From Halorhabdus sp. CBA1104 (GTDB lineage: Archaea > Halobacteriota > Halobacteria > Halobacteriales > Haloarculaceae): a DNA stretch of 64,000 nt. Positions 1 to 64,000 of this stretch are shown piece after piece. The DNA lies in the NCBI RefSeq assembly GCF_009690625.1, contig NZ_CP033878.1:2232001-2296000 (forward strand). The letters are read 5' to 3'. Within the stretch, counting starts at the first letter, position 1, and the number at the start of each line of letters is the position of its first letter. A program made the translations under genes and the position numbers. Under the pieces are notes generated by a model. The model was not told the DNA's origin. It worked only from the letters and a program-made list of their open reading frames with translations, and made no database searches.

Positions 1-1259
1 TTGTACTCGGTTCGGTGCTCGCCGTCGAACTCGGCGACGAACCGGTCGCGGGCCTCCTCACTTTCCAGTCCATCGAACTCGCCGCTGTTTATCAGCACGC
101 CGTCCTCGGTGTAGGCCGCTTCCTGAACGTCGATAGCCTCGGGATCAGCCTCGGCAGCCTCGACTGGTTCGACGACCTGCTGGATCGGGATGTCGTGGGC
201 CGTCGCGAACTCGTGGTCGCGGTCGTCGTGGCCGGGGACGGCATAGAGCGCACCCGTCCCGACGTCCGTCAGCACGTAGTCGGCGACGTAGACCGGAATC
301 TCCGCGCCCGTGGCGGGGTTGATCGCGTATTCGCCCGTGAACACGCCCGAGGTGACGTCGAGGTCGTCCTCGTCGGCCTGCTCGGCCATCTCGATGTACT
401 CGGCAACCTCGTCGTTGGATTCGGCGATTTCCTGGGCGACGGGGTGACCAGGCGCCAACGAGAAGTAAGTTGCGCCGTAGATCGTGTCGAGTCGCGTCGT
501 GAAGATATCCACCGCGCCGTAGCCGTCGATTTCGAAGGCGACGCTTGCGCCCTCCTGCTTGCCGATCCAGTTGCGCTGCATCTCCCGGACGTTGTTCGGC
601 CAGCCCTCAAGGTCGTCCAGGCCAGAGAGTAGTTCCTCGGCGTAGTCAGTGATCGTCAGGAACCACTGGTCCATCTCGCGGTGGTCGATCGGCGTGTCAC
701 ACCGCCAGCACAGCTCTGCCTCGCCTTCGACTTGCTCGTCGGCGAGGACAGTCTCACAGGAGGGACACCAGTTCAGTTCGGCGGCCTGGCGTTCGACCAG
801 CCCTGCCTCCTGGAAGCGCTGGAAGAGCCACTGGTTCCAGCGGTAGTAGTCAGGGTCGCAGGTGGCGACTTCTCGCTCCCAATCGTAGCCAAAGCCCATG
901 CGTGTGAGTTGTTCACGCATCGAGTCCATGCAATCGAGGGTCCAATCTCGCGGATTGGTGTCTCGTTGCTCGGCGGCGTTCTCTGCGGGCAGGCCAAACG
1001 AGTCCCACCCCATCGGATGGAGGACGTCTTCGCCGCGCATCCGCTCGAAGCGGGCGAAGGCGTCGGTAATCGTGTAATTCCGGACGTGGCCCATGTGGAG
1101 ATTCCCCGACGTGTAGGGGAACATCGCCAGGACGTACGCCGGGTCCTCGGCGTCGTCGGGGATGCGGAACACGTCCGCCTCGTCCCACGCTTCCTGCCAG
1201 GCGGGTTCGATCTGAGTGTGGTCGAACCCACGTTCTCGCTGGTCGTGCTCTGCTGGCAT
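1..1259 (-). CDS. leuS: Leucyl-tRNA synthetase, N-terminal part (runs off the window)
   Basis: Cytoplasmic class I aminoacyl-tRNA synthetase that charges tRNA-Leu. Reading leftwards from the ATG at 1259, the frame stays open for about 419 codons to the window edge. The class I HIGH signature appears as HMGH at residues 55-58 in a typical Rossmann start ([14 protein letters not shown]). Paired cysteines (CPSC and CWRC) around residues 165-190 form the zinc-binding insertion, and the start of the CP1 editing domain follows ([13 protein letters not shown]). The KMSKS motif must lie outside the window. The gene is divergent from the GerW-like gene. Identification is firm; only the C-terminal part is missing. 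Confidence 0.93.
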
Positions 1260-1403
1260 CGTTGGCCCACTCTGGGGGGGCGACACTGCTATACCTTACT
1301 CTTCGAGAGCCAACACGGCAAAATCGAATCGCCGAAAGGAAGCGAACGCAACCCCGCCCCACACGAACGGGTATCTTACCGGCGGGTGACAGTACGCGTA
1401 GCC

Positions 1404-1750
1404 ATGGAGGTCCCAGATGCGATGACCACGGCCGTCGAGAAGATCACCGAAAGGGCGGGCGTCGAGCGCGTCTACAGCGACCCGATTGACCGCGACGGCC
1501 GGACTTTTGTCCCCGTCGCCAGAGTCGCCGACGGGTTTGGCGGTGACGTCGGCGAGGGATCAGCCACGAGCACCGAAACAGAGGGCGAAAGCGAGCCTGC
1601 CGGAAGCAGGTCTGGGACTGGCGGTGGCGGCGGCGGGATGGCGAAACCGGTCGGTGCGATCGAAAGCACGAGGATGGCACACGGTTCATCCGGGTCAGTG
1701 ATCGCCGACAGCTGGCCGGCGCTCTCACAGTAGGTCTCCTGGTCGGCTAG
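1404..1750 (+). pseudogene. GerW/YtfJ-family protein, frameshifted
   Basis: Starts at ATG 1404 and reads MEVPDAMTTAVEKITERAG..., then VPVARVADGFGGD and a GGGGGGMAKPVGAIE segment, which is the pattern of haloarchaeal GerW/YtfJ (spore_YtfJ) family proteins of unknown role. After codon 89 (about 1671) the frame ends in an unrelated 20-residue tail with a stop at 1733. Shifting frame at 1671-1673 restores a plausible family C-terminus (DGTRFIRVSDRRQLAGALTV then GLLVG), stopping at 1748-1750 where a TGG-to-TAG change could also have occurred. I therefore read it as a gene broken by a small indel, or a sequencing error. The truncated 109-aa product may still be made. Confidence 0.6.
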
Positions 1751-1908
1751 CTGGCCCGGCACTTGCAGCAGTGACGAGTGACTACTCCAGTGAGTAATGA
1801 GAGGGGCAGGCCGGACTGAGACAGGGAACGAACCTTCTCGCAATCTAAGTACCGGTGGATCACAAGTCGTAACGTATTTTACTCGAACTCGGCTACGTTC
1901 ACGTGCGT

Positions 1909-1980
1909 GTCCGGGCTAGGGTAGTGGTATCCTTTGGCCCTGTGGCGGCCAAGACGTGGGTTCAATTCCCGCGCCCGGAC
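1909..1980 (+). tRNA. tRNA-His (GTG)
   Basis: Cloverleaf read by eye: acceptor TCCGGGC/GCCCGGA, anticodon stem TGGCC/GGCCA with loop CTGTGGC (anticodon GTG), T arm GTGGG-TTCAATT-CCCGC. The histidine identity pair is encoded: an extra G at -1 (1909) opposite discriminator C73 (1980). A T-run (1982-1986) follows as a likely terminator. CCA is not encoded. Its 3' end is imperfectly repeated twice downstream. Confidence 0.93.
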
Positions 1981-2079
1981 CTTTTTGAGACACAGACGTG
2001 ACGAGCCACCGGTCTATGGGCGAAACTGAACCCTGGAAGGAACGCGCAGTGAGCGGGGCAAACGAGCATTTCTTCCTTC

Positions 2080-2102
2080 GGTTCAGATTCCCGCGTCCGG
2101 AC
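2080..2102 (+). repeat. Degenerate copy of tRNA-His 3' end (copy 1)
   Basis: Matches the last 22 nt of tRNA-His except for one inserted G in the T loop (TTCAGATT instead of TTCAATT) and a C-to-T in the acceptor strand. It has no upstream cloverleaf. It looks like an att-type scar left by integration at the tRNA 3' end. Confidence 0.7.
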
Positions 2103-2192
2103 TTTCTGTCTGGGGACGAACCTGAGCAACCGAACATCCCAAAAGGGAATTGAATCAGGGAGTAGAGCGAACAGAGTGAGCGAAACGACCGT

Positions 2193-2215
2193 GGTTCAGA
2201 TTCCCGCGCCCGGAC
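2193..2215 (+). repeat. Degenerate copy of tRNA-His 3' end (copy 2)
   Basis: Carries the same inserted G as the copy at 2080 but keeps the tRNA acceptor sequence (CGCCCGGAC). The shared insertion shows that the two scars derive from each other. Spacing is about 113 bp, and the spacers are loosely alike, as in a decayed tandem repeat. Confidence 0.7.
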
Positions 2216-2513
2216 GACGCTCCCCCATGGGAGTCCCAGAGCCGTCGTGCTATCAGCGGTGGCGGGGCGGCCGAGTCCAGCAGCACCCGGAAACACACGG
2301 GGTCACGGCGACTTCGACGAGACACTGATCGAGCCCAGAGCACACGCCGAACAGGCCGCCGGACAAACGACCACGACCGGTACCCGATCGAGTCGGGTGC
2401 AGCGGTACTGACAGTGCTGTACAGGCCCACATACCGAGACAAACTGACAACAGTCCCAACCACGATTCCGGCCACTGGAAGCCTTATCCAGTTGGCGGGC
2501 GTGTTGAGACACG

Positions 2514-3149
2514 ATGGAAGGACGCGACGATCAAATCACGGTGTATTCGGATTACGTGTGTCCGTTTTGCTACTTGGGTCGACAGTCATTAGAGGCGTAT
2601 CAGGAGACACGCGATACGGCCCTCGAAATCGACTGGCAGCCGTTCGATCTCCGGCGTCACAAGCGCGGTCCCGACGGTGAGATCGATCACTCGATCGACG
2701 ATGGCAAAGACGAGGACTATTTCGAGCAGGCCCGACAGAACGTCGCCCGATTGAAAGCGGAGTACGGCGCAGACGAGATGCTCGAGTTCGAGGAGCTCCC
2801 CGAAGATTTGGATTCACTCGACGCCCAGGTTGCCTCGTTCTACGTGAAGACAGAATATCCCGAGCAGTGGCTCGCTTTCGACGAAGCGATCTTCGAAGCG
2901 CTCTGGATCGATGGGAAAGATATCGGTGACGGTGACGTACTGGCTGACATTGCAGCGGAGACGGGAATCGACGGAGACGAGATTCGAACAGCAGTCGCCG
3001 ACGAACACCTTCGCGACCGGCTGCGGAAACGATTCACCGAAGCCCAGCAAGCCGGTGTGAGAGGAGTCCCGACGTTCGTCTACGACGAGCAGGGGGCTCG
3101 GGGTGCAGTCCCGCCCGAACAACTCGAACGACTCGTCGAAGGAACGTAA
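2514..3149 (+). CDS. DsbA-family thiol oxidoreductase (FrnE/2-hydroxychromene-2-carboxylate isomerase-like)
   Basis: 211 aa, start ATG 2514. The N-terminus has a thioredoxin strand followed by VCPFCYLG (residues 16-23), so the active site is CPFC. The long helical insertion and the cis-proline region GVRGVPTFV (about residue 182) match the DsbA/FrnE branch. No signal peptide or membrane segment is seen, so it is probably a cytoplasmic thiol-disulfide or glutathione-like isomerase. It stands alone, with no operon partner. The fold assignment is solid, but the substrate is unknown. Confidence 0.82.
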   Translation: MEGRDDQITVYSDYVCPFCYLGRQSLEAYQETRDTALEIDWQPFDLRRHKRGPDGEIDHSIDDGKDEDYFEQARQNVARLKAEYGADEMLEFEELPEDLDSLDAQVASFYVKTEYPEQWLAFDEAIFEALWIDGKDIGDGDVLADIAAETGIDGDEIRTAVADEHLRDRLRKRFTEAQQAGVRGVPTFVYDEQGARGAVPPEQLERLVEGT

Positions 3150-3616
3150 CTCACGCTCCCCCCGTTTGAAGCGGCCAGACGTGACCCTACAGGACTGGCC
3201 GTCGAGACATGAGCTTGCTCAGGTGCCGGCGAGAACGTTGGAGCGTGGGTTTCTGGTCGAAAGCATGGACGGATGCGAGTGGCTGGCGCACATCGACTAC
3301 AGCGTGGTCTGAGAGACGACAGCCCGGGGTCCGCCCCAAGACCGTCGAACGAAGCAGCCGTCGTCACGAACACTGACAGCCAAAAAGCCTGCAAAAGTTG
3401 CCAGTACCTATAGCTCGCTGTGATCCCGTCTGGTTAAAATAAGGCAAATATGTAGAGTATACACCCATGAGTATCCAGGAAACCTGCGATAAGTTACAAT
3501 ATACATCCGATATATCGAAATAGGGCTAGCTTTGCCCAAACGAAAGTCGATCAGAGATGGCCCCAGATACTGGCGGGGCGGACGGCGCTTTGGGAGTCCA
3601 GCGGGTGCTGTAGAAC
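3150..3616. other. Intergenic region with AT-rich promoter segment
   Basis: No convincing gene. A GTG-started frame at 3181-3312 could encode 43 aa (ending LAHIDYSVV), but I recognise nothing in it. The last 200 bases (about 3410-3530) are much AT-richer than the surroundings and probably hold the promoter and regulatory sites of the symporter at 3617. Confidence 0.4.
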
Positions 3617-4921
3617 ATGGTAACTGTCGGGAGTCGCTTGTGGAGTCAATATCGGTCGGTTCCACTCATCTGGCGTATCTTCGTCGCCTTCGTGGTGGGA
3701 TCGGCCGCTGGCATTGCATTCGGCGAACGGATGGCCGTCGTACAGCCGGTAGGCGAGCTCTTTCTTCGGCTGCTCAATATGTTGGTCATCCCGATTATCG
3801 TCTTCACACTCCTCACCGGGATTCGACAACTCTCGCCGGCGAAACTCGGGAAGATCGGTGGAGCGACAGTCGCCCTCTACGCCGTGACGACAACGTTTGC
3901 GGGAGTCATCGGTCTCGTCGTTGCGAACGTACTCCAACCTGGGAAAGGAGTCGAGTTTGTCAGTGGCGAGGCCCAATCACAGGCACCACCGTCGTTGATG
4001 GAGGTGATTCTCGGTATCGTCCCGAACAATCCCGTCGCGGCACTTGCCGAAGGGAACTTGCTCGCGACGGTGTTTTTCGTCATCGTCTTTGGCATCGCAC
4101 TGACCTACGTCCGCTCACAACAAGCACAGTTCGCAGACGCTGTTGATTCGGTGTTCGAAGCGTTCGAAGTCGGTGCCGAGGCGATGTTCGTGATCGTTCG
4201 AGGCGTCCTCGAATTCGGTGTCCTCGGCATCTTCGCGTTGATGGCGTCCGGCATCGGGACCGAGGGCATCGGCGTGTTCACCTCGCTTGGTGAACTCGTG
4301 TTGGCGATCGCGATCGCGATCGTCGTACACATCGTCTTTACCTACCTGATCGTTCTCATGGGTGTGGTTGTCGACGTGTCCCCGATCGCGTTCCTCAGCG
4401 GGGCAAAAGATGCGATGGTGACGGCGTTCGCGACACGTTCGTCGACCGGAACGCTCCCGGTCACGATGCGCAACGCCGAAGAGGATCTTCGCATCGGCGA
4501 GCGCATCTATTCGTTCACGCTCCCGGTGGGGGCGACGGCGAACATGGACGGCGCTGCGATCCGGCAGGCGATCACGGTCATGTTCGCCGCGAACGCCGTT
4601 GGACAGCCACTCGCGGTGCCCGAGCAAGTGTTCGTGTTGCTCGTTGCTGTCCTCATCAGTATTGGAACCGCAGGCGTCCCAGGGGCTGGGATCGTCATGC
4701 TCACGGTGATTCTCACGCAGGTCGGGCTCCCACTCGAGGTCGTTGGGTTCGTCGCCGGCGTCGATCCCATCCTCGGACGGATTGCGACCATGAACAACGT
4801 CACCGGTGACCTCGCTGTGTCGACGGTCGTCGGAAAGTGGAACGACGCACTCGATCTCGACGAAGGCGTGTGGGCAACGGACCTGAGGGGCGGTACCAGC
4901 GGGCTTGCAGGCGACGATTAG
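3617..4921 (+). CDS. Dicarboxylate/amino acid:cation symporter (DAACS/SLC1 family)
   Basis: 434-aa polytopic membrane protein of the GltP/DctA type. Family signatures are all present: the serine-rich hairpin RSSTGTLPVT (about residue 275), NMDGAAIRQAITVMFAAN in TM7 (about 309-326), the second hairpin GTAGVPGAGIVMLTVI (about 354) and DPILGRIATMNNVTGDL in TM8 with the substrate-binding Asp/Arg/Asn region. It probably imports glutamate, aspartate or C4-dicarboxylates with Na+. The NMDG motif lacks the usual following Thr. Monocistronic. Length is typical. Confidence 0.9.
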   Translation: MVTVGSRLWSQYRSVPLIWRIFVAFVVGSAAGIAFGERMAVVQPVGELFLRLLNMLVIPIIVFTLLTGIRQLSPAKLGKIGGATVALYAVTTTFAGVIGLVVANVLQPGKGVEFVSGEAQSQAPPSLMEVILGIVPNNPVAALAEGNLLATVFFVIVFGIALTYVRSQQAQFADAVDSVFEAFEVGAEAMFVIVRGVLEFGVLGIFALMASGIGTEGIGVFTSLGELVLAIAIAIVVHIVFTYLIVLMGVVVDVSPIAFLSGAKDAMVTAFATRSSTGTLPVTMRNAEEDLRIGERIYSFTLPVGATANMDGAAIRQAITVMFAANAVGQPLAVPEQVFVLLVAVLISIGTAGVPGAGIVMLTVILTQVGLPLEVVGFVAGVDPILGRIATMNNVTGDLAVSTVVGKWNDALDLDEGVWATDLRGGTSGLAGDD

Positions 4922-5111
4922 GGAGGTCGATTGCAGTAGTGACGATTGCCCGAAGACAGCAGCGTCGGGACGGGTACTGGCCCACACCGGGCAGGAGCCT
5001 CTGGAAGCCACTCCCGGTATCGCGCTCTCGATCGGGTCCAAAAGTGCTGCTCGGAAGTGCCCGCCGACCGTGCTCAGGCTGTCTCGATGCTGGCCACCGA
5101 CAAGCGCACGG

Positions 5112-5273
5112 TCACTGGTCTTGGCCGACGAGCATCTCTAAGGCCGTGGTGAGGTGGTACTCGACGTTTTCGTCGTCTGTGGCACCCAGCGCGTGCTGAA
5201 GGTGATCCGTGACGGTGACTGCCGTCTGCTTGCCAGCCGGTGTCTTCTCGTGCTCGTGTTCGGTCTCGCTCAT
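5112..5273 (-). CDS. Small acidic conserved protein (53 aa)
   Basis: Reading leftwards from ATG 5273: MSETEHEHEKTPAGKQTAV... then a predicted helical C-terminal half ending ALEMLVGQDQ. Low pI, strong GC3 and a clean stop at 5112-5114 support a real gene, although it is short. No motif is recognised; it could be a small dimeric helical protein. It is divergent from the gene at 5430. Confidence 0.6.
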   Translation of the reverse strand: MSETEHEHEKTPAGKQTAVTVTDHLQHALGATDDENVEYHLTTALEMLVGQDQ

Positions 5274-5429
5274 ACACATGCTACGCGAACGATACCTAAA
5301 GACGTTTGATCTAGGTGCTTCGAGCTTTATCTACGCCGACCGAACAGTGCCCGCCAAGCGGGATGGAAAAACGGGACGTCACCAGCGTCCGGGACGCTTT
5401 TGCCCGCCCATCACGTCGATTGAGCTACC

Positions 5430-5882
5430 GTGGCGATCACCGACAAAGTGTACGTCAAGAACCACCGCCAGCTGGTCTCCCAGCTGGAACAGTCGTTTCC
5501 CAAGAGTGCCTTCGCCGGTGCGACCCTGGACGTGCTCTTTCGCGGGGAGAATCTGGCGAATCTGGACGACGCAACCCAGGATCGAGTCATGGACTTCGCC
5601 GAGGATTTCATGGACTGTGACTGTGAGTCGGCACCGCACTGTGGCCACCCGCAGGAGAAGTTCGCCCACTATCTGCTCGAACTGCGTGCCAACGGGCTCG
5701 GCCCCGACGCCATCGTCGACGTGATGGGCGACGATTACATGCTGTATGCCTATCCCGGCGATGTGCTCTCCTTTCTCGACAATTCGGTCCGGACGCTAGA
5801 AGCGATCGAATCACTGGCAGACGTCGACGGCGAAGGAGACGTCGCGCGAGAGGCACAGCACAGACGCGAACAGTTGCTGTAG
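5430..5882 (+). CDS. DUF5814-like conserved haloarchaeal protein
   Basis: 150 aa, no membrane segment. A conserved cysteine/histidine cluster CDCESAPHCGHP (about residues 68-79) suggests a metal site, followed by a helical region (FAHYLLELRANGLGPDAIVD). It resembles, from memory, the DUF5814 family, a domain also found at the C-terminus of haloarchaeal Brr2-like helicases. Function is unknown. It is convergent with the CopG-like gene, with only 8 nt between stops. Confidence 0.6.
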   Translation: MAITDKVYVKNHRQLVSQLEQSFPKSAFAGATLDVLFRGENLANLDDATQDRVMDFAEDFMDCDCESAPHCGHPQEKFAHYLLELRANGLGPDAIVDVMGDDYMLYAYPGDVLSFLDNSVRTLEAIESLADVDGEGDVAREAQHRREQLL

Positions 5883-5889
5883 GGACGGT

Positions 5890-6345
5890 CTAGGGCTCTT
5901 CGAACTCGCCGATCCGATAGGCCGACTCGCTGTCTTCCTCCTCGCCAGCATCTAACTCTTCGAGCATGATGACCTCTTCCTCGTCGCCATCGAGTTCGTC
6001 TCGGAGATTCGTCACGTAGCGTTTGTACTCCTCTAACTGTTCCCGGAGGTGGTCGGCTTCGAGTTCGAGGCGCTCGTGTTCGCGAATGAAGGCCTTTGGC
6101 ACCTCGACTTTCGGTGGGAACGAATCGTCGTCGCTCTCCTCGCCGCCGTTGAGTTCGTGCTCGGGGACGACCTCGATTTGCCCGTTGTGGTCGACGAGCT
6201 TGTCGACGTAATCACGGAAGACCGCCGACAACGAGAGATCACGCTCCTCGGCGATCTCCCTGAGGGTCTCGAATTTCTCTTCGCTGACCCGAAAAGAGAT
6301 CGTCTTGTTTTGTTGCCCATTGTTGTTGGACGGTCCCTCGCGCAC
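5890..6345 (-). CDS. Ribbon-helix-helix (CopG-like) protein with coiled coil
   Basis: About 151 aa from GTG 6345; the start is uncertain because no ATG precedes the domain. Residues about 14-50 (KTISFRVSEEKFETLREIAE...) have the beta-strand plus two-helix spacing of a CopG/Arc DNA-binding domain. Residues about 85-125 (HERLELEADHLREQLEEYKR) form a predicted coiled coil, and the C-terminus is very acidic. It is probably a DNA-binding dimer. It sits upstream-adjacent to the RPA operon on the same strand but 80 nt beyond its last stop, so it has its own promoter. Confidence 0.65.
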   Translation of the reverse strand: MREGPSNNNGQQNKTISFRVSEEKFETLREIAEERDLSLSAVFRDYVDKLVDHNGQIEVVPEHELNGGEESDDDSFPPKVEVPKAFIREHERLELEADHLREQLEEYKRYVTNLRDELDGDEEEVIMLEELDAGEEEDSESAYRIGEFEEP

Positions 6346-6427
6346 CTACTTAATGATTTGTCAGACGATTGCCGGCGGCAGTACCTGGCCTCGTGCGTTG
6401 TGAGCCGACGCGACCCAACGACAACTG

Positions 6428-7039
6428 TTAGGTCTCTGTCTCGGTCTCCTCGTCGAGACTTTCGAGGGCATCGACGACGAGTCGGCGATAGTTCTCGATG
6501 GCCGGTTCGTACTCTTCGTGGGCCATGCGAACGTACTCGTCGGGCGCGAACTCTTCTTGGGAAGGGTCGGCCTCGCGATACTGGGTGACGCGTTCGAGGG
6601 TCCGCTCGGCCGTCTCGACGACCCACCGGTCGCGGGTTCCCTCGTCGACCGGCGTGATCGACTCGGGGCGAACGGAGACGTTTACCTCGCCGTCGTCGGT
6701 CTCGTAGGTGCGGGGTTTGCCCACGATGGCGACGTAGGCGGGCGCCTCCAGTTCCCGCAACATCGAGGCCGCGTCGGGCTGGTACTGCCCGGCATAGACG
6801 AAGAACGTGTCGCCGTTGGGATCGACGACCCGCCCCTGCCAGTATTCACTATCCTCGCCGACGTCCTCGGTCTCGGTGAGCGTGCCGACGATGAACACAC
6901 GATTGGCACGCTCGCCGGTCGGGAGGAGGACGTACACCGGCGCGCGGTCGTCGTCACTCTCCTTGAACGTGTAGGTTGCGTCGTTGAACTCGCCGGCAAA
7001 GACACGCTGGGCAACCTCTCGGGTCGGTGTTGCAGCCAT
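6428..7039 (-). CDS. rpap3: RPA-associated protein (COG3390 family)
   Basis: 203 aa. OB-fold-like N-terminal half (TREVAQRVFAGEFNDATYTF, then VFIVGTLTETEDV) followed by an acidic helical C-terminus, matching the RPA-associated proteins that partner RPA3 in haloarchaea. Its start codon overlaps the stop of the RPA gene by one base (TAATG), so the two are translationally coupled. In Haloferax such pairs act together in DNA repair; that role is transferred by homology. The suffix 3 is chosen because the upstream RPA has the size and zinc finger of RPA3. Confidence 0.82.
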   Translation of the reverse strand: MAATPTREVAQRVFAGEFNDATYTFKESDDDRAPVYVLLPTGERANRVFIVGTLTETEDVGEDSEYWQGRVVDPNGDTFFVYAGQYQPDAASMLRELEAPAYVAIVGKPRTYETDDGEVNVSVRPESITPVDEGTRDRWVVETAERTLERVTQYREADPSQEEFAPDEYVRMAHEEYEPAIENYRRLVVDALESLDEETETET

Positions 7040-7974
7040 TATATCGACCTCGCTTTGATGAGGGCCGCTTCAGGATCGACGGCATCGTCGAGTTGCGCTA
7101 CGTCGTCGGCCAGCAAGTACCGACCGAAGGTCGGCCCCTGGACGCGATAGTAGCGCCCGAGAATCTTCTCGCGCATCTCGTCGGCGACGACACTCGTGTC
7201 CAGTGCATCCATCGCCATGTCTTTGGCCTCCGCTAAGGTGATCCCGGTCAGATTCTCGGTGGCTTCCTGATCGAAAATGACCTCGGTAACGTCGTCGCCA
7301 TCGTCCAGGACGCCCTTGATCCGCAGGTCGAACTCGCCTTCGACTTCACCGTGTTCTGAACAGCGGCCGTTCTGGAGGACGCGCGTACAGTCGTCGTCTG
7401 GACAGCGCTTGATCAGCCCACTGCCACTCTGGACGTCGACCAAGGCCCCCTCGACTTCCAGGGAATCGTCGCCGACCTCGATGTCCTCGTCGGCCTCCTC
7501 GATGACGGTCGTCCGGTTGAGCTTCACCGAGAATCGACCCTGGTACTCGTCGGTGACGACGTTCCGGAGGTGGTACGTCTTGCCCTCGTCGAGTTCGGGC
7601 AGATCTGACTTCGACCACTTGGTGAACTTGATCGTCCCCGTCCCGTCACCAAGCAGACCGACCTGGGCGACAGCGTCGCTCCGTGGGTCCCAGAGCTCGA
7701 CGACTTTCGCAGTCATGTCCACCCACTCTTCAGGTGCGTCGACGTCGGCGGCCTGGACAGTTTCGTTGCCCCCATCGCCGCTGCGAATGTCCTCGCGCTC
7801 CAGGTCAGCCTCGTCGAGATAGGAGTTGGTGACACTCCGGCGGGCCTCACTGATCGGAACCTGGTACTCCTCGACCAGCGTCTCGAGGCGTTCCTCGATG
7901 TCGTCGATCGAAACGTCGAGCTGGTCGGCAAACTGCTCGTGTATCTCTTCCGCGTGGGTATGCAAATCCGTCAT
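7039..7974 (-). CDS. rpa3: Replication protein A, single-stranded DNA-binding (RPA3-type)
   Basis: 311 aa, ATG 7974. An N-terminal helical segment is followed by an OB fold (about residues 77-180: VDMTAKVVELWDPRSDAVAQ, then GDGTGTIKFTKWSKS) and a zinc-finger OB region with CPDDDC and CSEH (about residues 195-212). Length and single zinc finger match haloarchaeal RPA3. It binds ssDNA in replication and repair. First gene of a two-gene operon with rpap3. The short divergent region to 8112 carries the promoter. Confidence 0.88.
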   Translation of the reverse strand: MTDLHTHAEEIHEQFADQLDVSIDDIEERLETLVEEYQVPISEARRSVTNSYLDEADLEREDIRSGDGGNETVQAADVDAPEEWVDMTAKVVELWDPRSDAVAQVGLLGDGTGTIKFTKWSKSDLPELDEGKTYHLRNVVTDEYQGRFSVKLNRTTVIEEADEDIEVGDDSLEVEGALVDVQSGSGLIKRCPDDDCTRVLQNGRCSEHGEVEGEFDLRIKGVLDDGDDVTEVIFDQEATENLTGITLAEAKDMAMDALDTSVVADEMREKILGRYYRVQGPTFGRYLLADDVAQLDDAVDPEAALIKARSI

Positions 7975-8111
7975 AGCTGTGCTGTCTCCGCGTGTTTTCG
8001 GTGGGAGACACCCGAAGCTTGGTCGCCCTCCTATTTAAAATCGCGGCGAGCGGACCGAAAGTGAAATCCGGGGCGCGAAGATTGATAGCTGGCCAGTCCA
8101 GATGGAGACGT

Positions 8112-8396
8112 ATGGCCGAGGACGATCACCTCACCAACCTGGTTCGATCGACGCTTCGATCGGCTGGCCGCCAGCTGGCCGAAGCCAGGCAGGCCTACGA
8201 CGATGCCAAGCGGTCGGCCCAGGAGGATCTGCCCGTAGACGAGCAGGGCCAGGCACGGATCGTCTGTCGGCGACACGCCGAGCGACGGGCCGTTCGGCTC
8301 GATGAGGAGGGCCGACCCCACTGTTTGGACGCCGACCATCCCGACTGCCAGGGCTGTATCGAAGACATCGCGGACGGCACCGTCGAAACGTGGTAA
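8112..8396 (+). CDS. Small conserved haloarchaeal protein (DUF7091-like)
   Basis: 94 aa from ATG 8112. Helical N-terminus (LVRSTLRSAGRQLAEARQAY), a central CRRHAERRAV segment and a C-terminal CLDADHPDCQGCIEDI cluster. The four Cys plus His suggest a small zinc site. I recall similar proteins as DUF7091, role unknown. Divergent from rpa3. Confidence 0.62.
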   Translation: MAEDDHLTNLVRSTLRSAGRQLAEARQAYDDAKRSAQEDLPVDEQGQARIVCRRHAERRAVRLDEEGRPHCLDADHPDCQGCIEDIADGTVETW

Positions 8397-8515
8397 GGGA
8401 GCGCCCCAGGTACAGCGCGCAGTATCACGCCAAACGGAAATGGAGTGACGCGGGTAGCTGTAGCGGTGGGCAGGCACCCGGAAGTTCCTTTAGTCATCCC
8501 GGAGAACGCTACCGT

Positions 8516-8722
8516 ATGCGCGGGTACCTCTGGTTTTGGGGCTTTGCCCTGTCAGTGATGGTCTCTCTGGGCGCGATCGTCGTGTTGGTCGTCGATTTCT
8601 TCTATCCGAACCCGCCGTGGGGCGAGATGCCGCCAGTCGGGTACGTCGGTGCGATGGGCGTCTCGGTGATTGCCGTCGGCGTCATGATCGCTCTCTCGAT
8701 GACGCGCCCGGATGGCCGGTAG
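8516..8722 (+). CDS. Small membrane protein, two TM helices
   Basis: 68 aa from ATG 8516. Two hydrophobic helices (about residues 5-27 and 44-62) are separated by a short proline-rich loop (FYPNPPWGEMPPVGY). No family is recognised beyond common haloarchaeal small membrane proteins. It ends 2 nt from the stop of the convergent SDR gene. Confidence 0.6.
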   Translation: MRGYLWFWGFALSVMVSLGAIVVLVVDFFYPNPPWGEMPPVGYVGAMGVSVIAVGVMIALSMTRPDGR

Positions 8723-8723
8723 G

Positions 8724-9509
8724 TCACTCCCTGATCGACCCGCCATCGACGGGAACGGCCGTGCCCGTCACGAAACTCGCCCGGGGGCTAGATACGAACG
8801 CGACGACATCGCCAAGCTCCCGTGGCTCACCGATACGTTCCATCGGGACGTCCTGAGCCCAGTCCGCGTAGCCCGCCTCGTAACTGTCGTACTCCCCACG
8901 ATCGACCGCATCGTCGATCAGTTCCTCGATCCGGGCCGTCTCGTGTGCGCCTGGCAAGACGGCATTGACCCGCACGTCAGGGGCGAACTCCCGCGCCTGG
9001 GTCTGCATCAGGCCGATGACAGCACGTCGGACCGCATTCGAGAGCACGAGGTCGTCGATGACTTCCCTGACCGACCGGGACGTGATGTTGACGATCGTTC
9101 CCGCCGCACTTTCCTGGAGGTATGGATACGCTGCGCGGGTCAGGCGGACGACGCTCATAACGAGGAGTTCGTAGGCATCGTGCCACGCTTCGACCGGGGT
9201 GTCCATGAACGAGCCGCTGGGCGGGCCACCGGCGCTGGTCACCACGTGATCTAAGCCGCCGAACGTCTCGACTGTTTCCTCGACCAAGGCTGTCGCGTGA
9301 TCGGGCTCGGTGATATCGGCCTCGATGGCGTGAACGTCGCCCGGTCCCGCCGCTTGGAGTCGCTCGCGGGCCGTTTCCAGTCGGGATTCGGTCCGGCCAC
9401 AGACGACGACGTTCGTGCCTTCGGCGGCGAGGGATTGGGCACTGGCGAGACCCAGGCCGCTGGTGGCTGCGGTACAGAGCGCAACGTTGCCCGATAGCTC
9501 GAGATCCAT
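8724..9509 (-). CDS. Short-chain dehydrogenase/reductase, divergent active site
   Basis: 261 aa Rossmann protein of the SDR superfamily. The N-terminal cofactor loop reads TAATSGLGLA (residues 13-22) instead of TGxxxGIG, the NNAG-like strand is VTSAGG, and the C-terminus VTGTAVPVDGG is classical. The catalytic YxxxK is absent: the equivalent stretch is LSNAVRRAVIGL. This matches a known divergent BKR-like SDR subgroup with atypical active-site residues. It may be an oxidoreductase with altered chemistry or a binding protein. Monocistronic. Confidence 0.85.
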   Translation of the reverse strand: MDLELSGNVALCTAATSGLGLASAQSLAAEGTNVVVCGRTESRLETARERLQAAGPGDVHAIEADITEPDHATALVEETVETFGGLDHVVTSAGGPPSGSFMDTPVEAWHDAYELLVMSVVRLTRAAYPYLQESAAGTIVNITSRSVREVIDDLVLSNAVRRAVIGLMQTQAREFAPDVRVNAVLPGAHETARIEELIDDAVDRGEYDSYEAGYADWAQDVPMERIGEPRELGDVVAFVSSPRASFVTGTAVPVDGGSIRE

Positions 9510-9598
9510 GTTCGGAAATCGAACGGCGTCTCAAAAAGGGCCACGGGGAGTGGCTTGTGGCGAGATATCTGACGACATATGGCGGCCGAGGCGGGTAC

Positions 9599-10057
9599 TT
9601 AGCTGCCCCAGAAGTTGTCACGGCTGCCGAGTTCGGGCCGATCCGGGCCGTCACGATCGTCGTCTGGCTCCTCGTCGACGGGCTCGTCGGTGTCCGCTGG
9701 GTCCGCTTGCGGTTGTTCGTCGTCCATCGGCAGGCGTTCGAGTTCCTCTGCACGGGCGTGATTGGAGTGGACGGTCGTCACCTTGACACGGGCCTTTGCT
9801 TCCGGCAGGACGCCATCGATCAGCAGGATGAATCCGTCCTCAGTGCGGCCGACGCCGGCCCCGCTCTCGTGAATGTCTTCGACGGTCACCACGACTTCCT
9901 CGCCCGGCTTGACTGGCTGTGACTGCAGATCCGAGATCGGCTGGTTGTAGTGGTTGCACCACTCGGCGCCCCCACGGTCGCCATAGTGGGTACACCCCAT
10001 CCCCTCGATCCGCTCGGTAAATTCGGGGCAATCGTCGGCGAGTGGACAGTCCGGCAT
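9599..10057 (-). CDS. TRAM-domain protein with N-terminal cysteine cluster (intact copy)
   Basis: 152 aa from ATG 10057. N-terminal CPLADDCPEF plus GCTHYGDRGGAEWCNHY gives a C/C/C/C cluster likely to bind zinc. The TRAM domain follows at about residues 45-110 (VKPGEEVVVTVEDIHESGAG, then LIDGVLPEAKARVKVT), then an acidic disordered tail. TRAM domains bind RNA, so a role in RNA metabolism is likely. Its first 68 codons plus 39 bp upstream are duplicated at 28873-29115, flanking the 19-kb secretion-like block. Confidence 0.83.
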   Translation of the reverse strand: MPDCPLADDCPEFTERIEGMGCTHYGDRGGAEWCNHYNQPISDLQSQPVKPGEEVVVTVEDIHESGAGVGRTEDGFILLIDGVLPEAKARVKVTTVHSNHARAEELERLPMDDEQPQADPADTDEPVDEEPDDDRDGPDRPELGSRDNFWGS

Positions 10058-10096
10058 GCTAATTCGAGGTTATCTGTGTGTCGGCAAAACGTTTGC
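9854..10096. repeat. Left 243-bp direct repeat bounding the T4SS-like block
   Basis: Identical to 28873-29115 at constant offset 19019, with three mismatches that I can find (9857, one in codon 15 of the TRAM gene, and 10061). It spans the 5' part of the TRAM gene and its upstream region and ends abruptly at 10096. The near identity indicates a recent duplication or homogenisation. Confidence 0.88.
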
Positions 10097-10149
10097 GTCT
10101 ATCCGTCCACTCACTCGAACGCTCCGCGTCAGCTCTTCTGAAAGCAGTG

Positions 10150-10300
10150 TTGTTCGACGCCTTCGCCGCGCCGTCAGCGTCAATCACCAGCGTGTTCTCG
10201 GTCTCGGCCGATTCGAAGCCATCGATCGGACGTTGACTGATCGATTTGGCAACTTGGGAACCATCTATGGCAACAGCAATCGGAACGGAACGATGTGACC
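10150..10300 (-). pseudogene. Remnant of a paralogue of the gene at 29164
   Basis: Translated leftwards this reads VAKSISQ...IDGFESAETENTLV...DADGA, clearly alignable with ASICELDGLSAVETDDTL...GADGA at the C-terminus of the 29164-29463 protein. No start codon or N-terminal part is present. So the left flank of the block keeps not only the TRAM repeat but also a diverged scrap of the neighbour found beyond the right repeat. It is a relic of a second allele of the same locus. Confidence 0.55.
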
Positions 10301-10348
10301 GCTGTCTTAGACTCCTTCATCGAATGCCCGGATCGTAGACCGGCGTCT

Positions 10349-10398
10349 GATCGCCACCAGGTTCATCGCCGTCACTGCCATCAACGGCATCGCCGCTT
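10349..10398 (-). pseudogene. Scrap of the VirB6-like gene (last TM helix region)
   Basis: About 50 bp nearly identical to the stretch encoding PLMAVTAMNLVAI in the 633-aa VirB6-like gene (near 17131-17180) and in the truncated copy at 13628-13677. Nothing else of the gene survives here. It lies 50 bp beyond the stop of the last partner gene, so it marks a fifth, decayed tail unit at the far end of the cassette array. Confidence 0.65.
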
Positions 10399-10448
10399 CG
10401 GAGGCTCCAGGACCCTTCAGAACAGCTCCCAGTGGGTCGTTTCGAACC

Positions 10449-11171
10449 CTACGTCTCGCCAATGCCATCGCCGTGGATGTCGAGTTTCCCGACCCCCTGC
10501 ACCAGATACTCCTCCGGTGGTTCCTCGCCCATGTGCAGGTATAGATCTCGTATCTGTGCCATCACGTGTTCCACCACCAACTCGTGGAAGTCCTCTTCGT
10601 AGGTGAACCCCTCCTCGAACTCTAAGGCTGGGATGGCACACACGATCTGTTCGTCCTCGGGGTAGTTCGGGAACGTCCCGTAATCGTTTGCCTCTCGCTC
10701 GTTGAGCACTTCCCGAACGAACACCGGGGCAACGTCCAGTATCTCACTTCCCTGGAAGCGGAACACCTTCAGCACCACCACACCCTCCAGGTTGATCGAC
10801 GGCTTCTCAATGAATGCTGCTGGATCGGCCAACGCCTCGTAGAAGTCTCTGAATTGCTCGTGGAATCGGTCCAACGGGTAATTGATCAATGCTTCGAGTC
10901 CCGCATCGAGGTGTTCCGGATCCCACATCGGATCCAGGATGGCTGCCTCGGGAAACTCCTGTTGGGCCGCGTATCGGGCGCGTTCCTCGACCTGGCACAT
11001 GATCCGCTGCTCGTCGTCCGTCCGGTCGTCTGGTTCGTGGGGGTAGTCGTCGGTTCCGTGGTAAGTGATCGCTCCAGACCAATCCATCGCAATTTGGTGG
11101 TCTAATCCCTTCTCATCCGTTACTAGGACGGCAACTTCTTCATCGTCATAATTTACCAGTTCTGCTTCCAT
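10449..11171 (-). CDS. Tail-partner protein, subtype A (cassette 4)
   Basis: 240 aa, ATG 11171, soluble and acidic, no signal or TM. It belongs to a four-member family in this array. Shared framework: an N-terminal beta-rich region with IAMDWSG, then DDYPHEPDDRTDDEQRIM, QVEERARYAAQQEFPEA and a helical FxEQFRDFYEAL block; C-terminal half ends FHELVVEHVMAQIRDLYLHM, GEEPPEEY. Subtype A is marked by DPMWDPEHLDAGLEALINY. It starts 3 nt after the stop of its subtype A tail. Possible roles are immunity protein, chaperone or adaptor for the tail; the sequence does not decide. I recognise no Pfam family. Confidence 0.7.
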   Translation of the reverse strand: MEAELVNYDDEEVAVLVTDEKGLDHQIAMDWSGAITYHGTDDYPHEPDDRTDDEQRIMCQVEERARYAAQQEFPEAAILDPMWDPEHLDAGLEALINYPLDRFHEQFRDFYEALADPAAFIEKPSINLEGVVVLKVFRFQGSEILDVAPVFVREVLNEREANDYGTFPNYPEDEQIVCAIPALEFEEGFTYEEDFHELVVEHVMAQIRDLYLHMGEEPPEEYLVQGVGKLDIHGDGIGET

Positions 11172-11174
11172 GGG

Positions 11175-11909
11175 TCACTCTTCCTCCTTCTCGAATAGCT
11201 CGTGGCTGTTCGCTTCATCCGCACTCCCTCCAGCCGACTCGCCATCGCCCGAACCGCCAGTGCCGTAGTACTCACTCACCGTATCTCGTGTGTACTCACT
11301 TACCGCCGACGCGCTCTCTGTCACTGCTGTCTTCGCTTCTTTGAACGTCCCCAACGCTCCCTTATCGATACTTCGCGCTGCCATGTACCCGCCAATCCCG
11401 CCCGCAGCCGCCTGCGCTCCCGTCGCTAACGCCATCCCTGCCACGCCTGCTGCACCAAGCCCAGAGCCAGCGATCGCTGTGCCGACTGCCACTGAAACAC
11501 CACCCTTCGCTATCTCCTTCGCCATTCCCTTTGCCGTGCTATCATCACTCAGCTTCGACTCGATCATCTCGTCGCGCGCTTCTAACTGTTCGGCCAGGTG
11601 CTCGTCGCCACCGGCCATCTCCATGTAGGCCCCCTTCTCCATTACCACGCTCTCGTCGCTCTCGGCTTCGGACGCCTCGTCTTCAGCACCCACCTCGCTT
11701 TCGAGTCTGTCGAGGCGACCCTCCACGTCTCCACTACGCTCCTCGCTCGATGGCTCTTCGTACTCCTCACGCCCGGGCTCGGTGTATTCCTCGCGCTTGC
11801 CCCCCTCGTCGGCGACACCGTCTCCGTACTTATCCAGCGATGACTGTTCTAAGTCCGGCGTCGTGTAAATCGACCGCCCAACGCCACCACTCACCACGCT
11901 CGTCGTCAC
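11175..11909 (-). CDS. Orphan VirB6 tail, subtype A (cassette 4), 5'-truncated
   Basis: About 244 aa with no ATG start (first usable codon is GTG at 11909, directly at the stop of the upstream partner gene). Homology to the full-length tail begins at TTPDLEQSSLDKYG (about residue 16). Then follow an acidic linker, DVEGRLDRLESEVGAE (coiled coil), a helical region, and a Gly/Ala-rich hydrophobic stretch (about 125-180: AVGTAIAGSGLGAAGVAGMA). The end is Gly/Ser/Glu-rich. It lacks the membrane domain, so it is probably a silent or displaced tail, like orphan CT modules in polymorphic toxin loci. Confidence 0.62.
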   Translation of the reverse strand: MTTSVVSGGVGRSIYTTPDLEQSSLDKYGDGVADEGGKREEYTEPGREEYEEPSSEERSGDVEGRLDRLESEVGAEDEASEAESDESVVMEKGAYMEMAGGDEHLAEQLEARDEMIESKLSDDSTAKGMAKEIAKGGVSVAVGTAIAGSGLGAAGVAGMALATGAQAAAGGIGGYMAARSIDKGALGTFKEAKTAVTESASAVSEYTRDTVSEYYGTGGSGDGESAGGSADEANSHELFEKEEE

Positions 11910-12652
11910 TAGTCGTAGTATTCCTCGTCTTCAGTCGTCAGTGGCTTGCCCCAGATATCCGTTTCCTTGCAGTACTCCGGCGGTTCCTCACCGACGTGGT
12001 GGTAGACATCTCTAAGTTGGGCCAGCAGATGCTCGATGATGAATATCTGGAACCCATCCGGGAATTCGTAGGCTCCATCGTCGAATTCTATCGGTGGCAA
12101 CGTGATCTGGAACTTCGTCAAGTGCGGTTCGCCTACTAGTTCCTCGTATCGTGACTCCCTGTGGGTGTAGTGAGCCTCGCCCGACTCGTCTCTATATTTG
12201 ATTACTGGCGTCGGTACGTATGCCACCTCGTCGTCCTCGTTGACCAGAAACGGCTGGAAAAGGATCTCCGCCGTTTGCTCGGGCACTTCCGGCTCTGAAG
12301 CGGGCTCGGTGAGCATTCGATAGCAATCCCGAAACTTCTCGGCGAAGTCGTCCACGTGGAGCGTCTCTAAAGCCAGCATCGCCCGGTCCAGTTCTGCCGG
12401 AATCCACCCTGCCGGCAGGATATCTGCATCCGGAAACTCCTGTTGGGCCGCGAGTTTCGCCCGCTCTTTTACCTGCGTCATCAACTTCTGCTCTTCGAAC
12501 GTTCGGTCGGCTGGGTCGTGGGGGTAGTCGTCGGTTCCGTGTTCTCGAATTGTTCCATCCCACTCAATCGTTAACCGGTGTTCATAGCCATTCTCATCAA
12601 ATACCTGTACCCCACAATCCTTCTCATCATGTCCCAGTATTTTCGTATTCAT
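11909..12652 (-). CDS. Tail-partner protein, subtype B (cassette 3)
   Basis: 247 aa from ATG 12652. Over its last 170 residues it is almost identical to the partner at 15387-16139 (for example LPAGWIPAELDRAMLALETL and EEPPEYCKETDIWGKPLTTE). The first 75 residues differ clearly (MNTKILGHDEKDCGVQVFDE against MKTDILGHDDKAIGVEVIDE), so the gene is mosaic. It starts 19 nt after the stop of a subtype B tail. Soluble, acidic, no membrane segment. Role as for the other partners. Confidence 0.7.
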   Translation of the reverse strand: MNTKILGHDEKDCGVQVFDENGYEHRLTIEWDGTIREHGTDDYPHDPADRTFEEQKLMTQVKERAKLAAQQEFPDADILPAGWIPAELDRAMLALETLHVDDFAEKFRDCYRMLTEPASEPEVPEQTAEILFQPFLVNEDDEVAYVPTPVIKYRDESGEAHYTHRESRYEELVGEPHLTKFQITLPPIEFDDGAYEFPDGFQIFIIEHLLAQLRDVYHHVGEEPPEYCKETDIWGKPLTTEDEEYYD

Positions 12653-12671
12653 ATTTCACTTAGTTGAAATG

Positions 12672-13781
12672 CTAATACTTTGTATCATCAGCGCCTTTCG
12701 CATCCCCTCCGGCCGACTCGCCATCGCCCGTCCGCCACTCCGCCGTTTTCACCGAGCCCTTCTCCGTCCAGTCTTTCAGCTCCGACTTGAAGTCTGATAG
12801 CTCACTCTTGAACGAGTTCTTCAGGTCCTTCCCCTTCCCGATTTTCGACGTGATCGATTCCACTCCAGTTCCAGCGATCCCTTGGCTAGCTCCGAGCACT
12901 GCGGCACCTGCTACTGCGCCTGCCGCTACCACCGGTGCCGCTCCACCCGCTGCTGCTAGTCCCACGCCTGCTGCCACCGCTCCCTTCACCGCATCTCCAC
13001 CAATTCCACGCAGATACTTGTTCCCATCATCACCCTGGGCCTGGTCCACTGTCCGTGATTTGTTCATCACGTCGTACATCAGCTTGCCCTGTTCCTCCTC
13101 GTCCATCTTCGTCATCGCTTCACCCAACTCCTCGCGCTCGATCTCCTCGAAGTGGATATCCGACGCTGTCGGGTTCTCCAGATCCGACAGTGACTCCTCG
13201 GCCCCATCGGACGATTCGGTGCTCTCTGTCGACTCTGAATCGTCCGCGGTGGATGTCTCGGACTCGCTCTCCGGTGACGCGTATTCCTGCCGGTCGCTGT
13301 CGGCCTCGTCCAGGCGGTCACTTTCTAAGGCCGACATCGGCGTCTGCTCTAAGTCCGGCGCTGTATCGTTGACCGTCTGCGAGTCGCGCTCGTCTCCACC
13401 ACCACCGCCAGCAGCCGACGCCGCTGCCGGTGCCGGGCCGCCCCCAAACCGGTTGTTCACTCCCGTCTGATCCCCACCGCCCATCACGCCGCCAGCTATA
13501 CCGCCCCCACCGCCCGACACCGCACCGCTCGCCTTGCTCGCCCCGCCTTTCATCGCACCCTTCGCTTGGCCTGTCATCGCACTGGCCACACCACCCATCG
13601 CACCGCTCAACCACTTCACGACGTACGTGATCGCCACCAGATTCATCGCCGTCACTGCCATCAGCGGCATCGCTGCCGCTAACAGCGGATGTACCGGACT
13701 CCCCCACTGGAACGCTCCGAAAAACTGCTGTTCGAGTGCTCCGTTTCTTCGAGACCCGATACTGCTGCGATAATGCAACAC
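12672..13781 (-). CDS. Orphan VirB6 tail, subtype B (cassette 3), 5'-truncated
   Basis: Up to 369 aa, but the frame opens only with GTG at 13781 and the first 28 residues are unrelated to anything nearby. From SPVHPLLAAAMPLMAVTAMN it copies the last TM helix and the whole tail of the 633-aa protein: Gly-rich linker, TAPDLEQTPMSAL, Ser/Asp/Glu-rich linker, IHFEEIEREELGEAMTKMD, a hydrophobic Ala/Gly stretch and a conserved C-terminus (ELKDWTEKGSVKTAEWRTGD). The linker after MSAL differs most. It is the longest truncated copy and carries enough homology to recombine with the active gene. Confidence 0.62.
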   Translation of the reverse strand: MLHYRSSIGSRRNGALEQQFFGAFQWGSPVHPLLAAAMPLMAVTAMNLVAITYVVKWLSGAMGGVASAMTGQAKGAMKGGASKASGAVSGGGGGIAGGVMGGGDQTGVNNRFGGGPAPAAASAAGGGGGDERDSQTVNDTAPDLEQTPMSALESDRLDEADSDRQEYASPESESETSTADDSESTESTESSDGAEESLSDLENPTASDIHFEEIEREELGEAMTKMDEEEQGKLMYDVMNKSRTVDQAQGDDGNKYLRGIGGDAVKGAVAAGVGLAAAGGAAPVVAAGAVAGAAVLGASQGIAGTGVESITSKIGKGKDLKNSFKSELSDFKSELKDWTEKGSVKTAEWRTGDGESAGGDAKGADDTKY

Positions 13782-13792
13782 GACTCTCTATC

Positions 13793-14539
13793 CTACATTC
13801 CCTCTAGCAGCAATTCTTCGGCCGATCCGTCTTCGTCGCCGTAGATGTCTAATTTTCCGTGCCCCTGTACCCGGTATTCCCGCGGTGGCTGCTCGCCCAT
13901 GTTCAGGTAGATATCTCGTATTTGGGCCATCAGGTGATTGACCAGAAAATCCGGGAAGTGCTCCTCGAACGTGATGTGGTCCTCGAACGCTATTCGGGGC
14001 ATACTACAAACAATGAGTTCCTCGCGCGGGTACTCCCACGTCTTCCCCGTCGAGTGTGCCGTTCCGTCTGTCCGCTCGTAAACTATCTCGATGTCTGAGA
14101 CCTCTACAACCTGGCCGTCACGTACTCGAAATGGCTTGGCAATCCCCGACGTCTCTGGGTCCATGTCCGGGTCGTCCACGAACTCTGACGGCCGCTGCAA
14201 CGCTTCGTAGTAGTCTCTGAACTGCTCTTGGAACTCTGCTAACGGGTAGTTCGTCAGCGCTTCGAGCCCTTCTTCGATATGCTCCGGGTCCCACAGCGGG
14301 TCCAAGATGTCTGCCTCGGGAAACTCCTGTTGGGCCGCGTATCGGGCGCGCTCCTCGACCTGGCACATGATTCGCTGCTCCTCGTCTGTTCGGTCGTCTG
14401 GGTCGTGGGGGTATGATTCTTGAGAATGTCTTTGAATGCGTCCATTCCATTCGATGGTGATGACATGTCTGTTTTCGCGTTCATCATAGACCTCTACCCC
14501 ACAATTTTCTTCTTTGTGTCCGACAACTTTTGCTTCCAT
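13793..14539 (-). CDS. Tail-partner protein, subtype A (cassette 2)
   Basis: 248 aa if started at ATG 14539 (MEAKVVGHKEENCGVEVYDE), which aligns with the starts of the other partners; an upstream ATG at 14569 is possible. It shares YPHDPDDRTDEEQRIMCQVE and EERARYAAQQEFPEADILDP with the subtype A partner at 10449, and VQGHGKLDIYGDEDG with its C-terminal VQGVGKLDIHGDG. The middle (residues about 125-185) differs between the two. It lies 26 nt downstream of its subtype A tail. Soluble acidic protein of unknown fold. Confidence 0.7.
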   Translation of the reverse strand: MEAKVVGHKEENCGVEVYDERENRHVITIEWNGRIQRHSQESYPHDPDDRTDEEQRIMCQVEERARYAAQQEFPEADILDPLWDPEHIEEGLEALTNYPLAEFQEQFRDYYEALQRPSEFVDDPDMDPETSGIAKPFRVRDGQVVEVSDIEIVYERTDGTAHSTGKTWEYPREELIVCSMPRIAFEDHITFEEHFPDFLVNHLMAQIRDIYLNMGEQPPREYRVQGHGKLDIYGDEDGSAEELLLEGM

Positions 14540-14565
14540 ATTGCCATTATCCAATTTTCCAATCG

Positions 14566-15390
14566 TCATGCGTAATCATCACCTTCAAATCCATCTGACT
14601 CCCCGCCACCCGACTCGCCTTCGCCCGAACCGCCAGGCAGGGCGTACGAATACGTTTCTTTTGCTTTCGACTTTACACCACTCGTCGCCTCCGACACGCG
14701 TTCGAGGCCGCCTCGCACTGACCCTTCGCCGACCATCCGCGACGCTGCGTAACCGCCAATACCGCCTGCTGCCCCGCCGATCGCACCACCTAGGGCCGCA
14801 CCTGCTGCCGTCCCGACTGGTCCCGCGATCGAACCGCCGATGCCACCCAGTGCCGCTCCCACCGTTTGCCCTGCGCCCGCGCCCGCTGCTCCGGCAACCG
14901 CGCCTTTCGCCGCCTCCTGACCCATCGCCGTCGACTCGTCGGGCTCGGACAGTGACGCCATCTTCTGGTCCATCGCCACCATCGTCTTTGCCATCTCCTC
15001 GTTGTCCGTCATCGACTTCGCTTCATCCACTGTTAATTCTCCCGGCGTGTAGGATTCTGCTGGATCGTCCTTGCTCTCGGCGCTTACCTCGCTTTCGAGC
15101 CTGTCGAGGCGACCCTCCACGTCTCCACCGCTACTCCCCTCGTCAGTCGATGGCTCGGCGTATTCGCGCTCGCCCTGGCCGCCCCCCAAACTACCCTCAC
15201 CGTACTGATCCAGCGACGATTGCTCCAAGTCCGGCGCCGTGTTCTCGACCGCCTGCGAGTCGTGACTGTCATCCTGACCCCCACCACCGCCCGCCGCTGC
15301 AAGTAACACGCCGACAACGCAATTACTCCTGAATGGTTGCGTTGCGTATCTTGTCCCGCAAACGCTACCACTCACTGCTCGTGCTGTCAA
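14566..15390 (-). CDS. Orphan VirB6 tail, subtype A (cassette 2), 5'-truncated
   Basis: About 274 aa opened only by TTG at 15390, overlapping the stop of the preceding partner gene. The first 28 residues look random; homology to the full-length protein starts at LLAAAGGGGGQDDSHDSQAV and continues through ENTAPDLEQSSLDQYG. Subtype A marks follow: DVEGRLDRLESEVS, a helical stretch with MAKTMVAMDQKMASL, then a long glycine-zipper-like hydrophobic run (about 165-225) and a Gly/Glu-rich end. It has no membrane anchor of its own. Probably silent unless recombined onto the 633-aa gene. Confidence 0.62.
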   Translation of the reverse strand: MTARAVSGSVCGTRYATQPFRSNCVVGVLLAAAGGGGGQDDSHDSQAVENTAPDLEQSSLDQYGEGSLGGGQGEREYAEPSTDEGSSGGDVEGRLDRLESEVSAESKDDPAESYTPGELTVDEAKSMTDNEEMAKTMVAMDQKMASLSEPDESTAMGQEAAKGAVAGAAGAGAGQTVGAALGGIGGSIAGPVGTAAGAALGGAIGGAAGGIGGYAASRMVGEGSVRGGLERVSEATSGVKSKAKETYSYALPGGSGEGESGGGESDGFEGDDYA

Positions 15391-16139
15391 ATGTCGTAGT
15401 ATTCCTCGTCTTCCGTCGTCAGTGGTTTGCCCCAGATGTCCGTTTCCTTGCAGTACTCCGGCGGTTCCTCACCCACGTGCCGATAGACGTCTCTGAGTTG
15501 GGCCAGCAGATGTTCGATGATGAATATCTGAAACCCGTCCGGGAATTCGTAAGCACCATCGTCGAATTCTATCGGTGGCAATGTGATCTGGAACTTCGTC
15601 AAGTGCGGTTCGCCTACTAGTTCCTCGTATCGTGACTCCCTGTGCGTGTAATGAGCCTCGCCCGACTCGTCTCTATATTTGATTACCGGCGTCGGTACGT
15701 ACGCCACCTCGTCGTCCTCGTTGACCAGAAACGGCTGGAAAAGGATCTCCGCCGTTTGCTCGGGCACTTCCGGCTCTGAAGCGGGCTCGGTGAGCATTCG
15801 ATAGCAATCCCGAAACTCCTCGGCAAAGTCGTCCACGTGGAGGGTCTCTAAGGCCAACATTGCCCGGTCGAGTTCGGCCGGGATCCACCCTGCCGGTAGG
15901 ATGTCTGCATCCGGAAACTCCTGTTGGGCCGCGAGTTTTGCCCGCTCCTCGACCTGAACCATGATCCGCTGTCCTTCGTCTGTCCGGTCTTCTGGTTCCT
16001 TTGGATACGTTCCTTCATCTCGAGAGTGCTTCTCTATAGAACCATCCCATTCGATATTTACAATATGACGGATGTCCCGCTCGTCAATTACCTCAACGCC
16101 GATTGCTTTATCATCGTGCCCCAATATGTCAGTTTTCAT
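15387..16139 (-). CDS. Tail-partner protein, subtype B (cassette 1, paired with the full-length gene)
   Basis: 250 aa from ATG 16139; this start aligns with its paralogues and lies 13 nt after the stop of the 633-aa gene, whereas upstream codons overlap that gene. Domain layout as in the other partners: N-terminal VEVIDERDIRHIVNIEWDG, DRTDEGQRIMVQVEERAKLA, helical FRDCYRMLTEP, C-terminal FQIFIIEHLLAQLRDVYRHV. As the only partner next to an intact VirB6-like gene, it is the best candidate for the active immunity, chaperone or adaptor protein. Confidence 0.72.
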   Translation of the reverse strand: MKTDILGHDDKAIGVEVIDERDIRHIVNIEWDGSIEKHSRDEGTYPKEPEDRTDEGQRIMVQVEERAKLAAQQEFPDADILPAGWIPAELDRAMLALETLHVDDFAEEFRDCYRMLTEPASEPEVPEQTAEILFQPFLVNEDDEVAYVPTPVIKYRDESGEAHYTHRESRYEELVGEPHLTKFQITLPPIEFDDGAYEFPDGFQIFIIEHLLAQLRDVYRHVGEEPPEYCKETDIWGKPLTTEDEEYYDI

Positions 16140-16152
16140 TGTTATATGTAAG

Positions 16153-18054
16153 TTATGAGAAACGGTTGTCCGAGTGGTCAACACCACTCCCGCCGGCCGA
16201 CTCGCCATCGCCCGTCCGCCACTCCGCCGTTTTCACCGAGCCCTTCTCCGTCCAGTCTTTCAGCTCCGACTTGAGGTCTGATATCTCACTCGTGAGCGAG
16301 TTCTTCAGATCCTTTCCTTGGCCGATTTTCGTCGTAAGCGATTCCACTCCAGTTCCAGCGATCCCTTGGCTAGCTCCGAGTACTGCTGCACCTGCTACCG
16401 CGCCAGCCGCTACCATCGGCGCTGCTCCACCAGCAGCTGCTATCCCTACTCCTGTCCCCACCACCCCCTTCACTGCATCTCCACCGATTCCACGCAGGTA
16501 CTTGTTCCCATCATCACCCTGGGCTTGGTCCACCGTGCGTGATTTGTTCATCACGTCGTAGAGCAACTTACCCCGCTCTTCGTCGTCCATCTTCGTCATC
16601 GCTTCACCCATCTCCTCGCGCTCAATTTCCTCGAAATGAATGTCCGATGCTTTCGGACGCTCCAGGCCCGACGGCGACTCACTCGCCCGATCGATCGTGT
16701 CCACGCTCTCTGTCGGCCCCGAGTCTGCCTCCGTGATCGACTCGCTTCCCAACGCTTCGCCATCGCTTTCCGGCGACCCGTATTCCTGATGACCACTCTC
16801 GCTGTCACCCTCGGCCAGGCGCTCGTTATCCAGCGCTGACATCGGCGTCTGCTCCAACTCCGGCGCTGTATCGTTGACCGTCTGCGAATCACGCTCGTCA
16901 CGACCGCCACCGCCAGCAGCCGACGCCGCTGCCGGTGCTGGGCCGCCGGCAAACTGGTTGTTCACTGCCGTCCGGTCGCCACCGGCCATCCCACCGACCA
17001 TGCCGCCACCCACACCGCCCGACACCGCACTGCTCGCCTTGCTTGCCCCGCCTTTCATCGCACTCTTCGCTTTGCCCGTCATCTTGCTCGCCGCACCACC
17101 CATCGCACCGCTCAACCATTTGACCACGTACGTAATCGCCACCAAGTTCATCGCCGTCACTGCCATCAGCGGCATCGCCGCCGCCAGCAACGGATGCACG
17201 CTACTCCCCGACGCGAACGCCGCGTCAACTCCGCCTGACTCGACCGATCCGCCGGCCAGCATCGCCAGCGATCCGTGGGCAAACTTCAATCCGACCGCGA
17301 ACACGCCTGCGATCAAGATGCCACCGGGGATCAACATCCCCGTCGCTTTGAACAACTTCTCGCCCACCGCCTTTGCGTACTTCAGCGGGCCGAGTTCCCC
17401 GATCCAGAACACGATCAACAAGGGATACAGTCCGTACGTCAGGTAGACGATCACTTTCCGAGCGACCAAGACGACGACCAGCAGCAACTGCCCGACCGTG
17501 ACGATCAACCCCATCACGACGCCGAACAACAACAGCACGAACGACCCCGCACCGCCCGTGTCCGGACTCGCCGACACCGTGAACGTCGTCGACTCCAAGA
17601 ACAAGTCGATCGTCGCGTTCGATACCTCGAACGCTGCTGCGAACAATCCGCGACCCCACAGCGTCGGCCCCCAACCCGGCGGATTGACGATAAACAGCGA
17701 TAACGTGGCCGCCAGCGCACGCCCGGCGAACCGGTACGGATCCGACTTCTTGCCGTCCGGGAAGAACTGAAACATCCCGAGGTGGGCCAGCGCAAAGACT
17801 GTCAACAGCGCGAAATAGATCCCCACCGACAGCTCCCACATGTCCTGAAACTGCTTGAGTGCAGTCGGGTTCAGATGCAACAGCGTCTGCATCGACCCGT
17901 TGAGGAGATACCCGATCAGCGTGAACACCGCGTTGAAAATCTGCGTGTTGATCCACTCGACGAGCGCGTCGAGACCGAAACTGATCAACACGATGCCGTT
18001 GCTGGAGAGGTTGCCAACCAACCACTGGACCTCACCCGCAAACAGCACCCCCAT
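16153..18054 (-). CDS. VirB6/TrbL-like polytopic membrane protein with exchangeable C-terminal tail
   Basis: 633 aa. Residues 1-315 hold about six hydrophobic helices with the signature shared by its two paralogues: GRALAATLSLFIVNPPGWG (112-129), LVARKVIVYLTYGLYPLLIV (196-215) and GELGPLKYAK. This matches VirB6/TrbL channel subunits. Residues 320-380 are Gly/Ala-rich and flexible. The motif TAPELEQTPMSAL (396-408) opens a soluble tail: acidic linker, helical IHFEEIEREEMGEAMTKMDD (about 472-491), hydrophobic Ala/Gly hairpin (529-562) and a basic-acidic helical end. It is likely to sit in the cell membrane with the tail exposed. It heads the tail/partner array; three displaced tails lie downstream. 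Confidence 0.78.
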   Translation of the reverse strand: MGVLFAGEVQWLVGNLSSNGIVLISFGLDALVEWINTQIFNAVFTLIGYLLNGSMQTLLHLNPTALKQFQDMWELSVGIYFALLTVFALAHLGMFQFFPDGKKSDPYRFAGRALAATLSLFIVNPPGWGPTLWGRGLFAAAFEVSNATIDLFLESTTFTVSASPDTGGAGSFVLLLFGVVMGLIVTVGQLLLVVVLVARKVIVYLTYGLYPLLIVFWIGELGPLKYAKAVGEKLFKATGMLIPGGILIAGVFAVGLKFAHGSLAMLAGGSVESGGVDAAFASGSSVHPLLAAAMPLMAVTAMNLVAITYVVKWLSGAMGGAASKMTGKAKSAMKGGASKASSAVSGGVGGGMVGGMAGGDRTAVNNQFAGGPAPAAASAAGGGGRDERDSQTVNDTAPELEQTPMSALDNERLAEGDSESGHQEYGSPESDGEALGSESITEADSGPTESVDTIDRASESPSGLERPKASDIHFEEIEREEMGEAMTKMDDEERGKLLYDVMNKSRTVDQAQGDDGNKYLRGIGGDAVKGVVGTGVGIAAAGGAAPMVAAGAVAGAAVLGASQGIAGTGVESLTTKIGQGKDLKNSLTSEISDLKSELKDWTEKGSVKTAEWRTGDGESAGGSGVDHSDNRFS

Positions 18055-18154
18055 TGGTGTACGTTACAACTACGTACCGTATGCGTACTTAATGGTTGTT
18101 ATCTCTGTCAAAGTACCTGTCACGACGGATCGGCCATAGTACCGGCTGCGCATC

Positions 18155-19501
18155 TCATCGACCGTTATCGCGACGATATTTCGACTGGCCCGACGTCTCG
18201 TCGTCCTCGTCGGTCGCTGATTCGTCACCGTCAAACTGGCCCCCTGAAAGCTGGGGCTGTTGTAGCTGGGGAGCGTTGCGTTTCAAGACAGAATTTCCCT
18301 CACCGCTACCCGTCCCTCCGCTCCCCCTGGAGACGGGATTGGCCCGCTCGGCGGCTGTACTGGCTGCGGAGTTCGCCCGATCTTTGATCCCCTGTTTGGC
18401 CTTCTTTTTACCCTTCTTGGCCGCCGATTTGGCCCCCTTCTTGACGCCTTTCTTGCTCATCTCTTTGGTAGCCATCATCGCCCCCGACGCAGCGACACTC
18501 GCACCACCCGACGCGACGGCGGCACCCAGTCGCGCGACCGACGTAATACCACCGCCAATTGCACCGAGCATCTGGACCAGCATGAGAGTCGGCAACAGAC
18601 ACGTTGCACCGATGACCATCAGTTTGAAGACGATGGTCGTCAGGTAATCGCTCGAAGATCCTGTGGCGAACACGCCCTCTGCGACAGGGGCACTCCCACT
18701 CACACCCTGAGCCACTACCCCACCACCGAAGACGTGGCTATTACCACTGATGAGAGCTATGCCAGTCGTGAAGATACCCGCAATGAGGATGCCACCAACC
18801 AGTGCCGTGATAGCCGTTTTGAACAGTTTCGAAGAGAGTTGCTTGCCGTACCGCAGTGGACCAGCGTCGGCTACCCAGAACACGATCAACACGGGATAGA
18901 GTCCATACGTAAAGAAGACAATGACTTGCCTGGCGACGAGGAGGGCAAGGAGGACGAACTCGAATACCAGTATCGGTAAGCCAATGAAGAAGGCGAATCC
19001 GAGAAGAATGAATCCACCACCCAGTGCACCGGCGAGGGCCTCGCTCTGGAAGGAAAAAGTCGTCCCGACCTGATCGAGGTACACCGTACAGATCTCGTTT
19101 ACGACGACGAACGCCCAGCCGAACGCTCCTTTCGAGAACAGATCCGATCCCCAGTCGGGCGGGTTGACGATCCACAGAGAAAGTGTCGCAGCGAGCGCTC
19201 GTGAGAAGAATCGGGCTGGGTCGGTCTGTTGAGCGCCTGGAAAAATCTGTGCCAATCCCAGCATCGAAGCAGCATACAAAGTGAGGATGCTGAAAAAGGC
19301 GAGTGTCCCCACGGTCCAAATTTCCTCGAAGGGCTGTAGCTGGGCCGGATCAAGCGTCAAAAAGGCATTCGTGAGATCTGCAAAGAGCTCCAGCATGAAA
19401 TCGAACACTGTGTTGAACAGGTCGTTGATGATCGATCGAATCGTGTCCTTGATGCCGAACATAAGGACGATCATCCGCATGTTCTGCAAAAGCCCAATCA
19501 T
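18155..19501 (-). CDS. VirB6/TrbL-like polytopic membrane protein, paralogue 2
   Basis: 448 aa (start 19501; ATG 19462, MFGIKDTIRS, is an alternative). The membrane part, about residues 30-325, carries SRALAATLSLWIVNPPDWG and LVARQVIVFFTYGLYPVLIV, the same signatures as the 633-aa paralogue. The tail is short and unusual for a halophile: a lysine-rich stretch (KEMSKKGVKKGAKSAAKKGK, about 347-366) that could contact nucleic acid or lipid head groups, then LKRNAPQLQQPQLSGGQ, which echoes the TAPxLEQ motif. Same strand and probably same operon as the neighbours on both sides (gaps 100 and 66 nt). Confidence 0.75.
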   Translation of the reverse strand: MIGLLQNMRMIVLMFGIKDTIRSIINDLFNTVFDFMLELFADLTNAFLTLDPAQLQPFEEIWTVGTLAFFSILTLYAASMLGLAQIFPGAQQTDPARFFSRALAATLSLWIVNPPDWGSDLFSKGAFGWAFVVVNEICTVYLDQVGTTFSFQSEALAGALGGGFILLGFAFFIGLPILVFEFVLLALLVARQVIVFFTYGLYPVLIVFWVADAGPLRYGKQLSSKLFKTAITALVGGILIAGIFTTGIALISGNSHVFGGGVVAQGVSGSAPVAEGVFATGSSSDYLTTIVFKLMVIGATCLLPTLMLVQMLGAIGGGITSVARLGAAVASGGASVAASGAMMATKEMSKKGVKKGAKSAAKKGKKKAKQGIKDRANSAASTAAERANPVSRGSGGTGSGEGNSVLKRNAPQLQQPQLSGGQFDGDESATDEDDETSGQSKYRRDNGR

Positions 19502-19567
19502 ACATCACGAACCCTTCTCTGGTATACTGCGTGTGATACTAACCGCTGGATATACTGCAAGACCATC

Positions 19568-20503
19568 TCAAATCACCTCCATCACGTACTGAAATCCAAG
19601 GAAGTTGATAACCAACAGTGGCGTGACTAATTTGAAAAAATCGAGTATCAGCGTCGAAATGCCGCCACCAGCCGACCCAAACTTACCCGCCGGCGGTTGG
19701 GCCTGCTCTGCCGTGCCACCGGCGAACGTCCCGCCCGAGGAATCGTACTGGTCGAAGTCGGTCAGTATCGTACTCCCCCAGATGAGTGCCGTGATGAACA
19801 CCCCAAAGATGAGTAATTTCCCACTCGCCGCGATGAACTTCTTTCCCATCTGATTTACTCGCGACCAGGGGCCGACTTCAACGAGTTGGAACCCCATCAA
19901 CACCGGTAACAACGCGAAGGTGACGTAGACGATGAGCATCCTGACAACAAGGAGAATGATAAATCCAACCCCGGCTACCAGTAACACACCCGAGGCGAGC
20001 AAACCCCACAAAAGCGCCACGAACAAGCCGAACTGATCGACGAGTTGTGTACTGATCGAGACCGCGATAGAGAGATCGTACGTCGTTTTGTAGTAAATCC
20101 CAGTCAACCCATGAGAGAATGCAACACTGAACGAGATTAGCGGACGCGAAATGAAGACGATAATGAACGTTTTGAGGAACTTTTCGATGTAGTACTGCAG
20201 GTCAGCGCTGTCTTTCCCCGGGAAAAACTGTGACAACAGCAGAACGTAGACGATAGAGAGAGCACCGGCAGCTGCCAAAATACTGAGGGAGAGCCACCAT
20301 AACGTATCTAGCACCTGAACGTCGGCCGGATTCGGGAAAAACAAGAACGTCTCGAATCCCGCCGAGAGAACGACGTTCAACGCATCCATGAGACCGTCGA
20401 CGAAGGTCGTGAGCAGCCACGTTACTGCGTCCTTGAGGACGCTATATACGTCAGGGACGAACGGTAACAACACAATCGACCAGAAAACATCACTCATATA
20501 CAA
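19568..20503 (-). CDS. VirB6/TrbL-like polytopic membrane protein, paralogue 3
   Basis: About 311 aa (ATG 20497, MSDVFWSIVLLPF, is as likely as the codon at 20503). Six or seven hydrophobic helices. The positions equivalent to the paralogue signatures read IEKFLKTFIIVFISRPL, VVRMLIVYVTFALLPVLMGF and VEVGPWSRVNQMGKKF, so it is the most diverged of the three and has no long tail. A Gly/Gln/Ala-rich loop (about 255-280) precedes the last helix. Transcribed divergently from the protease/pilin operon, with about 140 AT-rich bp between them. Confidence 0.72.
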   Translation of the reverse strand: MYMSDVFWSIVLLPFVPDVYSVLKDAVTWLLTTFVDGLMDALNVVLSAGFETFLFFPNPADVQVLDTLWWLSLSILAAAGALSIVYVLLLSQFFPGKDSADLQYYIEKFLKTFIIVFISRPLISFSVAFSHGLTGIYYKTTYDLSIAVSISTQLVDQFGLFVALLWGLLASGVLLVAGVGFIILLVVRMLIVYVTFALLPVLMGFQLVEVGPWSRVNQMGKKFIAASGKLLIFGVFITALIWGSTILTDFDQYDSSGGTFAGGTAEQAQPPAGKFGSAGGGISTLILDFFKLVTPLLVINFLGFQYVMEVI

Positions 20504-20644
20504 CTATTCGTTCAAGCTGGTAGCAGCCCGTTGCTGTCGATCAGTACCCCCACACAGCACAGTTTGTTTCACCACTCCGTATATTCCAATTGCATAAATA
20601 TTATTCCATCTGCGTATGAATATCCAATTGGTGCGTTCAATATA

Positions 20645-21348
20645 GTGAACCGTTCGCATATTGCTATAGGAGTTCTAATAGGGTTCGTCGTCATCACCGC
20701 CAGCTGGACTGGAGCGGTTAATCATCGTGTTACCGAGCTAAAAGCACAGTTGGAGACGCTCGAAGACTCTCAGGACGTACTCGGTGTGTTTGCCGGTGTC
20801 AACCGAAGTGGCATCGAGCCCACGAGAGAATCGGTGTCACTCTATGCCTACAGCACACGTTCCGGAGACGGGATTGCGATTCCTGCGACTGTCGTTTCGA
20901 TCCCAGTCGATGGGCTCTATACAGATATCAGTGACGTGGCCCAGACATCAGACGTCCAGCGTTCGATGGCCAGGGCGTGGACTGTCGCAAGTGAGAGTGA
21001 CACGCCGCCAGCCCACCAGGGTGCGGTGCTCCAATTGCAACCCCCGTCCGAATGGGGGACCGTCGGCGGCGGGAGTGCAGCACTGTCGCTCGCGCTCGGG
21101 TTTGCTGGGACCAACTCCTGTACCCGGATAAACGAGAGTGTCGCTGCGACGGGCGGCCTCACCACAGACGGGACCATCGTGGACGTACAGTACGTGCGTG
21201 AGAAAGCCCAAACCGCAAGTGATCGGGGGATACAGGTATTTCTCGTCCCCCAAATCAGGGTATTGATGTAAGTGGCATCAGCGTCGTGGAAGTTGGGACG
21301 TTCGAACAGGCCGCAGATCGAGCCCTAGAGTCGAGTGCAAGTTGCTAA
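20645..21348 (+). pseudogene. Membrane-anchored Lon-type (S16) protease domain, frameshifted
   Basis: Best start is GTG 20645 (NRSHIAIGVLIGFVV, one N-terminal TM helix). Then come an extracellular-type linker and a Lon C-terminal protease fold: GGGSAALSLALGF carries the catalytic Ser, ATGGLTTDGTIVDV the conserved core, and YVREKAQTA the catalytic Lys. After VFLVPQ (about 21255) the frame runs into a stop at 21271. One frame over, GIDVSGISVVEVGTFEQAAD continues to TAA 21346-21348 as expected for the family. A one-base deletion or two-base insertion would explain it. It may be inactive, or the truncated protein may keep the Ser/Lys dyad. First of three co-directional genes with the pilin. Confidence 0.62.
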
Positions 21349-21463
21349 ACAGCTCTGTAAGCCGATTATACAGCACACAGGCAATATGTACATACATTTT
21401 TAATTGCATTTCTAGACATCCAAATCAAAGATCTTTTAAGACAATAATGTATTCTCTGGCTAT

Positions 21464-21823
21464 ATGACGCGCAGATGCAACCAGCGATTGACGTCTGAAC
21501 TTGGACAGATACTACGAATACTGGCCATCCTGACGGTCGTGTTGACACTAACCGTTGGCCCTGCCCTTGCGCAAAATAATTCGAGTGCCCCGACCCAGCA
21601 AGATCTAAAAAATAAGATCAATCAAGTCGGGCAATTTCTCTCGATAGTCATCGTCGCCGTAGCAGTACCCAATGGGGCATTTGGGCTATTCCAGTGGATG
21701 ACTGCTGGGACGGACACGGAACAAAGTGACAAAGGCCGTAAACGGATACGCAACTCTTTCATCGGTGCCGGAGGGGCCGCAATCGTCATGATGGCAGTGC
21801 AAGTGCTTGCCAACATGGTCTAA
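21464..21823 (+). CDS. VirB2/TrbC-like pilin
   Basis: 119 aa from ATG 21464. A basic N-terminus and hydrophobic signal end at ALAQ (residues 33-36), a plausible signal peptidase I site. The mature part has two TM helices (about 57-79 and 100-118) joined by a short charged loop (TDTEQSDKGRKRIRNSF). Size, signal peptide, two-helix hairpin and polar cytoplasmic loop are the hallmarks of VirB2/TrbC pilins and of the archaeal conjugation-like pilins. It is the likely main filament subunit of the apparatus. Lies 31 nt before the large surface protein gene. Confidence 0.75.
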   Translation: MTRRCNQRLTSELGQILRILAILTVVLTLTVGPALAQNNSSAPTQQDLKNKINQVGQFLSIVIVAVAVPNGAFGLFQWMTAGTDTEQSDKGRKRIRNSFIGAGGAAIVMMAVQVLANMV

Positions 21824-21853
21824 CCTGATTCGAGATATCTCCTTGGCTAACCA

Positions 21854-23674
21854 ATGAAGAAGGAGTTGGTAGCGCTACTGGTCGTTCTCGTCTCGATCAC
21901 AGCAGTCACTGGAGCGATGGTCACGGCCACGGCAGTATCATCGGATCAGGAGCGAGCGTTCTTCTCTGATGACGATGACATCAACGGAAGCCAGTTGTCC
22001 AACCCGAACGAGCCAGAAAATTTTGTGAAAATAGCCGATATTCCGTATTATACCACAAAGCCGGAGTACGAGATTGGAAATACAACACTCTTCGAATACC
22101 AAAAAGACAGTCTGGATAACATAGATTCAGACCTGCGTTCATCCTTTGTATTAGATCGTTCAGAAACTACTGATTCGAATATTATCAAAGACGCACACGT
22201 AACGTTTCTGGGCATACACGGCGGGGCAATGAGTCTGGCACGAAGCGGGCGCCACGGCTCACATGCGCTGGCAAATACGTTTGTAATTGGCTCTGAGGGA
22301 ACAGTGTTATCGCATCTCGACTATCGAATTCGTGAGGATATCCCGCCGGCTGACTACTGTGGACCCAAGGACAAAGACACACGTACCAGGGATTACGACA
22401 ACGATTCGGTTGTGGAAACATTTTGGATTGACGGCTCCCAAACCTGCTATCGATATTCGATGGAGGTCGAAGATACTCGTAGAGTGTCTATCGGTGGAAG
22501 ATCGTTTTCTGGAGAAGACACCATTCAGTATACTGGGCTCACGTCGAATTCCAAAGTGGACCTCAGTATGCGCGGGTCAGTCTCCGTCCGCGTAACCGAA
22601 ACGCGCATCTATCGAGACTGGGACCCGAGGACACGGTATGCAGACGGATGGAGCGACGGCTACTGGGACAGTACAACAGGATCCCCAAGCTTGTATCGGG
22701 AGGATAGTGTTAGTTTGTCGAGTGCATCATATGATACCTTGGTAACTGACACGGGCGATCTAGACATTCACCAACGCATCATCAACGTCAACAACGAAAC
22801 GAGTCACATCGTGCTCACACTGGATGGTCCGCGCGGAAACAATGCTGTTCGTACGAAGCACCTCATGGATCGATTACTCTGGAGCCACCTGACGATCGGG
22901 TCAGGAACTGCATTCGTCGATTCGACCTGGCGAACCTATTCTGCGCGACAGTATACCCAAGCCCGACGGTTTACCGAGAGTGGTTCGAATACTATCCACT
23001 CACCGCCGCAGGTACCCAGAACGTTCTTGATAGGAACAGACCGTCGCCCAACGATCAACCCGGTAGATCGATCGTCATCTGTGTCGAGTTCGCAAATAAT
23101 CGGATTCGAAGGCTACAACGTGACGTTGCCACAGACAAATCACTCTGAGGTAACGATCGATCCGTCGGTCCCGATCGAATATTCGCGTCTCGTAATTCAG
23201 AACGCACCTGGTAACGTCACGTCCTTGAGGACGATCCACGGCAAGCGAGTAGAAGTCGATGTCGACGAAGTACTCCAATATCGGCAACCGAACGTGTCGA
23301 TAACTGCGGTCTCTGATAACCGAGTCAAGATTCACGTCGAAGATCCAGCTACGAACCAGCCGTTGGGAGGTCGCCAAGTGCGTCTCTACGGCGTCGATCC
23401 CAACCGAACAAACCCCAACGGTGTCGCCATTACGGACGCTTCTGGTGACGTTGTGGGTGAACGAACGAATACGCTGGTCAGAGCGAGAGTGCAACAAGAC
23501 GACTGGGAAAGCCCAACAGGATCAGTGTTTTACGGACAAACAGTGGCATCGAGGACGTTCCTTCCGAATGTACTGCTATTGGAGCGAGCGCATTCACTAC
23601 TGGAGACGATACTCCTTGTAGCGCCGCTCGTGTTTCTGTATGGGTACATCCGTCACTTTGGATTGTTCGAATGA
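21854..23674 (+). CDS. Large exported, C-terminally anchored surface protein
   Basis: 606 aa. N-terminal signal peptide (MKKELVALLVVLVSITAVTG), a long extracellular region rich in Ser/Thr/Asn with several N-glycosylation sequons, an Ig-like or carboxypeptidase-regulatory-like repeat near residues 485-560 (VEDPATNQPLGGRQVRLYG), and a C-terminal TM helix (LETILLVAPLVFLYGYI). Codon use is more AT-rich than in housekeeping genes. No enzyme motif. Being 31 nt behind the pilin gene, it is probably an accessory, adhesin or scaffold of the pilus-like machine. I do not recognise its family. Confidence 0.65.
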   Translation: MKKELVALLVVLVSITAVTGAMVTATAVSSDQERAFFSDDDDINGSQLSNPNEPENFVKIADIPYYTTKPEYEIGNTTLFEYQKDSLDNIDSDLRSSFVLDRSETTDSNIIKDAHVTFLGIHGGAMSLARSGRHGSHALANTFVIGSEGTVLSHLDYRIREDIPPADYCGPKDKDTRTRDYDNDSVVETFWIDGSQTCYRYSMEVEDTRRVSIGGRSFSGEDTIQYTGLTSNSKVDLSMRGSVSVRVTETRIYRDWDPRTRYADGWSDGYWDSTTGSPSLYREDSVSLSSASYDTLVTDTGDLDIHQRIINVNNETSHIVLTLDGPRGNNAVRTKHLMDRLLWSHLTIGSGTAFVDSTWRTYSARQYTQARRFTESGSNTIHSPPQVPRTFLIGTDRRPTINPVDRSSSVSSSQIIGFEGYNVTLPQTNHSEVTIDPSVPIEYSRLVIQNAPGNVTSLRTIHGKRVEVDVDEVLQYRQPNVSITAVSDNRVKIHVEDPATNQPLGGRQVRLYGVDPNRTNPNGVAITDASGDVVGERTNTLVRARVQQDDWESPTGSVFYGQTVASRTFLPNVLLLERAHSLLETILLVAPLVFLYGYIRHFGLFE

Positions 23675-24102
23675 ATATAGAGCATATCTATCTCACCACG
23701 TCACACGTGTCCGTGTGACTGGTTTCAAAGGGTCACTACTCGCTCGGGACGCCGCAATGTCCAGTTAGAGAGCCGCCCACAATCGTTCAGTGACTACTAT
23801 CGACGCGAGACATACCATCACGGATGCAGTGTTGTCACTCCGGTTCTCCCGCTCGATTGGTTGCGGGTACCGGCTGCAGCGTAGTAGTTCGGCAGTTCAA
23901 AGACCTCTCAGAACGAGCGCCGCATCAAGCGGATTCGAGTTGCAGTCGGCACATCACGTTCTGGAATACCGTCCGTCAGAAATCTCAGACACACGGCACC
24001 GACATCCCGCGTCGAATTATTATACGTAAAGAGTGCACTATACCGGCGGGTCGGCACCTCATTGTATACTGTCCCGATTGACCGAAAGCGAGTTACAGAT
24101 GC
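23675..24102. other. Gene-free region between convergent operons
   Basis: 428 bp between the stops of the surface protein (plus) and VirB4 (minus). Short open frames exist but show no codon bias, motif or repeat. It should hold the two terminators. Nothing else is seen. Confidence 0.5.
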
Positions 24103-26466
24103 TTAGCTAACCGTGCCGGGCGAGTCCGATTCAAGAATTTGGTGGACAGATTGTCGCTCGTCGTCTGGAATATCTGTCCAGTCGATCATCTCATTATCGT
24201 AGAGTAATGCCCAGACGTTCATATTGCTGTCAATGACGTGATGTTCGAATTCGTTCGAAATGACTCGCATGCGCATCTTCCCTTTGTCAGTGACATACAG
24301 TAGCGATTCAGAGTACTCCGCTGAGTTACCCGCCTGGGCTTGTAATACGAAATCCCGTTCTCGGGGAGTGAGATCGAGTGCTTCGATCGCTGTGTCGCCG
24401 ATATCCTGGTGTCGCATCAGCGCACGAATGTCACACTGGTCGTAGATTTCCTTCGCCTTCGAATTGGCCATAAATTCATCGACGGTCTGACTGATGAGAG
24501 TGAGACCGCTTCCATAGTGGCGGCTGTGCCGTGCAAACAGGTTGAGCATGTCCAGTGCCTGTTCGTGACCCAGCATATAGTGTGCCTCGTCGATCATGAC
24601 CACCATGTTCTCGGTGTTCGCCTTCGCTCGCTGGAATAGCCAGTCGAGCACGATATGCATAATGAGCCCTTCGTTACTGCCATCGGCGACGCTCGAGAGA
24701 TCGAACTGTACGATGCGATCTTCGAGGCGGACGTTCGTTTCTCCATTGAGATTCGATCGCTGCCCGCCCTGTTTGAAGTCTTCCAGTCCCAGCAAGACAC
24801 TATGAGCGTAATCGGCAATTCGTTCGGCTTGCTCGCGTTCTTCGACAGATGTTTCTGTGTTTATTGTCGTTATTTCTGAACGAACTGATTCTGGAACGTC
24901 GAGGAACTCTCCTGGTGGATCGCCGTTGGACATCTTGCGTAAGACATCTATCACATCCCCAATTTGAGGACTGGGTTGGTGATGGGTGCCGATATCCTTC
25001 GTAATCCCCCGTTCGAGGTACGCATACCGGATCGCCCGTCTGAGGACACCTTCTTCTTCTTTGCCTAACTCGCGTTTGCCTCTGAAGTGCGATTCGAACA
25101 ACCCCATCACACTCCGGATCTTGTCGTCGTACGGATCACCTTCGATATCGTCGATGCTTTCTACCTGCTTGATTTCGAGTGGATTGATCGTGGTCTGGTT
25201 GTCGATCGTTACTCTCTGCCCACCTACCGCTTCCACCAGATCACCGAATCCACCCACAGGATCGATAATGAGAACTTCTGTCTCGGGATCCATCATCAAT
25301 CGACGCCACATGACGAGTTTGGCTAGATAGGACTTCCCAGAGCCGATCTTCCCTGATATCAACATGTTGTGGCCCGACTGAGCAAACCGATCCACGATTA
25401 TTGGAGCGTTGGTTGACATCTGAAAGCCCATGAGGACACCGCTTGACTCCACGACAGACTTATCAGTAAATGGGTAGGTTGTGCCGAGAGCCTCAAGGTC
25501 CATAATTTGGGTATTCTTGACGCTATCTGTTCCGAGAGGAGCAACGGCATTCTGCGCTTCGAGCTGTCTATCGTACAAGGTCGTCACACGAGCGTTCGAT
25601 TGGGAGAGGATTTGTTTGAGTTCCTTCGTTGCTTCGTCTAGCGTCTCTTCGGAGTCGGAAATAACTTCAAAGTAGACGCCGAAGTCGAACAATTTCGTCG
25701 AACCCTCAGTCAATCCCTCCCGTAGACGGTCAACGTGAGAGAGTTGCTTTTCTTCTTCAATCGTGTTGAGTTTCCCATCACTTTTTTTCCGACGGATTTG
25801 AGAAGTGAGTCGGGTTGCTTTCACATCGAGTTTTCGTTTCATTTGCTCGGAATCACGTGGCCAGATCTGGTACGAAACGCGCAATTCTGCTCCATTTACC
25901 GATAACCCACTCGTGAATGCCTGGTCGAGCCATCCAAGGGCCACTCGGTTCGGAAAACTCGAAATTATAAGTATCCTAGCGTATCGTTCCTCACCAGAAT
26001 CCCCTAACCGTTTGACATAGCTTTGGGTTTCTGTGATACGATCGGGGGCGACATTGACTCTGGCTGATTCACTCCGTTTGTTCTCATCGCCAATGATACC
26101 GACATCAGTCGAGTCTTCAGAGTGTTTATCTTGTTGAACTGCTTCAATATGCTCTGAAAGCGTTTCTTCTGATATATCTTCACTCGATTGTTCGAGTCGG
26201 CGTGCTGCCTCTGTGAGAACCTCTGTATCGATATCGTCTTTCGAAGTCTCTGCAGATCCCATACTGAGATCGGTTTCGAGAAGGCCGTCAGTTGGCGCCA
26301 TTAGAACAATTGCACCGATGAAAACAATACCGCCACCAAGGAGGATTCCAACGGTTGGAACTACCCCGAACGTGTCTAAAAAGTCCTGAATCAATAACGG
26401 TACCAACGTGGTACTATCATCAATACCACTGCTCGTAAACTCGATCGGCGTCGCACTATCTATCAT
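24103..26466 (-). CDS. VirB4/TraC-family secretion ATPase
   Basis: 787 aa. One or two N-terminal hydrophobic helices (about 20-57) anchor it; residues about 160-300 match the second half of the VirB4 N-terminal (CagE/TrbE) domain (ARILIISSFPNRVALGWLDQ). The AAA/HerA-like motor follows: Walker A GKIGSGKSY (372-380), IDPVGGFGDL strand, Walker B VVMIDEAHYML (about 622-632), then SQTVDEFM sensor region. It powers pilus assembly or substrate transport at the membrane. The start overlaps the stop of the upstream gene by 4 nt (ATGA). The membrane helices at the N-terminus are unusual for VirB4 and recall archaeal variants. Confidence 0.88.
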   Translation of the reverse strand: MIDSATPIEFTSSGIDDSTTLVPLLIQDFLDTFGVVPTVGILLGGGIVFIGAIVLMAPTDGLLETDLSMGSAETSKDDIDTEVLTEAARRLEQSSEDISEETLSEHIEAVQQDKHSEDSTDVGIIGDENKRSESARVNVAPDRITETQSYVKRLGDSGEERYARILIISSFPNRVALGWLDQAFTSGLSVNGAELRVSYQIWPRDSEQMKRKLDVKATRLTSQIRRKKSDGKLNTIEEEKQLSHVDRLREGLTEGSTKLFDFGVYFEVISDSEETLDEATKELKQILSQSNARVTTLYDRQLEAQNAVAPLGTDSVKNTQIMDLEALGTTYPFTDKSVVESSGVLMGFQMSTNAPIIVDRFAQSGHNMLISGKIGSGKSYLAKLVMWRRLMMDPETEVLIIDPVGGFGDLVEAVGGQRVTIDNQTTINPLEIKQVESIDDIEGDPYDDKIRSVMGLFESHFRGKRELGKEEEGVLRRAIRYAYLERGITKDIGTHHQPSPQIGDVIDVLRKMSNGDPPGEFLDVPESVRSEITTINTETSVEEREQAERIADYAHSVLLGLEDFKQGGQRSNLNGETNVRLEDRIVQFDLSSVADGSNEGLIMHIVLDWLFQRAKANTENMVVMIDEAHYMLGHEQALDMLNLFARHSRHYGSGLTLISQTVDEFMANSKAKEIYDQCDIRALMRHQDIGDTAIEALDLTPRERDFVLQAQAGNSAEYSESLLYVTDKGKMRMRVISNEFEHHVIDSNMNVWALLYDNEMIDWTDIPDDERQSVHQILESDSPGTVS

Positions 26467-28229
26467 GTATCGTCATCCCTCACGTTTGAGCTATCCAGAT
26501 TGAACGGCTCTGTGTCAATTTGCATTCCTTTAGAAAATTCATCAGTCAATGGTTTTTCATTGTTATAATAGTGGTACAGAACAGCCATTGCTTCGTTTCG
26601 ATCAGTGAGCCGCTCTGACTGGACATCGAACCGTTGTAGTCCGCTCGAAATTCGGTTGAGCCGTGAATCCAGTTCTCGCAGTATTTGATGGGTGCTGATT
26701 GATTCTGAATCGTCGCCAAAGAAGTCAGCAACCGGCTCTGCCGGCGGAAACGAATCAGCCAGTGAATCAAGGAACCCGTCATCATCACTTCGAAACTGGT
26801 CGATCTGGTCGGCTGATATCGGTGCAATGATGTAGAATTCGCGCTGTTTCATATCGTTGTCAGATAGAAACTGTGTGAGCCACTCGGGATAGAGTGACCG
26901 TCCCATATCTGCAAGGCCACTCTCTCCATAGTCATCTTCTGAGAGATTACGTACAGATTGTAGCCGCTCTAAGTGGTCCGAAATATCGAAGTGTGTAGGA
27001 TACGAAACAATTTGGATCGGGAAATCCAGTGTCGCTAGGAACGAAGATTTATACGCACCGACAATCTCCGCTTTCTTTTCATTCGTGTGGATTGACCACG
27101 TCCGGGGGTGGACACGGGTGATTCCAGCATATTGTTTGTCATCTAATTTGATGAGGCCGCCAGCCCGAACGTCGTCTGGTACGAATTCTTCGTTCGAGTC
27201 GAGAACAAAATCGAAAGAGACGAGGTCTTGAGCATAATTTGATATCGACAGCGAACCACTTTCAGTGGGGTCACGGCGCTGCGGGGGATCGATAGTGCCT
27301 CGATGACGGTCATCAGGTGCTTGGGAGACACCCGTGTCGTCCGATTCCATAGATCCAAAACTGGAAGTTGATGTTTGCTGGCACCCTTGGTCGCTAACAG
27401 TCTCCGTCTCCGAGAGTGTCGCTGATTGAGAAAGCGTGTCGGCTCCTTCATCAGACTGCTCTGACTGTGCTGTCGATACTGTCGAATCCACTGAAGAAGA
27501 GTCTGTCACAGAACTCTGAGAAAGACGGTCCGATTGGGGACTTCCAGACTGTTCATTAGTAGCTTTGTCGTCGTTCGTCGATTGTTCACCGGACCGTAAC
27601 GTGTTATCTTCACTGGATTGGTCAGTGGGAGACGAGACATTATCCCGGGCAGTTTTGTTCGGAGGCCTATCACGATCTGCGTCTCGTGAACGGGCCTGTT
27701 CTCGGGAGAAATGGCCGGTCGTTTCGGCAGTTGCTTCGGTTGGGGTGCCGTCTTGGGGTTCCGTGCTATGTCTCTCCGACAGTTTCGGGCCGGATGCGCC
27801 TTGTTGGGATTGGTCTACAGTATGAGAGGACGATAATTGCTCTATTGAACTGAGCAGAGATAGCCGATGATCTATCTGTTCAGTACAAAGATGGTCAGCC
27901 GACTCGATCGCAGCTCGAAGCGAATTCGTCGAAACCCCATTGTCCAATGTGTGAGCCAGTATCCGTGTGAGCGTGATATCGTACGACTCTGGTAATCGCT
28001 GGCAATATCGCTCGAGGTGGGCTAATCGCCGGCCTTCACCGATTAACACGTGCTGTTCGCCGGCCTTCGCAAACGTGGCCAGGGCATCTTCCAAGGCCTC
28101 CTCTCCATCGAGGAGAGATTCAAGCCGAGAAATGCGATCTTGGACTGAAGCAGTTGTCTCCTCTAGGAGATGAGCCGCCTCCGTTTCGATCTCTTCACTC
28201 GGTGCTGTAGATGGAGAACTATTAGTCAT
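26463..28229 (-). CDS. Split N-terminal VirB4-domain protein with long disordered linker
   Basis: 588 aa. Residues 1-130 are helical; 130-325 are extremely Ser/Asp/Gln/Thr-rich and probably disordered. Residues about 335-500 resemble the first half of the VirB4 N-terminal domain of conjugation ATPases: RAGGLIKLDDKQYAGITRVH, then a helix and LATLDFPIQIVSYPTHFDI. The rest of that domain is in the next gene, so VirB4 seems to be split into two translationally coupled polypeptides (8-nt overlap upstream, 4-nt overlap downstream). It probably forms a complex with the ATPase at the membrane. The similarity is judged by eye. Confidence 0.6.
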   Translation of the reverse strand: MTNSSPSTAPSEEIETEAAHLLEETTASVQDRISRLESLLDGEEALEDALATFAKAGEQHVLIGEGRRLAHLERYCQRLPESYDITLTRILAHTLDNGVSTNSLRAAIESADHLCTEQIDHRLSLLSSIEQLSSSHTVDQSQQGASGPKLSERHSTEPQDGTPTEATAETTGHFSREQARSRDADRDRPPNKTARDNVSSPTDQSSEDNTLRSGEQSTNDDKATNEQSGSPQSDRLSQSSVTDSSSVDSTVSTAQSEQSDEGADTLSQSATLSETETVSDQGCQQTSTSSFGSMESDDTGVSQAPDDRHRGTIDPPQRRDPTESGSLSISNYAQDLVSFDFVLDSNEEFVPDDVRAGGLIKLDDKQYAGITRVHPRTWSIHTNEKKAEIVGAYKSSFLATLDFPIQIVSYPTHFDISDHLERLQSVRNLSEDDYGESGLADMGRSLYPEWLTQFLSDNDMKQREFYIIAPISADQIDQFRSDDDGFLDSLADSFPPAEPVADFFGDDSESISTHQILRELDSRLNRISSGLQRFDVQSERLTDRNEAMAVLYHYYNNEKPLTDEFSKGMQIDTEPFNLDSSNVRDDDT

Positions 28230-28689
28230 CTTTATTTAATTCCCCGAAAACATCATCAAACGCGATTTTATTCCACAGTGTTCCGGTGCTATCCGCTTCG
28301 TCAGAGTCTTGGATTGTGTACTGACCAGTGCTTGTTGACGTATCTCCCAGTTCAGAAATGGTATGGACGATATCCAGATGTGTCACCCGGCCTCGGCCGA
28401 CTGCCCGTGGTTTGAGATAATACGTATCAGGAGTGATTCGGCGTTTGAACGCAGCTGGAGCCCAGCTGAGGGGGGTTTGCCCCTCAGGCGTTTGAACGAT
28501 GACTAGTCCAACAAGTGAAGTCATTAAAACGATAGTTCCGATAGAAATTGAGAGAGGGATTTGGCCGATATACAAACTCGGAAGGACGACAACGAGCGGT
28601 ATCGTCCCGAGCGTGATTAGCTCGTTAAATGTCAGTCCCAAGATGAGATTGGTTCGCAGTATTTTCCCGGGTATTGGTACTGTCTTCAT
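28222..28689 (-). CDS. PrgI/VirB3-like small membrane protein
   Basis: 155 aa from ATG 28689 (MKTVPIPGKILRTNLILG); a GTG at 28716 would add nine residues. A TATA-like ACTTATACG lies about 30 bp upstream, fitting near-leaderless initiation at 28689. Two close TM helices (about 22-62) form a hairpin, followed by LSWAPAAFKRR and a soluble tail, the layout of PrgI-type proteins that precede VirB4 in conjugation loci. It is the first gene of the VirB4 operon and overlaps the next gene by 8 nt. Confidence 0.65.
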   Translation of the reverse strand: MKTVPIPGKILRTNLILGLTFNELITLGTIPLVVVLPSLYIGQIPLSISIGTIVLMTSLVGLVIVQTPEGQTPLSWAPAAFKRRITPDTYYLKPRAVGRGRVTHLDIVHTISELGDTSTSTGQYTIQDSDEADSTGTLWNKIAFDDVFGELNKDD

Positions 28690-28839
28690 ATCATGCAATA
28701 CGATCTCCACATACACGTATAAGTTTCTAATTGAACTAACATACTAATTGTTAGGATGTACTAACATGTATTGTGAGGAGGCGGCGAAGCTTCGGTAAGG
28801 ACTGTAAAAGCGAGAGTATTGACGGGGAAAGGAATACTA

Positions 28840-29076
28840 TCAGATCGTATGCGCGTCCGCGATGGGGTCAAAGCCAGCCCCGCTCTCGTGAATGTCTTCG
28901 ACGGTCACCACGACTTCCTCGCCCGGCTTGACTGGCTGTGACTGCAGATCCGAGATCGGCTGGTTGTAGTGGTTGCACCACTCGGCGCCCCCACGGTCGC
29001 CATAGTGGGTACACCCCATCCCCTCGATCCGCCCGGTAAATTCGGGGCAATCGTCGGCGAGTGGACAGTCCGGCAT
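28840..29076 (-). pseudogene. Truncated copy of the TRAM-domain gene
   Basis: Starts like the intact gene (MPDCPLADDCPEFTGRIEGM), is 98-99 per cent identical to it for 68 codons, then switches at 28872 into an unrelated tail (FDPIADAHTI) and stops. It keeps the Cys cluster and the first TRAM strands but loses most of the TRAM fold, so it is unlikely to work. Confidence 0.8.
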
Positions 29077-29115
29077 GCTGATTCGAGGTTATCTGTGTGT
29101 CGGCAAAACGTTTGC
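28873..29115. repeat. Right 243-bp direct repeat bounding the T4SS-like block
   Basis: Partner of the repeat at 9854-10096. Beyond 29115 the sequence is the ordinary chromosomal neighbour (gene at 29164), while inside 28872 the block begins. The repeat includes the promoter of the TRAM gene, so transcription may run leftwards from here into the block. Confidence 0.88.
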
Positions 29116-29163
29116 AACTGGTCCGATCTTGCCGATCAGTTAGATTTGCCGAGCAGAATGCGA

Positions 29164-29463
29164 CTATGACTGGTCACCGAGCCTGACGTCCTCGCCGGCA
29201 CCGTCGGCCCCCATCGTCAGCGTGTCGTCGGTTTCGACGGCTGAGAGGCCATCGAGCTCACAAATTGAGGCGACGGCGGAATGGTCGACAGTGATCGCCA
29301 GCGCATCGAATTCGAGGCGCTGTTCGATCGTGCCGCCACACTCCCGGATCTGTTCGGCGACGGTCTCGACGTCGGCCGCGTCATCGAGACGGACGAGGAG
29401 CGTCGCCGTCTCGCCGTCGATCGGATGGCGCTGGATCGAACGGACTGCCGGTGAGACGTACAT
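29164..29463 (-). CDS. Small conserved protein with inhibitor-I9-like pattern
   Basis: 99 aa from ATG 29463 (MYVSPAVRSIQRHP). The pattern of strand-helix-strand (TATLLVRLDDAADVETVAEQ, then FDALAITVDHSAVASICELD) and GLSAVETDDTL resembles the propeptide/inhibitor I9 fold of subtilases, here without a protease. It could be a stand-alone inhibitor or chaperone. A diverged scrap of a paralogue lies at 10150-10300 beside the left repeat. Confidence 0.6.
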   Translation of the reverse strand: MYVSPAVRSIQRHPIDGETATLLVRLDDAADVETVAEQIRECGGTIEQRLEFDALAITVDHSAVASICELDGLSAVETDDTLTMGADGAGEDVRLGDQS

Positions 29464-29507
29464 ATGAAATCGATACGCGAGCACTCACTTCGGTGCTTCG
29501 CTGGCGA

Positions 29508-29724
29508 TCAGGTGATCTCCTCGGCCGGCCCACATTCGACGAGGATTTCTGTCGAGTCCAATACGCTGCCATCAGCCGATCGGACTTCGATATCGAATGT
29601 CGGTGGTCCCCTCGATCGAAGACTTGACATAAACGTATGCACTTGCCGTGCCAGTGACTGTCACGCCGGCGGACGCCACGAGTTGTCTCCTGGTAACCGT
29701 GTTAAGATCCTCTAAGGTAGACAT
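29508..29724 (-). pseudogene. Small Tat-signal protein, apparently frameshifted
   Basis: From ATG 29724 the frame reads MSTLEDLNTVTRRQLVASAG, a twin-arginine-like signal followed by a hydrophobic stretch to AYVYVKSS, then stops at 29572. An overlapping frame (with its own ATG at 29630) continues FDIEVRSADGSVLDSTEI, LVECGPAEEIT and stops at 29508. Together they would make one exported protein of about 70 aa. Alternatives are two tiny genes or a sequencing error. Confidence 0.4.
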
Positions 29725-29944
29725 ATTATCAGTCGCCTCTGGATTTGCATTTAGTAATAGTGCCCCACAACGGGTGTATTCGATGTGCCTCCAGCAGGGA
29801 GATCCTGCTTATAGTTGTCTTCAGACCGCATTGCCGTTGTTGGATTGAGTGTATGGGCACCAGTGAGGGAGATGCTGGAATGTCCGGCACGCAACACAGT
29901 CATCGCCACAGCGATTAACTACGTCGGGACCGCATGGGAAGTCG

Positions 29945-30412
29945 ATGGACGTCCGCAACGCGGTCGAAGCTGATGCCAATGGCCTGGCAGCGCTTGCTGA
30001 CTCGCCCGTGGACGTGATGCGGAACCTGGTCCACGACCGGACGGTCCGGGTCGCGATCGCGAACGACGCGGAGGCCGCCGAGAACAGTCCGGCGGCGGAC
30101 AGTGCTGAAACTCCGGGCACGTCGCCAGAGCAGGACGAGACGCCCTCACTCGTCGGGTTCGTGAGTTTCGACGTCCGCGGTGAGACAGTCTACGTTACCC
30201 AGATCGGTGGCACCGAACCGGCGTGTACACGCTTGCTCGAGGAGCCGATCGGCTTTGCGCGTCGTGAGGACATGGACGTGGAACTGCTGGTCCCCGAAGA
30301 GGAAGCTGCTGTCCGGCGGGCAGTCGAGGCCGCTGCGTTCACCGCTGTCGGCGACGGGCCGCGCTTTCTCGGGCAGTCGACGACCCGGTATCGCCTCGAT
30401 CCAGGCGAGTGA
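29945..30412 (+). CDS. GNAT-like N-acetyltransferase
   Basis: 155 aa from ATG 29945. Begins MDVRNAVEADANGLAALADS, typical of GNAT N-termini, followed by an Ala/Asp-rich insertion (about 40-70), LVGFVSFDVRGETVYVTQIG (strands 3-4) and a degenerate CoA-binding region. The classical Q/RxxGxG/A loop is not obvious, so the acetyl-CoA binding is uncertain. Substrate unknown. Monocistronic. Confidence 0.62.
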   Translation: MDVRNAVEADANGLAALADSPVDVMRNLVHDRTVRVAIANDAEAAENSPAADSAETPGTSPEQDETPSLVGFVSFDVRGETVYVTQIGGTEPACTRLLEEPIGFARREDMDVELLVPEEEAAVRRAVEAAAFTAVGDGPRFLGQSTTRYRLDPGE

Positions 30413-30507
30413 GGCCGGCCAGGGCAGGCCAGATCAGCTAGAGGGTGGTATATACACGCACGGAGAAGGAAGGAACGCTCTTTACGCTCTGTGCGCGTGG
30501 CTAGAAC

Positions 30508-31218
30508 ATGCCACCAGGATACGACTTCGGCGACGAGCTCGAATCACAGACAGACACGTATCTCGATCACCTCAACGAGTGTGTCGGACTCCTGCCGGAG
30601 CTGCTCGAACAGTACGAGAACGACGAGGACCACGCGGAGACCGTCGACCGCATCGGCGAACTCGAGAGCGAGGGCGATCGGATGATTCGCTCGATTACGA
30701 GTTCGATCACCAACGCGGACCCGGAAGATATGGGGCTGTTGAACTCCCGAATCAACCAGAACCAGTCGGAACTCATCGAGTTCTACAAGGAAGTCGACTC
30801 GCTGGCGAACGTCACCGAATTGATCGCCGACGAGCTCTCGATGATGCAACCACCGACCGACACCGACTGCTATAGCGGGCTTCGAGAGATGGCCGAACAC
30901 GTCGCTGATATGACCGAGACCCTAGAAGATGTCGTCGAGCGATTCGTTCACGGCCTCGGGACGACCAGTGGGTCAGACACGCTCTACGACGAGATCGAAG
31001 CCATCAGGGACATGGAGAGTCGGTGTGACGGGATCAAAAACGACGTCATCGAGACCGCATTCCGTGACGAAGAGACCGCCAAAGCGCTGATGTACCGGGA
31101 ACTGGCGATCCGTTTCGACGACCTCGCCAACACGATGGAAGACGTCACCGACCGGATCATCGTCATCGCCAGTGACGAACCGAGCCTCGTCACCGAGATC
31201 GACCCTGCTGAAGAGTAA
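30508..31218 (+). CDS. DUF47/PhoU-like protein (phosphate transport accessory)
   Basis: 236 aa, all-helical, acidic, with the two-fold PhoU-type repeats: NECVGLLPELLEQYENDEDH, IGELESEGDRMIRSITSSI and later IRDMESRCDGIKNDVIE. The E/D-rich metal-binding motifs (ELESEGDR and DMESRCD) are those of the DUF47 (TIGR00153) family, which usually partners Pit-type phosphate transporters. No transporter lies next to it here. Cytoplasmic, probably regulatory. Confidence 0.82.
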   Translation: MPPGYDFGDELESQTDTYLDHLNECVGLLPELLEQYENDEDHAETVDRIGELESEGDRMIRSITSSITNADPEDMGLLNSRINQNQSELIEFYKEVDSLANVTELIADELSMMQPPTDTDCYSGLREMAEHVADMTETLEDVVERFVHGLGTTSGSDTLYDEIEAIRDMESRCDGIKNDVIETAFRDEETAKALMYRELAIRFDDLANTMEDVTDRIIVIASDEPSLVTEIDPAEE

Positions 31219-31315
31219 GAGCGGTGGTCCCGACCGTCGATCCGTCGAGGTCACGTGTAGAGCGGACGCGGCCGGCTGACTGAACATATTTCTGCACGTG
31301 GCACGTGGGTCAGAT

Positions 31316-31396
31316 ATGACATACGACAACAGTATCGCTGGCAAGCTTGAGACCGAAAGCCAAGAGACTGCAACAGGAGGGCGCTCCTACCGATGA
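31316..31396 (+). CDS. Possible 26-aa upstream peptide coupled to the BtpA gene
   Basis: ATG 31316 opens MTYDNSIAGKLETESQETAT, ending GGRSYR, with the stop overlapping the next start as ATGA (31393-31396). An AT-rich stretch (ACATATTTC near 31284) lies about 30 bp upstream of the peptide start. It could be a leader peptide or only part of the 5' UTR. Confidence 0.35.
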   Translation: MTYDNSIAGKLETESQETATGGRSYR

Positions 31397-32205
31397 GTCT
31401 CGATTTCGGCGGCGATCGAGCGGTCGTCGGGATGGTACACCTACCACCGTTGCCCGGTGCGCCGGCGTTTGACGGCGACAGGGACGCGATCCGAGAGACG
31501 ATGGTGCGAGATGCCCGGCGCTTGGCCGCCGGCGGCGTCGACGCCGTGATGGTCGAGAACTTCGGTGATGCACCCTTCTATGCCGAAGACGTGCCAAAAC
31601 ACGTCGTCGCATCGATGACAGCTCTCGTCACCGACCTCCGTCGAGAGATCGACCTGCCCGTGGGCGTCAACGTGCTCAGAAACGACGCCGAAGCGGCGGT
31701 GTCGATCGCGGCAGCGGCCGGGGCGTCGTTCGTCCGCGTCAACGTCCACTCGGGTGCGCGCCTCACCGACCAGGGCGTCGTCACCGGGCGGGCAGCCGAA
31801 ACAGTCCGGCTCCGTGAGCGCCTGGACACCGATGTCTCGATACTCGCGGACGTGGACGTCAAACACTCTGCGCCACTGGCCGACCGGCCACTCGAGGAAG
31901 AAATCGCCGAGCTGCTAGAACGAGGCCACGCTGACGGCGTCGTCGCGAGCGGGTCGGGAACCGGGGCCGAGACGGACCGCGACCATCTCCGTCGCGTCGT
32001 CGATGCACGCGACGAGCTCGGGGTTGATTCGCCGGTGTTCGTCGGGAGCGGCGTCACAGCGTCGACGGCGGCTGAGACGCTCGCTCTCGCCGACGGCGCG
32101 ATCGTCGGCACCGCACTCAAGCAAGACGGAGAAACGACTGGGCCCGTCGACGAAGAACGGGTACAGCAGCTGGTCGAAGCGGCAAAAGCCGACGGCGACC
32201 GCTGA
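31393..32205 (+). CDS. BtpA/SgcQ-family TIM-barrel protein
   Basis: 270 aa. VVGMVHLPPLPGAP (residues 10-23), DAVMVENFGDAPFY (about 50-63), FVRVNVHSGARLTDQG and PVFVGSGVTASTAAE are the conserved motifs of the BtpA family (PF03437, COG0434). Members include a photosystem I biogenesis factor and proteins next to sugar/nucleoside kinases. Here a PfkB kinase is convergent just downstream (30 nt between stops), suggesting a shared nucleoside or sugar pathway. Enzymatic activity is not established. Confidence 0.85.
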   Translation: MSLDFGGDRAVVGMVHLPPLPGAPAFDGDRDAIRETMVRDARRLAAGGVDAVMVENFGDAPFYAEDVPKHVVASMTALVTDLRREIDLPVGVNVLRNDAEAAVSIAAAAGASFVRVNVHSGARLTDQGVVTGRAAETVRLRERLDTDVSILADVDVKHSAPLADRPLEEEIAELLERGHADGVVASGSGTGAETDRDHLRRVVDARDELGVDSPVFVGSGVTASTAAETLALADGAIVGTALKQDGETTGPVDEERVQQLVEAAKADGDR

Positions 32206-32234
32206 TAGCCCAGCGCGCAAGCTGAGGGCTGGAG

Positions 32235-33146
32235 TTAGGGTTCGGGGAGGTCCTCGCGCGTGGGGAGCCCACCACGGGGACCCGAGGCGGTGCAGTTTTG
32301 GGCCGCCGCGGCCGCCGCGAGGCGGCCTGCGGCCGCGGCCGGATAGTCACCCAACACCCACGTATCGATCAGTGTCGCAGTGAACGCGTCACCAGCGCCG
32401 GTCGTGTCGACGACGTCGGCCTCGACAGCATCGACACGGTACAGTTCGTCCGCGGCGAGGTACGCTCCCTCTGCGCCGACGGTAACTGCAACCCGGTCGG
32501 CCCCGCGTGCGCACAGTCGCTCGGCGGCGTCCCGTGGACCCGTTCCGAGATACGACCGGGCAGCCACTTCCCCGACCACGAACAGGTCGGCGCTCTCGGT
32601 GAGACGATCGATCGTCTCGGGTGCTGTCCCACGACCTTCGAGCTCTTCGAGCGGGCCAGCGAGATCGAACGCGAGAGCGTCGAATACTCCCGATTCACGG
32701 AGGTCCAGAAGGTCAGTCACGACGGTATCGGGGGCGTAAGCACTCGTGAACACGCAGTCGGCCCCACGTAGCCGTTCGCGATCGGTCGCCCGAAGTCGCA
32801 ACTGTGGCACGCTATTCCCCCCGGCGACGATCATACGGTCGCCGTCAGGCCCCCGGAGGACGAGCGTGTACGAGGACGTGCCATCGCCCTGCCGGACCCC
32901 AGAGGTGTCGACATCGTGATCGTGCAGGGAGCCAACGATGGTCTCGGCCGCGTCGTCGTCGCCGACCCGCGAGATGACCCCGACATCGTGATCGAGCGTC
33001 GCGAGGGCACAGCCGACGTTCGCGGCGACGCCACCGGCCCGCTCGAGAGAGTCGGTGGCAAAGGCCCCACCGTCCCGTTCGGGGAGGTTTGTGAGGGTGT
33101 AGACGCGATCGAGCACCGCGCTCCCGACCGTCAGTATCGAGGCCAC
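32235..33146 (-). CDS. PfkB-family carbohydrate/nucleoside kinase
   Basis: 303 aa if started at GTG 33146 (ASILTVGSAVLDRVYTLTNL), which places the first beta strand at the N-terminus as in ribokinases. Motif 1 region ERAGGVAANVGCALATL (about residues 32-48) and motif 2 DTTGAGDAFTATLID (about 252) with the catalytic Asp are intact. It phosphorylates a sugar, sugar acid or nucleoside; the substrate is not readable from sequence. Convergent with the BtpA gene. Confidence 0.87.
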   Translation of the reverse strand: MASILTVGSAVLDRVYTLTNLPERDGGAFATDSLERAGGVAANVGCALATLDHDVGVISRVGDDDAAETIVGSLHDHDVDTSGVRQGDGTSSYTLVLRGPDGDRMIVAGGNSVPQLRLRATDRERLRGADCVFTSAYAPDTVVTDLLDLRESGVFDALAFDLAGPLEELEGRGTAPETIDRLTESADLFVVGEVAARSYLGTGPRDAAERLCARGADRVAVTVGAEGAYLAADELYRVDAVEADVVDTTGAGDAFTATLIDTWVLGDYPAAAAGRLAAAAAAQNCTASGPRGGLPTREDLPEP

Positions 33147-33290
33147 GCTAGGCCACCCGCAAACAGTCCAAAGAGTATCGTGTCCGGTGAGTCGATCCAG
33201 AGACAGCGGCGGACCTAAACATATCTCAGTCCATGCGATCGCGTGACAAGAATCCGTCGACACCTTCCAGTCCCGGTCCTACAGACATTA

Positions 33291-33766
33291 CATGAAGTCC
33301 GCGATTCCCGTCTGCTTGCTCGTATCTCTCCCACCTTTTTCCGCTCGGGGTCGCTCACTGCGTTCGCGACCGCTCGCGCAAAAATCTGGACCAAAAAAAA
33401 CCATCCTCGCTTCGCTCGGATCGTACCGACTTCTCACATGAAGTCCGCGATCCCCGTCTGCTTGCTCGTATCTCTCCCACCTTTTTCCGCTCGGGGTCGC
33501 TCACTGCGTTCGCGACCGCTCGCGCAAAAATCTGGACCAAAAAAAAACCATCCTCGCTTCGCTCGGATCGTACCGACTCCTCACATGAAGTCCGCGATCC
33601 CCGTCTGCTTGCTCGTATCTCTCCCACCTTTTTCCGCTCGGGGTCGCTCACTGCGTTCGCGACCGCTCGCGCAAAAATCTGGACCAAAAAAAAACCATCC
33701 TCGCTTCGCTCGGATCGTACCGACTCCTCACATGAAGTCCGCGATCCCCGTCTGCTTGCTCGTATC
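33291..33766. repeat. Tandem array of the polD2 3' end and terminator (three units plus parent)
   Basis: CATGAAGTCCGCGAT recurs at 33291, 33437, 33584 and 33731, giving units of 146, 147 and 147 bp. Each unit copies the last dozen codons of polD2 (ending GIADFM and stop on the minus strand) plus about 100 bp of downstream DNA containing a T-run on the minus strand (8, 9 and 9 T) and a CG-rich inverted-repeat-like segment. It is a head-to-tail triplication of a transcription end region. Confidence 0.9.
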
Positions 33767-36700
33767 GTCCTCGAAGACGCGCTTGATAGACCGATCGAGG
33801 ATCTCAAGGCGTTGTTTCGTGTACTCTCTGGCACCGAACTCCTCGGCGACCCGCATCGCAGTGTCGATGTACTTGTTGACAGACCCCTCGTGGACGGTTA
33901 GGTTGACGTCGCCACCACACTGCGGGCACTCGCCCGTGAGCGGGACGCGGCGGAACTTCTCGCCACATCCCAGACAGCGGACGTCCTGGCGTGAGAAGGC
34001 CCGAAGGTTGCCGATCAGGTCCGGCAGAAAGTGATATTCGATAATCCGCTCGGCGACGTCACTCTCGTCGACCGCCCGGATTTTCCGGGAGAGTTCGAGC
34101 TGGGCGTCCATCTTTTCCTCCATCGATCCCAGCGTCTTGTACGCCGAGAGATCCGGACCCAGCGCGATATCGCTGGTGTCGTGGGTGTGGTTGAATCCAG
34201 TGTACTCGTCGTCGGTCCCCAGCGTGTCTTCGGCGATCGTGACGTCGACGTCTTCCGGATGGGCCATCTCCCGGGTGGCCTCGTACAGTTCCAGTGGATA
34301 CTCTGCGACGATGTCGATGTTGTGGGCCTCGTCGTCGATCTCTGCGGGATCGATGCGGGAAGACATCACCAAGGGCGCGTCCATCCTGCCACCCCGCTGG
34401 TCGGGTAGGAATTTCCGGCTGAAGTTGATCAACCCGTCCATCAACAGCATGACGCAGTCTTCGTCACCGTCGCATTGGCCAGTATACAAATCATTTGCCA
34501 CGAGCGTGTGCGTGTCCGAGACCGTCACCGAATACAGGTGATCAACGTCACCCTCAACGACTTGGATATCAGATACTTCGTCAAGCCAAACGTCGCCACC
34601 GTCACCGCAAAGTCGCTGTGTCCTGAGTTCAGTTGATTCTAAGGCTACGTCAAGCGCTTCTGACTTTCGAGGTAAGTGGAATCCGATCCGTTCGGCAAAC
34701 CGCGCCGCGTTCTCGGAAGTGACTTTCACGACCCACGTCTCGAATTCCTGCTCTGTTTCATAGAAATCAGCGACCTCTCCGATTTGCGGGATCCGCGTTT
34801 CACGATAGATTTTGGGGACGATTTCGAATCGCTTCAGTGCCGCGACCAGGTCATCTTTGAGTCGATCACTTACCGTGTGCGCCCGAACTTCGATTCGATC
34901 ACTGGACGCACTACCATCACCACTGAAATACGACGAGAGGAACGCACGAAGAACGCTATCCGGAGCGGTCAAAATGGATTCGGGGATCTGCTTACCATCA
35001 GCGGTGCTTCCGAGACCAAGTACCTCATCAAACAGAACAGCGACGAGACGGCTCGATACCGTCATTTTCCACTCGTTCTCTTCGTAGGCTTCAATCGATA
35101 GCGACTCATCGATAACCTGTCTGACCAACTCACGAGCAGACTCATCAGGGATACAAATCGTCGTCTGATAACAATCAGCGGTAGAGCGTGTGAAGCCTTC
35201 GGCAACGTAGTATCCTAAGAGCTTGGCGAACGGTTCATCGAGGTTGAGGTGTCGTGAGATCGTAGCCGAATCTTGTTTGACAGCTAGCTGAACATCAGAA
35301 GGAACTCGGCTAGGCACATCATCAAACAGTGTCGTCAAAACCGAAATCGGAACGCTGTCTCGGTTAACCCAATTGTAAACCGTTGAATCGCTTACTCCCA
35401 AGCACTCTGCGACTGGTTTGAGATACTGATCTGATTCTGTCGCTTCGTCGAAAAGTGATTTGATACGTTCGCTCCCCAAGCCACGAACCACTAACTCTTC
35501 GTTGGAGAGACGATCCAAAGCCATGAATTCCGAGAGCAAGTCGTACGTCTGGCGAGTACCCTCAATGTCGACCGATTTAGGCATGGGCAATCGGTCACCA
35601 GACGTTAGGTCACTCGCTGAGACTTCCTCCGAGCCGTCTTCCCATCGACGCATCGAGTGATCTGCTGAGACGGTGATTGTCCGTCCACTCTTCGTTTCGA
35701 TTTTGAGGAGATGATCCGGAGCGGGATGCTTCGAAACAGCTTCGATCGGTTTTCGGACCGGTGTTCCGTCGCTGTCTATGGACGGGACATGAACGGTCCC
35801 TGGTAACTCTTCGACCAACGTTCCAAAGTCGTCCATTCTGGGATCGTCAAGCCGACTCTCTACCAGTTGTTCGATGGATTGGTATCGCGACTCACCGGAC
35901 TCGTCTTCAAACCACACCTTGGTCTCCGGATGGAAGCAATTCCGGCGTTTCGCGGCGTGGAAGTACGGATGGGCATAACCCACGGCGGCCGAGGTGAAGC
36001 CGACGACGCGGCCGACAGTCGCCGCGCTGGTGTGGGGCGCCATTCCGAAGACGAGTTCGCCCACGAGGTCGTCGCGGTCCTCGAGTTCGTAGTAGGGGTC
36101 GAGCCCGTAGTAGGAGGTGAGCAAATCGTCGATGAAGGCCGCGGTCTTGAGCATGTGCTCGGCCGCCCCGTCCGAGAGGACGATATCCTGAACGTTGAGT
36201 TCGACTAGCTGGTCGTCGTGGACGAGGGGGTCACCACGAATGTCTTCCTCGTAGCCCAACTCGCGGAACTGCTCGGCGGTGACGTCCAGTTCTTCGGGTC
36301 GAACCGACGTGACAGGCAGATCCGTCATGTCATAGCGGACCGTCCCGTCTTTGAACGCGCTAACGTCGTGTTTGGCGCGCAAAACGCCTTTCTCCATCGG
36401 TTCGGGCGTCTTCTCTTTCGATGACAGCCCTTTGACGCCCTTGAGCACGTCGAAGGCAACCTCGCGTTCGCCGACGGCAGCCATGGCTTGCTGGTACTCC
36501 TGGCCGACGTCGATGACAGTTTGGCGGGTCGGCGAAGCCAGCGTCTCACAACCGGGACACTCCGCGCGGCCGGATTCGTCGGGTTCGACCTCCCGATCGC
36601 AGTCCGGGCAGACGTATACCGACTCGGTGACGCCACCACAGTCGGGACAGCGCGGTCGGTACGTGTCCGTGCCACACTCGACACAGCGGCGTCGGCCGAC

Positions 36701-38758
36701 TTCGAGTTCGACTTCGCCCGGGACATCGCTCATCTCGTCGGCGTGGCCAGCGGCCTTGGCGACGTCGCGCTGGTTGCCGCCGGCCTCGCCGATGGGGAAC
36801 AGCGTGTGGACGGCCGGGGACAGTTCCCGTTCCTCTGATTTCTCCGGTCGACCCATCCGGTTGCCGATCCGGGTCGGTGCACGCTCGCGTACTTCGAAGG
36901 GCGCGATCTCGTTGATCGCTCGAACAGCATTCTCGCCGTCAGCGTACTCACGGGCGCGCGCAGAGAGGTCTCCGAGCGTCCAGGATCTCGACAGGTCGTC
37001 GTCGAAGCCAAGTGTCTCGACGAGTGGTCGCCAGGTCGGAACGAGTATCGAATCGTCTGTCTGGGTGTGTTCGACCAGGAGTGATTCGAGCGTATGTTGG
37101 ACGACATCGGTCCGATCGAGTTTGAGATCGCCGGTCGTCGCATCGGCCGGCTGTCGCCCTGCCATCGCGGCACCGTCACCGGTACCGACCTCGCCTTCGG
37201 CGATGGCCACAGCCAGGGCGTCGATCGCCTCGACACTGACGTCGTGATAGAGGTGGGTGTATTTCGGGTGCAACGGCGAATCGTACGTTCGCGCCCACTC
37301 CAAGGCCTGTTCGGGAGCGGGATCGGCGAGATCGATGTTGACGGAATCGGCCATCGCCTGGACGTCCGCTTCGGTTTCGGCGAACTCCTGGCGCCACCAC
37401 TCGACGGTGTAGGATGCCGGTGCGAGTGGGTGATTGTTCTCGACGAACTCGCCGTAATTGACCAGATACTCTCCCAGATCGAGAACTTTCTCGACGCCGT
37501 TGCGAACTTCGAGTGCTTCTGCCGGGTCGTCGATGCGTCGGACGTCACCGTTTGCCAACCGGACTGTCGGCCCTTCGATCGTGTCGACGGGAACGATCCC
37601 GGCGGCCTTGCCCGGTCGCTCGGTCTTGATCTGGGTCCCCGTCGCGAGAAAGTCATCGACCAGGTGCATGGTCGCCGGATGGACTCCAGCGGTCGCATTG
37701 CCATGATTGCGCGCGCGTCCATACCGCAGTCGAAACCCGCCTTGTTCGCTCGGATGAGAGAAGACTGGTCTCCCGGCTATAAGATCTCTAAGGTATTTTT
37801 TAGCCGGTTCTGCACGCGGTGGACCGTCACTTTTTTCGCCGTCTTCTACCCCCTTTGTTTCGTCTGGAGTATCGCTCTCTTCGTCGCTATCCGCTGGGGC
37901 ATCGTCCGACTCGTCGTCGCCGATCGTGCCGTCGATGAGAGCCTGCAGCCAGGGCCATTCGAGTTCTTCGAGTTGGCGCGTGTAACGCTGAATCTTGGGT
38001 GCTTTCAGGGCGATCCCTTCCGCGAGGACGAGACACATCCCGCCCCGAGAACTGTTCGAGTCGACGCGTTCGAGGTCGCGATACCCCGAAACCTCCTCGT
38101 CACCCGTGGCCTCGCCGTCGAGCATGATCGGCATGTGCTCGGCGATGTGACGGGTCTCCTTTTCCTTTGGCGAGTACTGCAAGCCCGTGTTTTCGTCGTA
38201 GAGGTCGATTTCCTCGACGTAGCGGCCGATTTCGTCCTCACGAGCGCGATACTCGTCGATATCGAGTAGCGTCCGGGCGTAGTCGGCAACCAGCACCGAG
38301 AGGGCCTGAGCGGTCCCGCCGGCCGAGCGAATCGGGCCGGCGTAATAGACGTTGACGAACTCCGTGCCGTCGTCGTTTTGCAGGATTTCGACGCGATCGA
38401 TGCCCTCGATCGGGGCAGCGACGACCCCCTCAGTGAGCAAGGCGACGGCCGTCCGGACCGCGCCTTCGATCTTGCCGGCCTTCGTGTCGTAGTCACCGAC
38501 CGAGCCTTCGACGAAATCCTCGACCAGTGCGAGAGCGGCCTCCTCACGGGACATCTCGCCTTCCAGGTCACGGACGCGCTCGGCAACACCGTCGATTCCG
38601 AGGATATTCTCAACTCGGTCGGCCATGTCCTTGGCGACCGGGATCTCGACGTCTGTCGTCGGATCGTCGCCACGCTGTCTGGCCTCGCGGGCGACGGCCA
38701 TGGCCGCCTCGAGTTCGTCTTCCAGGGTTTGAAAGTAGCGTTCGTCAGCCTCGCGCAT
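33728..38758 (-). CDS. polD2: DNA polymerase D large subunit DP2, intein-containing
   Basis: 1676-aa precursor; about 1188 aa after splicing. The catalytic subunit of the archaeal replicative polymerase PolD. N-terminal DP2 domain (YFQTLEDELEAAM; EFVNVYYAGPIRSAGGTAQA near residues 133-152), acidic insertion (about 277-315), zinc fingers CVECGTDTYRPRCPDC and CPDCDREV (about 690-735), the KG-rich catalytic core before the intein, and a C-terminal zinc finger CLGCGEKFRRVPLTGECPQC. Follows the PPC-domain gene by 24 nt. The 3' end is triplicated downstream. The partner subunit DP1 is at 44771. Confidence 0.95.
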   Translation of the reverse strand: MREADERYFQTLEDELEAAMAVAREARQRGDDPTTDVEIPVAKDMADRVENILGIDGVAERVRDLEGEMSREEAALALVEDFVEGSVGDYDTKAGKIEGAVRTAVALLTEGVVAAPIEGIDRVEILQNDDGTEFVNVYYAGPIRSAGGTAQALSVLVADYARTLLDIDEYRAREDEIGRYVEEIDLYDENTGLQYSPKEKETRHIAEHMPIMLDGEATGDEEVSGYRDLERVDSNSSRGGMCLVLAEGIALKAPKIQRYTRQLEELEWPWLQALIDGTIGDDESDDAPADSDEESDTPDETKGVEDGEKSDGPPRAEPAKKYLRDLIAGRPVFSHPSEQGGFRLRYGRARNHGNATAGVHPATMHLVDDFLATGTQIKTERPGKAAGIVPVDTIEGPTVRLANGDVRRIDDPAEALEVRNGVEKVLDLGEYLVNYGEFVENNHPLAPASYTVEWWRQEFAETEADVQAMADSVNIDLADPAPEQALEWARTYDSPLHPKYTHLYHDVSVEAIDALAVAIAEGEVGTGDGAAMAGRQPADATTGDLKLDRTDVVQHTLESLLVEHTQTDDSILVPTWRPLVETLGFDDDLSRSWTLGDLSARAREYADGENAVRAINEIAPFEVRERAPTRIGNRMGRPEKSEERELSPAVHTLFPIGEAGGNQRDVAKAAGHADEMSDVPGEVELEVGRRRCVECGTDTYRPRCPDCGGVTESVYVCPDCDREVEPDESGRAECPGCETLASPTRQTVIDVGQEYQQAMAAVGEREVAFDVLKGVKGLSSKEKTPEPMEKGVLRAKHDVSAFKDGTVRYDMTDLPVTSVRPEELDVTAEQFRELGYEEDIRGDPLVHDDQLVELNVQDIVLSDGAAEHMLKTAAFIDDLLTSYYGLDPYYELEDRDDLVGELVFGMAPHTSAATVGRVVGFTSAAVGYAHPYFHAAKRRNCFHPETKVWFEDESGESRYQSIEQLVESRLDDPRMDDFGTLVEELPGTVHVPSIDSDGTPVRKPIEAVSKHPAPDHLLKIETKSGRTITVSADHSMRRWEDGSEEVSASDLTSGDRLPMPKSVDIEGTRQTYDLLSEFMALDRLSNEELVVRGLGSERIKSLFDEATESDQYLKPVAECLGVSDSTVYNWVNRDSVPISVLTTLFDDVPSRVPSDVQLAVKQDSATISRHLNLDEPFAKLLGYYVAEGFTRSTADCYQTTICIPDESARELVRQVIDESLSIEAYEENEWKMTVSSRLVAVLFDEVLGLGSTADGKQIPESILTAPDSVLRAFLSSYFSGDGSASSDRIEVRAHTVSDRLKDDLVAALKRFEIVPKIYRETRIPQIGEVADFYETEQEFETWVVKVTSENAARFAERIGFHLPRKSEALDVALESTELRTQRLCGDGGDVWLDEVSDIQVVEGDVDHLYSVTVSDTHTLVANDLYTGQCDGDEDCVMLLMDGLINFSRKFLPDQRGGRMDAPLVMSSRIDPAEIDDEAHNIDIVAEYPLELYEATREMAHPEDVDVTIAEDTLGTDDEYTGFNHTHDTSDIALGPDLSAYKTLGSMEEKMDAQLELSRKIRAVDESDVAERIIEYHFLPDLIGNLRAFSRQDVRCLGCGEKFRRVPLTGECPQCGGDVNLTVHEGSVNKYIDTAMRVAEEFGAREYTKQRLEILDRSIKRVFEDDTSKQTGIADFM
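34475..35938 (-). other. Intein in PolD2 (488 aa) with LAGLIDADG-type homing endonuclease and HTH insert
   Basis: Occupies precursor residues 941-1428. N-extein ends HAAKRRN, intein begins with Cys (CFHPETKVWFED), block B is TVSADHSMRRW, endonuclease motifs are LLGYYVAEGF and LSSYFSGDG, and the end is VSDTHTLVANDLYTGQ followed by +1 Cys (CDGDEDC). The terminal residue is Gln rather than Asn, a known but less common splice-site variant. A helix-turn-helix-like stretch (VAECLGVSDSTVYNWVNRDS) sits between splicing and endonuclease parts. The insertion point is in a highly conserved DP2 motif. Confidence 0.93.
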
Positions 38759-38782
38759 TTATATCTCCCTGTCGCTGGGCAT

Positions 38783-39205
38783 CTACAGCTCCCAGAGGTC
38801 CAGATCGGTCGGTTCGTCGTGTGTCCTGACGAGCGGTTCCTCGAACGTCCTGACGTAGAGTTCACCGGCGAAGGTCGTCGCTGCGTCGAGGTGGCCGGCC
38901 AGGGTCGTCCCGTCGCGCCGCGAGAGCACGGCGTGGGTGTGGGCGAACGGCTCACCGTCCAGATTCGAGAGGTTGCCAACACAGGTGGCGACTTCCAGTG
39001 GCTCCGCGAAGACAGCCTCGTCGTACTCCTGGCGTTCCTGATCGTAATACCAGATTGTCGCATCTTCGACAGCACCGAGGCCGAAGAAAAACGCGGCCTC
39101 GATCCCTTCCTCGGCGGCAAACTCCTCGATCTGGGCGCGCCAGTCCTCGCCGTGGGCCAGCCGGGCGACGAACTCGCGCGAACCCGCGACTTCCCGATAG
39201 TGCAT
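38783..39205 (-). CDS. PPC/DUF296-domain protein
   Basis: 140 aa from ATG 39205 (MHYREVAGSREFVARLAHGE); ATG 39217 adds four residues. The PPC fold is clear: EDWRAQIEEFAAEEGIEAAF, FFGLGAVEDATIWYYD, ATCVGNLSNLDGEPFAHTHA, then GTTLAGHLDAATTFAGELYV. It includes the conserved H-x-H and GH positions that bind metal in archaeal trimers. These proteins bind DNA or ligands in some lineages; the role here is unknown. Likely co-transcribed with polD2 (24 nt apart). Confidence 0.85.
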   Translation of the reverse strand: MHYREVAGSREFVARLAHGEDWRAQIEEFAAEEGIEAAFFFGLGAVEDATIWYYDQERQEYDEAVFAEPLEVATCVGNLSNLDGEPFAHTHAVLSRRDGTTLAGHLDAATTFAGELYVRTFEEPLVRTHDEPTDLDLWEL

Positions 39206-39270
39206 GTGACTACCCACGGCGAGGATGACAAAAAGGGTTGCTGACGGGGTGTCGCGAGTGCGTCTCGAGG

Positions 39271-40038
39271 TTAATCCCGCCAGTCACCGGGAACCTGGAT
39301 GCGATAGCGGCCGTCTTCCTGGAGAGCGATGATGTACTCGTCGCGCTCGTACAGCTCCATCAGGTTGAGTTCGTACTGCCCGGGCTCGACGATACGGATG
39401 GACTCGAACTGGTCGTTGAGTTCTGCCCGAAGGGTTTCGAGATCGGGGCGTTCGTCTTGGGGTTGGTCGGCGGGGGCCTCAGCGCTCGCTGTGGCACCGG
39501 GAGACGATCCAACGGCGAGGTCCGCGTCGCCGGGTGTCTCGGGAAGCTCGTCCGGGTTGACCACCGCCGACCGTGCGGACGCCTGAGCGGCATCTTCCGT
39601 GTTAGTTGTCACTGGGTCACGCCGAGGAGTCCCCGACTCCATTTCGGAGACAGCCGAGCTGGTTTGCGATTCGTCGGCTGTTGTCGTCTCGTCAGGAGCC
39701 GATGCAGGGGGGTCCTCGGGCGATGGTGACGCCGTTTCGTCCGCTGCGGACGGCGACAGTGGATCGGCCGCTTCCGGAGCGGTCCCCGCACTGTCGGGGT
39801 CGGAGCCGACGATATCCCGGACAGTCGCCGCAGCACTGCCAACGGTCCGAGCAACGGTACCATCGGGGGTCGACCGATCGGGCGTTTTCTCCGGCGGGTC
39901 GGCCGCTGGAGCCGAGTCGGGATCGGCACCGTCCGGGAGAAACTGGAAGGTGTTACCACCGCAGCTGGGACAGCCCGACAACATCTCCGTCGAGCCGTCC
40001 GCGAACGTCGTGCCACAGTCCGTACACTGATGGGGCAT
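39271..40038 (-). CDS. arvC: OapC/ArvC-family zinc-ribbon protein
   Basis: 255 aa. N-terminal zinc ribbon CTDCG...CPSCGGNTF (residues 5-30), then a long Asp/Pro/Ser-rich disordered region (about 33-195), and a conserved C-terminal domain (FESIRIVEPGQYELNLMELY, then IALQEDGRYRIQVPGDW). This architecture is that of the origin-associated/archaeal vesiculation protein C. Start overlaps the stop of the B gene by one base. In Haloferax the A/B/C set is linked to extracellular vesicle formation; that role is transferred by homology. Confidence 0.82.
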   Translation of the reverse strand: MPHQCTDCGTTFADGSTEMLSGCPSCGGNTFQFLPDGADPDSAPAADPPEKTPDRSTPDGTVARTVGSAAATVRDIVGSDPDSAGTAPEAADPLSPSAADETASPSPEDPPASAPDETTTADESQTSSAVSEMESGTPRRDPVTTNTEDAAQASARSAVVNPDELPETPGDADLAVGSSPGATASAEAPADQPQDERPDLETLRAELNDQFESIRIVEPGQYELNLMELYERDEYIIALQEDGRYRIQVPGDWRD

Positions 40039-40424
40039 TATTTCCGGGAGACGAGGGCGCTGATAAGAGTTTCGTCCTTGTGGAGTGTCTCGATCTGATT
40101 GGCCGGCCCGATCACCGTCAGTTTCTTCGTCGACTCTCTGCCCATGAGCCGATCGAGAAAGCTCTGATCGGCCGCCTCCGAGCGTGGATAGGTCTCGATT
40201 TCGATCCCGTTGAACTCGTCGGGACTGATCTCGGTCATCGTCACCTCGATGAGTTTCGATTCCTCGTCTGGCGTCAGGCCTTCCTCTAAGACGACGATGT
40301 TGCCGTCCCGGACGCCATCGAGGATCATCCGAATCTTCTCCATGCTCGCCAGGCCGTTCATCCGCTCGGCACTGATAAGGTCGATCTGGACGCCCTCGTC
40401 CGGTTGTTTGACTTCAGCCATCAC
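40038..40424 (-). CDS. arvB: OapB/ArvB-family protein (DUF2073)
   Basis: 128 aa. VQIDLISAERMNGLASMEKI (residues about 12-31) and the conserved IVVLEEGLTPDEESKLIEVT and ISPDEFNGIEIETY segments mark the DUF2073 family, always found beside the small GTPase of this cluster. No membrane segment. Three nt separate it from the GTPase gene, so the three genes form one operon ending with the zinc-ribbon gene. It is likely a subunit or regulator of the GTPase complex. Confidence 0.85.
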   Translation of the reverse strand: MMAEVKQPDEGVQIDLISAERMNGLASMEKIRMILDGVRDGNIVVLEEGLTPDEESKLIEVTMTEISPDEFNGIEIETYPRSEAADQSFLDRLMGRESTKKLTVIGPANQIETLHKDETLISALVSRK

Positions 40425-40427
40425 AGA

Positions 40428-41069
40428 TCACCCGAAGTACTCCGCGATCTTGTCGTAGACTTCGTCCATGTTGTCACCCTCAAGGGCCGACAGCGGGACC
40501 GTCTCGTGTTGGGGGAACGCGTTGCGGATCCGCTGGACGGAAGACTCTTCGAGGTCGATCTTGTTGGCAAAGATCAACACCGGGAGATCCTGACTCTCGA
40601 TGATCCCAATGAGCATCGTGTTGACCTGGGTGAAGGGGTCTTTCGTCGAGTCCAAGACGTAGATAACGCCGTCGACGTCCTCACGGAGCCAGTGCATCGC
40701 CTCGGCGACACCCTCGGTGGCTTCCCGTGAGCGACGGACGGCATCGTCTTTCTCCATGTCGTGATCGAGGAATTCGGTGTAGTCGACTTTCGTCGTCACC
40801 CCCGGCGTGTCGACGATGTCGATCTGGACGGATTTGCCGTCCCGCTCGATCTCGACGTTCTCCTTGCGGCGAGCACGCCTGGTTTCGTGTGGAATCGCGC
40901 TCTCCGGCCCGACGGCGTCGCCGGTCCAATCACGCGCAATGCGATTGGCCAGCGTCGTCTTCCCGGCGTTGGGGGGACCGTAGATCCCGATACGTTTCGG
41001 ATCCTGTTCGGAGAACAGGCTCGATGCGGCACGCGAAATGCTGTCTTTGAGTTCTGTGAGCAGGCCCAT
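40428..41069 (-). CDS. arvA: Era-like small GTPase (OapA/ArvA)
   Basis: 213 aa from ATG 41069 (MGLLTELKDSISRAASSLF); a GGAGG about 8 nt upstream in the mRNA supports this start over the one at 41102. P-loop GPPNAGKTT (about residues 32-40), switch region RRKENVEIERDG, G3 DIVDTPG, G4 FANKID and G5 SALEG. It belongs to the Ras-like archaeal GTPases shown in Haloferax to drive vesicle budding and long noted beside origins. A TATA-like TTATATATG lies at about 41142-41152. It faces the origin at 41384-41830. Confidence 0.87.
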   Translation of the reverse strand: MGLLTELKDSISRAASSLFSEQDPKRIGIYGPPNAGKTTLANRIARDWTGDAVGPESAIPHETRRARRKENVEIERDGKSVQIDIVDTPGVTTKVDYTEFLDHDMEKDDAVRRSREATEGVAEAMHWLREDVDGVIYVLDSTKDPFTQVNTMLIGIIESQDLPVLIFANKIDLEESSVQRIRNAFPQHETVPLSALEGDNMDEVYDKIAEYFG

Positions 41070-41383
41070 CCTATCCTCCCGCGCCCGAGCGAGTCGGGGC
41101 ATCTGCCCGAACTACCTTCCTGAATCCACTTAACTGTACGTCAGACATATATAACTTCTCCGAAAGCTAATGGCGAGAATTTAGATCCGAGCGATCCTGA
41201 GCTGGGCGATTGCGGGAAGTGATCGGATCGAAATTCACCGGAAAGTGACTATCGATCCGGGTGCGGTCCGATAGAGAAGAGTTGACTGTCCAGTTAGAAC
41301 GGTGCCCTGTGAGATAGTTACCCAAACGAGACTGGCACGAAACTGGCGAAGGTACCTACGGTATACTGATGAGAGTACTCGCT

Positions 41384-41415
41384 ACACCCCCCACCCCTTC
41401 GTTTCGACTGGAACA
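41384..41415 (-). repeat. ORB element, left (minus orientation)
   Basis: On the minus strand reads TGTTCCAGTCGAAACGAAGG then GGTGGGGGG. The first 23 nt are identical to the right ORB; the G-tract spacing differs by two bases. Orc1/Cdc6 binding site by analogy. Confidence 0.85.
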
Positions 41416-41798
41416 CCCCGAGATGGTGGATGGGCGGTCGTGAGTTGCCGGGTTACACGATCGATTTGGGGGAGATACCGTCACGAGTCCACTCTAGCGC
41501 GATGATACTTTCGACGATGGTCCCGAGAATAACGATGCGTTCTTGCAGTGAAAAGAGGTGGATGGCAACGTCGAGTGGAACTAGATTCCAGTAATGTGTG
41601 TTCTAAGCAGGAACGAGTGTTCTAGCCACGCGGAGTATCTCTAGGGATTAATAGCTCCGTAACAACAGTGATAGATCACTTCTCAACAAGCACTGTTTTT
41701 AGTGGTTTACGGGTTTGGTTGTATTTTCATTTATTTAAAACCCTGCCATACTAGTTGAACTCGTTGTCGTCGCTGTCCCCCCACCCTCTCTTGAGAGT

Positions 41799-41830
41799 TG
41801 TTCCAGTCGAAACGAAGGGGTGTGGGGGGT
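41799..41830 (+). repeat. ORB element, right (plus orientation)
   Basis: Reads TGTTCCAGTCGAAACGAAGG then GGTGTGGGGGGT. Matches the haloarchaeal ORB core (TTCCAGTxGAAAC) followed by the halophile-specific G-string. About 290 bp upstream of the orc1 start. Confidence 0.85.
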
Positions 41831-42117
41831 TCCGCTGTTGTGTGCGATTAGTGACCTACTACCATACAGGATTTGACCGTCTGTCCATCCCCCATCTACT
41901 GACGTCCAATTGGTGAAATCTCTGTGCTATCTGGGCCCGATGTGTCTTTCCGGCTCGAAGCAACCGAAATTTTTAATACTCTCTCTCCCACCGGTTCGTG
42001 TGGTTCAACTGCACTGGCCGCCAATCTACGATCACCAGATACGGCGGCTCTCAGCCGTCTCTACCGAATATATCGGTTACGCGTGCTGATTTCCACCCGA
42101 AAAGGGGGCCTCTCGCC

Positions 42118-43689
42118 ATGGAAGACACGGACGATACAGACGCCGACGCAGACGAGCATCGCACGAGCGACCAACACGACCAGTCGACTGCGCTGTCTCC
42201 GTCGGACGATGCGGAGCAACTATCAATGGAGTCATCCGACCGCGAAACCCGATCGGATCTCCTCGACGAGCTCGTCTTGGAGGAAGAATCCGATACGGAC
42301 GAGGCCTCGCGTGGTCTGTTCGACGATTTGCTCAGCGGCGAGCCGATTTTCGAGAACAAGGAAGTTCTCAGACCGTCTTACACACCTCGAAAGCTTCCCC
42401 ACCGCGAAGAACAGATCAACAATATTGCGACCATCCTCGTCGCTGCCCTCCGTGGGGATACACCCTCGAACATTCTGATCTACGGGAAGACGGGAACCGG
42501 CAAAACGGCCAGTGCAAAGTTCGTCAGCGAAGAACTCGAGCGCACGTCACAGAAATACGAAGTCCCCTGTGAAGTCCAGTACATCAATTGTGAGGTGACC
42601 GACACCCAATATCGGGTGCTGGCTCAACTCGCCAACAAGTTCATCGAGCAAAACGAGGCCCACATCGACGACCGGATCGACGACTTGACCGGGAAACGAG
42701 AGCGCGCCGAATCGGACCCCAACGCACTCCAAGACCTTCAGTTCGAGTCCGTCGAGGAAATCGATGCCGAAATCGAGTCGCTCCGTGAGGATCGTGACAG
42801 CTTCGAGGAGGTCCCGATGACGGGGTGGCCGACCGATCGTGTCTACAACACGTTCTTCGATGCTGTCGATTACACCGAACGCGTCGTCGTTATCATGCTC
42901 GACGAGATCGACAAACTCGTCGAGAAGAGCGGTGACGACACGCTGTATAACCTCTCGCGGATGAATTCGGAACTGGAGTACTCCCGCGTTTCGATCATGG
43001 GTATCAGTAACGATCTGAAGTTCACCGACTTCCTCGACCCGCGTGTCAAGTCGAGCCTCGGCGAGGAGGAGATCGTGTTCCCGCCCTACGACGCCAACCA
43101 GCTCCGGGATATCCTGCAGGCCCGCTCGAACGTCGCGTTCAAAGACGGCCCACTCTCGGATGATGTTATCCCGCTGTGTGCCGCTTTTGCGGCCCAGGAA
43201 CACGGCGACGCTCGTCGGGCGCTCGATCTGCTGCGGACGGCCGGTGAATTAGCCGAGCGCGACCAGACCGATATCGTGGCAGAAGATCACGTCCGCCAGG
43301 CCCAAGAGAAGATCGAACTCGATCGTGTCGTCGAAGTCGTCCGGACGCTGCCTACCCAGTCGAAACTCGTCCTCTATTCGATCATCCTGCTCGAGAAAAA
43401 CGGCGTCCACAACATCAACACCGGCGAAGTGTACAATATCTACAAGCGACTGTGTGAGGAGATCGACGCCGATGTCCTCACGCAGCGTCGGGTCACTGAC
43501 CTCATTTCCGAACTCGACATGCTGGGTATCGTCAACGCTGTCGTCGTTTCGAAGGGCCGGTACGGTCGAACGAAAGAGATCAGCCTCTCGGTGCCCATCG
43601 AAGAAACCGAGACCGTCCTCCATTCGGATTCACGCCTGGGCGATATCGAAGACGTCCAGCCGTTCATCCAGGCGCGGTTCGACCAGTAA
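42118..43689 (+). CDS. orc1: Orc1/Cdc6 replication initiator
   Basis: 523 aa from ATG 42118; upstream codons in frame belong to the origin region and are not expected to be translated. An acidic N-terminal extension (about 1-75) is followed by the AAA+ core: Walker A IYGKTGTGKTAS (about 122-133), Walker B VVVIMLDEIDKL (about 259-270), sensor 1 MGISND and sensor 2 HGDARRALDLLR, then a winged-helix C-terminus (TDLISELDMLGIVNAVVVSK). It binds the flanking ORBs and loads MCM. Position next to the ORB pair makes it the cognate initiator. Confidence 0.95.
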   Translation: MEDTDDTDADADEHRTSDQHDQSTALSPSDDAEQLSMESSDRETRSDLLDELVLEEESDTDEASRGLFDDLLSGEPIFENKEVLRPSYTPRKLPHREEQINNIATILVAALRGDTPSNILIYGKTGTGKTASAKFVSEELERTSQKYEVPCEVQYINCEVTDTQYRVLAQLANKFIEQNEAHIDDRIDDLTGKRERAESDPNALQDLQFESVEEIDAEIESLREDRDSFEEVPMTGWPTDRVYNTFFDAVDYTERVVVIMLDEIDKLVEKSGDDTLYNLSRMNSELEYSRVSIMGISNDLKFTDFLDPRVKSSLGEEEIVFPPYDANQLRDILQARSNVAFKDGPLSDDVIPLCAAFAAQEHGDARRALDLLRTAGELAERDQTDIVAEDHVRQAQEKIELDRVVEVVRTLPTQSKLVLYSIILLEKNGVHNINTGEVYNIYKRLCEEIDADVLTQRRVTDLISELDMLGIVNAVVVSKGRYGRTKEISLSVPIEETETVLHSDSRLGDIEDVQPFIQARFDQ

Positions 43690-43715
43690 ATTCTCGAGGC
43701 GACGGCTTTCGAAGC

Positions 43716-44612
43716 TCACCTTCCAGTCGCGTTGCTCGTCGTGGCACTGCCAGCGCCCGAGAGCAATCGAACCTGGCCGAGCCATGGAATTCGTTTCTCG
43801 GCAGTCCCCATGATCCAGGCCGGCTTGACTGGTTCACTGAGCCCATTTCCACCCATCACTTGGTCGTATAAATCGTTCGTGACTGGATTGTCGCCTTTCG
43901 TGATGAACCCGGCGTGTGGGGCCGGACAGTAATTTAGCTCCTCGCAGTTGTCCGCGTTCCCGCGATAGTCGGGGTCTGCCCGATCGTACCAGTTTTCGCC
44001 GTCCTCGACCCAGAACATCGCCCGATGGATGATCGGTGTCTCTCCTTGGTCGCCGTTGGGCTGATAGACGATCACGTCACCGTACTCCCCGAACATCCGG
44101 TAGCCCGTCTCGGCCCCTGCGGCGGCACTGACAACGCCACTCTCGCGTTCGGCTCCAGGCCCGGGGAATCGCTGCTCTTCCATGACGAACACGAGATCGC
44201 CCTTCTGCATGTGTGGGTTCATGCTGCCACTCTCGATGGCGACCAAGGGCGGCCAGACGCCACTGGCTGCAAACAGGAGCCCGCCGATGGCCGCGACGAC
44301 GAAGATGCTGCTCGCGATGTCGAAGAGATAGCGCAAAATCCGATCGGCGCGTGTCGCTGTGTGCTGACTTCCCCGTGTTTCGGGTGGCCGATTCCCCGGG
44401 CCGCCCGAGCCAGGGTGGGTCCGGTCTCGGTCGACACGCGGCTGTCGGTCGTCCCCACGGCCCGAGACGCCGTCGTTCTCACGGGAGGGTTCGTCGTATC
44501 GTCGGTCCTGGGTGCCCTCCGGATACGTCCGATCGCGGTCAGACCTGGGAGGATCCCCGTGGCGATCGACTCGGGGGCCAGTCTGCTCGGTGTCGTCGGA
44601 GGGCTCACTCAT
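43716..44612 (-). CDS. sec11: Signal peptidase I (archaeal Sec11/S26B type)
   Basis: 298 aa. A long hydrophilic Asp/Arg-rich N-terminal region (1-88), then a TM helix (about 98-118), then the catalytic boxes: IESGSMNPHMQKGDLVFV with the nucleophile Ser (about 127), IIHRAMFWV with the His that replaces bacterial Lys, and FITKGDNPVTNDLYD (box D/E). It cleaves secretory signal peptides on the outer face of the membrane. The long N-terminal extension is larger than usual. Convergent with orc1 (27 nt between stops). Confidence 0.88.
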   Translation of the reverse strand: MSEPSDDTEQTGPRVDRHGDPPRSDRDRTYPEGTQDRRYDEPSRENDGVSGRGDDRQPRVDRDRTHPGSGGPGNRPPETRGSQHTATRADRILRYLFDIASSIFVVAAIGGLLFAASGVWPPLVAIESGSMNPHMQKGDLVFVMEEQRFPGPGAERESGVVSAAAGAETGYRMFGEYGDVIVYQPNGDQGETPIIHRAMFWVEDGENWYDRADPDYRGNADNCEELNYCPAPHAGFITKGDNPVTNDLYDQVMGGNGLSEPVKPAWIMGTAEKRIPWLGQVRLLSGAGSATTSNATGR

Positions 44613-44770
44613 CGCACCCTTCCTTTGGCCCCGACAGTAACAATTCTTCCCTTCCCGGACCGTGGCCGCCCAGTCACTGATCCCGTCTCGTCCCGACCGG
44701 CACGGTCCACCGACGGCCGGGATCGGCCCCGACCGCCATCCTTTTGCTGACCGGGTGCCCGAGTGGGACT

Positions 44771-46369
44771 GTGCCTCGCGAGACGCCCGCCAGAATCGTC
44801 ACCGAACTCGCCAGTCGCGGGTACAACGCGGATCGAGAAGCCGTGACGATCTTGGCGGACGCAGCCGACACTGACGCCGCGATCGAAGACGCACTCGAAG
44901 CCGTCCCCGATACGGCAATCAAGATCACTGTCGAGCACGCCCGCCAGGCTGTCACTGACTCCCGCCCTGCACCGGATTCTCCCGTCGTCGATGCCGATAG
45001 TACTGACGGTGAACACCCCGCTTCGGATCAGCCGCCGTCGACCCCCTCCGTTTCACCTGCAGACGCCGAGTCATCGTCCGTCGACGGCAGCGAGAGCTCT
45101 CCAGTCGAAATGGAGGGGGTTGCTGGCGCGAGTACTCGGGATCCGATCGAGCCCGCAATCGCCGGCGACGTGACCGGTCGCTCTACTGGGACGGGAGAGT
45201 ACACCGACTTTCTGGCTGTCTTTCGGGACCGCTATGAGCGCCTGTCCCGGCAACTCCGCGGGCGGGTCAACCACCGGCCGACCAACGCCGTCGAATCCAT
45301 GCCGGGCGGGAGCGAGGCTGCGATCGTCGGCATGGTTGCGGATATCCGGTCGACGGCCAGTGGCCACTGGCTGATCGACCTCGAAGACACCAACGGGACG
45401 TTTCCCGCGCTCGTGATGAAAGATCGGGACTTTGCCGCCCTCGTCGACGAACTCCTCTACGACGAGATCATCGCCATCGAGGGGACGTTGGCCGACGACG
45501 GCGGGATCCTGTTTGCAGATTCGATTCACTTCCCCGATGTCCCGCGGACGTTCGAACCGTCGACGGCCGATCGCCCGGTGAGTGCGGCACTGATCAGTGA
45601 TCTGCACGTCGGCAGCCAGGAATTCGACCGGACCGCCTGGCAGGAGTTTGCCGATTGGCTCCACGAACCCGAGGCCAGTCACGTCGAATATCTGCTGATC
45701 GGCGGCGACATGGTCGAAGGCGTCGGCGTCTATCCCGACCAGGACGAGGAACTGGACATCATCGACATCTACGAGCAGTACGAGACCTTCGCCCAACACC
45801 TCAAAGACGTGCCCGGCGACATGGAGATCGTGATGATCCCGGGCAACCACGACGCCGTCCGCCTGGCCGAACCCCAGCCAGCCTTCGACGAGGAACTCAG
45901 AGAGATCATGTCGGCCCACGACCCGACGATTACGGGCAATCCCTCGACGGTCACGATCGAGGGCGTCGACGTCCTCATGTATCACGGCGTCTCTCTCGAT
46001 GAGGTGATTGCCGAACTGCCCGAGGACAAAGCCAGCTACGACGAGCCTCACAAGGCAATGCGCCAGCTGCTCAAAAAGCGCCACGTCGCCCCGCAGTTCG
46101 GTGGCCACACGCGCATTGCGCCGGAGGAACGTGACTACATGATCATCGAGGACGTTCCGGATATCTTCCACGCTGGACACGTCCACAAACTCGGCTACGG
46201 CACCTATCACAATGTCTTGACGATCAACAGCGCCTGCTGGCAACGCCAGACCAGCTTCCAGGAGAGTGTCAACATCGACCCGGACACTGGATACGCGCCG
46301 ATCGTCCACCTCGATTCCTTAGACGAGAGTGACGCCGGCGAGTTCCTGACGATCAGGACGTTCGGGTAA
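44771..46369 (+). CDS. polD1: DNA polymerase D small subunit DP1
   Basis: 532 aa from GTG 44771 (PRETPARIVTELASRGYNAD); earlier codons are unlikely. N-terminal helical domain, disordered acidic linker (about 65-130), OB fold (AAIVGMVADIRSTASGHWLI), then a calcineurin-like 3'-5' exonuclease domain: ISDLHVGS (about 276), GGDMVEG, IPGNHDA, MYHG and HAGHVHKLG. Works with PolD2 as the proofreading subunit. It is about 6 kb from polD2 with oriC between, a compact replication island. Confidence 0.93.
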   Translation: MPRETPARIVTELASRGYNADREAVTILADAADTDAAIEDALEAVPDTAIKITVEHARQAVTDSRPAPDSPVVDADSTDGEHPASDQPPSTPSVSPADAESSSVDGSESSPVEMEGVAGASTRDPIEPAIAGDVTGRSTGTGEYTDFLAVFRDRYERLSRQLRGRVNHRPTNAVESMPGGSEAAIVGMVADIRSTASGHWLIDLEDTNGTFPALVMKDRDFAALVDELLYDEIIAIEGTLADDGGILFADSIHFPDVPRTFEPSTADRPVSAALISDLHVGSQEFDRTAWQEFADWLHEPEASHVEYLLIGGDMVEGVGVYPDQDEELDIIDIYEQYETFAQHLKDVPGDMEIVMIPGNHDAVRLAEPQPAFDEELREIMSAHDPTITGNPSTVTIEGVDVLMYHGVSLDEVIAELPEDKASYDEPHKAMRQLLKKRHVAPQFGGHTRIAPEERDYMIIEDVPDIFHAGHVHKLGYGTYHNVLTINSACWQRQTSFQESVNIDPDTGYAPIVHLDSLDESDAGEFLTIRTFG

Positions 46370-46501
46370 CTGTTGCTGTGTCGCAACGGTCTCGTCGACG
46401 ACTTTCGATACCGGCGAATCTCGACGGCTGTCGCCGACGGCGGCCAATCGGGGGGTTGGTACCGCACTTATACAATGGACGGTGCCGTAGATCCGAGCGC
46501 T

Positions 46502-47797
46502 ATGAGCGACGACGATCGCGGCTTCCACACGGACGCATTGCACGTCGGGCAAGAAGAGCCCGACGCGGCGACGGGCGCGCGCGCCCCGCCGCTCTACCAG
46601 ACGACCAGTTACGTCTTCGAAGACAGCGAGGACGCGGCCGAGCAGTTCGCCTTAGAGAAAGACGGCCACATCTACTCGCGGTTGATGAACCCGACCAACT
46701 CCGTTCTCCAGCAGCGCCTGGCGAAACTCGAAGGCGGGGTCGGTGCCGTCGCGACCGCCTCGGGGATGGCCGCCCTCAATTTGGCCACCTTCCTGCTGGC
46801 GGACGTCGGTGACAACGTTGTCACCGCCTCGGCGCTGTACGGCGGGACCTACACCTACTTCACCCACACCGCACCACGCAACGGTGTCGAAGCCCGATTC
46901 GTCGACACGCTCGATTACGATGCTTACGAGGAGGCGATCGACGAGGACACCGCCTACGTCCACTTCGAGACGATCGGCAATCCGGCGCTGGTGACGCCGG
47001 ACATCGAGCGTATCGCCGACATCGCCCACGACCACGGCGTTCCACTTTTTGTCGATAATACCTTCGCGACGCCGTATCTCGCGAATCCGATCGAACACGG
47101 CGCCGATCTCGTCTGGAACTCCACGACGAAGTGGATCCACGGCTCTGGCACGACCGTCGGTGGTGTTCTCGTCGACGGTGGCTCGTTCCCCTGGGACGAG
47201 TACGCCGAGAAGTACCCCGAGATCGCCACAGACAACCCAGCCTACCACGGGGTCAACTTCAGCGATCGATTCGGCGAGGCCGCGTTCACTTACGCTGCGA
47301 TCGCGCGCGGTCTCCGTGACTTGGGCAACCAGCAGGCCCCCTTCGATGCCTGGGAGACCATCCAGGGCCTGGAAACGCTGCCGATGCGGATGGACCGCCA
47401 CTCAGAGAACGCACTCGCAGTCGCCGAGTTCCTGGCCGACCACGACGACGTGGCGTGGGTCAACTACCCCGGACTGGAGAGTCACGAGACCCACGACAAC
47501 GCCAGCAAGTATCTCGAGGGCGGCTACGGTGGGATGATCACGTTCGGCCTCGAAGAGGGCTACGAGGCCGCTCGTAACACCGTCGAGTCGACCCAACTCG
47601 CCAGCCTGCTGGCGAACGTCGGCGACGCCAAGACGCTGATCATCCATCCTGCCTCGACGACCCATCAACAACTGACCGACGAGGAGAAGGCTGCTGCCGG
47701 CGTCACCGACGACATGGTGCGGCTGTCGGTCGGTCTCGAAGATCGTGACGACATCATTCACGATCTCGAACAGGCCATCGCCTGGTCGACGCGCTGA
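46502..47797 (+). CDS. metY: O-acetylhomoserine sulfhydrylase-type PLP enzyme
   Basis: 431 aa from ATG 46502 (MSDDDRGFHTDALHVGQEEP); a TATA-like TTATACA lies 25-30 nt upstream, fitting leaderless mRNA. Cys/Met-metabolism fold: YSRLMNPT (about 58-65), ASGMAALNLA, VDNTFATPYL and the PLP lysine in WNSTTKWIHGSGTTVGG (about residue 208). It uses O-acetylhomoserine and sulfide to give homocysteine, for methionine synthesis. Length and the large insertion (FPWDEYAEKYPEI) favour MetY over cystathionine lyases. Confidence 0.88.
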   Translation: MSDDDRGFHTDALHVGQEEPDAATGARAPPLYQTTSYVFEDSEDAAEQFALEKDGHIYSRLMNPTNSVLQQRLAKLEGGVGAVATASGMAALNLATFLLADVGDNVVTASALYGGTYTYFTHTAPRNGVEARFVDTLDYDAYEEAIDEDTAYVHFETIGNPALVTPDIERIADIAHDHGVPLFVDNTFATPYLANPIEHGADLVWNSTTKWIHGSGTTVGGVLVDGGSFPWDEYAEKYPEIATDNPAYHGVNFSDRFGEAAFTYAAIARGLRDLGNQQAPFDAWETIQGLETLPMRMDRHSENALAVAEFLADHDDVAWVNYPGLESHETHDNASKYLEGGYGGMITFGLEEGYEAARNTVESTQLASLLANVGDAKTLIIHPASTTHQQLTDEEKAAAGVTDDMVRLSVGLEDRDDIIHDLEQAIAWSTR

Positions 47798-47906
47798 AAA
47801 CGGCACGCGACTGTCTCGGCCCGCTGAGGGACAACTGCTTTTCTGAACGCTGTTAAGTCACTTTTTCGGAAGATTCATACTCGCGGTTGTGTTCCGATCA
47901 CGTACG

Positions 47907-48791
47907 ATGCCGGTCATCGACGCCGGAGCCACAGAGACGGATCCCGAGACGACCCGGACCGCCGTCACTCAGATTTTCACGACGGTCGCCGCAACAACTC
48001 CCGCCATCAGGGACGCGCTCGGATCCAACCGGCACGCAGTCGACTCCACCAATCCTAGCGGCGAGATCCAACTGGCCGCAGACACCTTCACGGATCGCGT
48101 CCTCGAAGAGCGCTTGCTCGCCCTCGAGGGCGTCGGTGCCTACGCCAGCGAAGAACGTGAGGGGGTGATCGGCGACGGCGACGGGCTCTCGGTCGCAGTC
48201 GACCCGCTCGATGGCTCGGGCAACCTGGCCTCGAACAACGGCCTCGGCACGGTCGTCGGGATCTACGACGCCCCCCTTCCCGCGGCAGGGGCGGACCTGA
48301 TCGCCGCGGCAGTCGTCACCTTCGGCCCGACGACGGTGATGATCACTGCTCGTAACGACACGGTGACGGAGTATCTCGTCGAAGGCGGGACACCGACGGT
48401 CTTGCGTTCGGACGTGACTCTTCCCGACGAGCCGAGTATCTTCGCCCTCGGCGGTCGCGAGTGGGAGTGGGACGCGGACTTCCAGGCTTTCGCCGACGCG
48501 ATCCGCAGCCAGTACAAACTCCGGTATACCGGCGCCGTGATCATGGATCTCCCGCGCATTCTCGAAAACGGCGGTATCTACGCGTACCCGTCGGTTTCGT
48601 CCCATCCCAACGGCAAGCCACGCCACCAGTTCGAAGCAGTCCCAGTCAGTTATATCGTCGAAGCCGCCGGTGGGGCCTCTTCGGACGAATCCGGTTCGTT
48701 GCTCTCCTCTGCTGTCGATGACCTCCACGCTAGGTCACCGCTGGCGATCGGCAACGAATCGCTGGTCGAGCGTTTCGAGGACGCCCGGTGA
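47907..48791 (+). CDS. fbp: Fructose-1,6-bisphosphatase, class I type
   Basis: 294 aa from ATG 47907 (MPVIDAGATETDPETTRTAV). The Li+-sensitive phosphatase fold is marked by GEIQLAADTFTDRVLEERL, ASEEREG (metal-binding Glu pair) and the signature VDPLDGSGNLASNNGLGTV (about residues 98-116). KLRYTGAVIMDLPRILENGG followed by IYAYP matches class I FBPases rather than inositol monophosphatases. Gluconeogenic hydrolysis of fructose-1,6-bisphosphate in the cytoplasm. Followed by a sugar transporter. Confidence 0.85.
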   Translation: MPVIDAGATETDPETTRTAVTQIFTTVAATTPAIRDALGSNRHAVDSTNPSGEIQLAADTFTDRVLEERLLALEGVGAYASEEREGVIGDGDGLSVAVDPLDGSGNLASNNGLGTVVGIYDAPLPAAGADLIAAAVVTFGPTTVMITARNDTVTEYLVEGGTPTVLRSDVTLPDEPSIFALGGREWEWDADFQAFADAIRSQYKLRYTGAVIMDLPRILENGGIYAYPSVSSHPNGKPRHQFEAVPVSYIVEAAGGASSDESGSLLSSAVDDLHARSPLAIGNESLVERFEDAR

Positions 48792-49164
48792 GTCCGCGCT
48801 TCGACACCAGCCGCTATCGGTTCGCGTAACTCTGGGGTTGTCCTGGTAGTTGCGCCCGATGGGTAACGCTGAGGACGGTTCCGGCCCCACCGTACCGGAC
48901 GGACACTCGCCTCTTCTCGACGTCGTTCGGGAGCCGGACAACCGATCACGGTTCCACTGCGCGCGCGAGCCTATTCGCTGTCGATCGCCGAATCTATGGG
49001 ACGACAATTCATTCCAACCCTCTCAAAAAGACGTCGAATACCTACTTCGAAATTTTATTTTTCGAGATCTTTTGCAAACTGAAGACGGACACAATCGTCT
49101 CTCACAGTATCACGCGGGAATCTTCAGAGGGCTTAACCGTGTCAATTGGCGAGCGCGGGACTGT
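48792..49164. other. Intergenic region upstream of the sugar transporter
   Basis: 373 bp without a convincing gene. An AT-rich stretch at about 49040-49075 contains a near-palindrome around CGAAATTTTATTTTTCG, possibly a promoter/operator. It lies 90-120 bp before the transporter start, so there may be a 5' UTR of about 60-90 nt. Confidence 0.4.
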
Positions 49165-50544
49165 ATGTCGACGACAGCCGTGCACAACATATTGAGTGGC
49201 GACGGAGATCGATTCGTGTATCTCGTCTCCGCGATGGCAGCCTTGAACGGGCTGTTGTTCGGATTCGATACAGGCATTATTTCCGGGGCGATCTTATTCA
49301 TCAACGAGAGCTTTTCGATGTCGCCTCTGGTCGAAGGCATCGTCGTCAGCGGTGCGATGGCCGGGGCGGCGACTGGCGCGGCGCTGGGCGGCCGACTCGC
49401 CGATCGACTCGGCCGCCGTCGGCTGATCATGCTGTCGGCCGGCGTGTTCTTCGCCGGTTCGTTCCTGATGGCGATCGCACCGACGGTGCCCGTCCTCGTG
49501 GCCGGCCGACTGATCGACGGCCTCGCGATCGGTTTCGCCTCGGTCGTTGGCCCGCTGTACATCTCCGAGATCGCGCCGCCACGGATCCGGGGCGCTCTCA
49601 CCTCGATGCACCAGCTGATGGTCACGATCGGCATCCTCTCGTCGTACTTCGTGAACTACGCCTTCGCCGGCAACGGGGCGTGGCGCTGGATGCTCGGGGC
49701 CGGGATGGTCCCCGCGGTCATCCTCGGGATCGGCGTCCTGAAGATGCCCGAAAGCCCGCGGTGGCTCTACAGCCACGGCAAGCCAGAACGTGCCAGGGCT
49801 GTCCTCAATCGCACGCGACAGGGCGACGTCGAACAGGAACTCAGTGAGATCAAAGAGACCGTCGAGCGCGAGTCCGGGTCGAACCTCCGGCAGCTGCTTG
49901 AACCGTGGCTGCGCCCGGCACTCGTCGTCGGGATCGGCCTCGCAATTCTCCAGCAGATTACCGGTATCAACGCCGTGATGTACTACGCGCCGACGATCCT
50001 CGAATCGACCGGCTTCGGGAGTGCGGCCTCGATTCTCGCGACCGTCGGGATCGGCGTCGTCAACGTGGTGATGACCGTCGTCGCGATGGTGTACATCGAT
50101 CGGGTCGGCCGCCGGGCGCTGTTGCTCGTCGGGACTGCCGGCATGACGGTCACGCTGGCGATCCTCGGGGTCGTCTTCTACCTGCCGGGTCTCTCGGGCG
50201 TGCTCAGCATCACCGCGACTGTCTGTCTCATGCTGTATATCTCCTTTTTCGCGATCGGGTTGGGCCCGGTGTTCTGGTTGCTCATCTCGGAGATTTACCC
50301 GCTTGCTGTCCGCGGGTCGGCCGAAGGGATCGCGACGGTCACCAACTGGGTCGCCAACCTGGCGGTCGCCCTCTCGTTCCCGATCCTGACTGCCAACGTC
50401 GGGCCGTCGGCGACGTTCTGGCTGTTTGGCGTCTTCAGTGCCGTGGCATTCGCGTTCACCTTCAAGCTCGTCCCCGAGACGAAGGGACGGACCCTCGAAG
50501 CCATCGAGAACGACCTCCGGGATAATATCTCGCTGACGGACTGA
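49165..50544 (+). CDS. MFS sugar porter
   Basis: 459 aa from ATG 49165, twelve TM helices. Sugar porter signatures: GFDTGIISGA (TM1), GGRLADRLGRRRLIM (loop 2-3), PLYISEIAPPRIRGAL, PESPRWLYSHGK, QQITGINAVMYYAPTI (TM7) and VPETKGRTLEAIE at the end. It probably imports a hexose or pentose with H+ or Na+. Located directly after fbp on the same strand but with its own promoter region. Confidence 0.9.
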   Translation: MSTTAVHNILSGDGDRFVYLVSAMAALNGLLFGFDTGIISGAILFINESFSMSPLVEGIVVSGAMAGAATGAALGGRLADRLGRRRLIMLSAGVFFAGSFLMAIAPTVPVLVAGRLIDGLAIGFASVVGPLYISEIAPPRIRGALTSMHQLMVTIGILSSYFVNYAFAGNGAWRWMLGAGMVPAVILGIGVLKMPESPRWLYSHGKPERARAVLNRTRQGDVEQELSEIKETVERESGSNLRQLLEPWLRPALVVGIGLAILQQITGINAVMYYAPTILESTGFGSAASILATVGIGVVNVVMTVVAMVYIDRVGRRALLLVGTAGMTVTLAILGVVFYLPGLSGVLSITATVCLMLYISFFAIGLGPVFWLLISEIYPLAVRGSAEGIATVTNWVANLAVALSFPILTANVGPSATFWLFGVFSAVAFAFTFKLVPETKGRTLEAIENDLRDNISLTD

Positions 50545-50747
50545 CGTCGACGCGATTCAGCCGCCCGATATCGGGTATTCGACACCGACGCGTTCCCCCA
50601 ACGCTGGGCACGACCGCGCCGTCTCCTCGCGGTCATTCGACAGCGACGGTTCCGGTCTTGCGTTTCTCGTGTGCCGGCCACACGCCGACGACAGTGCTGG
50701 GTGTGGGTCGCAACGTCTATGCCCGTTGGACGGCCCTAGATACGTAT

Positions 50748-51416
50748 ATGAGCGACTTCGACGAGGAAGCCGAGCGGGAACGACTCCGCGAGCAGTACGA
50801 GCAAGAGCAACGCAAGCGCGAGGCGACCGAACACATGAGTGACCTCCTGTTGAAGGGAGCGACGATGACCGACGCCCACTGTGATGCGTGTGGCGACCCT
50901 ATTTTCCGGTACGACGGCCAGGAGTTCTGTCCCACGTGCCAGCAACCGGTCGGGGCCGAGGACGGGGCGTCGACCGACGAGCAGACCGACCAGCAGGCCC
51001 AATCCGCGGTCGACAGCACTCAAGCCGAAACGGACCACTCGAGCTCAACAGAGCACTCCGGTCCGGAGGTACAACCCGACGCTGCCGGTCAACCAACGGG
51101 ACAGGGGCCGGCCGACGACCAGCGACCGTCAGCCCACGCGTCGACGGGCGATCGACCTGCCAACAGCGGGTCGGAACCGGATCCCGGTCGGGTCGAAGTG
51201 CCGACAGTCGACCCCACGACCGGTCGCGAGCAGGCCGAACGCGTGTCTGAGACGCCCGCAGGCGACCTCCAGACGGCCCGTCAATCGTTGCTCAGGACGC
51301 TGGCGACGTTCTCCAAGCAGGCCGAAGCGACTGACGACCCACGGCGGGCCCGAGACGCACTTGAAGCCGTCAGCGAAGCCGCGGACGCGTTGGCCGCACT
51401 CGATCAGGTTCGCTGA
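50748..51416 (+). CDS. Sjogren/scleroderma autoantigen 1 (p27)-like zinc-ribbon protein
   Basis: 222 aa from ATG 50748. N-terminal coiled helix (FDEEAERERLREQYEQEQRK), the family core MSDLLLKGATMTDAHCDACG then CPTCQQPV (zinc ribbon CDAC/CPTC, residues about 45-66), a long acidic disordered region, and a C-terminal helical domain (LQTARQSLLRTLATFSKQAE). Archaeal members are widespread, with unknown function. Cytoplasmic. Confidence 0.78.
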   Translation: MSDFDEEAERERLREQYEQEQRKREATEHMSDLLLKGATMTDAHCDACGDPIFRYDGQEFCPTCQQPVGAEDGASTDEQTDQQAQSAVDSTQAETDHSSSTEHSGPEVQPDAAGQPTGQGPADDQRPSAHASTGDRPANSGSEPDPGRVEVPTVDPTTGREQAERVSETPAGDLQTARQSLLRTLATFSKQAEATDDPRRARDALEAVSEAADALAALDQVR

Positions 51417-51514
51417 CGGTCGCGCACGTTCGCTGATTCGCTCCTCTCCCTCTCCTTGATTCAATTCCATCATAGCGTATTCGTCGCTCGCGGTATGCTC
51501 GCGACAGAATACTA

Positions 51515-51536
51515 CGGGCCGGATGGGAATTGAACC
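51515..51536 (-). repeat. Copy of the tRNA-Lys 3' end
   Basis: 22 bp identical to 51635-51656 (the last 22 nt of tRNA-Lys) with no cloverleaf attached, 120 bp downstream of it on the tRNA strand. Looks like an attachment-site scar of an element that has been lost. A second T-arm-like palindrome (GGGTTCAATTCCC) lies between them at about 51583-51595 in the opposite orientation. Confidence 0.7.
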
Positions 51537-51634
51537 GGAACCAGAGGTTCCTGCTCGCTCCGCTGCGCGGGCTGCCACTGGTAGGGTTCAATTCCCTTGG
51601 CCGCATAGCTCCTCACGTCCGTTCGTCGCAATAG

Positions 51635-51708
<74 letters not shown>

Positions 51709-51742
51709 TCATCAGAGTCTGGGGGAGTCGCCGGCTAAGTCC

Positions 51743-52441
51743 TTACGGTTGTCGACGGTCGGACGCACCGACCGCGTCGTAATGTTCAGCCAGTGCCACA
51801 GCGATCAACTCGCCCGGTGACTCGTCCGCCAGTGACGCTCGCCGTCTGAGTTCGCAATACGCGTCGGTCGGGAGTGTTACACTGATCTCGCCCAACCGGT
51901 AGCCGGCACTCGCGAGTGCAGCCACTGGACTCGTCCCTTCGTTGATGTCACTCGCAAGCGAGCGCACCTCCCGGACGGTCAGTCCGTGATCCAGAACGGC
52001 AAACGCCAGGAGGAAGCGAGCGGTGCCACCGACGCGGGCGATATGCTTGGCCGCTGTCGGGGCGATTTCGCCTTTGGCGACGTGTCGCCGGATCGAGCGC
52101 GGCAGGTCGTGGACCCGGGACCACTTCCGGACGAACGAGACCGTGGTCTCGCCGCCGGCGCGTTCGGCAGCGGCCTTGTAGGAGCCGACGCCTCTGACCA
52201 GTGCCGCACAGGCGGCCGCACCGCGGAGCATGTACACGCTGTCTTCGTCGCCGACGGTGTTCTCGGCGAACGCACGGACGGTCTCGGCCGCCTCTCGCAC
52301 GCTCTGTGGGTCGTCCGGATCGAACTTCACGGCCCGGTCAGCGTGCTCGCCGGTCGCGTCCGGGTCGCCACGAATCACCGGCTGGCCGACTGGTGATTCG
52401 CGGTCAGTTGGCAGGTCCGGCTCCGGCGTCTCGTCGCTCAT
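51743..52441 (-). CDS. Conserved haloarchaeal protein (DUF7119-like), possible DNA-binding
   Basis: 232 aa from ATG 52441 (MSDETPEPDLPTDRESPVGQ). The middle part reads YMLRGAAACAALVRGVGSYK, AAAERAGGETTVSFVRKWSR, VHDLPRSIRRHVAKGEIAPT, AAKHIARVGGTARFLLAFAV, which looks like successive helix-turn-helix units related to ParB-type or KorB-like helical domains. The C-terminus ends with a ribbon-helix-helix-like stretch (ISVTLPTDAYCELRRRASLA). I recall the family as DUF7119. Likely a nucleic-acid-binding protein. Lies just beyond tRNA-Lys. Confidence 0.62.
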   Translation of the reverse strand: MSDETPEPDLPTDRESPVGQPVIRGDPDATGEHADRAVKFDPDDPQSVREAAETVRAFAENTVGDEDSVYMLRGAAACAALVRGVGSYKAAAERAGGETTVSFVRKWSRVHDLPRSIRRHVAKGEIAPTAAKHIARVGGTARFLLAFAVLDHGLTVREVRSLASDINEGTSPVAALASAGYRLGEISVTLPTDAYCELRRRASLADESPGELIAVALAEHYDAVGASDRRQP

Positions 52442-52488
52442 TCGTGTGCGTTCCAGGGTATGCGGGGGTAAAAACGTCCGGTCGCCGG

Positions 52489-52599
52489 TCACTCGCGGGC
52501 GGCTTCGGCCTCTCGCTCCTCGGAGAGGTGCTCCCACACTTCGGCACAGCCACACCCATCCTCGACGTTGTCGAGGTGGTCGGTCTCCGTCTCACTCAT
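52489..52599 (-). CDS. Very small cysteine protein (36 aa)
   Basis: From ATG 52599: MSETETDHLDNVEDGCGCAE then VWEHLSEEREAEAARE. The CGC pair followed by a charged helix is a pattern I know from haloarchaeal micro-proteins. Strong GC3 and acidic composition support translation. It precedes the DUF7119-like gene on the same strand (47 nt gap) and may share its transcript. Confidence 0.5.
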   Translation of the reverse strand: MSETETDHLDNVEDGCGCAEVWEHLSEEREAEAARE

Positions 52600-52687
52600 C
52601 TGTCGATCCCTCCAGTCCGTGTTGGCCACGCCCAGCCGTGCCGGCGGCCGAGGCCTGTGGGACACTCACGTCGGCACTCTCGATCAT
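52592..52687 (-). CDS. Possible 31-aa peptide overlapping the cysteine micro-protein start
   Basis: From ATG 52687: MIESADVSVPQASAAGTAGR and ending GLEGSTDE, with its stop overlapping the start of the next small gene by 8 nt. No motif. Listed because the overlap would allow translational coupling; it could equally be untranslated leader. Confidence 0.25.
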   Translation of the reverse strand: MIESADVSVPQASAAGTAGRGQHGLEGSTDE

Positions 52688-52822
52688 CACTCTTCCATAC
52701 CAGTCACAGGCGTATAAGGCCCCTCGCAGTGGTAATCACTACCCGAACTCCCGTCTAGGAACAATATCTGCCGCTATCAGTGACACAACACTCACCGCTG
52801 CTTGCCAGCGCTGGCCGCCGGG

Positions 52823-53236
52823 ATGGCGACCCATTGGCGATACGCACTCGGCGAGCCCGTCCAACTGGCGGCGATGCTTGTCCGGGGCGACGCCTACACC
52901 AACGAGGCCCACGAACGTCCGCCAATGACGACTGCCGTGCGGATCTTAGACGACGGCGCCTGGATCAGCGTCGACGACGAGCGCGTCGTCTCCGTGAGCG
53001 AACTCTGGCAACTCGCCGACCACGACGTCTGTGGCTGTGAGACGGCTGACTTTCTGATCGAGGGATTCGTCGACGTCGACGCGGCCGGCCAATCTGTGCT
53101 CGTCCGGGCGGCCGGCCAGTGTGTGACGTGTGGCGACAGTGCCGTCTCCGGCTGGCTTCCTGTCGGCCGGATCGTCGGTCCGAATCGTCGCTTTGCCTCC
53201 CTCGATACGCGGGACGTTCGCATACCTCGCGCCTGA
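52823..53236 (+). CDS. Conserved hypothetical protein with CGC and CVTC cysteine pairs
   Basis: 137 aa from ATG 52823; an internal ATG at 52925 (MTTAVRILDDGAWISVDDER) is an alternative, but the stretch between has strong coding bias. HDVCGCETADFLIEGFVDVD and QCVTCGDSAVSGWLPVGRIV place four cysteines as a probable metal site. No family recalled with confidence. It precedes the siroheme reductase gene by 89 nt on the same strand, so a link to its regulation or assembly is possible but speculative. Confidence 0.5.
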   Translation: MATHWRYALGEPVQLAAMLVRGDAYTNEAHERPPMTTAVRILDDGAWISVDDERVVSVSELWQLADHDVCGCETADFLIEGFVDVDAAGQSVLVRAAGQCVTCGDSAVSGWLPVGRIVGPNRRFASLDTRDVRIPRA

Positions 53237-53325
53237 AACCAGCAACAATCGCTGCTTCTCGGGAGAGGGCGGGAGGCTTGACGAGATGACCGGTCGTTTA
53301 CGTGGCCCAGTCTAGGGACGTGTAC

Positions 53326-55101
53326 ATGCCCACTGACGTCGAACGCTGGAAGGACGAGGCCTACGGGACGGAGATACGCGAGCATCTCATGGAGTTCGCC
53401 GCGGAGGGGTGGGACTCGATCCCCGAGGACGAACACGACGCCTGGTTCGAGCGCTTCAAGTGGTGGGGGCTGTACCACCAGCGAGCCGGCCAGGAGAGCT
53501 ACTTCATGATGCGGATCGGGACGCCAAACGGCGTCATCGAACCGGGACAGCTGCGAGTCATCGGCGAAATCGCTAAAGAGTACGCGACTGGCCCCGCGGA
53601 AAACCCCGAATTCGGCGAGGCCTACTGTGACTGGACGACCCGCCAGTCGATCCAACTCCATTGGATCAAGCTGGAAGACGTTCCCGAGATCTTCGAGAAA
53701 CTGGAGGACAACGGTCTCTCGACCCAGCAGGCCTGTGGGGACTCTTGGCGGAACATCGTCGGCTGTCCGGTCGCCGGCAAGGACACCCACGAGCTGATCG
53801 ACGCCTGGCCGATCGCTCGGGACCTGCACGATACGTTCAAAGGCAACGAGGAACACACCAATCTCCCCCGAAAGTGGAAGGTCTCCGTGACTGGCTGTAC
53901 GGAGGGGTGTGGCCAGGGCGACATCAACGACCTCGCGCTCGAACCCGCACGCAAGGAGATCGAGGGCGAGGAGGTTACCGGGTTCAACGTCCGGGTCGGC
54001 GGGGGCCTCTCACGGAAGGAACCCCGCCTGGCGCGGGACATCGACGTCTTCGTCCGGCCGGACAAGGCCGACGCCGTTGCTGGCGGACTCTCCGCGCTCT
54101 TTCGCGAGCATGGCGACCGCGAGAACCGCTACAACGCCCGCATCAAGTTCCTCGTCGACGAGTGGGGCGTCGAGAAGATCCGCCGGGTCCTCCAGGAGGA
54201 CTTCGTGGACTTCGATCTCCACACCGCCGGCGAGGACCTGCGCGATGAGTATACCTACAATACCGGCTCCCAGGAGGGCCACAACGACCACGTTGGCGTC
54301 CACGAACAGGTCGACGGCAACTACTACGTCGGTCTGAACGTCCTCGTCGGCCGGATGGGTGCCGAGGACACCCTCGAACTGGCCGATCTCGCCGAGGAAT
54401 ACGGCAGCGGCGAAGTGCGGCTGACCCAGCGCCAGAACGTCATCGTCACGGACGTCCCCGAGGAGAACCTCGACGCGCTGCTGGACGAACCCCTCTTGGA
54501 AGACTATTCGCCAGACCCGTCGCCGTTCATGCGCGGCTCGATCGCCTGCACCGGGACGGAGTTTTGTTCGCTGTCGATCGTCGAGACGAAGAACCGCCAG
54601 GTTCGCTACGCCCGCTGGCTGAAAGAGAACGTCGAGTTGCCCGCCGATCACGAGGAGTTCCACATCCACCTCTCGGGGTGTACGGCCTCGTGTGCCCAAC
54701 CCCAGATCGCCGACGTCTCCCTGCGCGGCATGAAGACCCGCAAGGACGGCGATCCGGTCGAAGCCCTGGATATCGGGCTGGGCGGCGGCCTGGGCGACGA
54801 TCCGCGCTTTGCCGACTGGATCGAGATGCGCGTCCCCGCCGACGAAGTGCCGGGTGCTATCGCCAATCTCATCGAGAACTTCGAAGCCGAACGTGCCGAT
54901 GGTGAGACCTTCCGGGAGTTCGTCGCGGCCCGCGACGAGGACGCACTCGGCGACCTGATCGACCCCGAGGAGACCGATTATCACGATCCCTACATGCACA
55001 ACACGAAGAAGACGTGGTACCCCTACGCCGAGGACGACAGTATGGACGCCTCGCCAGCGCCGACCGATGGCCAGGGCGAGCCGTTACCGGTCGACGATTG
55101 A
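53326..55101 (+). CDS. nirA: Ferredoxin-dependent nitrite (or sulfite) reductase, siroheme/4Fe-4S
   Basis: 591 aa from ATG 53326. Two-fold repeated ferredoxin-like halves with siroheme-binding WTTRQSIQLHWIKLEDVPEI and CGDSWRNIVGCPVAG, parasite half VSVTGCTEGCGQGDIND, and the catalytic cluster ligands in CTGTEFCSLS (C-x5-C, about residue 409) and GCTASCAQPQ (C-x3-C, about 450). Reduces nitrite to ammonia with six electrons from ferredoxin. No nitrate reductase or transporter lies nearby, so sulfite as substrate cannot be excluded. An acidic C-terminal extension (YPYAEDDSMDASPAP) is halophile-specific. Confidence 0.85.
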   Translation: MPTDVERWKDEAYGTEIREHLMEFAAEGWDSIPEDEHDAWFERFKWWGLYHQRAGQESYFMMRIGTPNGVIEPGQLRVIGEIAKEYATGPAENPEFGEAYCDWTTRQSIQLHWIKLEDVPEIFEKLEDNGLSTQQACGDSWRNIVGCPVAGKDTHELIDAWPIARDLHDTFKGNEEHTNLPRKWKVSVTGCTEGCGQGDINDLALEPARKEIEGEEVTGFNVRVGGGLSRKEPRLARDIDVFVRPDKADAVAGGLSALFREHGDRENRYNARIKFLVDEWGVEKIRRVLQEDFVDFDLHTAGEDLRDEYTYNTGSQEGHNDHVGVHEQVDGNYYVGLNVLVGRMGAEDTLELADLAEEYGSGEVRLTQRQNVIVTDVPEENLDALLDEPLLEDYSPDPSPFMRGSIACTGTEFCSLSIVETKNRQVRYARWLKENVELPADHEEFHIHLSGCTASCAQPQIADVSLRGMKTRKDGDPVEALDIGLGGGLGDDPRFADWIEMRVPADEVPGAIANLIENFEAERADGETFREFVAARDEDALGDLIDPEETDYHDPYMHNTKKTWYPYAEDDSMDASPAPTDGQGEPLPVDD

Positions 55102-55172
55102 GCGGCCGTCGACCGAAGACTGGACCGATCAACCTGAAAACTTTTTTGTGGCGACTGGTACAGCCTCGATAT

Positions 55173-55898
55173 ATGCGATCGCGAGCCCTCCTCGTCGTCG
55201 CCCTGACAGTATTGGTCGCGTTGAGTGGCTGTTCGGCGTTGCCCGGCGGTGGTGGCGACGGCGGCCCGACTGGCGAAGTCGCGACGATCCAAGACGAGTC
55301 GATCGACGCCATCTCGGACATCTCGACTTACGAGTTCCACATGGAGATGTCGGCCACCGGTGACGGCCTGACGGTCGATGCGGAAGCCGACGGTGCGGTC
55401 AACGAGAAGACCCAGCGGATGCGCATGGAGATGACGATGGACGGCCAGGAGATCGTCCAGTACGTCGACGGGGCGACGATGTACCAGCAGACCAATGCGC
55501 TCTGGCGGACCCAGGACGTCTCCGAGCAGAACCTCTGGGACAGCGGAACCGTCCTGGAAACCCAGCGCGATCTCATGGACTCTTCGGACGTGACCCTGGA
55601 AGGAACGACCACGATCGACGGCACTGAGGTCTACGAGATCCGGATCGATCCCACAAAGCAGGCCGTCGAGGACCTGCTCAGCCAGCAGTCGGGGACCGGC
55701 CAACTCTCCGCGGGGGACATCGACGAGATCGAACTGACCCAGTACGTCCGCACGGACGACTCCCTCCCGAAGCGATCCGCAGTGAGCCTGACGGCCTCCG
55801 CCGAGGGCCAGACTGTCGACGTGGACGTGACGTACACGCTGGAAAACTACGGCACCGACGTCTCGATTTCCATCCCCGAGGAAGCGACGGCCAGCTGA
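55173..55898 (+). CDS. Secreted lipoprotein, LolA/LppX-like fold
   Basis: 241 aa from ATG 55173. The signal peptide ends in lipobox LSGC (residues 17-20), followed by a Gly-rich linker and then long amphipathic beta strands: TYEFHMEMSATGDGLTVDAE, RMRMEMTMDGQEIVQYVDGA, TMYQQTNALWRTQDV and a C-terminal VTYTLENYGTDVSISIPEEA. This is the pattern of LolA/LppX-type (DUF6612-like) haloarchaeal lipoproteins that may bind a hydrophobic ligand. Anchored on the outer membrane face by a lipid. Promoter-like ATATATG lies right at the start. Confidence 0.78.
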   Translation: MRSRALLVVALTVLVALSGCSALPGGGGDGGPTGEVATIQDESIDAISDISTYEFHMEMSATGDGLTVDAEADGAVNEKTQRMRMEMTMDGQEIVQYVDGATMYQQTNALWRTQDVSEQNLWDSGTVLETQRDLMDSSDVTLEGTTTIDGTEVYEIRIDPTKQAVEDLLSQQSGTGQLSAGDIDEIELTQYVRTDDSLPKRSAVSLTASAEGQTVDVDVTYTLENYGTDVSISIPEEATAS

Positions 55899-55984
55899 CG
55901 CCAAGGTGCGGTGGCCCGGAGACGTGGCCCCAGCCCGGTTGTCCCGGACGTCACGCCTAAGGCCGATCCACTATCACTGCCTCC

Positions 55985-56269
55985 ATGGCCGATCGAATTC
56001 TCCCTGTGACCGCCTACACGACCTTCGACCTCTTGGACGCCCGTGTCGAGGGCCACGGGTTCGACGAGCGTGCGCCGGCCGTCCTGAACGTCCGGACCGA
56101 CCGCGACAACCCCGAAACCGTCGATCTGCAACTGGAAGTCGACAACACCGCTGTCGATGCGATCGATGCCCACGCCGAGACGGTTACACTCACGCCTGCC
56201 CAGGCCCGCGAACTCGCCGACGAACTGCGCGACCACGCCGAGACCTGTCTATCGAACGACAAGAACTGA
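55985..56269 (+). CDS. Small conserved protein (DUF6360-like)
   Basis: 94 aa from ATG 55985: MADRILPVTAYTTFDLLDAR, then VLNVRTDRDNPETVDLQLEV and a C-terminal helix TPAQARELADELRDHAETC. Mixed alpha-beta, cytoplasmic. I recall it as DUF6360, a haloarchaea-only family of unknown function. Monocistronic. Confidence 0.65.
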   Translation: MADRILPVTAYTTFDLLDARVEGHGFDERAPAVLNVRTDRDNPETVDLQLEVDNTAVDAIDAHAETVTLTPAQARELADELRDHAETCLSNDKN

Positions 56270-56492
56270 GTCACTTCGGTCCCGCGTCGCGACGAATATA
56301 AAAACGGACACGAACTGATTCGGCTCGATCGTCACCCAAATAACGGGGGGTCATAGAAACCGTGATGCATGCCGAATTCGGGCCGTTCGGTTCCCATGAG
56401 TTGAGAATAGCGCAGTCTTTTACTAATGTTAAGGACCGATCCTCCGCCGTGAATCGAATCGAATTCCCATTATATAGGGGGTCAAATCACTG

Positions 56493-57272
56493 ATGACTGA
56501 CGAATGGAACATCGTTGTCTGCGTCAAGCAGGTACCCGACGCCGACGAGGTATCGATCGACCCCGAGACGGGGATCCTCAACCGGGCGGACGCCGAAGCC
56601 GTGATGAATGGGCCGGATTACAACGCCGTCGAAGCAGCACTGCAACTCAGAGACACGGTCGGTGGCACTGTCACTGCCCTGACGATGGGGCCGGCAAGCG
56701 CGGACGACGTCTTGCAGGTCGCCGTCGGTATGGGTGCTGACGACGCCGTGTTGCTGACCGATCGGGCCTTTGGCGGCAGCGACACCTGGCCGACGAGCCT
56801 CGCGTTGGCCCGGGCGGCCGCGGAACTCGACGCCGACGTGGTCTTTGGCGGCGAGGAGACGACCGACTCCTCGACGGGCCAAGTCCCGCCGGGCATCGCC
56901 GCCCACAACGACTGGGCACAACTCACCTACGTCGAGGATCTCGAACCCCGGCCCGACGAGGACCAGCTCCTCGCCAAGCGTGATGTCGAGGGTGGCTACG
57001 AGCGGGTCGTGGCCGATCTCCCGGTGGTCGTCGCCATGGAGTTCGGCGAAAACGAGCCACGGACGGCCGGGCTCCACCGGCAGATCTACGCCGAGACGGA
57101 CTTCGAACCGGTCGAGTGGTCTGCCTCTGACCTGGGGATCGAAGACGAGGTCGGACTGGCGGTCTCGCCGACACAGGTCGGCGGGATGGACACCGCCGAA
57201 CCCGTCCCGCGTGAACAGGAAACGGTCGAGGAGGTCGAGGCACTGGCCGACCGCATCGTGGAGGTGCTCTAG
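56493..57272 (+). CDS. fixA: Electron transfer flavoprotein beta subunit (FixA)
   Basis: 259 aa from ATG 56493. Opens with NIVVCVKQVPDADEVSIDPE, has ALTMGPASADDVLQVAVGMG (AMP/FAD-contacting loop), FGGEETTDSSTGQVPPGIAA and DLPVVVAMEFGENEPR, all typical of FixA/EtfB. TATA-like ATTATATAGG is at about 56469, so the mRNA is nearly leaderless. First gene of a fixABCX operon whose stop abuts the next start. Confidence 0.9.
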   Translation: MTDEWNIVVCVKQVPDADEVSIDPETGILNRADAEAVMNGPDYNAVEAALQLRDTVGGTVTALTMGPASADDVLQVAVGMGADDAVLLTDRAFGGSDTWPTSLALARAAAELDADVVFGGEETTDSSTGQVPPGIAAHNDWAQLTYVEDLEPRPDEDQLLAKRDVEGGYERVVADLPVVVAMEFGENEPRTAGLHRQIYAETDFEPVEWSASDLGIEDEVGLAVSPTQVGGMDTAEPVPREQETVEEVEALADRIVEVL

Positions 57273-58313
57273 ATGGCAGCCGGCACAGACGCCGACACGG
57301 CGGCCGAGCTAGAAGCCCACGCCGACGTCTGGGTGTTCGTCGAACAGCACGCTGGCGACGTCGCCGGCGTCACCTGGGAGTTACTCGGCAAGGGCCGGGA
57401 GCTGGCCGATCAGAAAGACGAGGAGTTGGTCGCGTTGGTCATGGGCGAGGACGTCCGCGAGACGGACATCCCTCAGGAAGCGATCGCCCGCGGCGCCGAT
57501 CGGGTACTCGTCGCGGACGATCCGGTCTTCGAACCCTACCGTGCTGACCCCTACGGCGAGCAGTTCCGCCACCTCGTCGAGGTCCGCAAGCCCGACATCG
57601 CGCTGATCGGTGGCACCCACACCGGCCGTGACTTCGCCGGTCGCGTGGCGGTACCAACCCACGCCGGACTGACTGCCGACACGACCGAACTGGAGATCAC
57701 CGAATCCCAATACGAGATGCGCCGACCCGCCTTCGGTGGGGATGCCCTGGCCACGATCATCTGCCCGAACCACCGCCCGCAGATGTCGACCGTGCGCCCG
57801 GGCGTCTTCGACGCGCCCGAACCGGACGAGAGCCGCGAGGGCGCGGTCGAAGACGTCGAGGTCGTCGTCGGCGAGGACGAGACGCTCACCGAAGTGCTCG
57901 GCCGCGAGGTCGGTGACGTCGCGGACATCACCGACGCCGAAATCGTCGTCGCCGGCGGCATGGGTATCGAGGGTGACGTCGATCCGCTGTGGGAACTGGC
58001 AGACCTGCTCGGCGGCGAGGTCGCGGCGACCCGCGAAGTGGTCGAGGAGGGCTGGATCGAACCGGCCCGCCAGGTCGGCCAGACCGGCAAGACCGTCCGG
58101 CCGAAACTCTACATCGCCGTCGGCATTTCCGGGGCGATCCAGCACGTCGAAGGGATGGACGACTCCGAGACTGTCGTCGCGATCAACAACGACGCCAACG
58201 CGCCGATCTTCGAGAACGCTGACTACGGGATCGTCGCCGACTACGCCGAGGTGCTGCCCGAACTCATCGAGATGTTACGTGATCGCCTTGAGGCCGAGGA
58301 GGGAGAGCCATGA
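57273..58313 (+). CDS. fixB: Electron transfer flavoprotein alpha subunit (FixB)
   Basis: 346 aa, ATG immediately after the fixA stop. Variable N-terminal part with [20 protein letters not shown], central [20 protein letters not shown], and the C-terminal FAD-binding domain with [20 protein letters not shown] followed by SGAIQH and [20 protein letters not shown], diagnostic for EtfA/FixB. With FixA it forms the bifurcating-type ETF dimer. The stop overlaps the fixC start by 4 nt. Confidence 0.92.
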
Positions 58314-59722
58314 GCACTGACGCCCAGTCCGGCGAGGACGCCGGCGTCGAACCCGAACCCGAGGAGCGCGAGGGGCCGACGATGCCAACGCCGAAGACTG
58401 AGACGCCCAGCTACGACGGCGAGTTCGACGCGATCGTCGTCGGGGCGGGCCTGGCCGGCAGCACCGCTGCGCTGACGCTGGCCGAGGAAGGCAAGGACGT
58501 CATCATGCTGGAACGGGGCAACTCTCCGGGGACGAAAAACGTCTTCGGCGGGATCATGTTCACGCCCCGGATCCGGGAGTTGACTGACTTCGAGGACGCT
58601 CCCAAAGAGCGCTTTGTCGCCGAGAAGACCTTCTCGATGCTGTCTGAGGAGGGTGACGCGACCGAGATCTCGATGCGCCCCGACAGCTGGCGTGCGGAGC
58701 CACACAACGACTCCTGGATGGTCATGCGCGGGGACTTCGACGAGTGGTTCGCCGAGCAGGCCGTCGAGGCCGGGGCGACGCTGATCACCGAGACGACGGT
58801 GACTGATCTCGTCCGTGAGGACGGGGCGATCGCCGGCGTCGAGACCGACCGCCCGGACGGAACTCTCCAGGCGCCGACGGTCGTCCTCGCCGAGGGAGCC
58901 AACTCCCTCGTCAGCGAAGGGGCCGGCCTGGCCGATCCCCAGGAGCGCAAAGACGTTGCCATCTCCGCCAAAGAGGTCCGCAAGTACGATCGAGAGACCA
59001 TCGAAGATCGCTTTCACCTCTCCGAGGAAGAAGGGGCCGCCATGCACTACTTTGGCGACGGTGCAGTCGGCGATGCCGTCGGCGGCGGGTTCATCTACAC
59101 GAACAAGCGCACGCTCGCCATCGGCGTCGTCTACTCAATCGAAGACGCTGTCCACGACGAGCGGAGCCCCGACGAGGTGCTCGATGACTTCAAGTCACAT
59201 CCGGCGGTCGCGCCGCTCATCACGGGCGGCCGGATGGTCGAGTACTCCGCCCACGCGATCCCCGAGGGCGGCCCGGAGGCGATGCCCGATCTCGTCCACG
59301 ATGGCGCGGTCATCACGGGCGACGCGGCAGGCCTCGTCCTGAACAACGGCCTGCACCTGGAAGGGACGAACATGGCCGTCGAGAGCGGCTACCAGGCCGG
59401 CAAAGCCGTCGCCGACGCCTTAGAAGCCGGCCGGACCGACGCCAGCGCCCTCGCCGACTACGAGGATGCGCTGGCCGACTCCTACGTCATGGATAACCTG
59501 AACCACTACGGCTGGTTCTTGGACACCGCGGCCGAGGATCGACAGTTCCTCTTCGACGACCTGCCCAAAGCCTTGGCCGACGCCGAGGCCGAGTACTTCC
59601 GGATGGACGACGACCCCAAGACCCGCCACACGAAATCCGCCCGCAAGCGAGTTGTCTCCGCGATGGGCGGGTACCTGGGCGCAGCGAAGAAAGCCTGGAA
59701 ATACCGCAAGCTGTTCCGCTAG
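58310..59722 (+). CDS. fixC: FixC flavoprotein (ETF-quinone oxidoreductase-like)
   Basis: 470 aa. An acidic N-terminal extension (1-36), FAD-binding GAGLAGSTAALTLAEEGKDV (about 44-63), PGTKNVFGGIMFTPRIREL, VVLAEGANSLVSEGAGL and the second FAD contact GDAAGLVLNNGLHLEGTNMA. These match geranylgeranyl-reductase-like FixC. It takes electrons from FixAB and passes them with FixX to quinone or ferredoxin. Starts with ATGA overlap to fixB. Confidence 0.9.
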   Translation: MSTDAQSGEDAGVEPEPEEREGPTMPTPKTETPSYDGEFDAIVVGAGLAGSTAALTLAEEGKDVIMLERGNSPGTKNVFGGIMFTPRIRELTDFEDAPKERFVAEKTFSMLSEEGDATEISMRPDSWRAEPHNDSWMVMRGDFDEWFAEQAVEAGATLITETTVTDLVREDGAIAGVETDRPDGTLQAPTVVLAEGANSLVSEGAGLADPQERKDVAISAKEVRKYDRETIEDRFHLSEEEGAAMHYFGDGAVGDAVGGGFIYTNKRTLAIGVVYSIEDAVHDERSPDEVLDDFKSHPAVAPLITGGRMVEYSAHAIPEGGPEAMPDLVHDGAVITGDAAGLVLNNGLHLEGTNMAVESGYQAGKAVADALEAGRTDASALADYEDALADSYVMDNLNHYGWFLDTAAEDRQFLFDDLPKALADAEAEYFRMDDDPKTRHTKSARKRVVSAMGGYLGAAKKAWKYRKLFR

Positions 59723-59726
59723 ACCC

Positions 59727-60044
59727 ATGAGCGCACACCCATCAACCCCCGACGTCGAGCAGCCATCGATCGAAGACCGCCTGTACACGGTCAAATACGA
59801 GGATCCCGGCGACTCCCACCTGGACGTGGAACTGCCCGGGATCTGCGAGGAGAAGTGTGTCACCTACGACTGCGTCTCCGTCTGTCCCGCCAACGTCTGG
59901 CGGGAAGAGGACGACGAGGGCGTCCCGACCATCGCCTACGAGAACTGCCTCGAATGTGGCAGTTGCCGGTGGGCCTGCCAGCACGGCAACGTCGTCTGGG
60001 AGTACCCCGAGAATGGGAGCGGCGTCTCCTACAAACACGGGTAG
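59727..60044 (+). CDS. fixX: FixX ferredoxin-like protein
   Basis: 105 aa from ATG 59727. Cysteine motifs CEEKCVTYDCVSVCPANVW and NCLECGSCRWACQHGNVVW give the 4Fe-4S sites of FixX/ETF-QO C-terminal domains. Soluble, with an acidic N-terminus. Last gene of the fixABCX operon, 4 nt after fixC. In haloarchaea the Fix complex most likely feeds the quinone pool or performs electron bifurcation; the electron donor is not revealed here. Confidence 0.9.
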   Translation: MSAHPSTPDVEQPSIEDRLYTVKYEDPGDSHLDVELPGICEEKCVTYDCVSVCPANVWREEDDEGVPTIAYENCLECGSCRWACQHGNVVWEYPENGSGVSYKHG

Positions 60045-60303
60045 CTCTTTCGACGCCCATCGGCTGGATCGGGCGCTTCGTCTGGGACAGCAGCCCGACG
60101 GCCAGTGACGCCTCGGCCCCTTGCAGCGGCGTCACCGCACACCCTGAGATGTGCACAGAGACACTTTCGCCTCGATGGCCTGCTCCCGGCCCGCGAAAGT
60201 GCTTGCGGAGACGAATCCACTGCCCAGGAACCGACGGGGGGCGAGTCCCTGCCAGCGCGGGGTGGGCCAAACAGTCATTTGTCCCCTGGCCCAGGCTTGG
60301 GGT

Positions 60304-61281
60304 ATGACTCATCGAGACGAGCGATCGGTCATCATCGACACGGACACGGCTGGTGACGACACGCAGGCCCTGCTGATGGGGCTGTTGTCCGACCGCATCG
60401 ACGTCACCGGCATTACGATCTGTGCCGGCAACGTCGCGTTCGACCGCCAGGTCGAGAACGCCAAACGGACCCTCGAACTCGCGGGTGCCGACGAGGACGT
60501 GACCGTCTACGAAGGCGCCAGATCGCCACTCCAGAAAGAGCACGAGCTCGCCCACCACATCCACGGGGAAGGTGGACTCGGTGGCGACCGTTTCCCCGAG
60601 ACCGGAATCGAGTCGGGCGAGCAATTCGCCGTCGATTACATCGTCGAGCAGGCACGGGCGAACCCCGGCGAGATCACGCTCGCCTGTATCGCTCCGCTGA
60701 CGAACCTCGCCCTCGCCTACAAGCAGGAACCGAACCTCGACGAGTTGCTCGACGAGGTTTGGGTGATGGGTGGGGCGGTTAATTGCTTGGGTAACATCAC
60801 CCCGGCCGCCGAGTACAACTTTTGGGTCGACCCCGACGCCGCGAAGATCGTCATGAACAACTTCGACGTCACGCTGTTCGACTGGGGTCTGACGCTCCGT
60901 GATACCGAGTTCGGCCCCGAAACGCTCGAACGGATCGAAGCCGGCCCGGAGACACCGCTCACAACGTTCTATACCGACATCACGACACAGGTACGGCAAT
61001 TCAATCGCGAGCGGATGGGCCAAGATGCCGTCACGCAGCCTGATTCGGCTCTGGTGGCGGCGCTGGTCGAACCCGATCTCATCGAGGAGACGGGGACGTA
61101 CGCGGTCGACGTAGACGAACGCGAGGGGCTGACCCGCGGGTACACGGCGGTCGACGAACTGGGTGTCACAGCGGGCGAACCCCGGACTCGCGTCGTCGAA
61201 ACATTCGATGGCGAACGCTTCGAGACGATGTTCCTCGAGATGCTGTTCGAGCAACGGCCCGACGCGGCCCTCGAAGCGTAA
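60304..61281 (+). CDS. Inosine/uridine-preferring nucleoside hydrolase
   Basis: 325 aa from ATG 60304 (MTHRDERSVIIDTDTAGDDT). The calcium-binding DTDTAGDDTQALLMGLL (about residues 12-28) is the family signature (DxDxxxDD), followed by VTGITICAGNVAFDRQVENA, ITLACIAPLTNLALAYKQEP, VWVMGGAVNCLGNITPAAEY and the second metal site NFWVDPDAAKIV. It hydrolyses the N-glycosidic bond of nucleosides for salvage. Cytoplasmic; no signal peptide. Its 3' end abuts the ZIP remnant. Confidence 0.9.
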   Translation: MTHRDERSVIIDTDTAGDDTQALLMGLLSDRIDVTGITICAGNVAFDRQVENAKRTLELAGADEDVTVYEGARSPLQKEHELAHHIHGEGGLGGDRFPETGIESGEQFAVDYIVEQARANPGEITLACIAPLTNLALAYKQEPNLDELLDEVWVMGGAVNCLGNITPAAEYNFWVDPDAAKIVMNNFDVTLFDWGLTLRDTEFGPETLERIEAGPETPLTTFYTDITTQVRQFNRERMGQDAVTQPDSALVAALVEPDLIEETGTYAVDVDEREGLTRGYTAVDELGVTAGEPRTRVVETFDGERFETMFLEMLFEQRPDAALEA

Positions 61282-61550
61282 CCGAGTATCTCGGTTGCTG
61301 TCTGATTCACCCAGCGCACGTTCAGATACAGAACCACGAGCACGCCGGCCGTCGTGGCACATGTCGCGACGCGTTCGTTACCGCAAGTGTCGGTTTCGGG
61401 AACGCTCTCGTCGCTAATGACGCCCAACATCGTGCCGCCGGCCAATCCCATCGCGTACGGCAGGAGTGACGTCGCGATCACGGTCCCGTCAACCAGCGCC
61501 CGGACGACGGTGTTTTCGCCCACGGGGTCGACGAAAGGATCGGTCACCAT
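61282..61550 (-). pseudogene. C-terminal remnant of a ZIP-family metal transporter
   Basis: On the minus strand the frame reads VDPVGENTVVRALVDGTVIA, TSLLPYAMGLAGGTMLGVIS, DESVPETDTCGNERVATCAT, TAGVLVVLYLNV, the order of the last three ZIP helices (EPVG; FALGFAAGAM with DExxPE; final helix). No N-terminal helices precede it and the frame runs without a stop into the nucleoside hydrolase gene, so it is a fragment of about 90 codons. The metal-binding Glu/His positions are partly lost. Confidence 0.55.
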
Positions 61551-61696
61551 GGGTGATCGCGCTCTCGGGTCTGCATCGTGGGACCAATCGACTGGATATT
61601 GTGTGTCTGTTTTCCGTTACCAGTCGTCGTTCAGAAGGGCAGCCTGCCGGCGTTTGGAGCCGGGCCGGGGAGCGACCGGCGCCTACTCCAGAGAAA

Positions 61697-61711
61697 TTTG
61701 GCTAGCCTAAA
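61697..61711. promoter_or_regulatory. DtxR/Idr-like iron box 1
   Basis: TTTGGCTAGCCTAAA, an imperfect version of the palindrome at 61733. Lies just upstream of the TATA element, where a bound repressor would block TBP/TFB. Confidence 0.7.
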
Positions 61712-61723
61712 ATCCGGAACGCA

Positions 61724-61731
61724 TTTATATT
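61724..61731 (+). promoter_or_regulatory. TATA box of the iron operon
   Basis: TTTATATT between the two iron boxes, about 25 bp before ATG 61752. This spacing predicts a leaderless transcript beginning at or near that ATG. Confidence 0.65.
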
Positions 61732-61732
61732 C

Positions 61733-61748
61733 TTTAGGCTAGCCTAAA
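61733..61748. promoter_or_regulatory. DtxR/Idr-like iron box 2
   Basis: Perfect 16-bp palindrome TTTAGGCTAGCCTAAA covering the expected transcription start, matching the half-site TTAGGC of DtxR-family iron regulators. With box 1 it brackets the TATA box, a classic repression layout. Confidence 0.78.
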
Positions 61749-61751
61749 AAC

Positions 61752-61955
61752 ATGGATGAGGGAACGCGACCCGGCGAACCCGACGCCCAGAGCGCACGTC
61801 AACGGCGGCAAAACGAGCAGCGACGAGCGACGGACACGGTAGACCGACAGTCAGGGCGCTTGCGAGGCACCGACGGGCGCTCCGAGCGACGTCAACGCTA
61901 CTCTGACGGAGTTAATCAGGTTCCGAACGCCGCCGCTGGTGACCGCAGCCCATGA
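61752..61955 (+). CDS. Arg-rich 67-aa protein leading the iron operon
   Basis: ATG 61752 lies 4 nt after the second iron box and near the predicted transcription start, so it would be translated from a leaderless mRNA. The product is Arg/Gln-rich (14 Arg in 67), untypical for a halophile, and looks disordered (MDEGTRPGEPDAQSARQRRQ). Its stop overlaps the start of the next gene as ATGA. It may be a real small regulator or only a translated leader. Confidence 0.4.
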   Translation: MDEGTRPGEPDAQSARQRRQNEQRRATDTVDRQSGRLRGTDGRSERRQRYSDGVNQVPNAAAGDRSP

Positions 61956-62890
61956 CTGACGCGACTGGCGGATCGGCTGGCGAGTACGACCACGACGTGG
62001 TCGTCATCGGTGGCGGCCCGGCCGGTTGCTCGGCCGGCATATTCACCGCCAGGTACGGCCTCGACACGCTGGTGTTCGACCGCGGCCGCTCCTCGATCCG
62101 GCGGTGTGCACATCTCGAAAACTATCCTGGCTTCCCCGCTGGCATCGACATCGAGACGTTCTACGGACGACTCCACGATCACATCCGTGAGGCCGGGTGT
62201 GCCCTTCGTGAGGACCTCGTCGAGTCCGTCACGGCCCTTGAGACTCCCGCAGCAGGAGGGTTCGTCGTCGATCCACAGGAGGGAGAGCAGGTTACGGCCC
62301 GTCGGGTAATCGCGGCGACGCGCTACGACGGGGAGTACCTCTGGCCCCTCGACGCCGACAGTGAGATGATCACCACCAGTGAGGACGATGGCGAGGAAAC
62401 TGAACAGTTCAAGAGGGACTATCCCAACGCCGACGGCTCGACACCGATCGAGGGACTGTACGTCGCCACACCATCGGACGCTGACGAGCAAGCCATCATC
62501 GCCGCCGGCCGCGGGGCGGCGACGGCACGCACGCTCCTGCGGGATCACCGCCGCGCGTCAGGAATCCCGGAGACGCTGGCCGACCACTACGATTGGGTCC
62601 GCCGACGGGCACAACTGGACGAGGAGTGGCATGACCGCGAGACGTGGCGCGAGTATCTGGACGATCGCGTGGGGGAGGCGGCCGGTGAGACATGGACAGC
62701 GGCAACCAGGACGACCGAGATCGATCGCATCCTCGGGAGTTACATCGACGACGACGAGATCGCAAACCGCCGCGAACGTGGCCAGGATCGCCTGCTCGAA
62801 CACGTCGACGACGAGCGGGTCCTCGCCCGTGCCCGCGAGATCGAGGCCGCCCGTGATGCCGACACCGAACGTGATAACGGAGGCGGGTGA
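61952..62890 (+). CDS. FAD/NAD(P)-dependent oxidoreductase, thioredoxin-reductase-like
   Basis: 312 aa. FAD-binding VVVIGGGPAGCSAGIFTARY (about residues 16-35), ENYPGFPAGIDIETF and LYVATPSDADEQAIIAAGRG at the end of the flavin fold, followed by a 100-aa helical C-terminal extension. The thioredoxin-reductase CxxC is absent, so it does not reduce thioredoxin. Its place between iron boxes and a FecCD permease suggests reduction of a ferric siderophore; that is inference. Six nt before the permease start. Confidence 0.72.
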   Translation: MTDATGGSAGEYDHDVVVIGGGPAGCSAGIFTARYGLDTLVFDRGRSSIRRCAHLENYPGFPAGIDIETFYGRLHDHIREAGCALREDLVESVTALETPAAGGFVVDPQEGEQVTARRVIAATRYDGEYLWPLDADSEMITTSEDDGEETEQFKRDYPNADGSTPIEGLYVATPSDADEQAIIAAGRGAATARTLLRDHRRASGIPETLADHYDWVRRRAQLDEEWHDRETWREYLDDRVGEAAGETWTAATRTTEIDRILGSYIDDDEIANRRERGQDRLLEHVDDERVLARAREIEAARDADTERDNGGG

Positions 62891-62896
62891 CTGACA

Positions 62897-64000
62897 ATGG
62901 CGAGCGAATCAGCCACGGTCACGGATTCGATGTCCCGGCGCAATCGGGTGTTCGACTGGCTGTCGGGATCGCTATGGACGGTCGTCCTCGGCAGCCTCCT
63001 CGTCATCGCAGGGGGAACTCTGGTGCAGGTGAGTTACGGCGCGTTCTCGACGACGCCGATCGAAGCCTGGCGAGCCCTGTTCAATCCGGACGTTATCTTC
63101 ACCCTGCAAACCTGGGAATCGCTCCTGCTGGGCGCCGAACTACCGGAGATGAACCGGCGGAGTCTGATCGTCTGGCAGATGCGGTTACCCAGGGTGGTCG
63201 TCGCCGTCCTGGTGGGGATGAACCTGGCCGTTTCCGGGGCAATCTTCCAGGCGGTGACCCGCAACGAACTCGCGAGTCCGTTCATCCTGGGCGTCTCCTC
63301 GGGGGCGGGCCTGATGATCCTCCTCGTGCTCGTGGTCTTTTCGGGTGCGACGCTGGTGATCCCGTACGTCCTCGGGTCCCTGAGGCTGGGAATCTCGTCG
63401 TTGCTCCCGATCATCGCCGCGCTGGGCGGGATCGGCGCGTTCCTGCTCGTCTACGTCATCGCCTGGAAGAACGGCACCTCTCCGGTCCGCCTGGTGCTGG
63501 CGGGAGTCATCGTCGGCACCGTCTTTCAGAGCCTCCAGACGGGACTGTTCTTCTTTGCGAGTGATATCGGCGTGGTCCAGTCGGCCATCGCCTGGACGAC
63601 GGGATCACTCACCGGTGTCGAGTGGGAAGAGGTCAGGATGGTACTTCCCTGGACGATCCCCGTTGTCGTGTTCTCGGTGGTCAGTGCGAGACAGCTGAAC
63701 GTCTTGTTGTTAGGCGAAAGTACGGCGTCGTCGCTCGGGATGAACGTCGAGCGAATGCGCTTTGCCCTCTCGGCGGTCGCGGTCGTGGCTGCCGCGGCAG
63801 CCATCGCAGTGGCGGGCATCGTCGGCTTCGTCGGATTGATCGTCCCACACATGGTCCGCAACGTCGTTGGCAGCGACTACAGGCGACTCATCGTCGGCTG
63901 TCTGTTTGCCGGCCCGGCGTTGATGGTGGCCGCCGACGTCGGCGCCAGACTGGGCCTGATGGTGCTTGCAGGCAGCAGCGAGCAGATGCCCGTCGGCATC
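62897..64000 (+). CDS. FecCD-family iron/siderophore ABC permease (partial)
   Basis: At least 368 residues from ATG 62897; the C-terminus is cut by the window end. N-terminal helix WTVVLGSLLVIAGGTLVQVS, then the family motifs RLPRVVVAVLVGMNLAVSGA, IFQAVTRNELASPFILGVSS, GAGLMI, LAGVIVGTVFQSLQTGLFFF, AGIVGFVGLIVPHMVR. Membrane subunit of a ferric-siderophore or vitamin B12 importer; the iron boxes upstream favour iron. ATPase and binding protein are expected just beyond the window. Confidence 0.9.
   Translation, partial: MASESATVTDSMSRRNRVFDWLSGSLWTVVLGSLLVIAGGTLVQVSYGAFSTTPIEAWRALFNPDVIFTLQTWESLLLGAELPEMNRRSLIVWQMRLPRVVVAVLVGMNLAVSGAIFQAVTRNELASPFILGVSSGAGLMILLVLVVFSGATLVIPYVLGSLRLGISSLLPIIAALGGIGAFLLVYVIAWKNGTSPVRLVLAGVIVGTVFQSLQTGLFFFASDIGVVQSAIAWTTGSLTGVEWEEVRMVLPWTIPVVVFSVVSARQLNVLLLGESTASSLGMNVERMRFALSAVAVVAAAAAIAVAGIVGFVGLIVPHMVRNVVGSDYRRLIVGCLFAGPALMVAADVGARLGLMVLAGSSEQMPVGI

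What the first reader, a model, noticed from the sequence alone, without database searches (positions are those of the whole stretch)
9854..29115. A 19-kb haloarchaeal T4SS-like gene set resembling a DNA-import (Ced-like) or contact machine
VirB4 ATPase with membrane helices, PrgI/VirB3-like protein, three VirB6/TrbL paralogues, VirB2/TrbC-like pilin, a membrane S16 protease and a surface protein are clustered, but relaxase, VirD4 coupling ATPase, VirB11 and integrase are not seen. Ced/Ted systems of other archaea have a similar minimal VirB4-VirB6-VirB2 composition and import DNA. A haloarchaeal relative with polymorphic tails could be a DNA importer, a protein-delivery machine or both.
Basis: partly seen in the sequence, partly recalled or inferred. 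Interest (0 to 1): 0.86.

Follow-up and report, generated by a model that had tools for sequence, protein, structure and literature searches.

The report
Archaeal secretion machine with swappable toxin-like tails
A salt-loving archaeon carries a type IV secretion machine whose channel protein VirB6 ends in an exchangeable tail, each tail encoded with its own partner gene and with three spare tail-partner sets stored behind it, which looks like a contact weapon that can change its toxin rather than a DNA importer.

Summary
The gene block is real: VirB4, a T4SS pilin, three VirB6-like proteins and a PrgI/VirB3-like protein, on a 19-kb insertion flanked by 243-bp direct repeats, with no coupling protein or Pfam relaxase found in the complete genome. 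The DNA-import reading is not supported. VirB6 copy T1 carries a tail and a downstream partner gene (I); behind it lie three more tail+I cassettes, the classic layout of polymorphic toxin systems. Compared with Halorhabdus salina the VirB6 core is 87.5% identical but the tails 29%. Its active tail matches a silent cassette here (75%), our active tail matches a silent one there (69%), and the partners follow. The same I family sits directly behind eCIS_core (DUF4157) effectors of haloarchaeal contractile injection systems; in Halogeometricum such effectors are toxic and rescued by the next gene (PMC11566945). Best reading: a T4SS-borne polymorphic toxin with VirB6 as carrier (0.57). Toxicity and delivery are inferred, not shown. 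Main rival: a TraG/TraS-like exclusion pair. One of eight related loci (a Haloarcula) does have a relaxase and coupling protein beside it.

The parts
9854..10096 (.). left 243-bp direct repeat (5' part and upstream of a TRAM-domain gene)
   Evidence: 98.8% identical to 28873-29115; matches the uninterrupted site of Halorhabdus G318
28873..29115 (.). right 243-bp direct repeat
28222..28716 (-). PrgI/VirB3-like protein, 164 aa
   Evidence: two TM-like segments near the N terminus; conserved upstream of x588 and VirB4 in relatives; no profile match
26463..28229 (-). x588, soluble protein, conserved C-terminal ~300 aa (VirB4-N-domain-like by eye only)
   Evidence: conserved beside VirB4 in tail-type and conjugative-type loci; no profile match
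24103..26466 (-). VirB4 ATPase, 787 aa
   Evidence: P-loop_TraG E 3e-11, CD1110 VirB4 E 3e-62, PDB 4ag5 E 3e-11
21854..23674 (+). surface protein, 606 aa, N-terminal signal-like segment and C-terminal TM
   Evidence: conserved in tail-type and conjugative-type relatives
21464..21823 (+). T4SS pilin (VirB2-like), 119 aa
   Evidence: PF18895 E 9e-7, above cut-off
20531..21271 (+). membrane-anchored S16 (Lon-type) protease; found in 7 of 8 tail-type loci and in none of 4 conjugative-type loci; candidate processing protease
   Evidence: Lon_C E 4e-4; distribution
19568..20503 (-). VirB6 paralogue A, 311 aa, no tail
   Evidence: 26% to T1, 5 TM-like segments
18155..19501 (-). VirB6 paralogue B, 448 aa, short basic tail
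   Evidence: 35% to T1
16153..18054 (-). T1: the full-length tailed VirB6, 633 aa; core about 1-345, linker, variable tail about 450-633
   Evidence: core 87.5% but tail 28.7% identical to H. salina active VirB6; VirB6-like fold
15387..16139 (-). I1: partner (putative immunity) of T1
   Evidence: profile A1; 87% to I3; C-terminal part 97.4%, N-terminal 58 aa 53.6%
14566..15390 (-). T2: silent tail cassette (matches the ACTIVE tail of H. salina)
   Evidence: 74.6% identical to the H. salina active tail
13793..14539 (-). I2: partner of T2
   Evidence: 87.1% to the partner of the H. salina active tail; AlphaFold pLDDT 86.6
12672..13781 (-). T3: silent cassette with the VirB6 3' end plus tail
   Evidence: DNA 84% identical over 1037 bp to the T1 3' region
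11909..12652 (-). I3: partner of T3
11175..11909 (-). T4: silent tail cassette
   Evidence: 40% to T2
10449..11171 (-). I4: partner of T4
   Evidence: 53% to I2
10348..10396 (-). remnant of the VirB6 3' end at the end of the array
   Evidence: 94% identical to the same stretch in T1 and T3

Best explanation
The block is a horizontally acquired, stripped-down type IV secretion system used as a contact weapon. It assembles a VirB2-like pilus and a VirB3/VirB4/VirB6 channel but has no DNA-processing or coupling genes. The tailed VirB6 (T1) is itself the effector carrier: its C-terminal Gly/Ala-rich, often hydrophobic tail is a polymorphic toxin, probably membrane-acting, that reaches a neighbouring cell with or through the machine, perhaps after cleavage by the S16 protease. 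The gene directly downstream (I) encodes a soluble cytosolic immunity protein specific for that tail. Three silent tail+I cassettes, one of which keeps a long piece of the VirB6 3' end, serve as a store. Homologous recombination puts a stored tail onto the expressed VirB6, while old I genes keep protecting against former tails. Shown here: gene content, cassette layout, co-inheritance of tail and I, exchange between active and silent positions across species, and sharing of the I family with contractile-injection effectors. Inferred: toxicity, immunity, delivery and processing.
For: (1) Four tandem tail+I cassettes: one on a full VirB6, three truncated, one with 1037 bp of 84% identity to the VirB6 3' region. 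(2) Active/silent exchange with Halorhabdus salina: core 87.5%, tails 28.7%; window silent T2 vs its active tail 74.6%; window active T1 vs its silent cassette 68.7%; I proteins follow (87.1%, 76.5%). (3) Tail-I covariation over 26 cassettes of 10 genomes: r 0.67, within-locus permutation p 2e-4. (4) The I family (profile A1, 53 of 391 haloarchaeal genomes) mostly lies 0-7 bp behind, or overlaps, eCIS_core effectors (PF13699, E 1e-28 to 1e-44) in other genomes, including the CIS cluster of Haloferax larsenii (two DUF4157-I pairs). Its close relative in Halogeometricum has DUF4157 proteins that are toxic in Haloferax volcanii and neutralised by the next gene (PMC11566945). (5) eCIS_core proteins are absent from all 11 tested genomes with VirB6-tail/I loci and present in all 4 tested genomes with eCIS/I arrays, so the I family has two alternative carriers. 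(6) All 8 genomes of the close VirB4 clade drawn in the class sample have I (hypergeometric p 7e-8). (7) No coupling protein or PF03432 relaxase in the genome.
Against: No tail matches a known toxin domain. Sequence similarity of VirB6 tails to eCIS-effector tails is no better than in a reversed-sequence control, so those tails share only a look. Only 10 of 26 tails have a segment as hydrophobic as a TM helix, and immunity to pore formers is usually a membrane protein (general knowledge) whereas I is soluble. Covariation is also expected from mere linkage of tail and I. VirB6 C termini are cytosolic in the systems studied (PMC6536674), so how the tail leaves is unexplained. The I fold matches nothing significantly. 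One relative has a relaxase and coupling protein beside the array, and one close VirB4 relative (Salinibaculum KK48, 62%) has a conjugation-type layout without I. H. borinquense itself is not in the genomes searched, so that its tested partners are I-family is inferred from Haloferax synteny.
Confidence: 0.57

Rival explanations
1. Entry exclusion or kin recognition: the VirB6 tail probes the partner cell and its cognate I protein there stops or permits transfer, like F-plasmid TraG (donor) and TraS (recipient). The cassettes then change mating groups, not toxins.
For: TraG is a polytopic membrane protein of the T4SS with a C-terminal domain whose variable stretch (17% identity inside a 93% identical protein) sets specificity with a cognate partner in the recipient (PMC9797247): nearly the pattern. 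A Haloarcula relative has relaxase and coupling genes beside the array.
Against: I also pairs with contractile-injection effectors, where no DNA moves and where relatives are shown toxic (PMC11566945). I has no TM segment, while TraS is an inner-membrane protein. No coupling protein or relaxase found in this genome.
Confidence: 0.2
2. Ced/Ted-like DNA importer used for chromosomal DNA exchange.
For: Minimal VirB4-VirB6-VirB2 content without relaxase; pilin profile PF18895.
Against: CedB model matches only weakly (E 1.6e-4) against CD1110 VirB4 (E 3e-62). Does not explain tails, I genes, cassette switching, or I genes behind eCIS effectors. No HerA/NurA/Rad50-like gene recognised in the block.
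Confidence: 0.08
3. A conjugative or mobilisable element (or a decayed one) whose VirB6 tails are incidental.
For: Flanking 243-bp repeats and an uninterrupted site in a relative. KK48 plasmid and the 40%-identity clade have conjugation-type layouts. G102 has relaxase+T4CP nearby.
Against: No coupling protein, PF03432 relaxase, primase or integrase seen with this block; the tail+I cassettes are the most exchanged part and are kept even where VirB4 is lost (G268, G168, G002).
Confidence: 0.09
4. I proteins are cytosolic chaperones or adaptors of VirB6 tails and of eCIS effectors, needed for loading, not immunity proteins.
For: Gene directly downstream, soluble, acidic, sharing across two secretion machines.
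Against: Orphan I arrays of about 5-12 genes without matching effectors (L090-L093, L106) suit immunity storage better. In Halogeometricum the gene downstream of DUF4157 toxins prevents toxicity (PMC11566945).
Confidence: 0.06

Closest known systems
Polymorphic toxin systems (Rhs, CdiA-CT/CdiI, MafB; Zhang et al. 2012, PMC3482391)
   Same: Conserved carrier plus variable C terminus, partner gene directly downstream, silent cassettes with carrier remnants, exchange between active and silent tails
   Different: Carrier is the T4SS channel protein VirB6; [quoted passage not shown] No known toxin fold found here.
Haloarchaeal contractile injection (T6SS-like) effectors with DUF4157/eCIS_core (PMC11566945)
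   Same: Same I family as the downstream partner in Haloferax and Natrialbaceae-like genomes; Gly-rich C-terminal tails of similar look; arrays of pairs
   Different: Carrier domain eCIS_core is absent from this genome; tail homology not shown
Ced/Ted archaeal DNA-import T4SS (PMC9905601)
   Same: VirB4 + VirB6 + VirB2-like pilin without relaxase
   Different: VirB4 closer to monoderm conjugation ATPases; tails and partner cassettes not described for Ced/Ted; no HerA/NurA
Xanthomonas-type bacteria-killing T4SS (PMC6536674)
   Same: T4SS proposed as contact weapon with immunity genes
   Different: There effectors are separate proteins recruited by VirD4 through XVIPCD; here no VirD4, and the tail is part of VirB6
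F-plasmid TraG/TraS entry exclusion (PMC9797247)
   Same: T4SS membrane protein with a variable C-terminal region and a cognate partner
   Different: TraS is an inner-membrane protein; to my knowledge no silent cassette store and no eCIS pairing

Membership tests
Polymorphic toxin system | conserved N-terminal trafficking region with variable C-terminal tail | tested here: met
   core 87.5% vs tail 28.7%
Polymorphic toxin system | partner gene directly downstream that covaries with the tail | tested here: met
   Mantel r 0.67, within-locus p 2e-4
Polymorphic toxin system | standalone cassettes that recombine with the carrier | tested here: met
   three cassettes; active/silent swap with H. salina
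Polymorphic toxin system | recognisable toxin domain or demonstrated toxicity | tested here: inconclusive
   no Pfam/PADLOC/PDB match; toxicity not testable here
Type IV secretion system | VirB4 ATPase | tested here: met
Type IV secretion system | VirB2-like pilin | tested here: met
   PF18895 E 9e-7 above cut-off
Type IV secretion system | VirB6 channel protein | tested here: inconclusive
   no profile match; top three fold matches are R388 VirB6 from a low-confidence model, Z 11.3
Ced/Ted DNA import system | CedB-type ATPase | tested here: not met
   NF041017 20 bits against 700-bit cut-off
Ced/Ted DNA import system | DNA-damage induction and DNA uptake | not testable with these tools
   needs experiment
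Conjugative element | coupling protein (T4CP) in the genome | tested here: not met
   PF02534 and haloarchaeal T4CP-like query: none in G000; PF10412 itself not searched genome-wide
Conjugative element | relaxase | tested here: not met
   PF03432 none in G000; other relaxase families not searched; present beside one relative (G102)
Contractile injection (eCIS/T6SS) effector | eCIS_core/DUF4157 domain | tested here: not met
   0 in G000 and the other tested genomes with VirB6-tail/I loci
TraG/TraS-type entry exclusion | membrane-located partner in the recipient | tested here: not met
   0 of 26 I proteins has a TM-like segment by hydropathy

The most novel reading that the evidence does not exclude
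A T4SS turned into a polymorphic-toxin launcher in which the channel protein VirB6 is itself the warhead carrier, with recombinational tail switching, and with the same immunity family serving two unrelated injection machines (T4SS and contractile tails) in archaea.
Probability: 0.5. Interest if true: 0.9.

Novelty: new variant of a known kind. Interest (0 to 1): 0.8.

Why it matters
If true, it adds a delivery route that the main survey of polymorphic toxins says is not used (T4SS; PMC3482391), shows an effector built into the translocation channel and so free of a coupling protein, and links two haloarchaeal contact weapons through one immunity family. It also makes a mechanism of archaeal self/non-self discrimination directly testable in Haloferax volcanii, a genetically tractable haloarchaeon. 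If the exclusion rival is right instead, it would be a recombining mating-type-like system in archaea, which is equally unusual.

Tried and rejected
Homology of VirB6 tails with eCIS-effector tails: BLAST hits as good in reversed controls, so claim dropped. ADP-ribosyltransferase tail on a VirB6 of genome G274 (L049:13488-16061): suggestive motifs by eye only, no support from Pfam or PDB sequences. Apparent VirB6-I fusion in H. salina: an assembly gap read as X, not a fusion. Fold of I: no significant PDB match (best E 0.09), weak EsaG-like rows Z 2.5-2.7 not used. T1 structure: pLDDT 44, only the core match was used, with caution. Relatives of I in viral contigs: none. Halogeometricum borinquense not in the genomes searched; closest CIS sheath 87%. 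Makarova et al. 2019 (mBio), a survey of archaeal toxin systems recalled from memory, is not held, so I could not check whether these genes are listed there.
Full report
What is there. Between 9854 and 29115 lies a block of lower G+C (down to 0.48 against about 0.63 in the flanks). It is an insertion: Halorhabdus G318 has the same neighbours uninterrupted (SDR, TRAM gene, small gene, GNAT-like, PhoU-like, next gene), and the window block is flanked by 243-bp direct repeats, 98.8% identical, made of the 5' end of the TRAM gene (9854-10096 and 28873-29115). In H. salina and in G268 the block sits a few hundred bases away, on the other side of the small gene, so the junctions differ. G268 has lost VirB4 by an internal deletion but keeps B, T and I.

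The machine. VirB4 is certain, the pilin passes the T4SS_pilin cut-off, and the PrgI/VirB3-like gene rests on topology and synteny. The three VirB6-like paralogues hit no profile, but the top three PDB folds for T1 are VirB6 (TrwI) of R388 (Foldseek probability 0.99-1.00, E 0.007-0.018; VIA Z 11.3, 235 residues). The model is poor (pLDDT 44) and helical, so this is support, not proof. A membrane S16 protease is found in 7 of 8 loci of this type and in none of four conjugation-type relatives.

The cassettes. T1 (16153-18054) is a VirB6 with a linker and a tail. Directly downstream is I1. Then follow T2/I2, T3/I3 and T4/I4, and a scrap of the VirB6 3' end. T3 repeats 1037 bp of the T1 3' part at 84%; I1 and I3 are 87% identical, T2/T4 40% and I2/I4 53%, and crosses are lower. 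I1 and I3 are mosaics: residues 1-58 are 54% identical, the rest 97%. Relatives with VirB4 57-91% identical (Halorhabdus, Haloarcula, Haloferax mucosum, G274, G088) keep much the same gene set and also have tail+I cassettes. In the Haloarcula amylolytica assembly the array is on another contig.

Cassette switching. Against H. salina the VirB6 core (345 aa) is 87.5% identical and the identity falls after about residue 360-400; the tails are 28.7%. The H. salina active tail is 74.6% identical to our silent T2, and our active T1 tail is 68.7% identical to a silent cassette there. The I proteins follow (87.1% and 76.5%). Over 26 cassettes, tail and I distances correlate (r 0.67); shuffling I only among cassettes of the same locus never reached it in 5000 trials (p 2e-4). 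Linkage alone can give such a correlation, so this shows units that move together, not binding.

The partner family. Profile A1 finds I in 53 of 391 genomes of the class. In genomes without the tailed T4SS, I mostly lies 0-7 bp behind, or overlapping, proteins with an eCIS_core domain (PF13699) and a C-terminal tail, in arrays of pairs, including the contractile-injection cluster of Haloferax larsenii (two DUF4157-I pairs). The sheath of the Haloferax relatives is about 86-87% identical, over the 222 residues searched, to that of Halogeometricum borinquense (PDB 9EZM). In that organism DUF4157 proteins at matching places are toxic in Hfx. volcanii and the next gene prevents toxicity (PMC11566945). 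H. borinquense itself was not available, so the identity of its partners with I is inferred. eCIS_core is absent from all tested genomes with VirB6-tail/I loci.

Not a DNA importer as far as tested. CedB is only a weak match, and tails and partners are unexplained by import. The genome has no PF02534 protein, no homologue of the haloarchaeal coupling ATPase and no PF03432 relaxase. An honest exception: in Haloarcula G102, and in G168 (array without T4SS), a relaxase (PF03432 E 2e-7), a NikA-like protein and a TrwB-type coupling protein (PF10412 E 1e-29) lie beside the array. Three of the eight genomes searched, all Haloarcula, have the relaxase somewhere; the other five do not. Salinibaculum KK48, inside the same VirB4 clade, has a conjugation-type layout without I. 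So the weapon-like form probably arose from a conjugation machine, and on some plasmids the two may still work together.

Mechanism. Steps shown: composition, insertion, cassette structure, exchange, sharing of I. Steps inferred: assembly of a pilus and channel by VirB2/3/4/6; tail as toxin delivered with or through the channel, possibly after S16 cleavage; I as cytosolic immunity; silent cassettes as store. Weak points: no known toxin fold, tail homology between the two carriers not demonstrable, tail export unexplained, VirB6 C termini are cytosolic in known systems (PMC6536674). The TraG/TraS exclusion model (PMC9797247) explains the variable tail and partner as well, but not the pairing with contractile-injection effectors.

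Novelty. Zhang et al. [quoted passage not shown] Paper searches found no description of VirB6-borne cassettes in archaea, with the limit that one relevant survey (Makarova et al. 2019) is not held. I therefore call it a new variant of a known kind: polymorphic toxin layout on a T4SS VirB6.

Noticed in passing
window 9854-10096 and 28873-29115: 243-bp, 98.8% identical direct repeats that duplicate the 5' end of the TRAM gene around the block, as a circle integrated by single crossover would leave; H. salina and G268 have the block at a slightly different junction.
   Followed up: partly
L042:65-5481 and L096:3-4375: Haloarcula module of TraG-like ATPase, NikA-like protein, MobA/VirD2-type relaxase (PF03432) and TrwB-type coupling protein (PF10412); notable because PMC9905601 says archaeal genomes have no apparent bacterial-type relaxase.
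   Followed up: partly
L049:13488-16061 (-): Tailed VirB6 of genome G274 with a long non-Gly-rich tail that by eye resembles an ADP-ribosyltransferase; no profile support.
   Followed up: partly
L090, L091, L093, L106: Arrays of about 5-12 tandem I genes, in some cases behind a single 752-aa eCIS_core effector (Natrialbaceae-like genomes), possible immunity stores.
   Followed up: no
L104:7963-10365 (+): I domain fused to a long helical-repeat-like N-terminal region, followed by another I gene, no toxin nearby.
   Followed up: no
window 15387-16139 and 11909-12652: I1 and I3 are mosaic: first 58 residues 54% identical, remainder 97%, so recombination also cuts inside the partner gene.
   Followed up: yes
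L099:5500-11500: Decayed copy in Halorhabdus G268: VirB3 start joined to a truncated paralogue A, VirB4 lost, B, T and I kept.
   Followed up: yes

Follow-up and report, generated by a model that had tools for sequence, protein, structure and literature searches.

The bacterial CDI (CdiA-CT/CdiI) and Rhs systems combine a constant delivery domain with a variable C-terminal tip and an adjacent co-varying partner, and their displaced orphan tip/partner modules carry a homology tract for recombination. We found the same elements in an archaeal locus, as was anticipated in an earlier note on this DNA that pointed to CdiA-CT/CdiI and Rhs orphan modules. The carrier differs, being an archaeal VirB6-like T4SS subunit rather than a two-partner-secreted filament or an Rhs cage; also, all partners here form one homologous family, and toxicity of the tails is putative. 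Haloarchaeal CIS/T6SS pairs with DUF4157 also compare: in other haloarchaea the partner family occupies the same position, behind DUF4157 (eCIS_core) effectors, and two such loci (L056 and L070) contain orphan tail/partner arrays similar to ours; in our case, however, the leader is a T4SS membrane subunit, and eCIS_core was not detected in the genome by a search that was positive in 51 of 391 haloarchaeal genomes. In T4SS entry exclusion (TraG-TraS, TraG-Eex) an allele-specific partner gene abuts a VirB6 homologue, as it does here, but the present partner is soluble, is common to contractile-injection loci and is stored in arrays of tail/partner cassettes. The interbacterial T4SS of Stenotrophomonas and Xanthomonas is used with toxin/immunity pairs, like the system we propose; its effectors are separate secreted proteins, while the effector tail here would be part of the channel subunit. 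Finally, extended VirB6 proteins have a large hydrophilic C-terminal extension whose function is not known (PMC12857230); the extension described here differs in being exchangeable and in having a cognate partner.

The window, i.e. the whole stretch of DNA analysed, is 64,000 nt long and comes from Halorhabdus sp. CBA1104 (contig NZ_CP033878.1, positions 2,232,001–2,296,000, forward strand); coordinates below are those of the window. It contains a T4SS island with VirB4, a T4SS pilin, a tailed VirB6-like gene and two VirB6-like paralogues. The tailed gene (16153..18054, − strand) encodes a protein of 633 aa, with a membrane domain at about residues 1–320 (17095–18054, −), a Gly/Ala-rich linker followed by a TAPELEQ junction (16849–16865, −) and a variable C-terminal tail of type A. 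The ‘VirB6-like’ label given to it earlier is backed by context (VirB4, T4SS pilin) and by the best PDB matches of a low-confidence model of the membrane domain (pLDDT 46). For this model the top three Foldseek matches were R388 TrwI/VirB6 (probability 0.82–0.96, E 0.01–0.04), while VIA gave Z 9.9 over 232 residues for R388 TrwI/VirB6 and Z 7.7 for Dot/Icm DotA. There was no VirB6/TrbL Pfam match in 15 homologues of the protein, and searches with sequence profiles against the PDB returned nothing for the membrane domain or the partner.

All genes of the array lie on the minus strand. The full-length gene is followed by partner 1 (15387..16139), a predicted soluble immunity protein of 250 aa and the cognate of the type A tail. 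Three orphan units come next, as the earlier note had described. Orphan tail 2 (14566..15390) is of type B, is devoid of a membrane domain and has a TTG start overlapping the partner 1 stop; its cognate is partner 2 (13793..14539). Orphan tail 3 (12672..13781), again of type A, starts at the last VirB6 helix and retains the homology arm, linker and TAPDLEQ; it precedes partner 3 (11909..12652), which is 87% identical to partner 1. Orphan tail 4 (11175..11909) starts at the linker/TPDLEQ, with a GTG overlapping the partner 3 stop, and has partner 4 (10449..11171) as its cognate. A VirB6 scrap reported at 10349 turned out to be a scar of 49 nt (10348..10396, −) that corresponds to the last VirB6 helix and lies beyond the last partner.

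The earlier observation on start codons also held. We saw no start upstream of the TTG, GTG and GTG codons of the three orphan tails, and all four partners have ATG starts; for partner 1 there is a further in-frame ATG upstream, at 16208, the start homologous to those of the other partners being 16139. In related loci, 143 partner genes encode 215 aa or more, and 131 of them start with ATG. With their TTG/GTG starts, expression of the predicted orphan tail ORFs is in doubt.

Chance does not explain the array, since 300-nt segments recur in register ∼3.5 kb apart with 85–89% identity (tail 1/tail 3 and partner 1/partner 3) and the partner core is present as four repeats. A TAPxLEQ-coding motif stands ahead of all four tails (at 16849, 15220, 13344 and 11844). 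The scar matches the last VirB6 helix, as present in the full-length gene (17133..17181, −) and again, as a 49-nt homology arm, inside orphan tail 3 (13628..13676, −), at 46 of 49 positions; no further segment with a match of at least 34/49 to this arm was detected on either strand of the whole window. The scar is the putative homology arm of a lost cassette. The orphan tails have open frames, with dN/dS values of 0.20–0.43 that are close to the value of the fused tail (several of the dS values being near saturation), which argues against simple decay. Simple tandem duplication with decay was rejected, the orphan tails being open and conserved; a functionless mobile array was rejected in view of the co-variation of cognate tails and partners described below.

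Had related strains always carried the same tail, or had orphan units been absent or fully decayed in them, the idea of exchangeable tips would have failed. We observed instead different tails on nearly identical membrane domains, and sharp breaks of similarity at the TAPxLEQ motif, where chimeric junctions had been predicted. In the Haloarcula clade, loci L061 and L050 share 97.6% nt identity over 3,252 nt, the VirB6-like membrane domain included; the similarity ends sharply at TAQDLSATS, the TAPxLEQ equivalent, and unrelated tails follow. The fused tail of L061 is 96–97% identical to orphan tails of L050 and L047. Within Halorhabdus, the window and L038 have a type A tail and L039 has a type B tail; the membrane domain of L039 is 87% identical to that of the window, and its fused tail is of the same type as orphan tail 2 of the window. 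Copies of the junction segment, 62–69 nt long in Haloarcula-clade loci, are located directly 3′ of partners that end an array and even of partners that stand alone (L050, L049 and L059), as is the scar in the window. A truncated fused tail was seen in one genome (G055), in which we detected no partner at any locus. An apparent 911-aa VirB6–tail–partner ‘fusion’ in L039 was dropped from consideration, as the sequence contains a run of N.

The partner family was found in 53 of 391 sampled haloarchaeal genomes, about one in seven. A VirB6-like or eCIS_core leader was present in 50 of these 53 genomes and in 12 of the 338 without the partner. Partners lie directly downstream of tails, mostly with gaps of −11 to +60 nt. 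Similarity between tails correlated with similarity between partners (Mantel r 0.62 for 87 cassettes, 0.72 for T4SS loci and 0.73 for eCIS loci; P 2e-4). The partners matched no Pfam or NCBIfam family; the fold of partner 2, the one modelled, was predicted confidently (mean pLDDT 92). Foldseek and VIA found no convincing relative for this model (the highest VIA score was Z 5.6 over 77 residues), so we assign it to no known immunity fold. In many loci matches to the partner-family HMM adjoin eCIS_core, and the family stands immediately behind eCIS_core/DUF4157 proteins, e.g. inside a contractile-injection cluster of Haloferax larsenii. In Halogeometricum borinquense, four CIS-associated effectors, three of them with DUF4157, were shown to be toxic and to be neutralised by downstream partners (PMC11566945); we liken these pairs to the present family by the DUF4157 leader and the downstream position, not by partner sequence.

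These observations affect the proposal that the locus is a new kind of polymorphic system on an archaeal T4SS-like channel. The tail swaps and junctions support it; its novelty is reduced by the presence of the partner family at eCIS/T6SS (DUF4157) toxin loci. The sharing makes the toxin–immunity reading stronger; at the same time the locus becomes not an invention standing by itself but a new carrier of a broader haloarchaeal system.

The tails, too, matched no Pfam or NCBIfam family and no known toxin family. Uncharged Gly/Ala-rich stretches of at least 25 residues occur in 49 of 87 tails; given that a long uncharged Gly/Ala-rich hairpin is typical, the tails are probably membrane-active. 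GxxxG motifs were not significantly more frequent than composition predicts (mean z 0.18), thus we do not claim a glycine zipper. Homology between tails of T4SS and eCIS loci, as suggested by uncorrected BLAST, was largely lost under local-composition shuffles; with this control z exceeded 4 in 69 of 1682 pairs, compared with 15 for decoys, a weak signal.

We read what was observed directly (the anatomy, tail swaps, junctions, scars, co-variation and a partner family common to contractile-injection toxin loci) as, quite probably, a polymorphic toxin–immunity system carried by an archaeal T4SS channel subunit; toxicity, neutralisation, delivery and membrane target are what we infer. The VirB6-like subunit would bear an exchangeable C-terminal effector tail, and the gene directly 3′ would encode its cognate, an immunity protein of the cytoplasm. 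When cells touch a neighbour, their T4SS would present or deliver the tail, and kin holding the matching partner would survive. The downstream orphans may be stored cassettes of junction segment, tail and partner; recombination between junction segments, which extend from the last helix to TAPxLEQ, could bring a stored cassette into the expressed position, displacing the old tip and leaving scars. Orphan partners would be retained for continued protection against relatives with the corresponding tail. Behind an eCIS toxin, loci L052–L055 have about 7–15 copies or fragments of the partner in tandem and hardly any tails, which is what one would expect of an immunity bank.

The main rival to this reading is polymorphic entry exclusion, in which the partner in a recipient would recognise an allele-specific VirB6-like tail and block entry of DNA from kin donors, the orphan cassettes being past or foreign exclusion specificities (compare TraG-TraS, TraG-Eex and ICEBs1). 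Bacterial T4SS exclusion proteins do target the VirB6 homologue TraG, with cytoplasmic determinants, and are encoded right next to the VirB6 gene (PMC11493245); a partner gene next to VirB6 is a hallmark of exclusion, and the present partners are soluble and adjoin the VirB6-like gene. Still, we regard this explanation as rather unlikely: the same family stands beside eCIS_core effectors in contractile injection systems, for which the entry of DNA is not an issue, and exclusion factors of bacteria are mostly membrane-associated, while an uncharged stretch of at least 20 residues was seen in none of 87 partners. Moreover, no coupling protein or relaxase (PF12696, PF02534, PF03432) was detected in the genome, though divergent archaeal versions could escape these models.

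Eag chaperones of T6SS effectors are a model for another possibility, that the partner acts not as an immunity protein but as a chaperone or adaptor, shielding its cognate hydrophobic tail before export. The long uncharged stretches in tails and the tail–partner co-variation would fit it; the nearly tail-less arrays of partners, the solitary partners (L044, L049 and L059), the downstream gene position characteristic of immunity and the neutralisation seen in H. borinquense (PMC11566945) all speak for immunity, leaving a chaperone role improbable. Least credible, it appears, is that an exposed channel domain undergoes antigenic-type variation to evade viruses or recognition at the surface, the partner being a factor for assembly; one expressed locus with silent cassettes does resemble variation systems and tails do differ among strains, but each variant has its own co-varying partner, partners outlast tails and the family appears behind effectors of another secretion system.

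A stronger version of the toxin–immunity reading has, taken by itself, an even chance, with the VirB6-like subunit itself as toxin carrier with exchangeable membrane-active tails serving archaeal contact-dependent kin discrimination, and with one immunity superfamily shared with archaeal T6SS toxins; immunity banks would then protect against two unrelated delivery systems. To our knowledge, archaeal contact-dependent antagonism is known mainly from haloarchaeal T6SS. Our literature search revealed no archaeal VirB6-borne polymorphic toxins and suggests that a T4SS channel subunit as carrier is described nowhere in the literature searched; a survey of archaeal polymorphic toxins (Makarova et al. 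2019), outside that search, may mention these families. If true, the proposal would add a second, T4SS-based carrier of such antagonism, with tip swapping visible directly in genomes, and would define an uncatalogued immunity family of the abundance given above; the function of VirB6 C-terminal extensions would become testable in genetically tractable haloarchaea.

The island continues beyond the tailed gene with VirB6-like paralogue 2 (18155..19501, −; 448 aa), which has no swappable tail, and paralogue 3 (19568..20503, −; 311 aa). At its far end are a VirB4-type ATPase (24103..26466, −), a conserved T4SS-island protein (26463..28229, −) and a small conserved one (28222..28716, −). Between these groups the plus strand encodes the T4SS pilin (21464..21823; PF18895, above its cut-off), a conserved protein of 606 aa with a hydrophobic helix at its C-terminus (21854..23674), likely a surface component, and a protein with a Lon-C/S16-like protease domain after a hydrophobic N-terminus (20531..21271), which is conserved in T4SS loci and is a possible processing protease.

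Every open reading frame named in the earlier note was found in the window, which lies on a 2.63-Mb haloarchaeal chromosome. On the minus strand the VirB6-like gene (18054-16153) is followed by partner 1, orphan tail 2, partner 2, orphan tail 3, partner 3, orphan tail 4, partner 4 and, at the end, a 49-nt VirB6 scar (10396-10348). In-register repeats reveal two types of cassette (junction segment, tail and partner): tail 1 and partner 1 match tail 3 and partner 3, with 87% identity between the partners, while tail 2 and partner 2 resemble tail 4 and partner 4 (53% for the partners). Upstream of the VirB6-like gene are a T4SS pilin gene exceeding the Pfam cut-off, genes for a 606-aa conserved protein and VirB4, and two conserved island genes. 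Two further VirB6-like paralogues (18155-20503) adjoin the tailed gene, so that the T4SS encodes three such proteins. A divergent gene (20531-21271), also upstream and kept in the T4SS loci seen, codes for a protein that is hydrophobic near its N terminus and weakly matches Lon-C/S16 proteases.

The carrier protein had no match in Pfam or NCBIfam, and its whole-protein model was poor (pLDDT 46). Still, when the membrane part of the model was used in Foldseek, the three best matches were R388 TrwI/VirB6; with VIA the same protein scored best (Z 9.9, 232 residues), Legionella DotA being also high. Given these fold matches, with VirB4 and pilin genes alongside, the carrier is likely to be VirB6-like, a putative homology.

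Of the 391 haloarchaeal genomes sampled, 11 have the membrane domain. The earlier note had proposed to look for different tails on the same membrane domain, and such cases were seen. In the same genus, where Halorhabdus amylolytica is the nearest relative with a species name among the loci compared (L035 and L038 are one contig), the membrane domain of L038 is 91% identical to that of the window and carries the same tail type A; that of L039 (87%) carries type B, related to orphan tail 2. In the genus that holds Haloarcula amylolytica, another genus of the family, loci L061 (genome G055) and L050 (G084) have 97.6% DNA identity across 3252 nt spanning membrane domain and linker. This similarity ends exactly after TAQDLSATS, the Haloarcula-clade counterpart of the TAPxLEQ motif at which a chimeric junction was expected; the tails beyond are unrelated, and orphan tails of L050 and L047 match that of L061 at 96-97% identity. 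Copies of the junction segment, 62-69 nt long, stand just 3′ of terminal partners and even of solitary ones (L049, L059), and the scar in the window is thus likely to be a homology arm of a lost cassette. Together these findings give direct genomic evidence that cassettes switch between expressed and silent positions via recombination at the junction segment. In the G055 locus (L061:12123-13859) the fused tail is truncated, and no partner gene was found in that genome, which would fit a harmful effect of active tails that lack their partner; the locus looks like a disarmed system.

The partners, found in 53 of the 391 genomes, form a single superfamily without a Pfam family. The confident alpha/beta model of partner 2 (pLDDT 92) had no convincing PDB relative. 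Tail and partner similarities correlate across 87 cassettes, with r 0.62 overall, 0.72 within T4SS loci and 0.73 within eCIS loci (P 2e-4 from 5000 permutations). As related cassettes share ancestry, the correlation shows co-inheritance of tail with partner rather than binding. The dN/dS values (0.20-0.43 for orphan tails, 0.08-0.40 for partners) indicate purifying selection on both, though some of this divergence may have arisen before the tails became orphans.

Outside T4SS loci, partner-family genes lie directly 3′ of genes for eCIS_core (DUF4157) proteins, in Haloferax larsenii inside a contractile-injection cluster with sheath and baseplate genes. An eCIS_core or VirB6-like leader was present in 50 of the 53 partner-bearing genomes versus 12 of 338 partner-less ones (Fisher P 9e-48, kinship among genomes ignored); the two leaders never occurred together in the former. 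Tails of both kinds of loci have a common architecture, in many with an uncharged Gly/Ala-rich hairpin, with weak sequence similarity beyond local composition. Orphan tail/partner units also exist in eCIS loci (L056, L070). Four loci (L052-L055; G262, G105, G064 and G032) hold almost tail-less tandem arrays of ∼7-15 partner copies or fragments of two alternating subtypes, often 4-16 nt apart, led by an eCIS_core protein where assignable (L052, L054); these arrays are possibly an immunity bank. Genomes G114 (L057) and G173 (L064-L073) each have 12-16 eCIS_core effector genes scattered around the chromosome, many with their own partner-family gene. Haloarcula plasmids typed MPF_T (L058, from Haloarcula sp. 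CBA1115; L059, pHH126) also bear partner genes, alone or in clusters, whose sole annotation is 'hypothetical protein'.

This anatomy fits a polymorphic toxin-immunity system with its tip carried on a T4SS channel subunit, toxicity being predicted. When tested in Haloferax volcanii, effectors of the eCIS_core/DUF4157 kind from Halogeometricum borinquense proved toxic, an effect that was prevented by the partners encoded downstream of them (PMC11566945); those partners may belong to the present family. By analogy with R388, where VirB6 is a pentameric platform beneath the pilus tip (PMC12857230), the tail could be positioned at the contact site and perhaps freed by the Lon-C/S16-like protein, a candidate processing protease; the partners, soluble and lacking a hydrophobic segment, would act in the cytoplasm. 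The strongest rival is entry exclusion, with the tail and the adjacent partner as an exclusion pair: in bacteria, VirB6 homologues are what exclusion proteins act on, and the genes for the two are direct neighbours (PMC11493245). Entry exclusion leaves unexplained both the use of the same partner family with contractile-injection effectors and the tail-less immunity-like banks. A chaperone role for the partner and antigenic variation of the tail fare worse than entry exclusion.

Orphan modules and recombination at a common motif are already known for CDI and Rhs, as are DUF4157 toxin-immunity pairs in haloarchaea. In the literature searched, from which a survey of archaeal polymorphic toxins (mBio, 2019) was missing, we found no polymorphic carrier that is a VirB6-like subunit of a T4SS in archaea, and no immunity family common to archaeal T4SS and T6SS carriers.

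A search with three Pfam families detected no coupling protein or relaxase in the genome of this strain, and the genes bordering the T4SS island are ordinary chromosomal genes. The gene for the DNA polymerase II large subunit, with a LAGLIDADG intein, is at 33728-38758; as Cdc6/Orc (41998-43689) and OapC (39271-40038) genes are close to it, the island lies near a likely replication origin.
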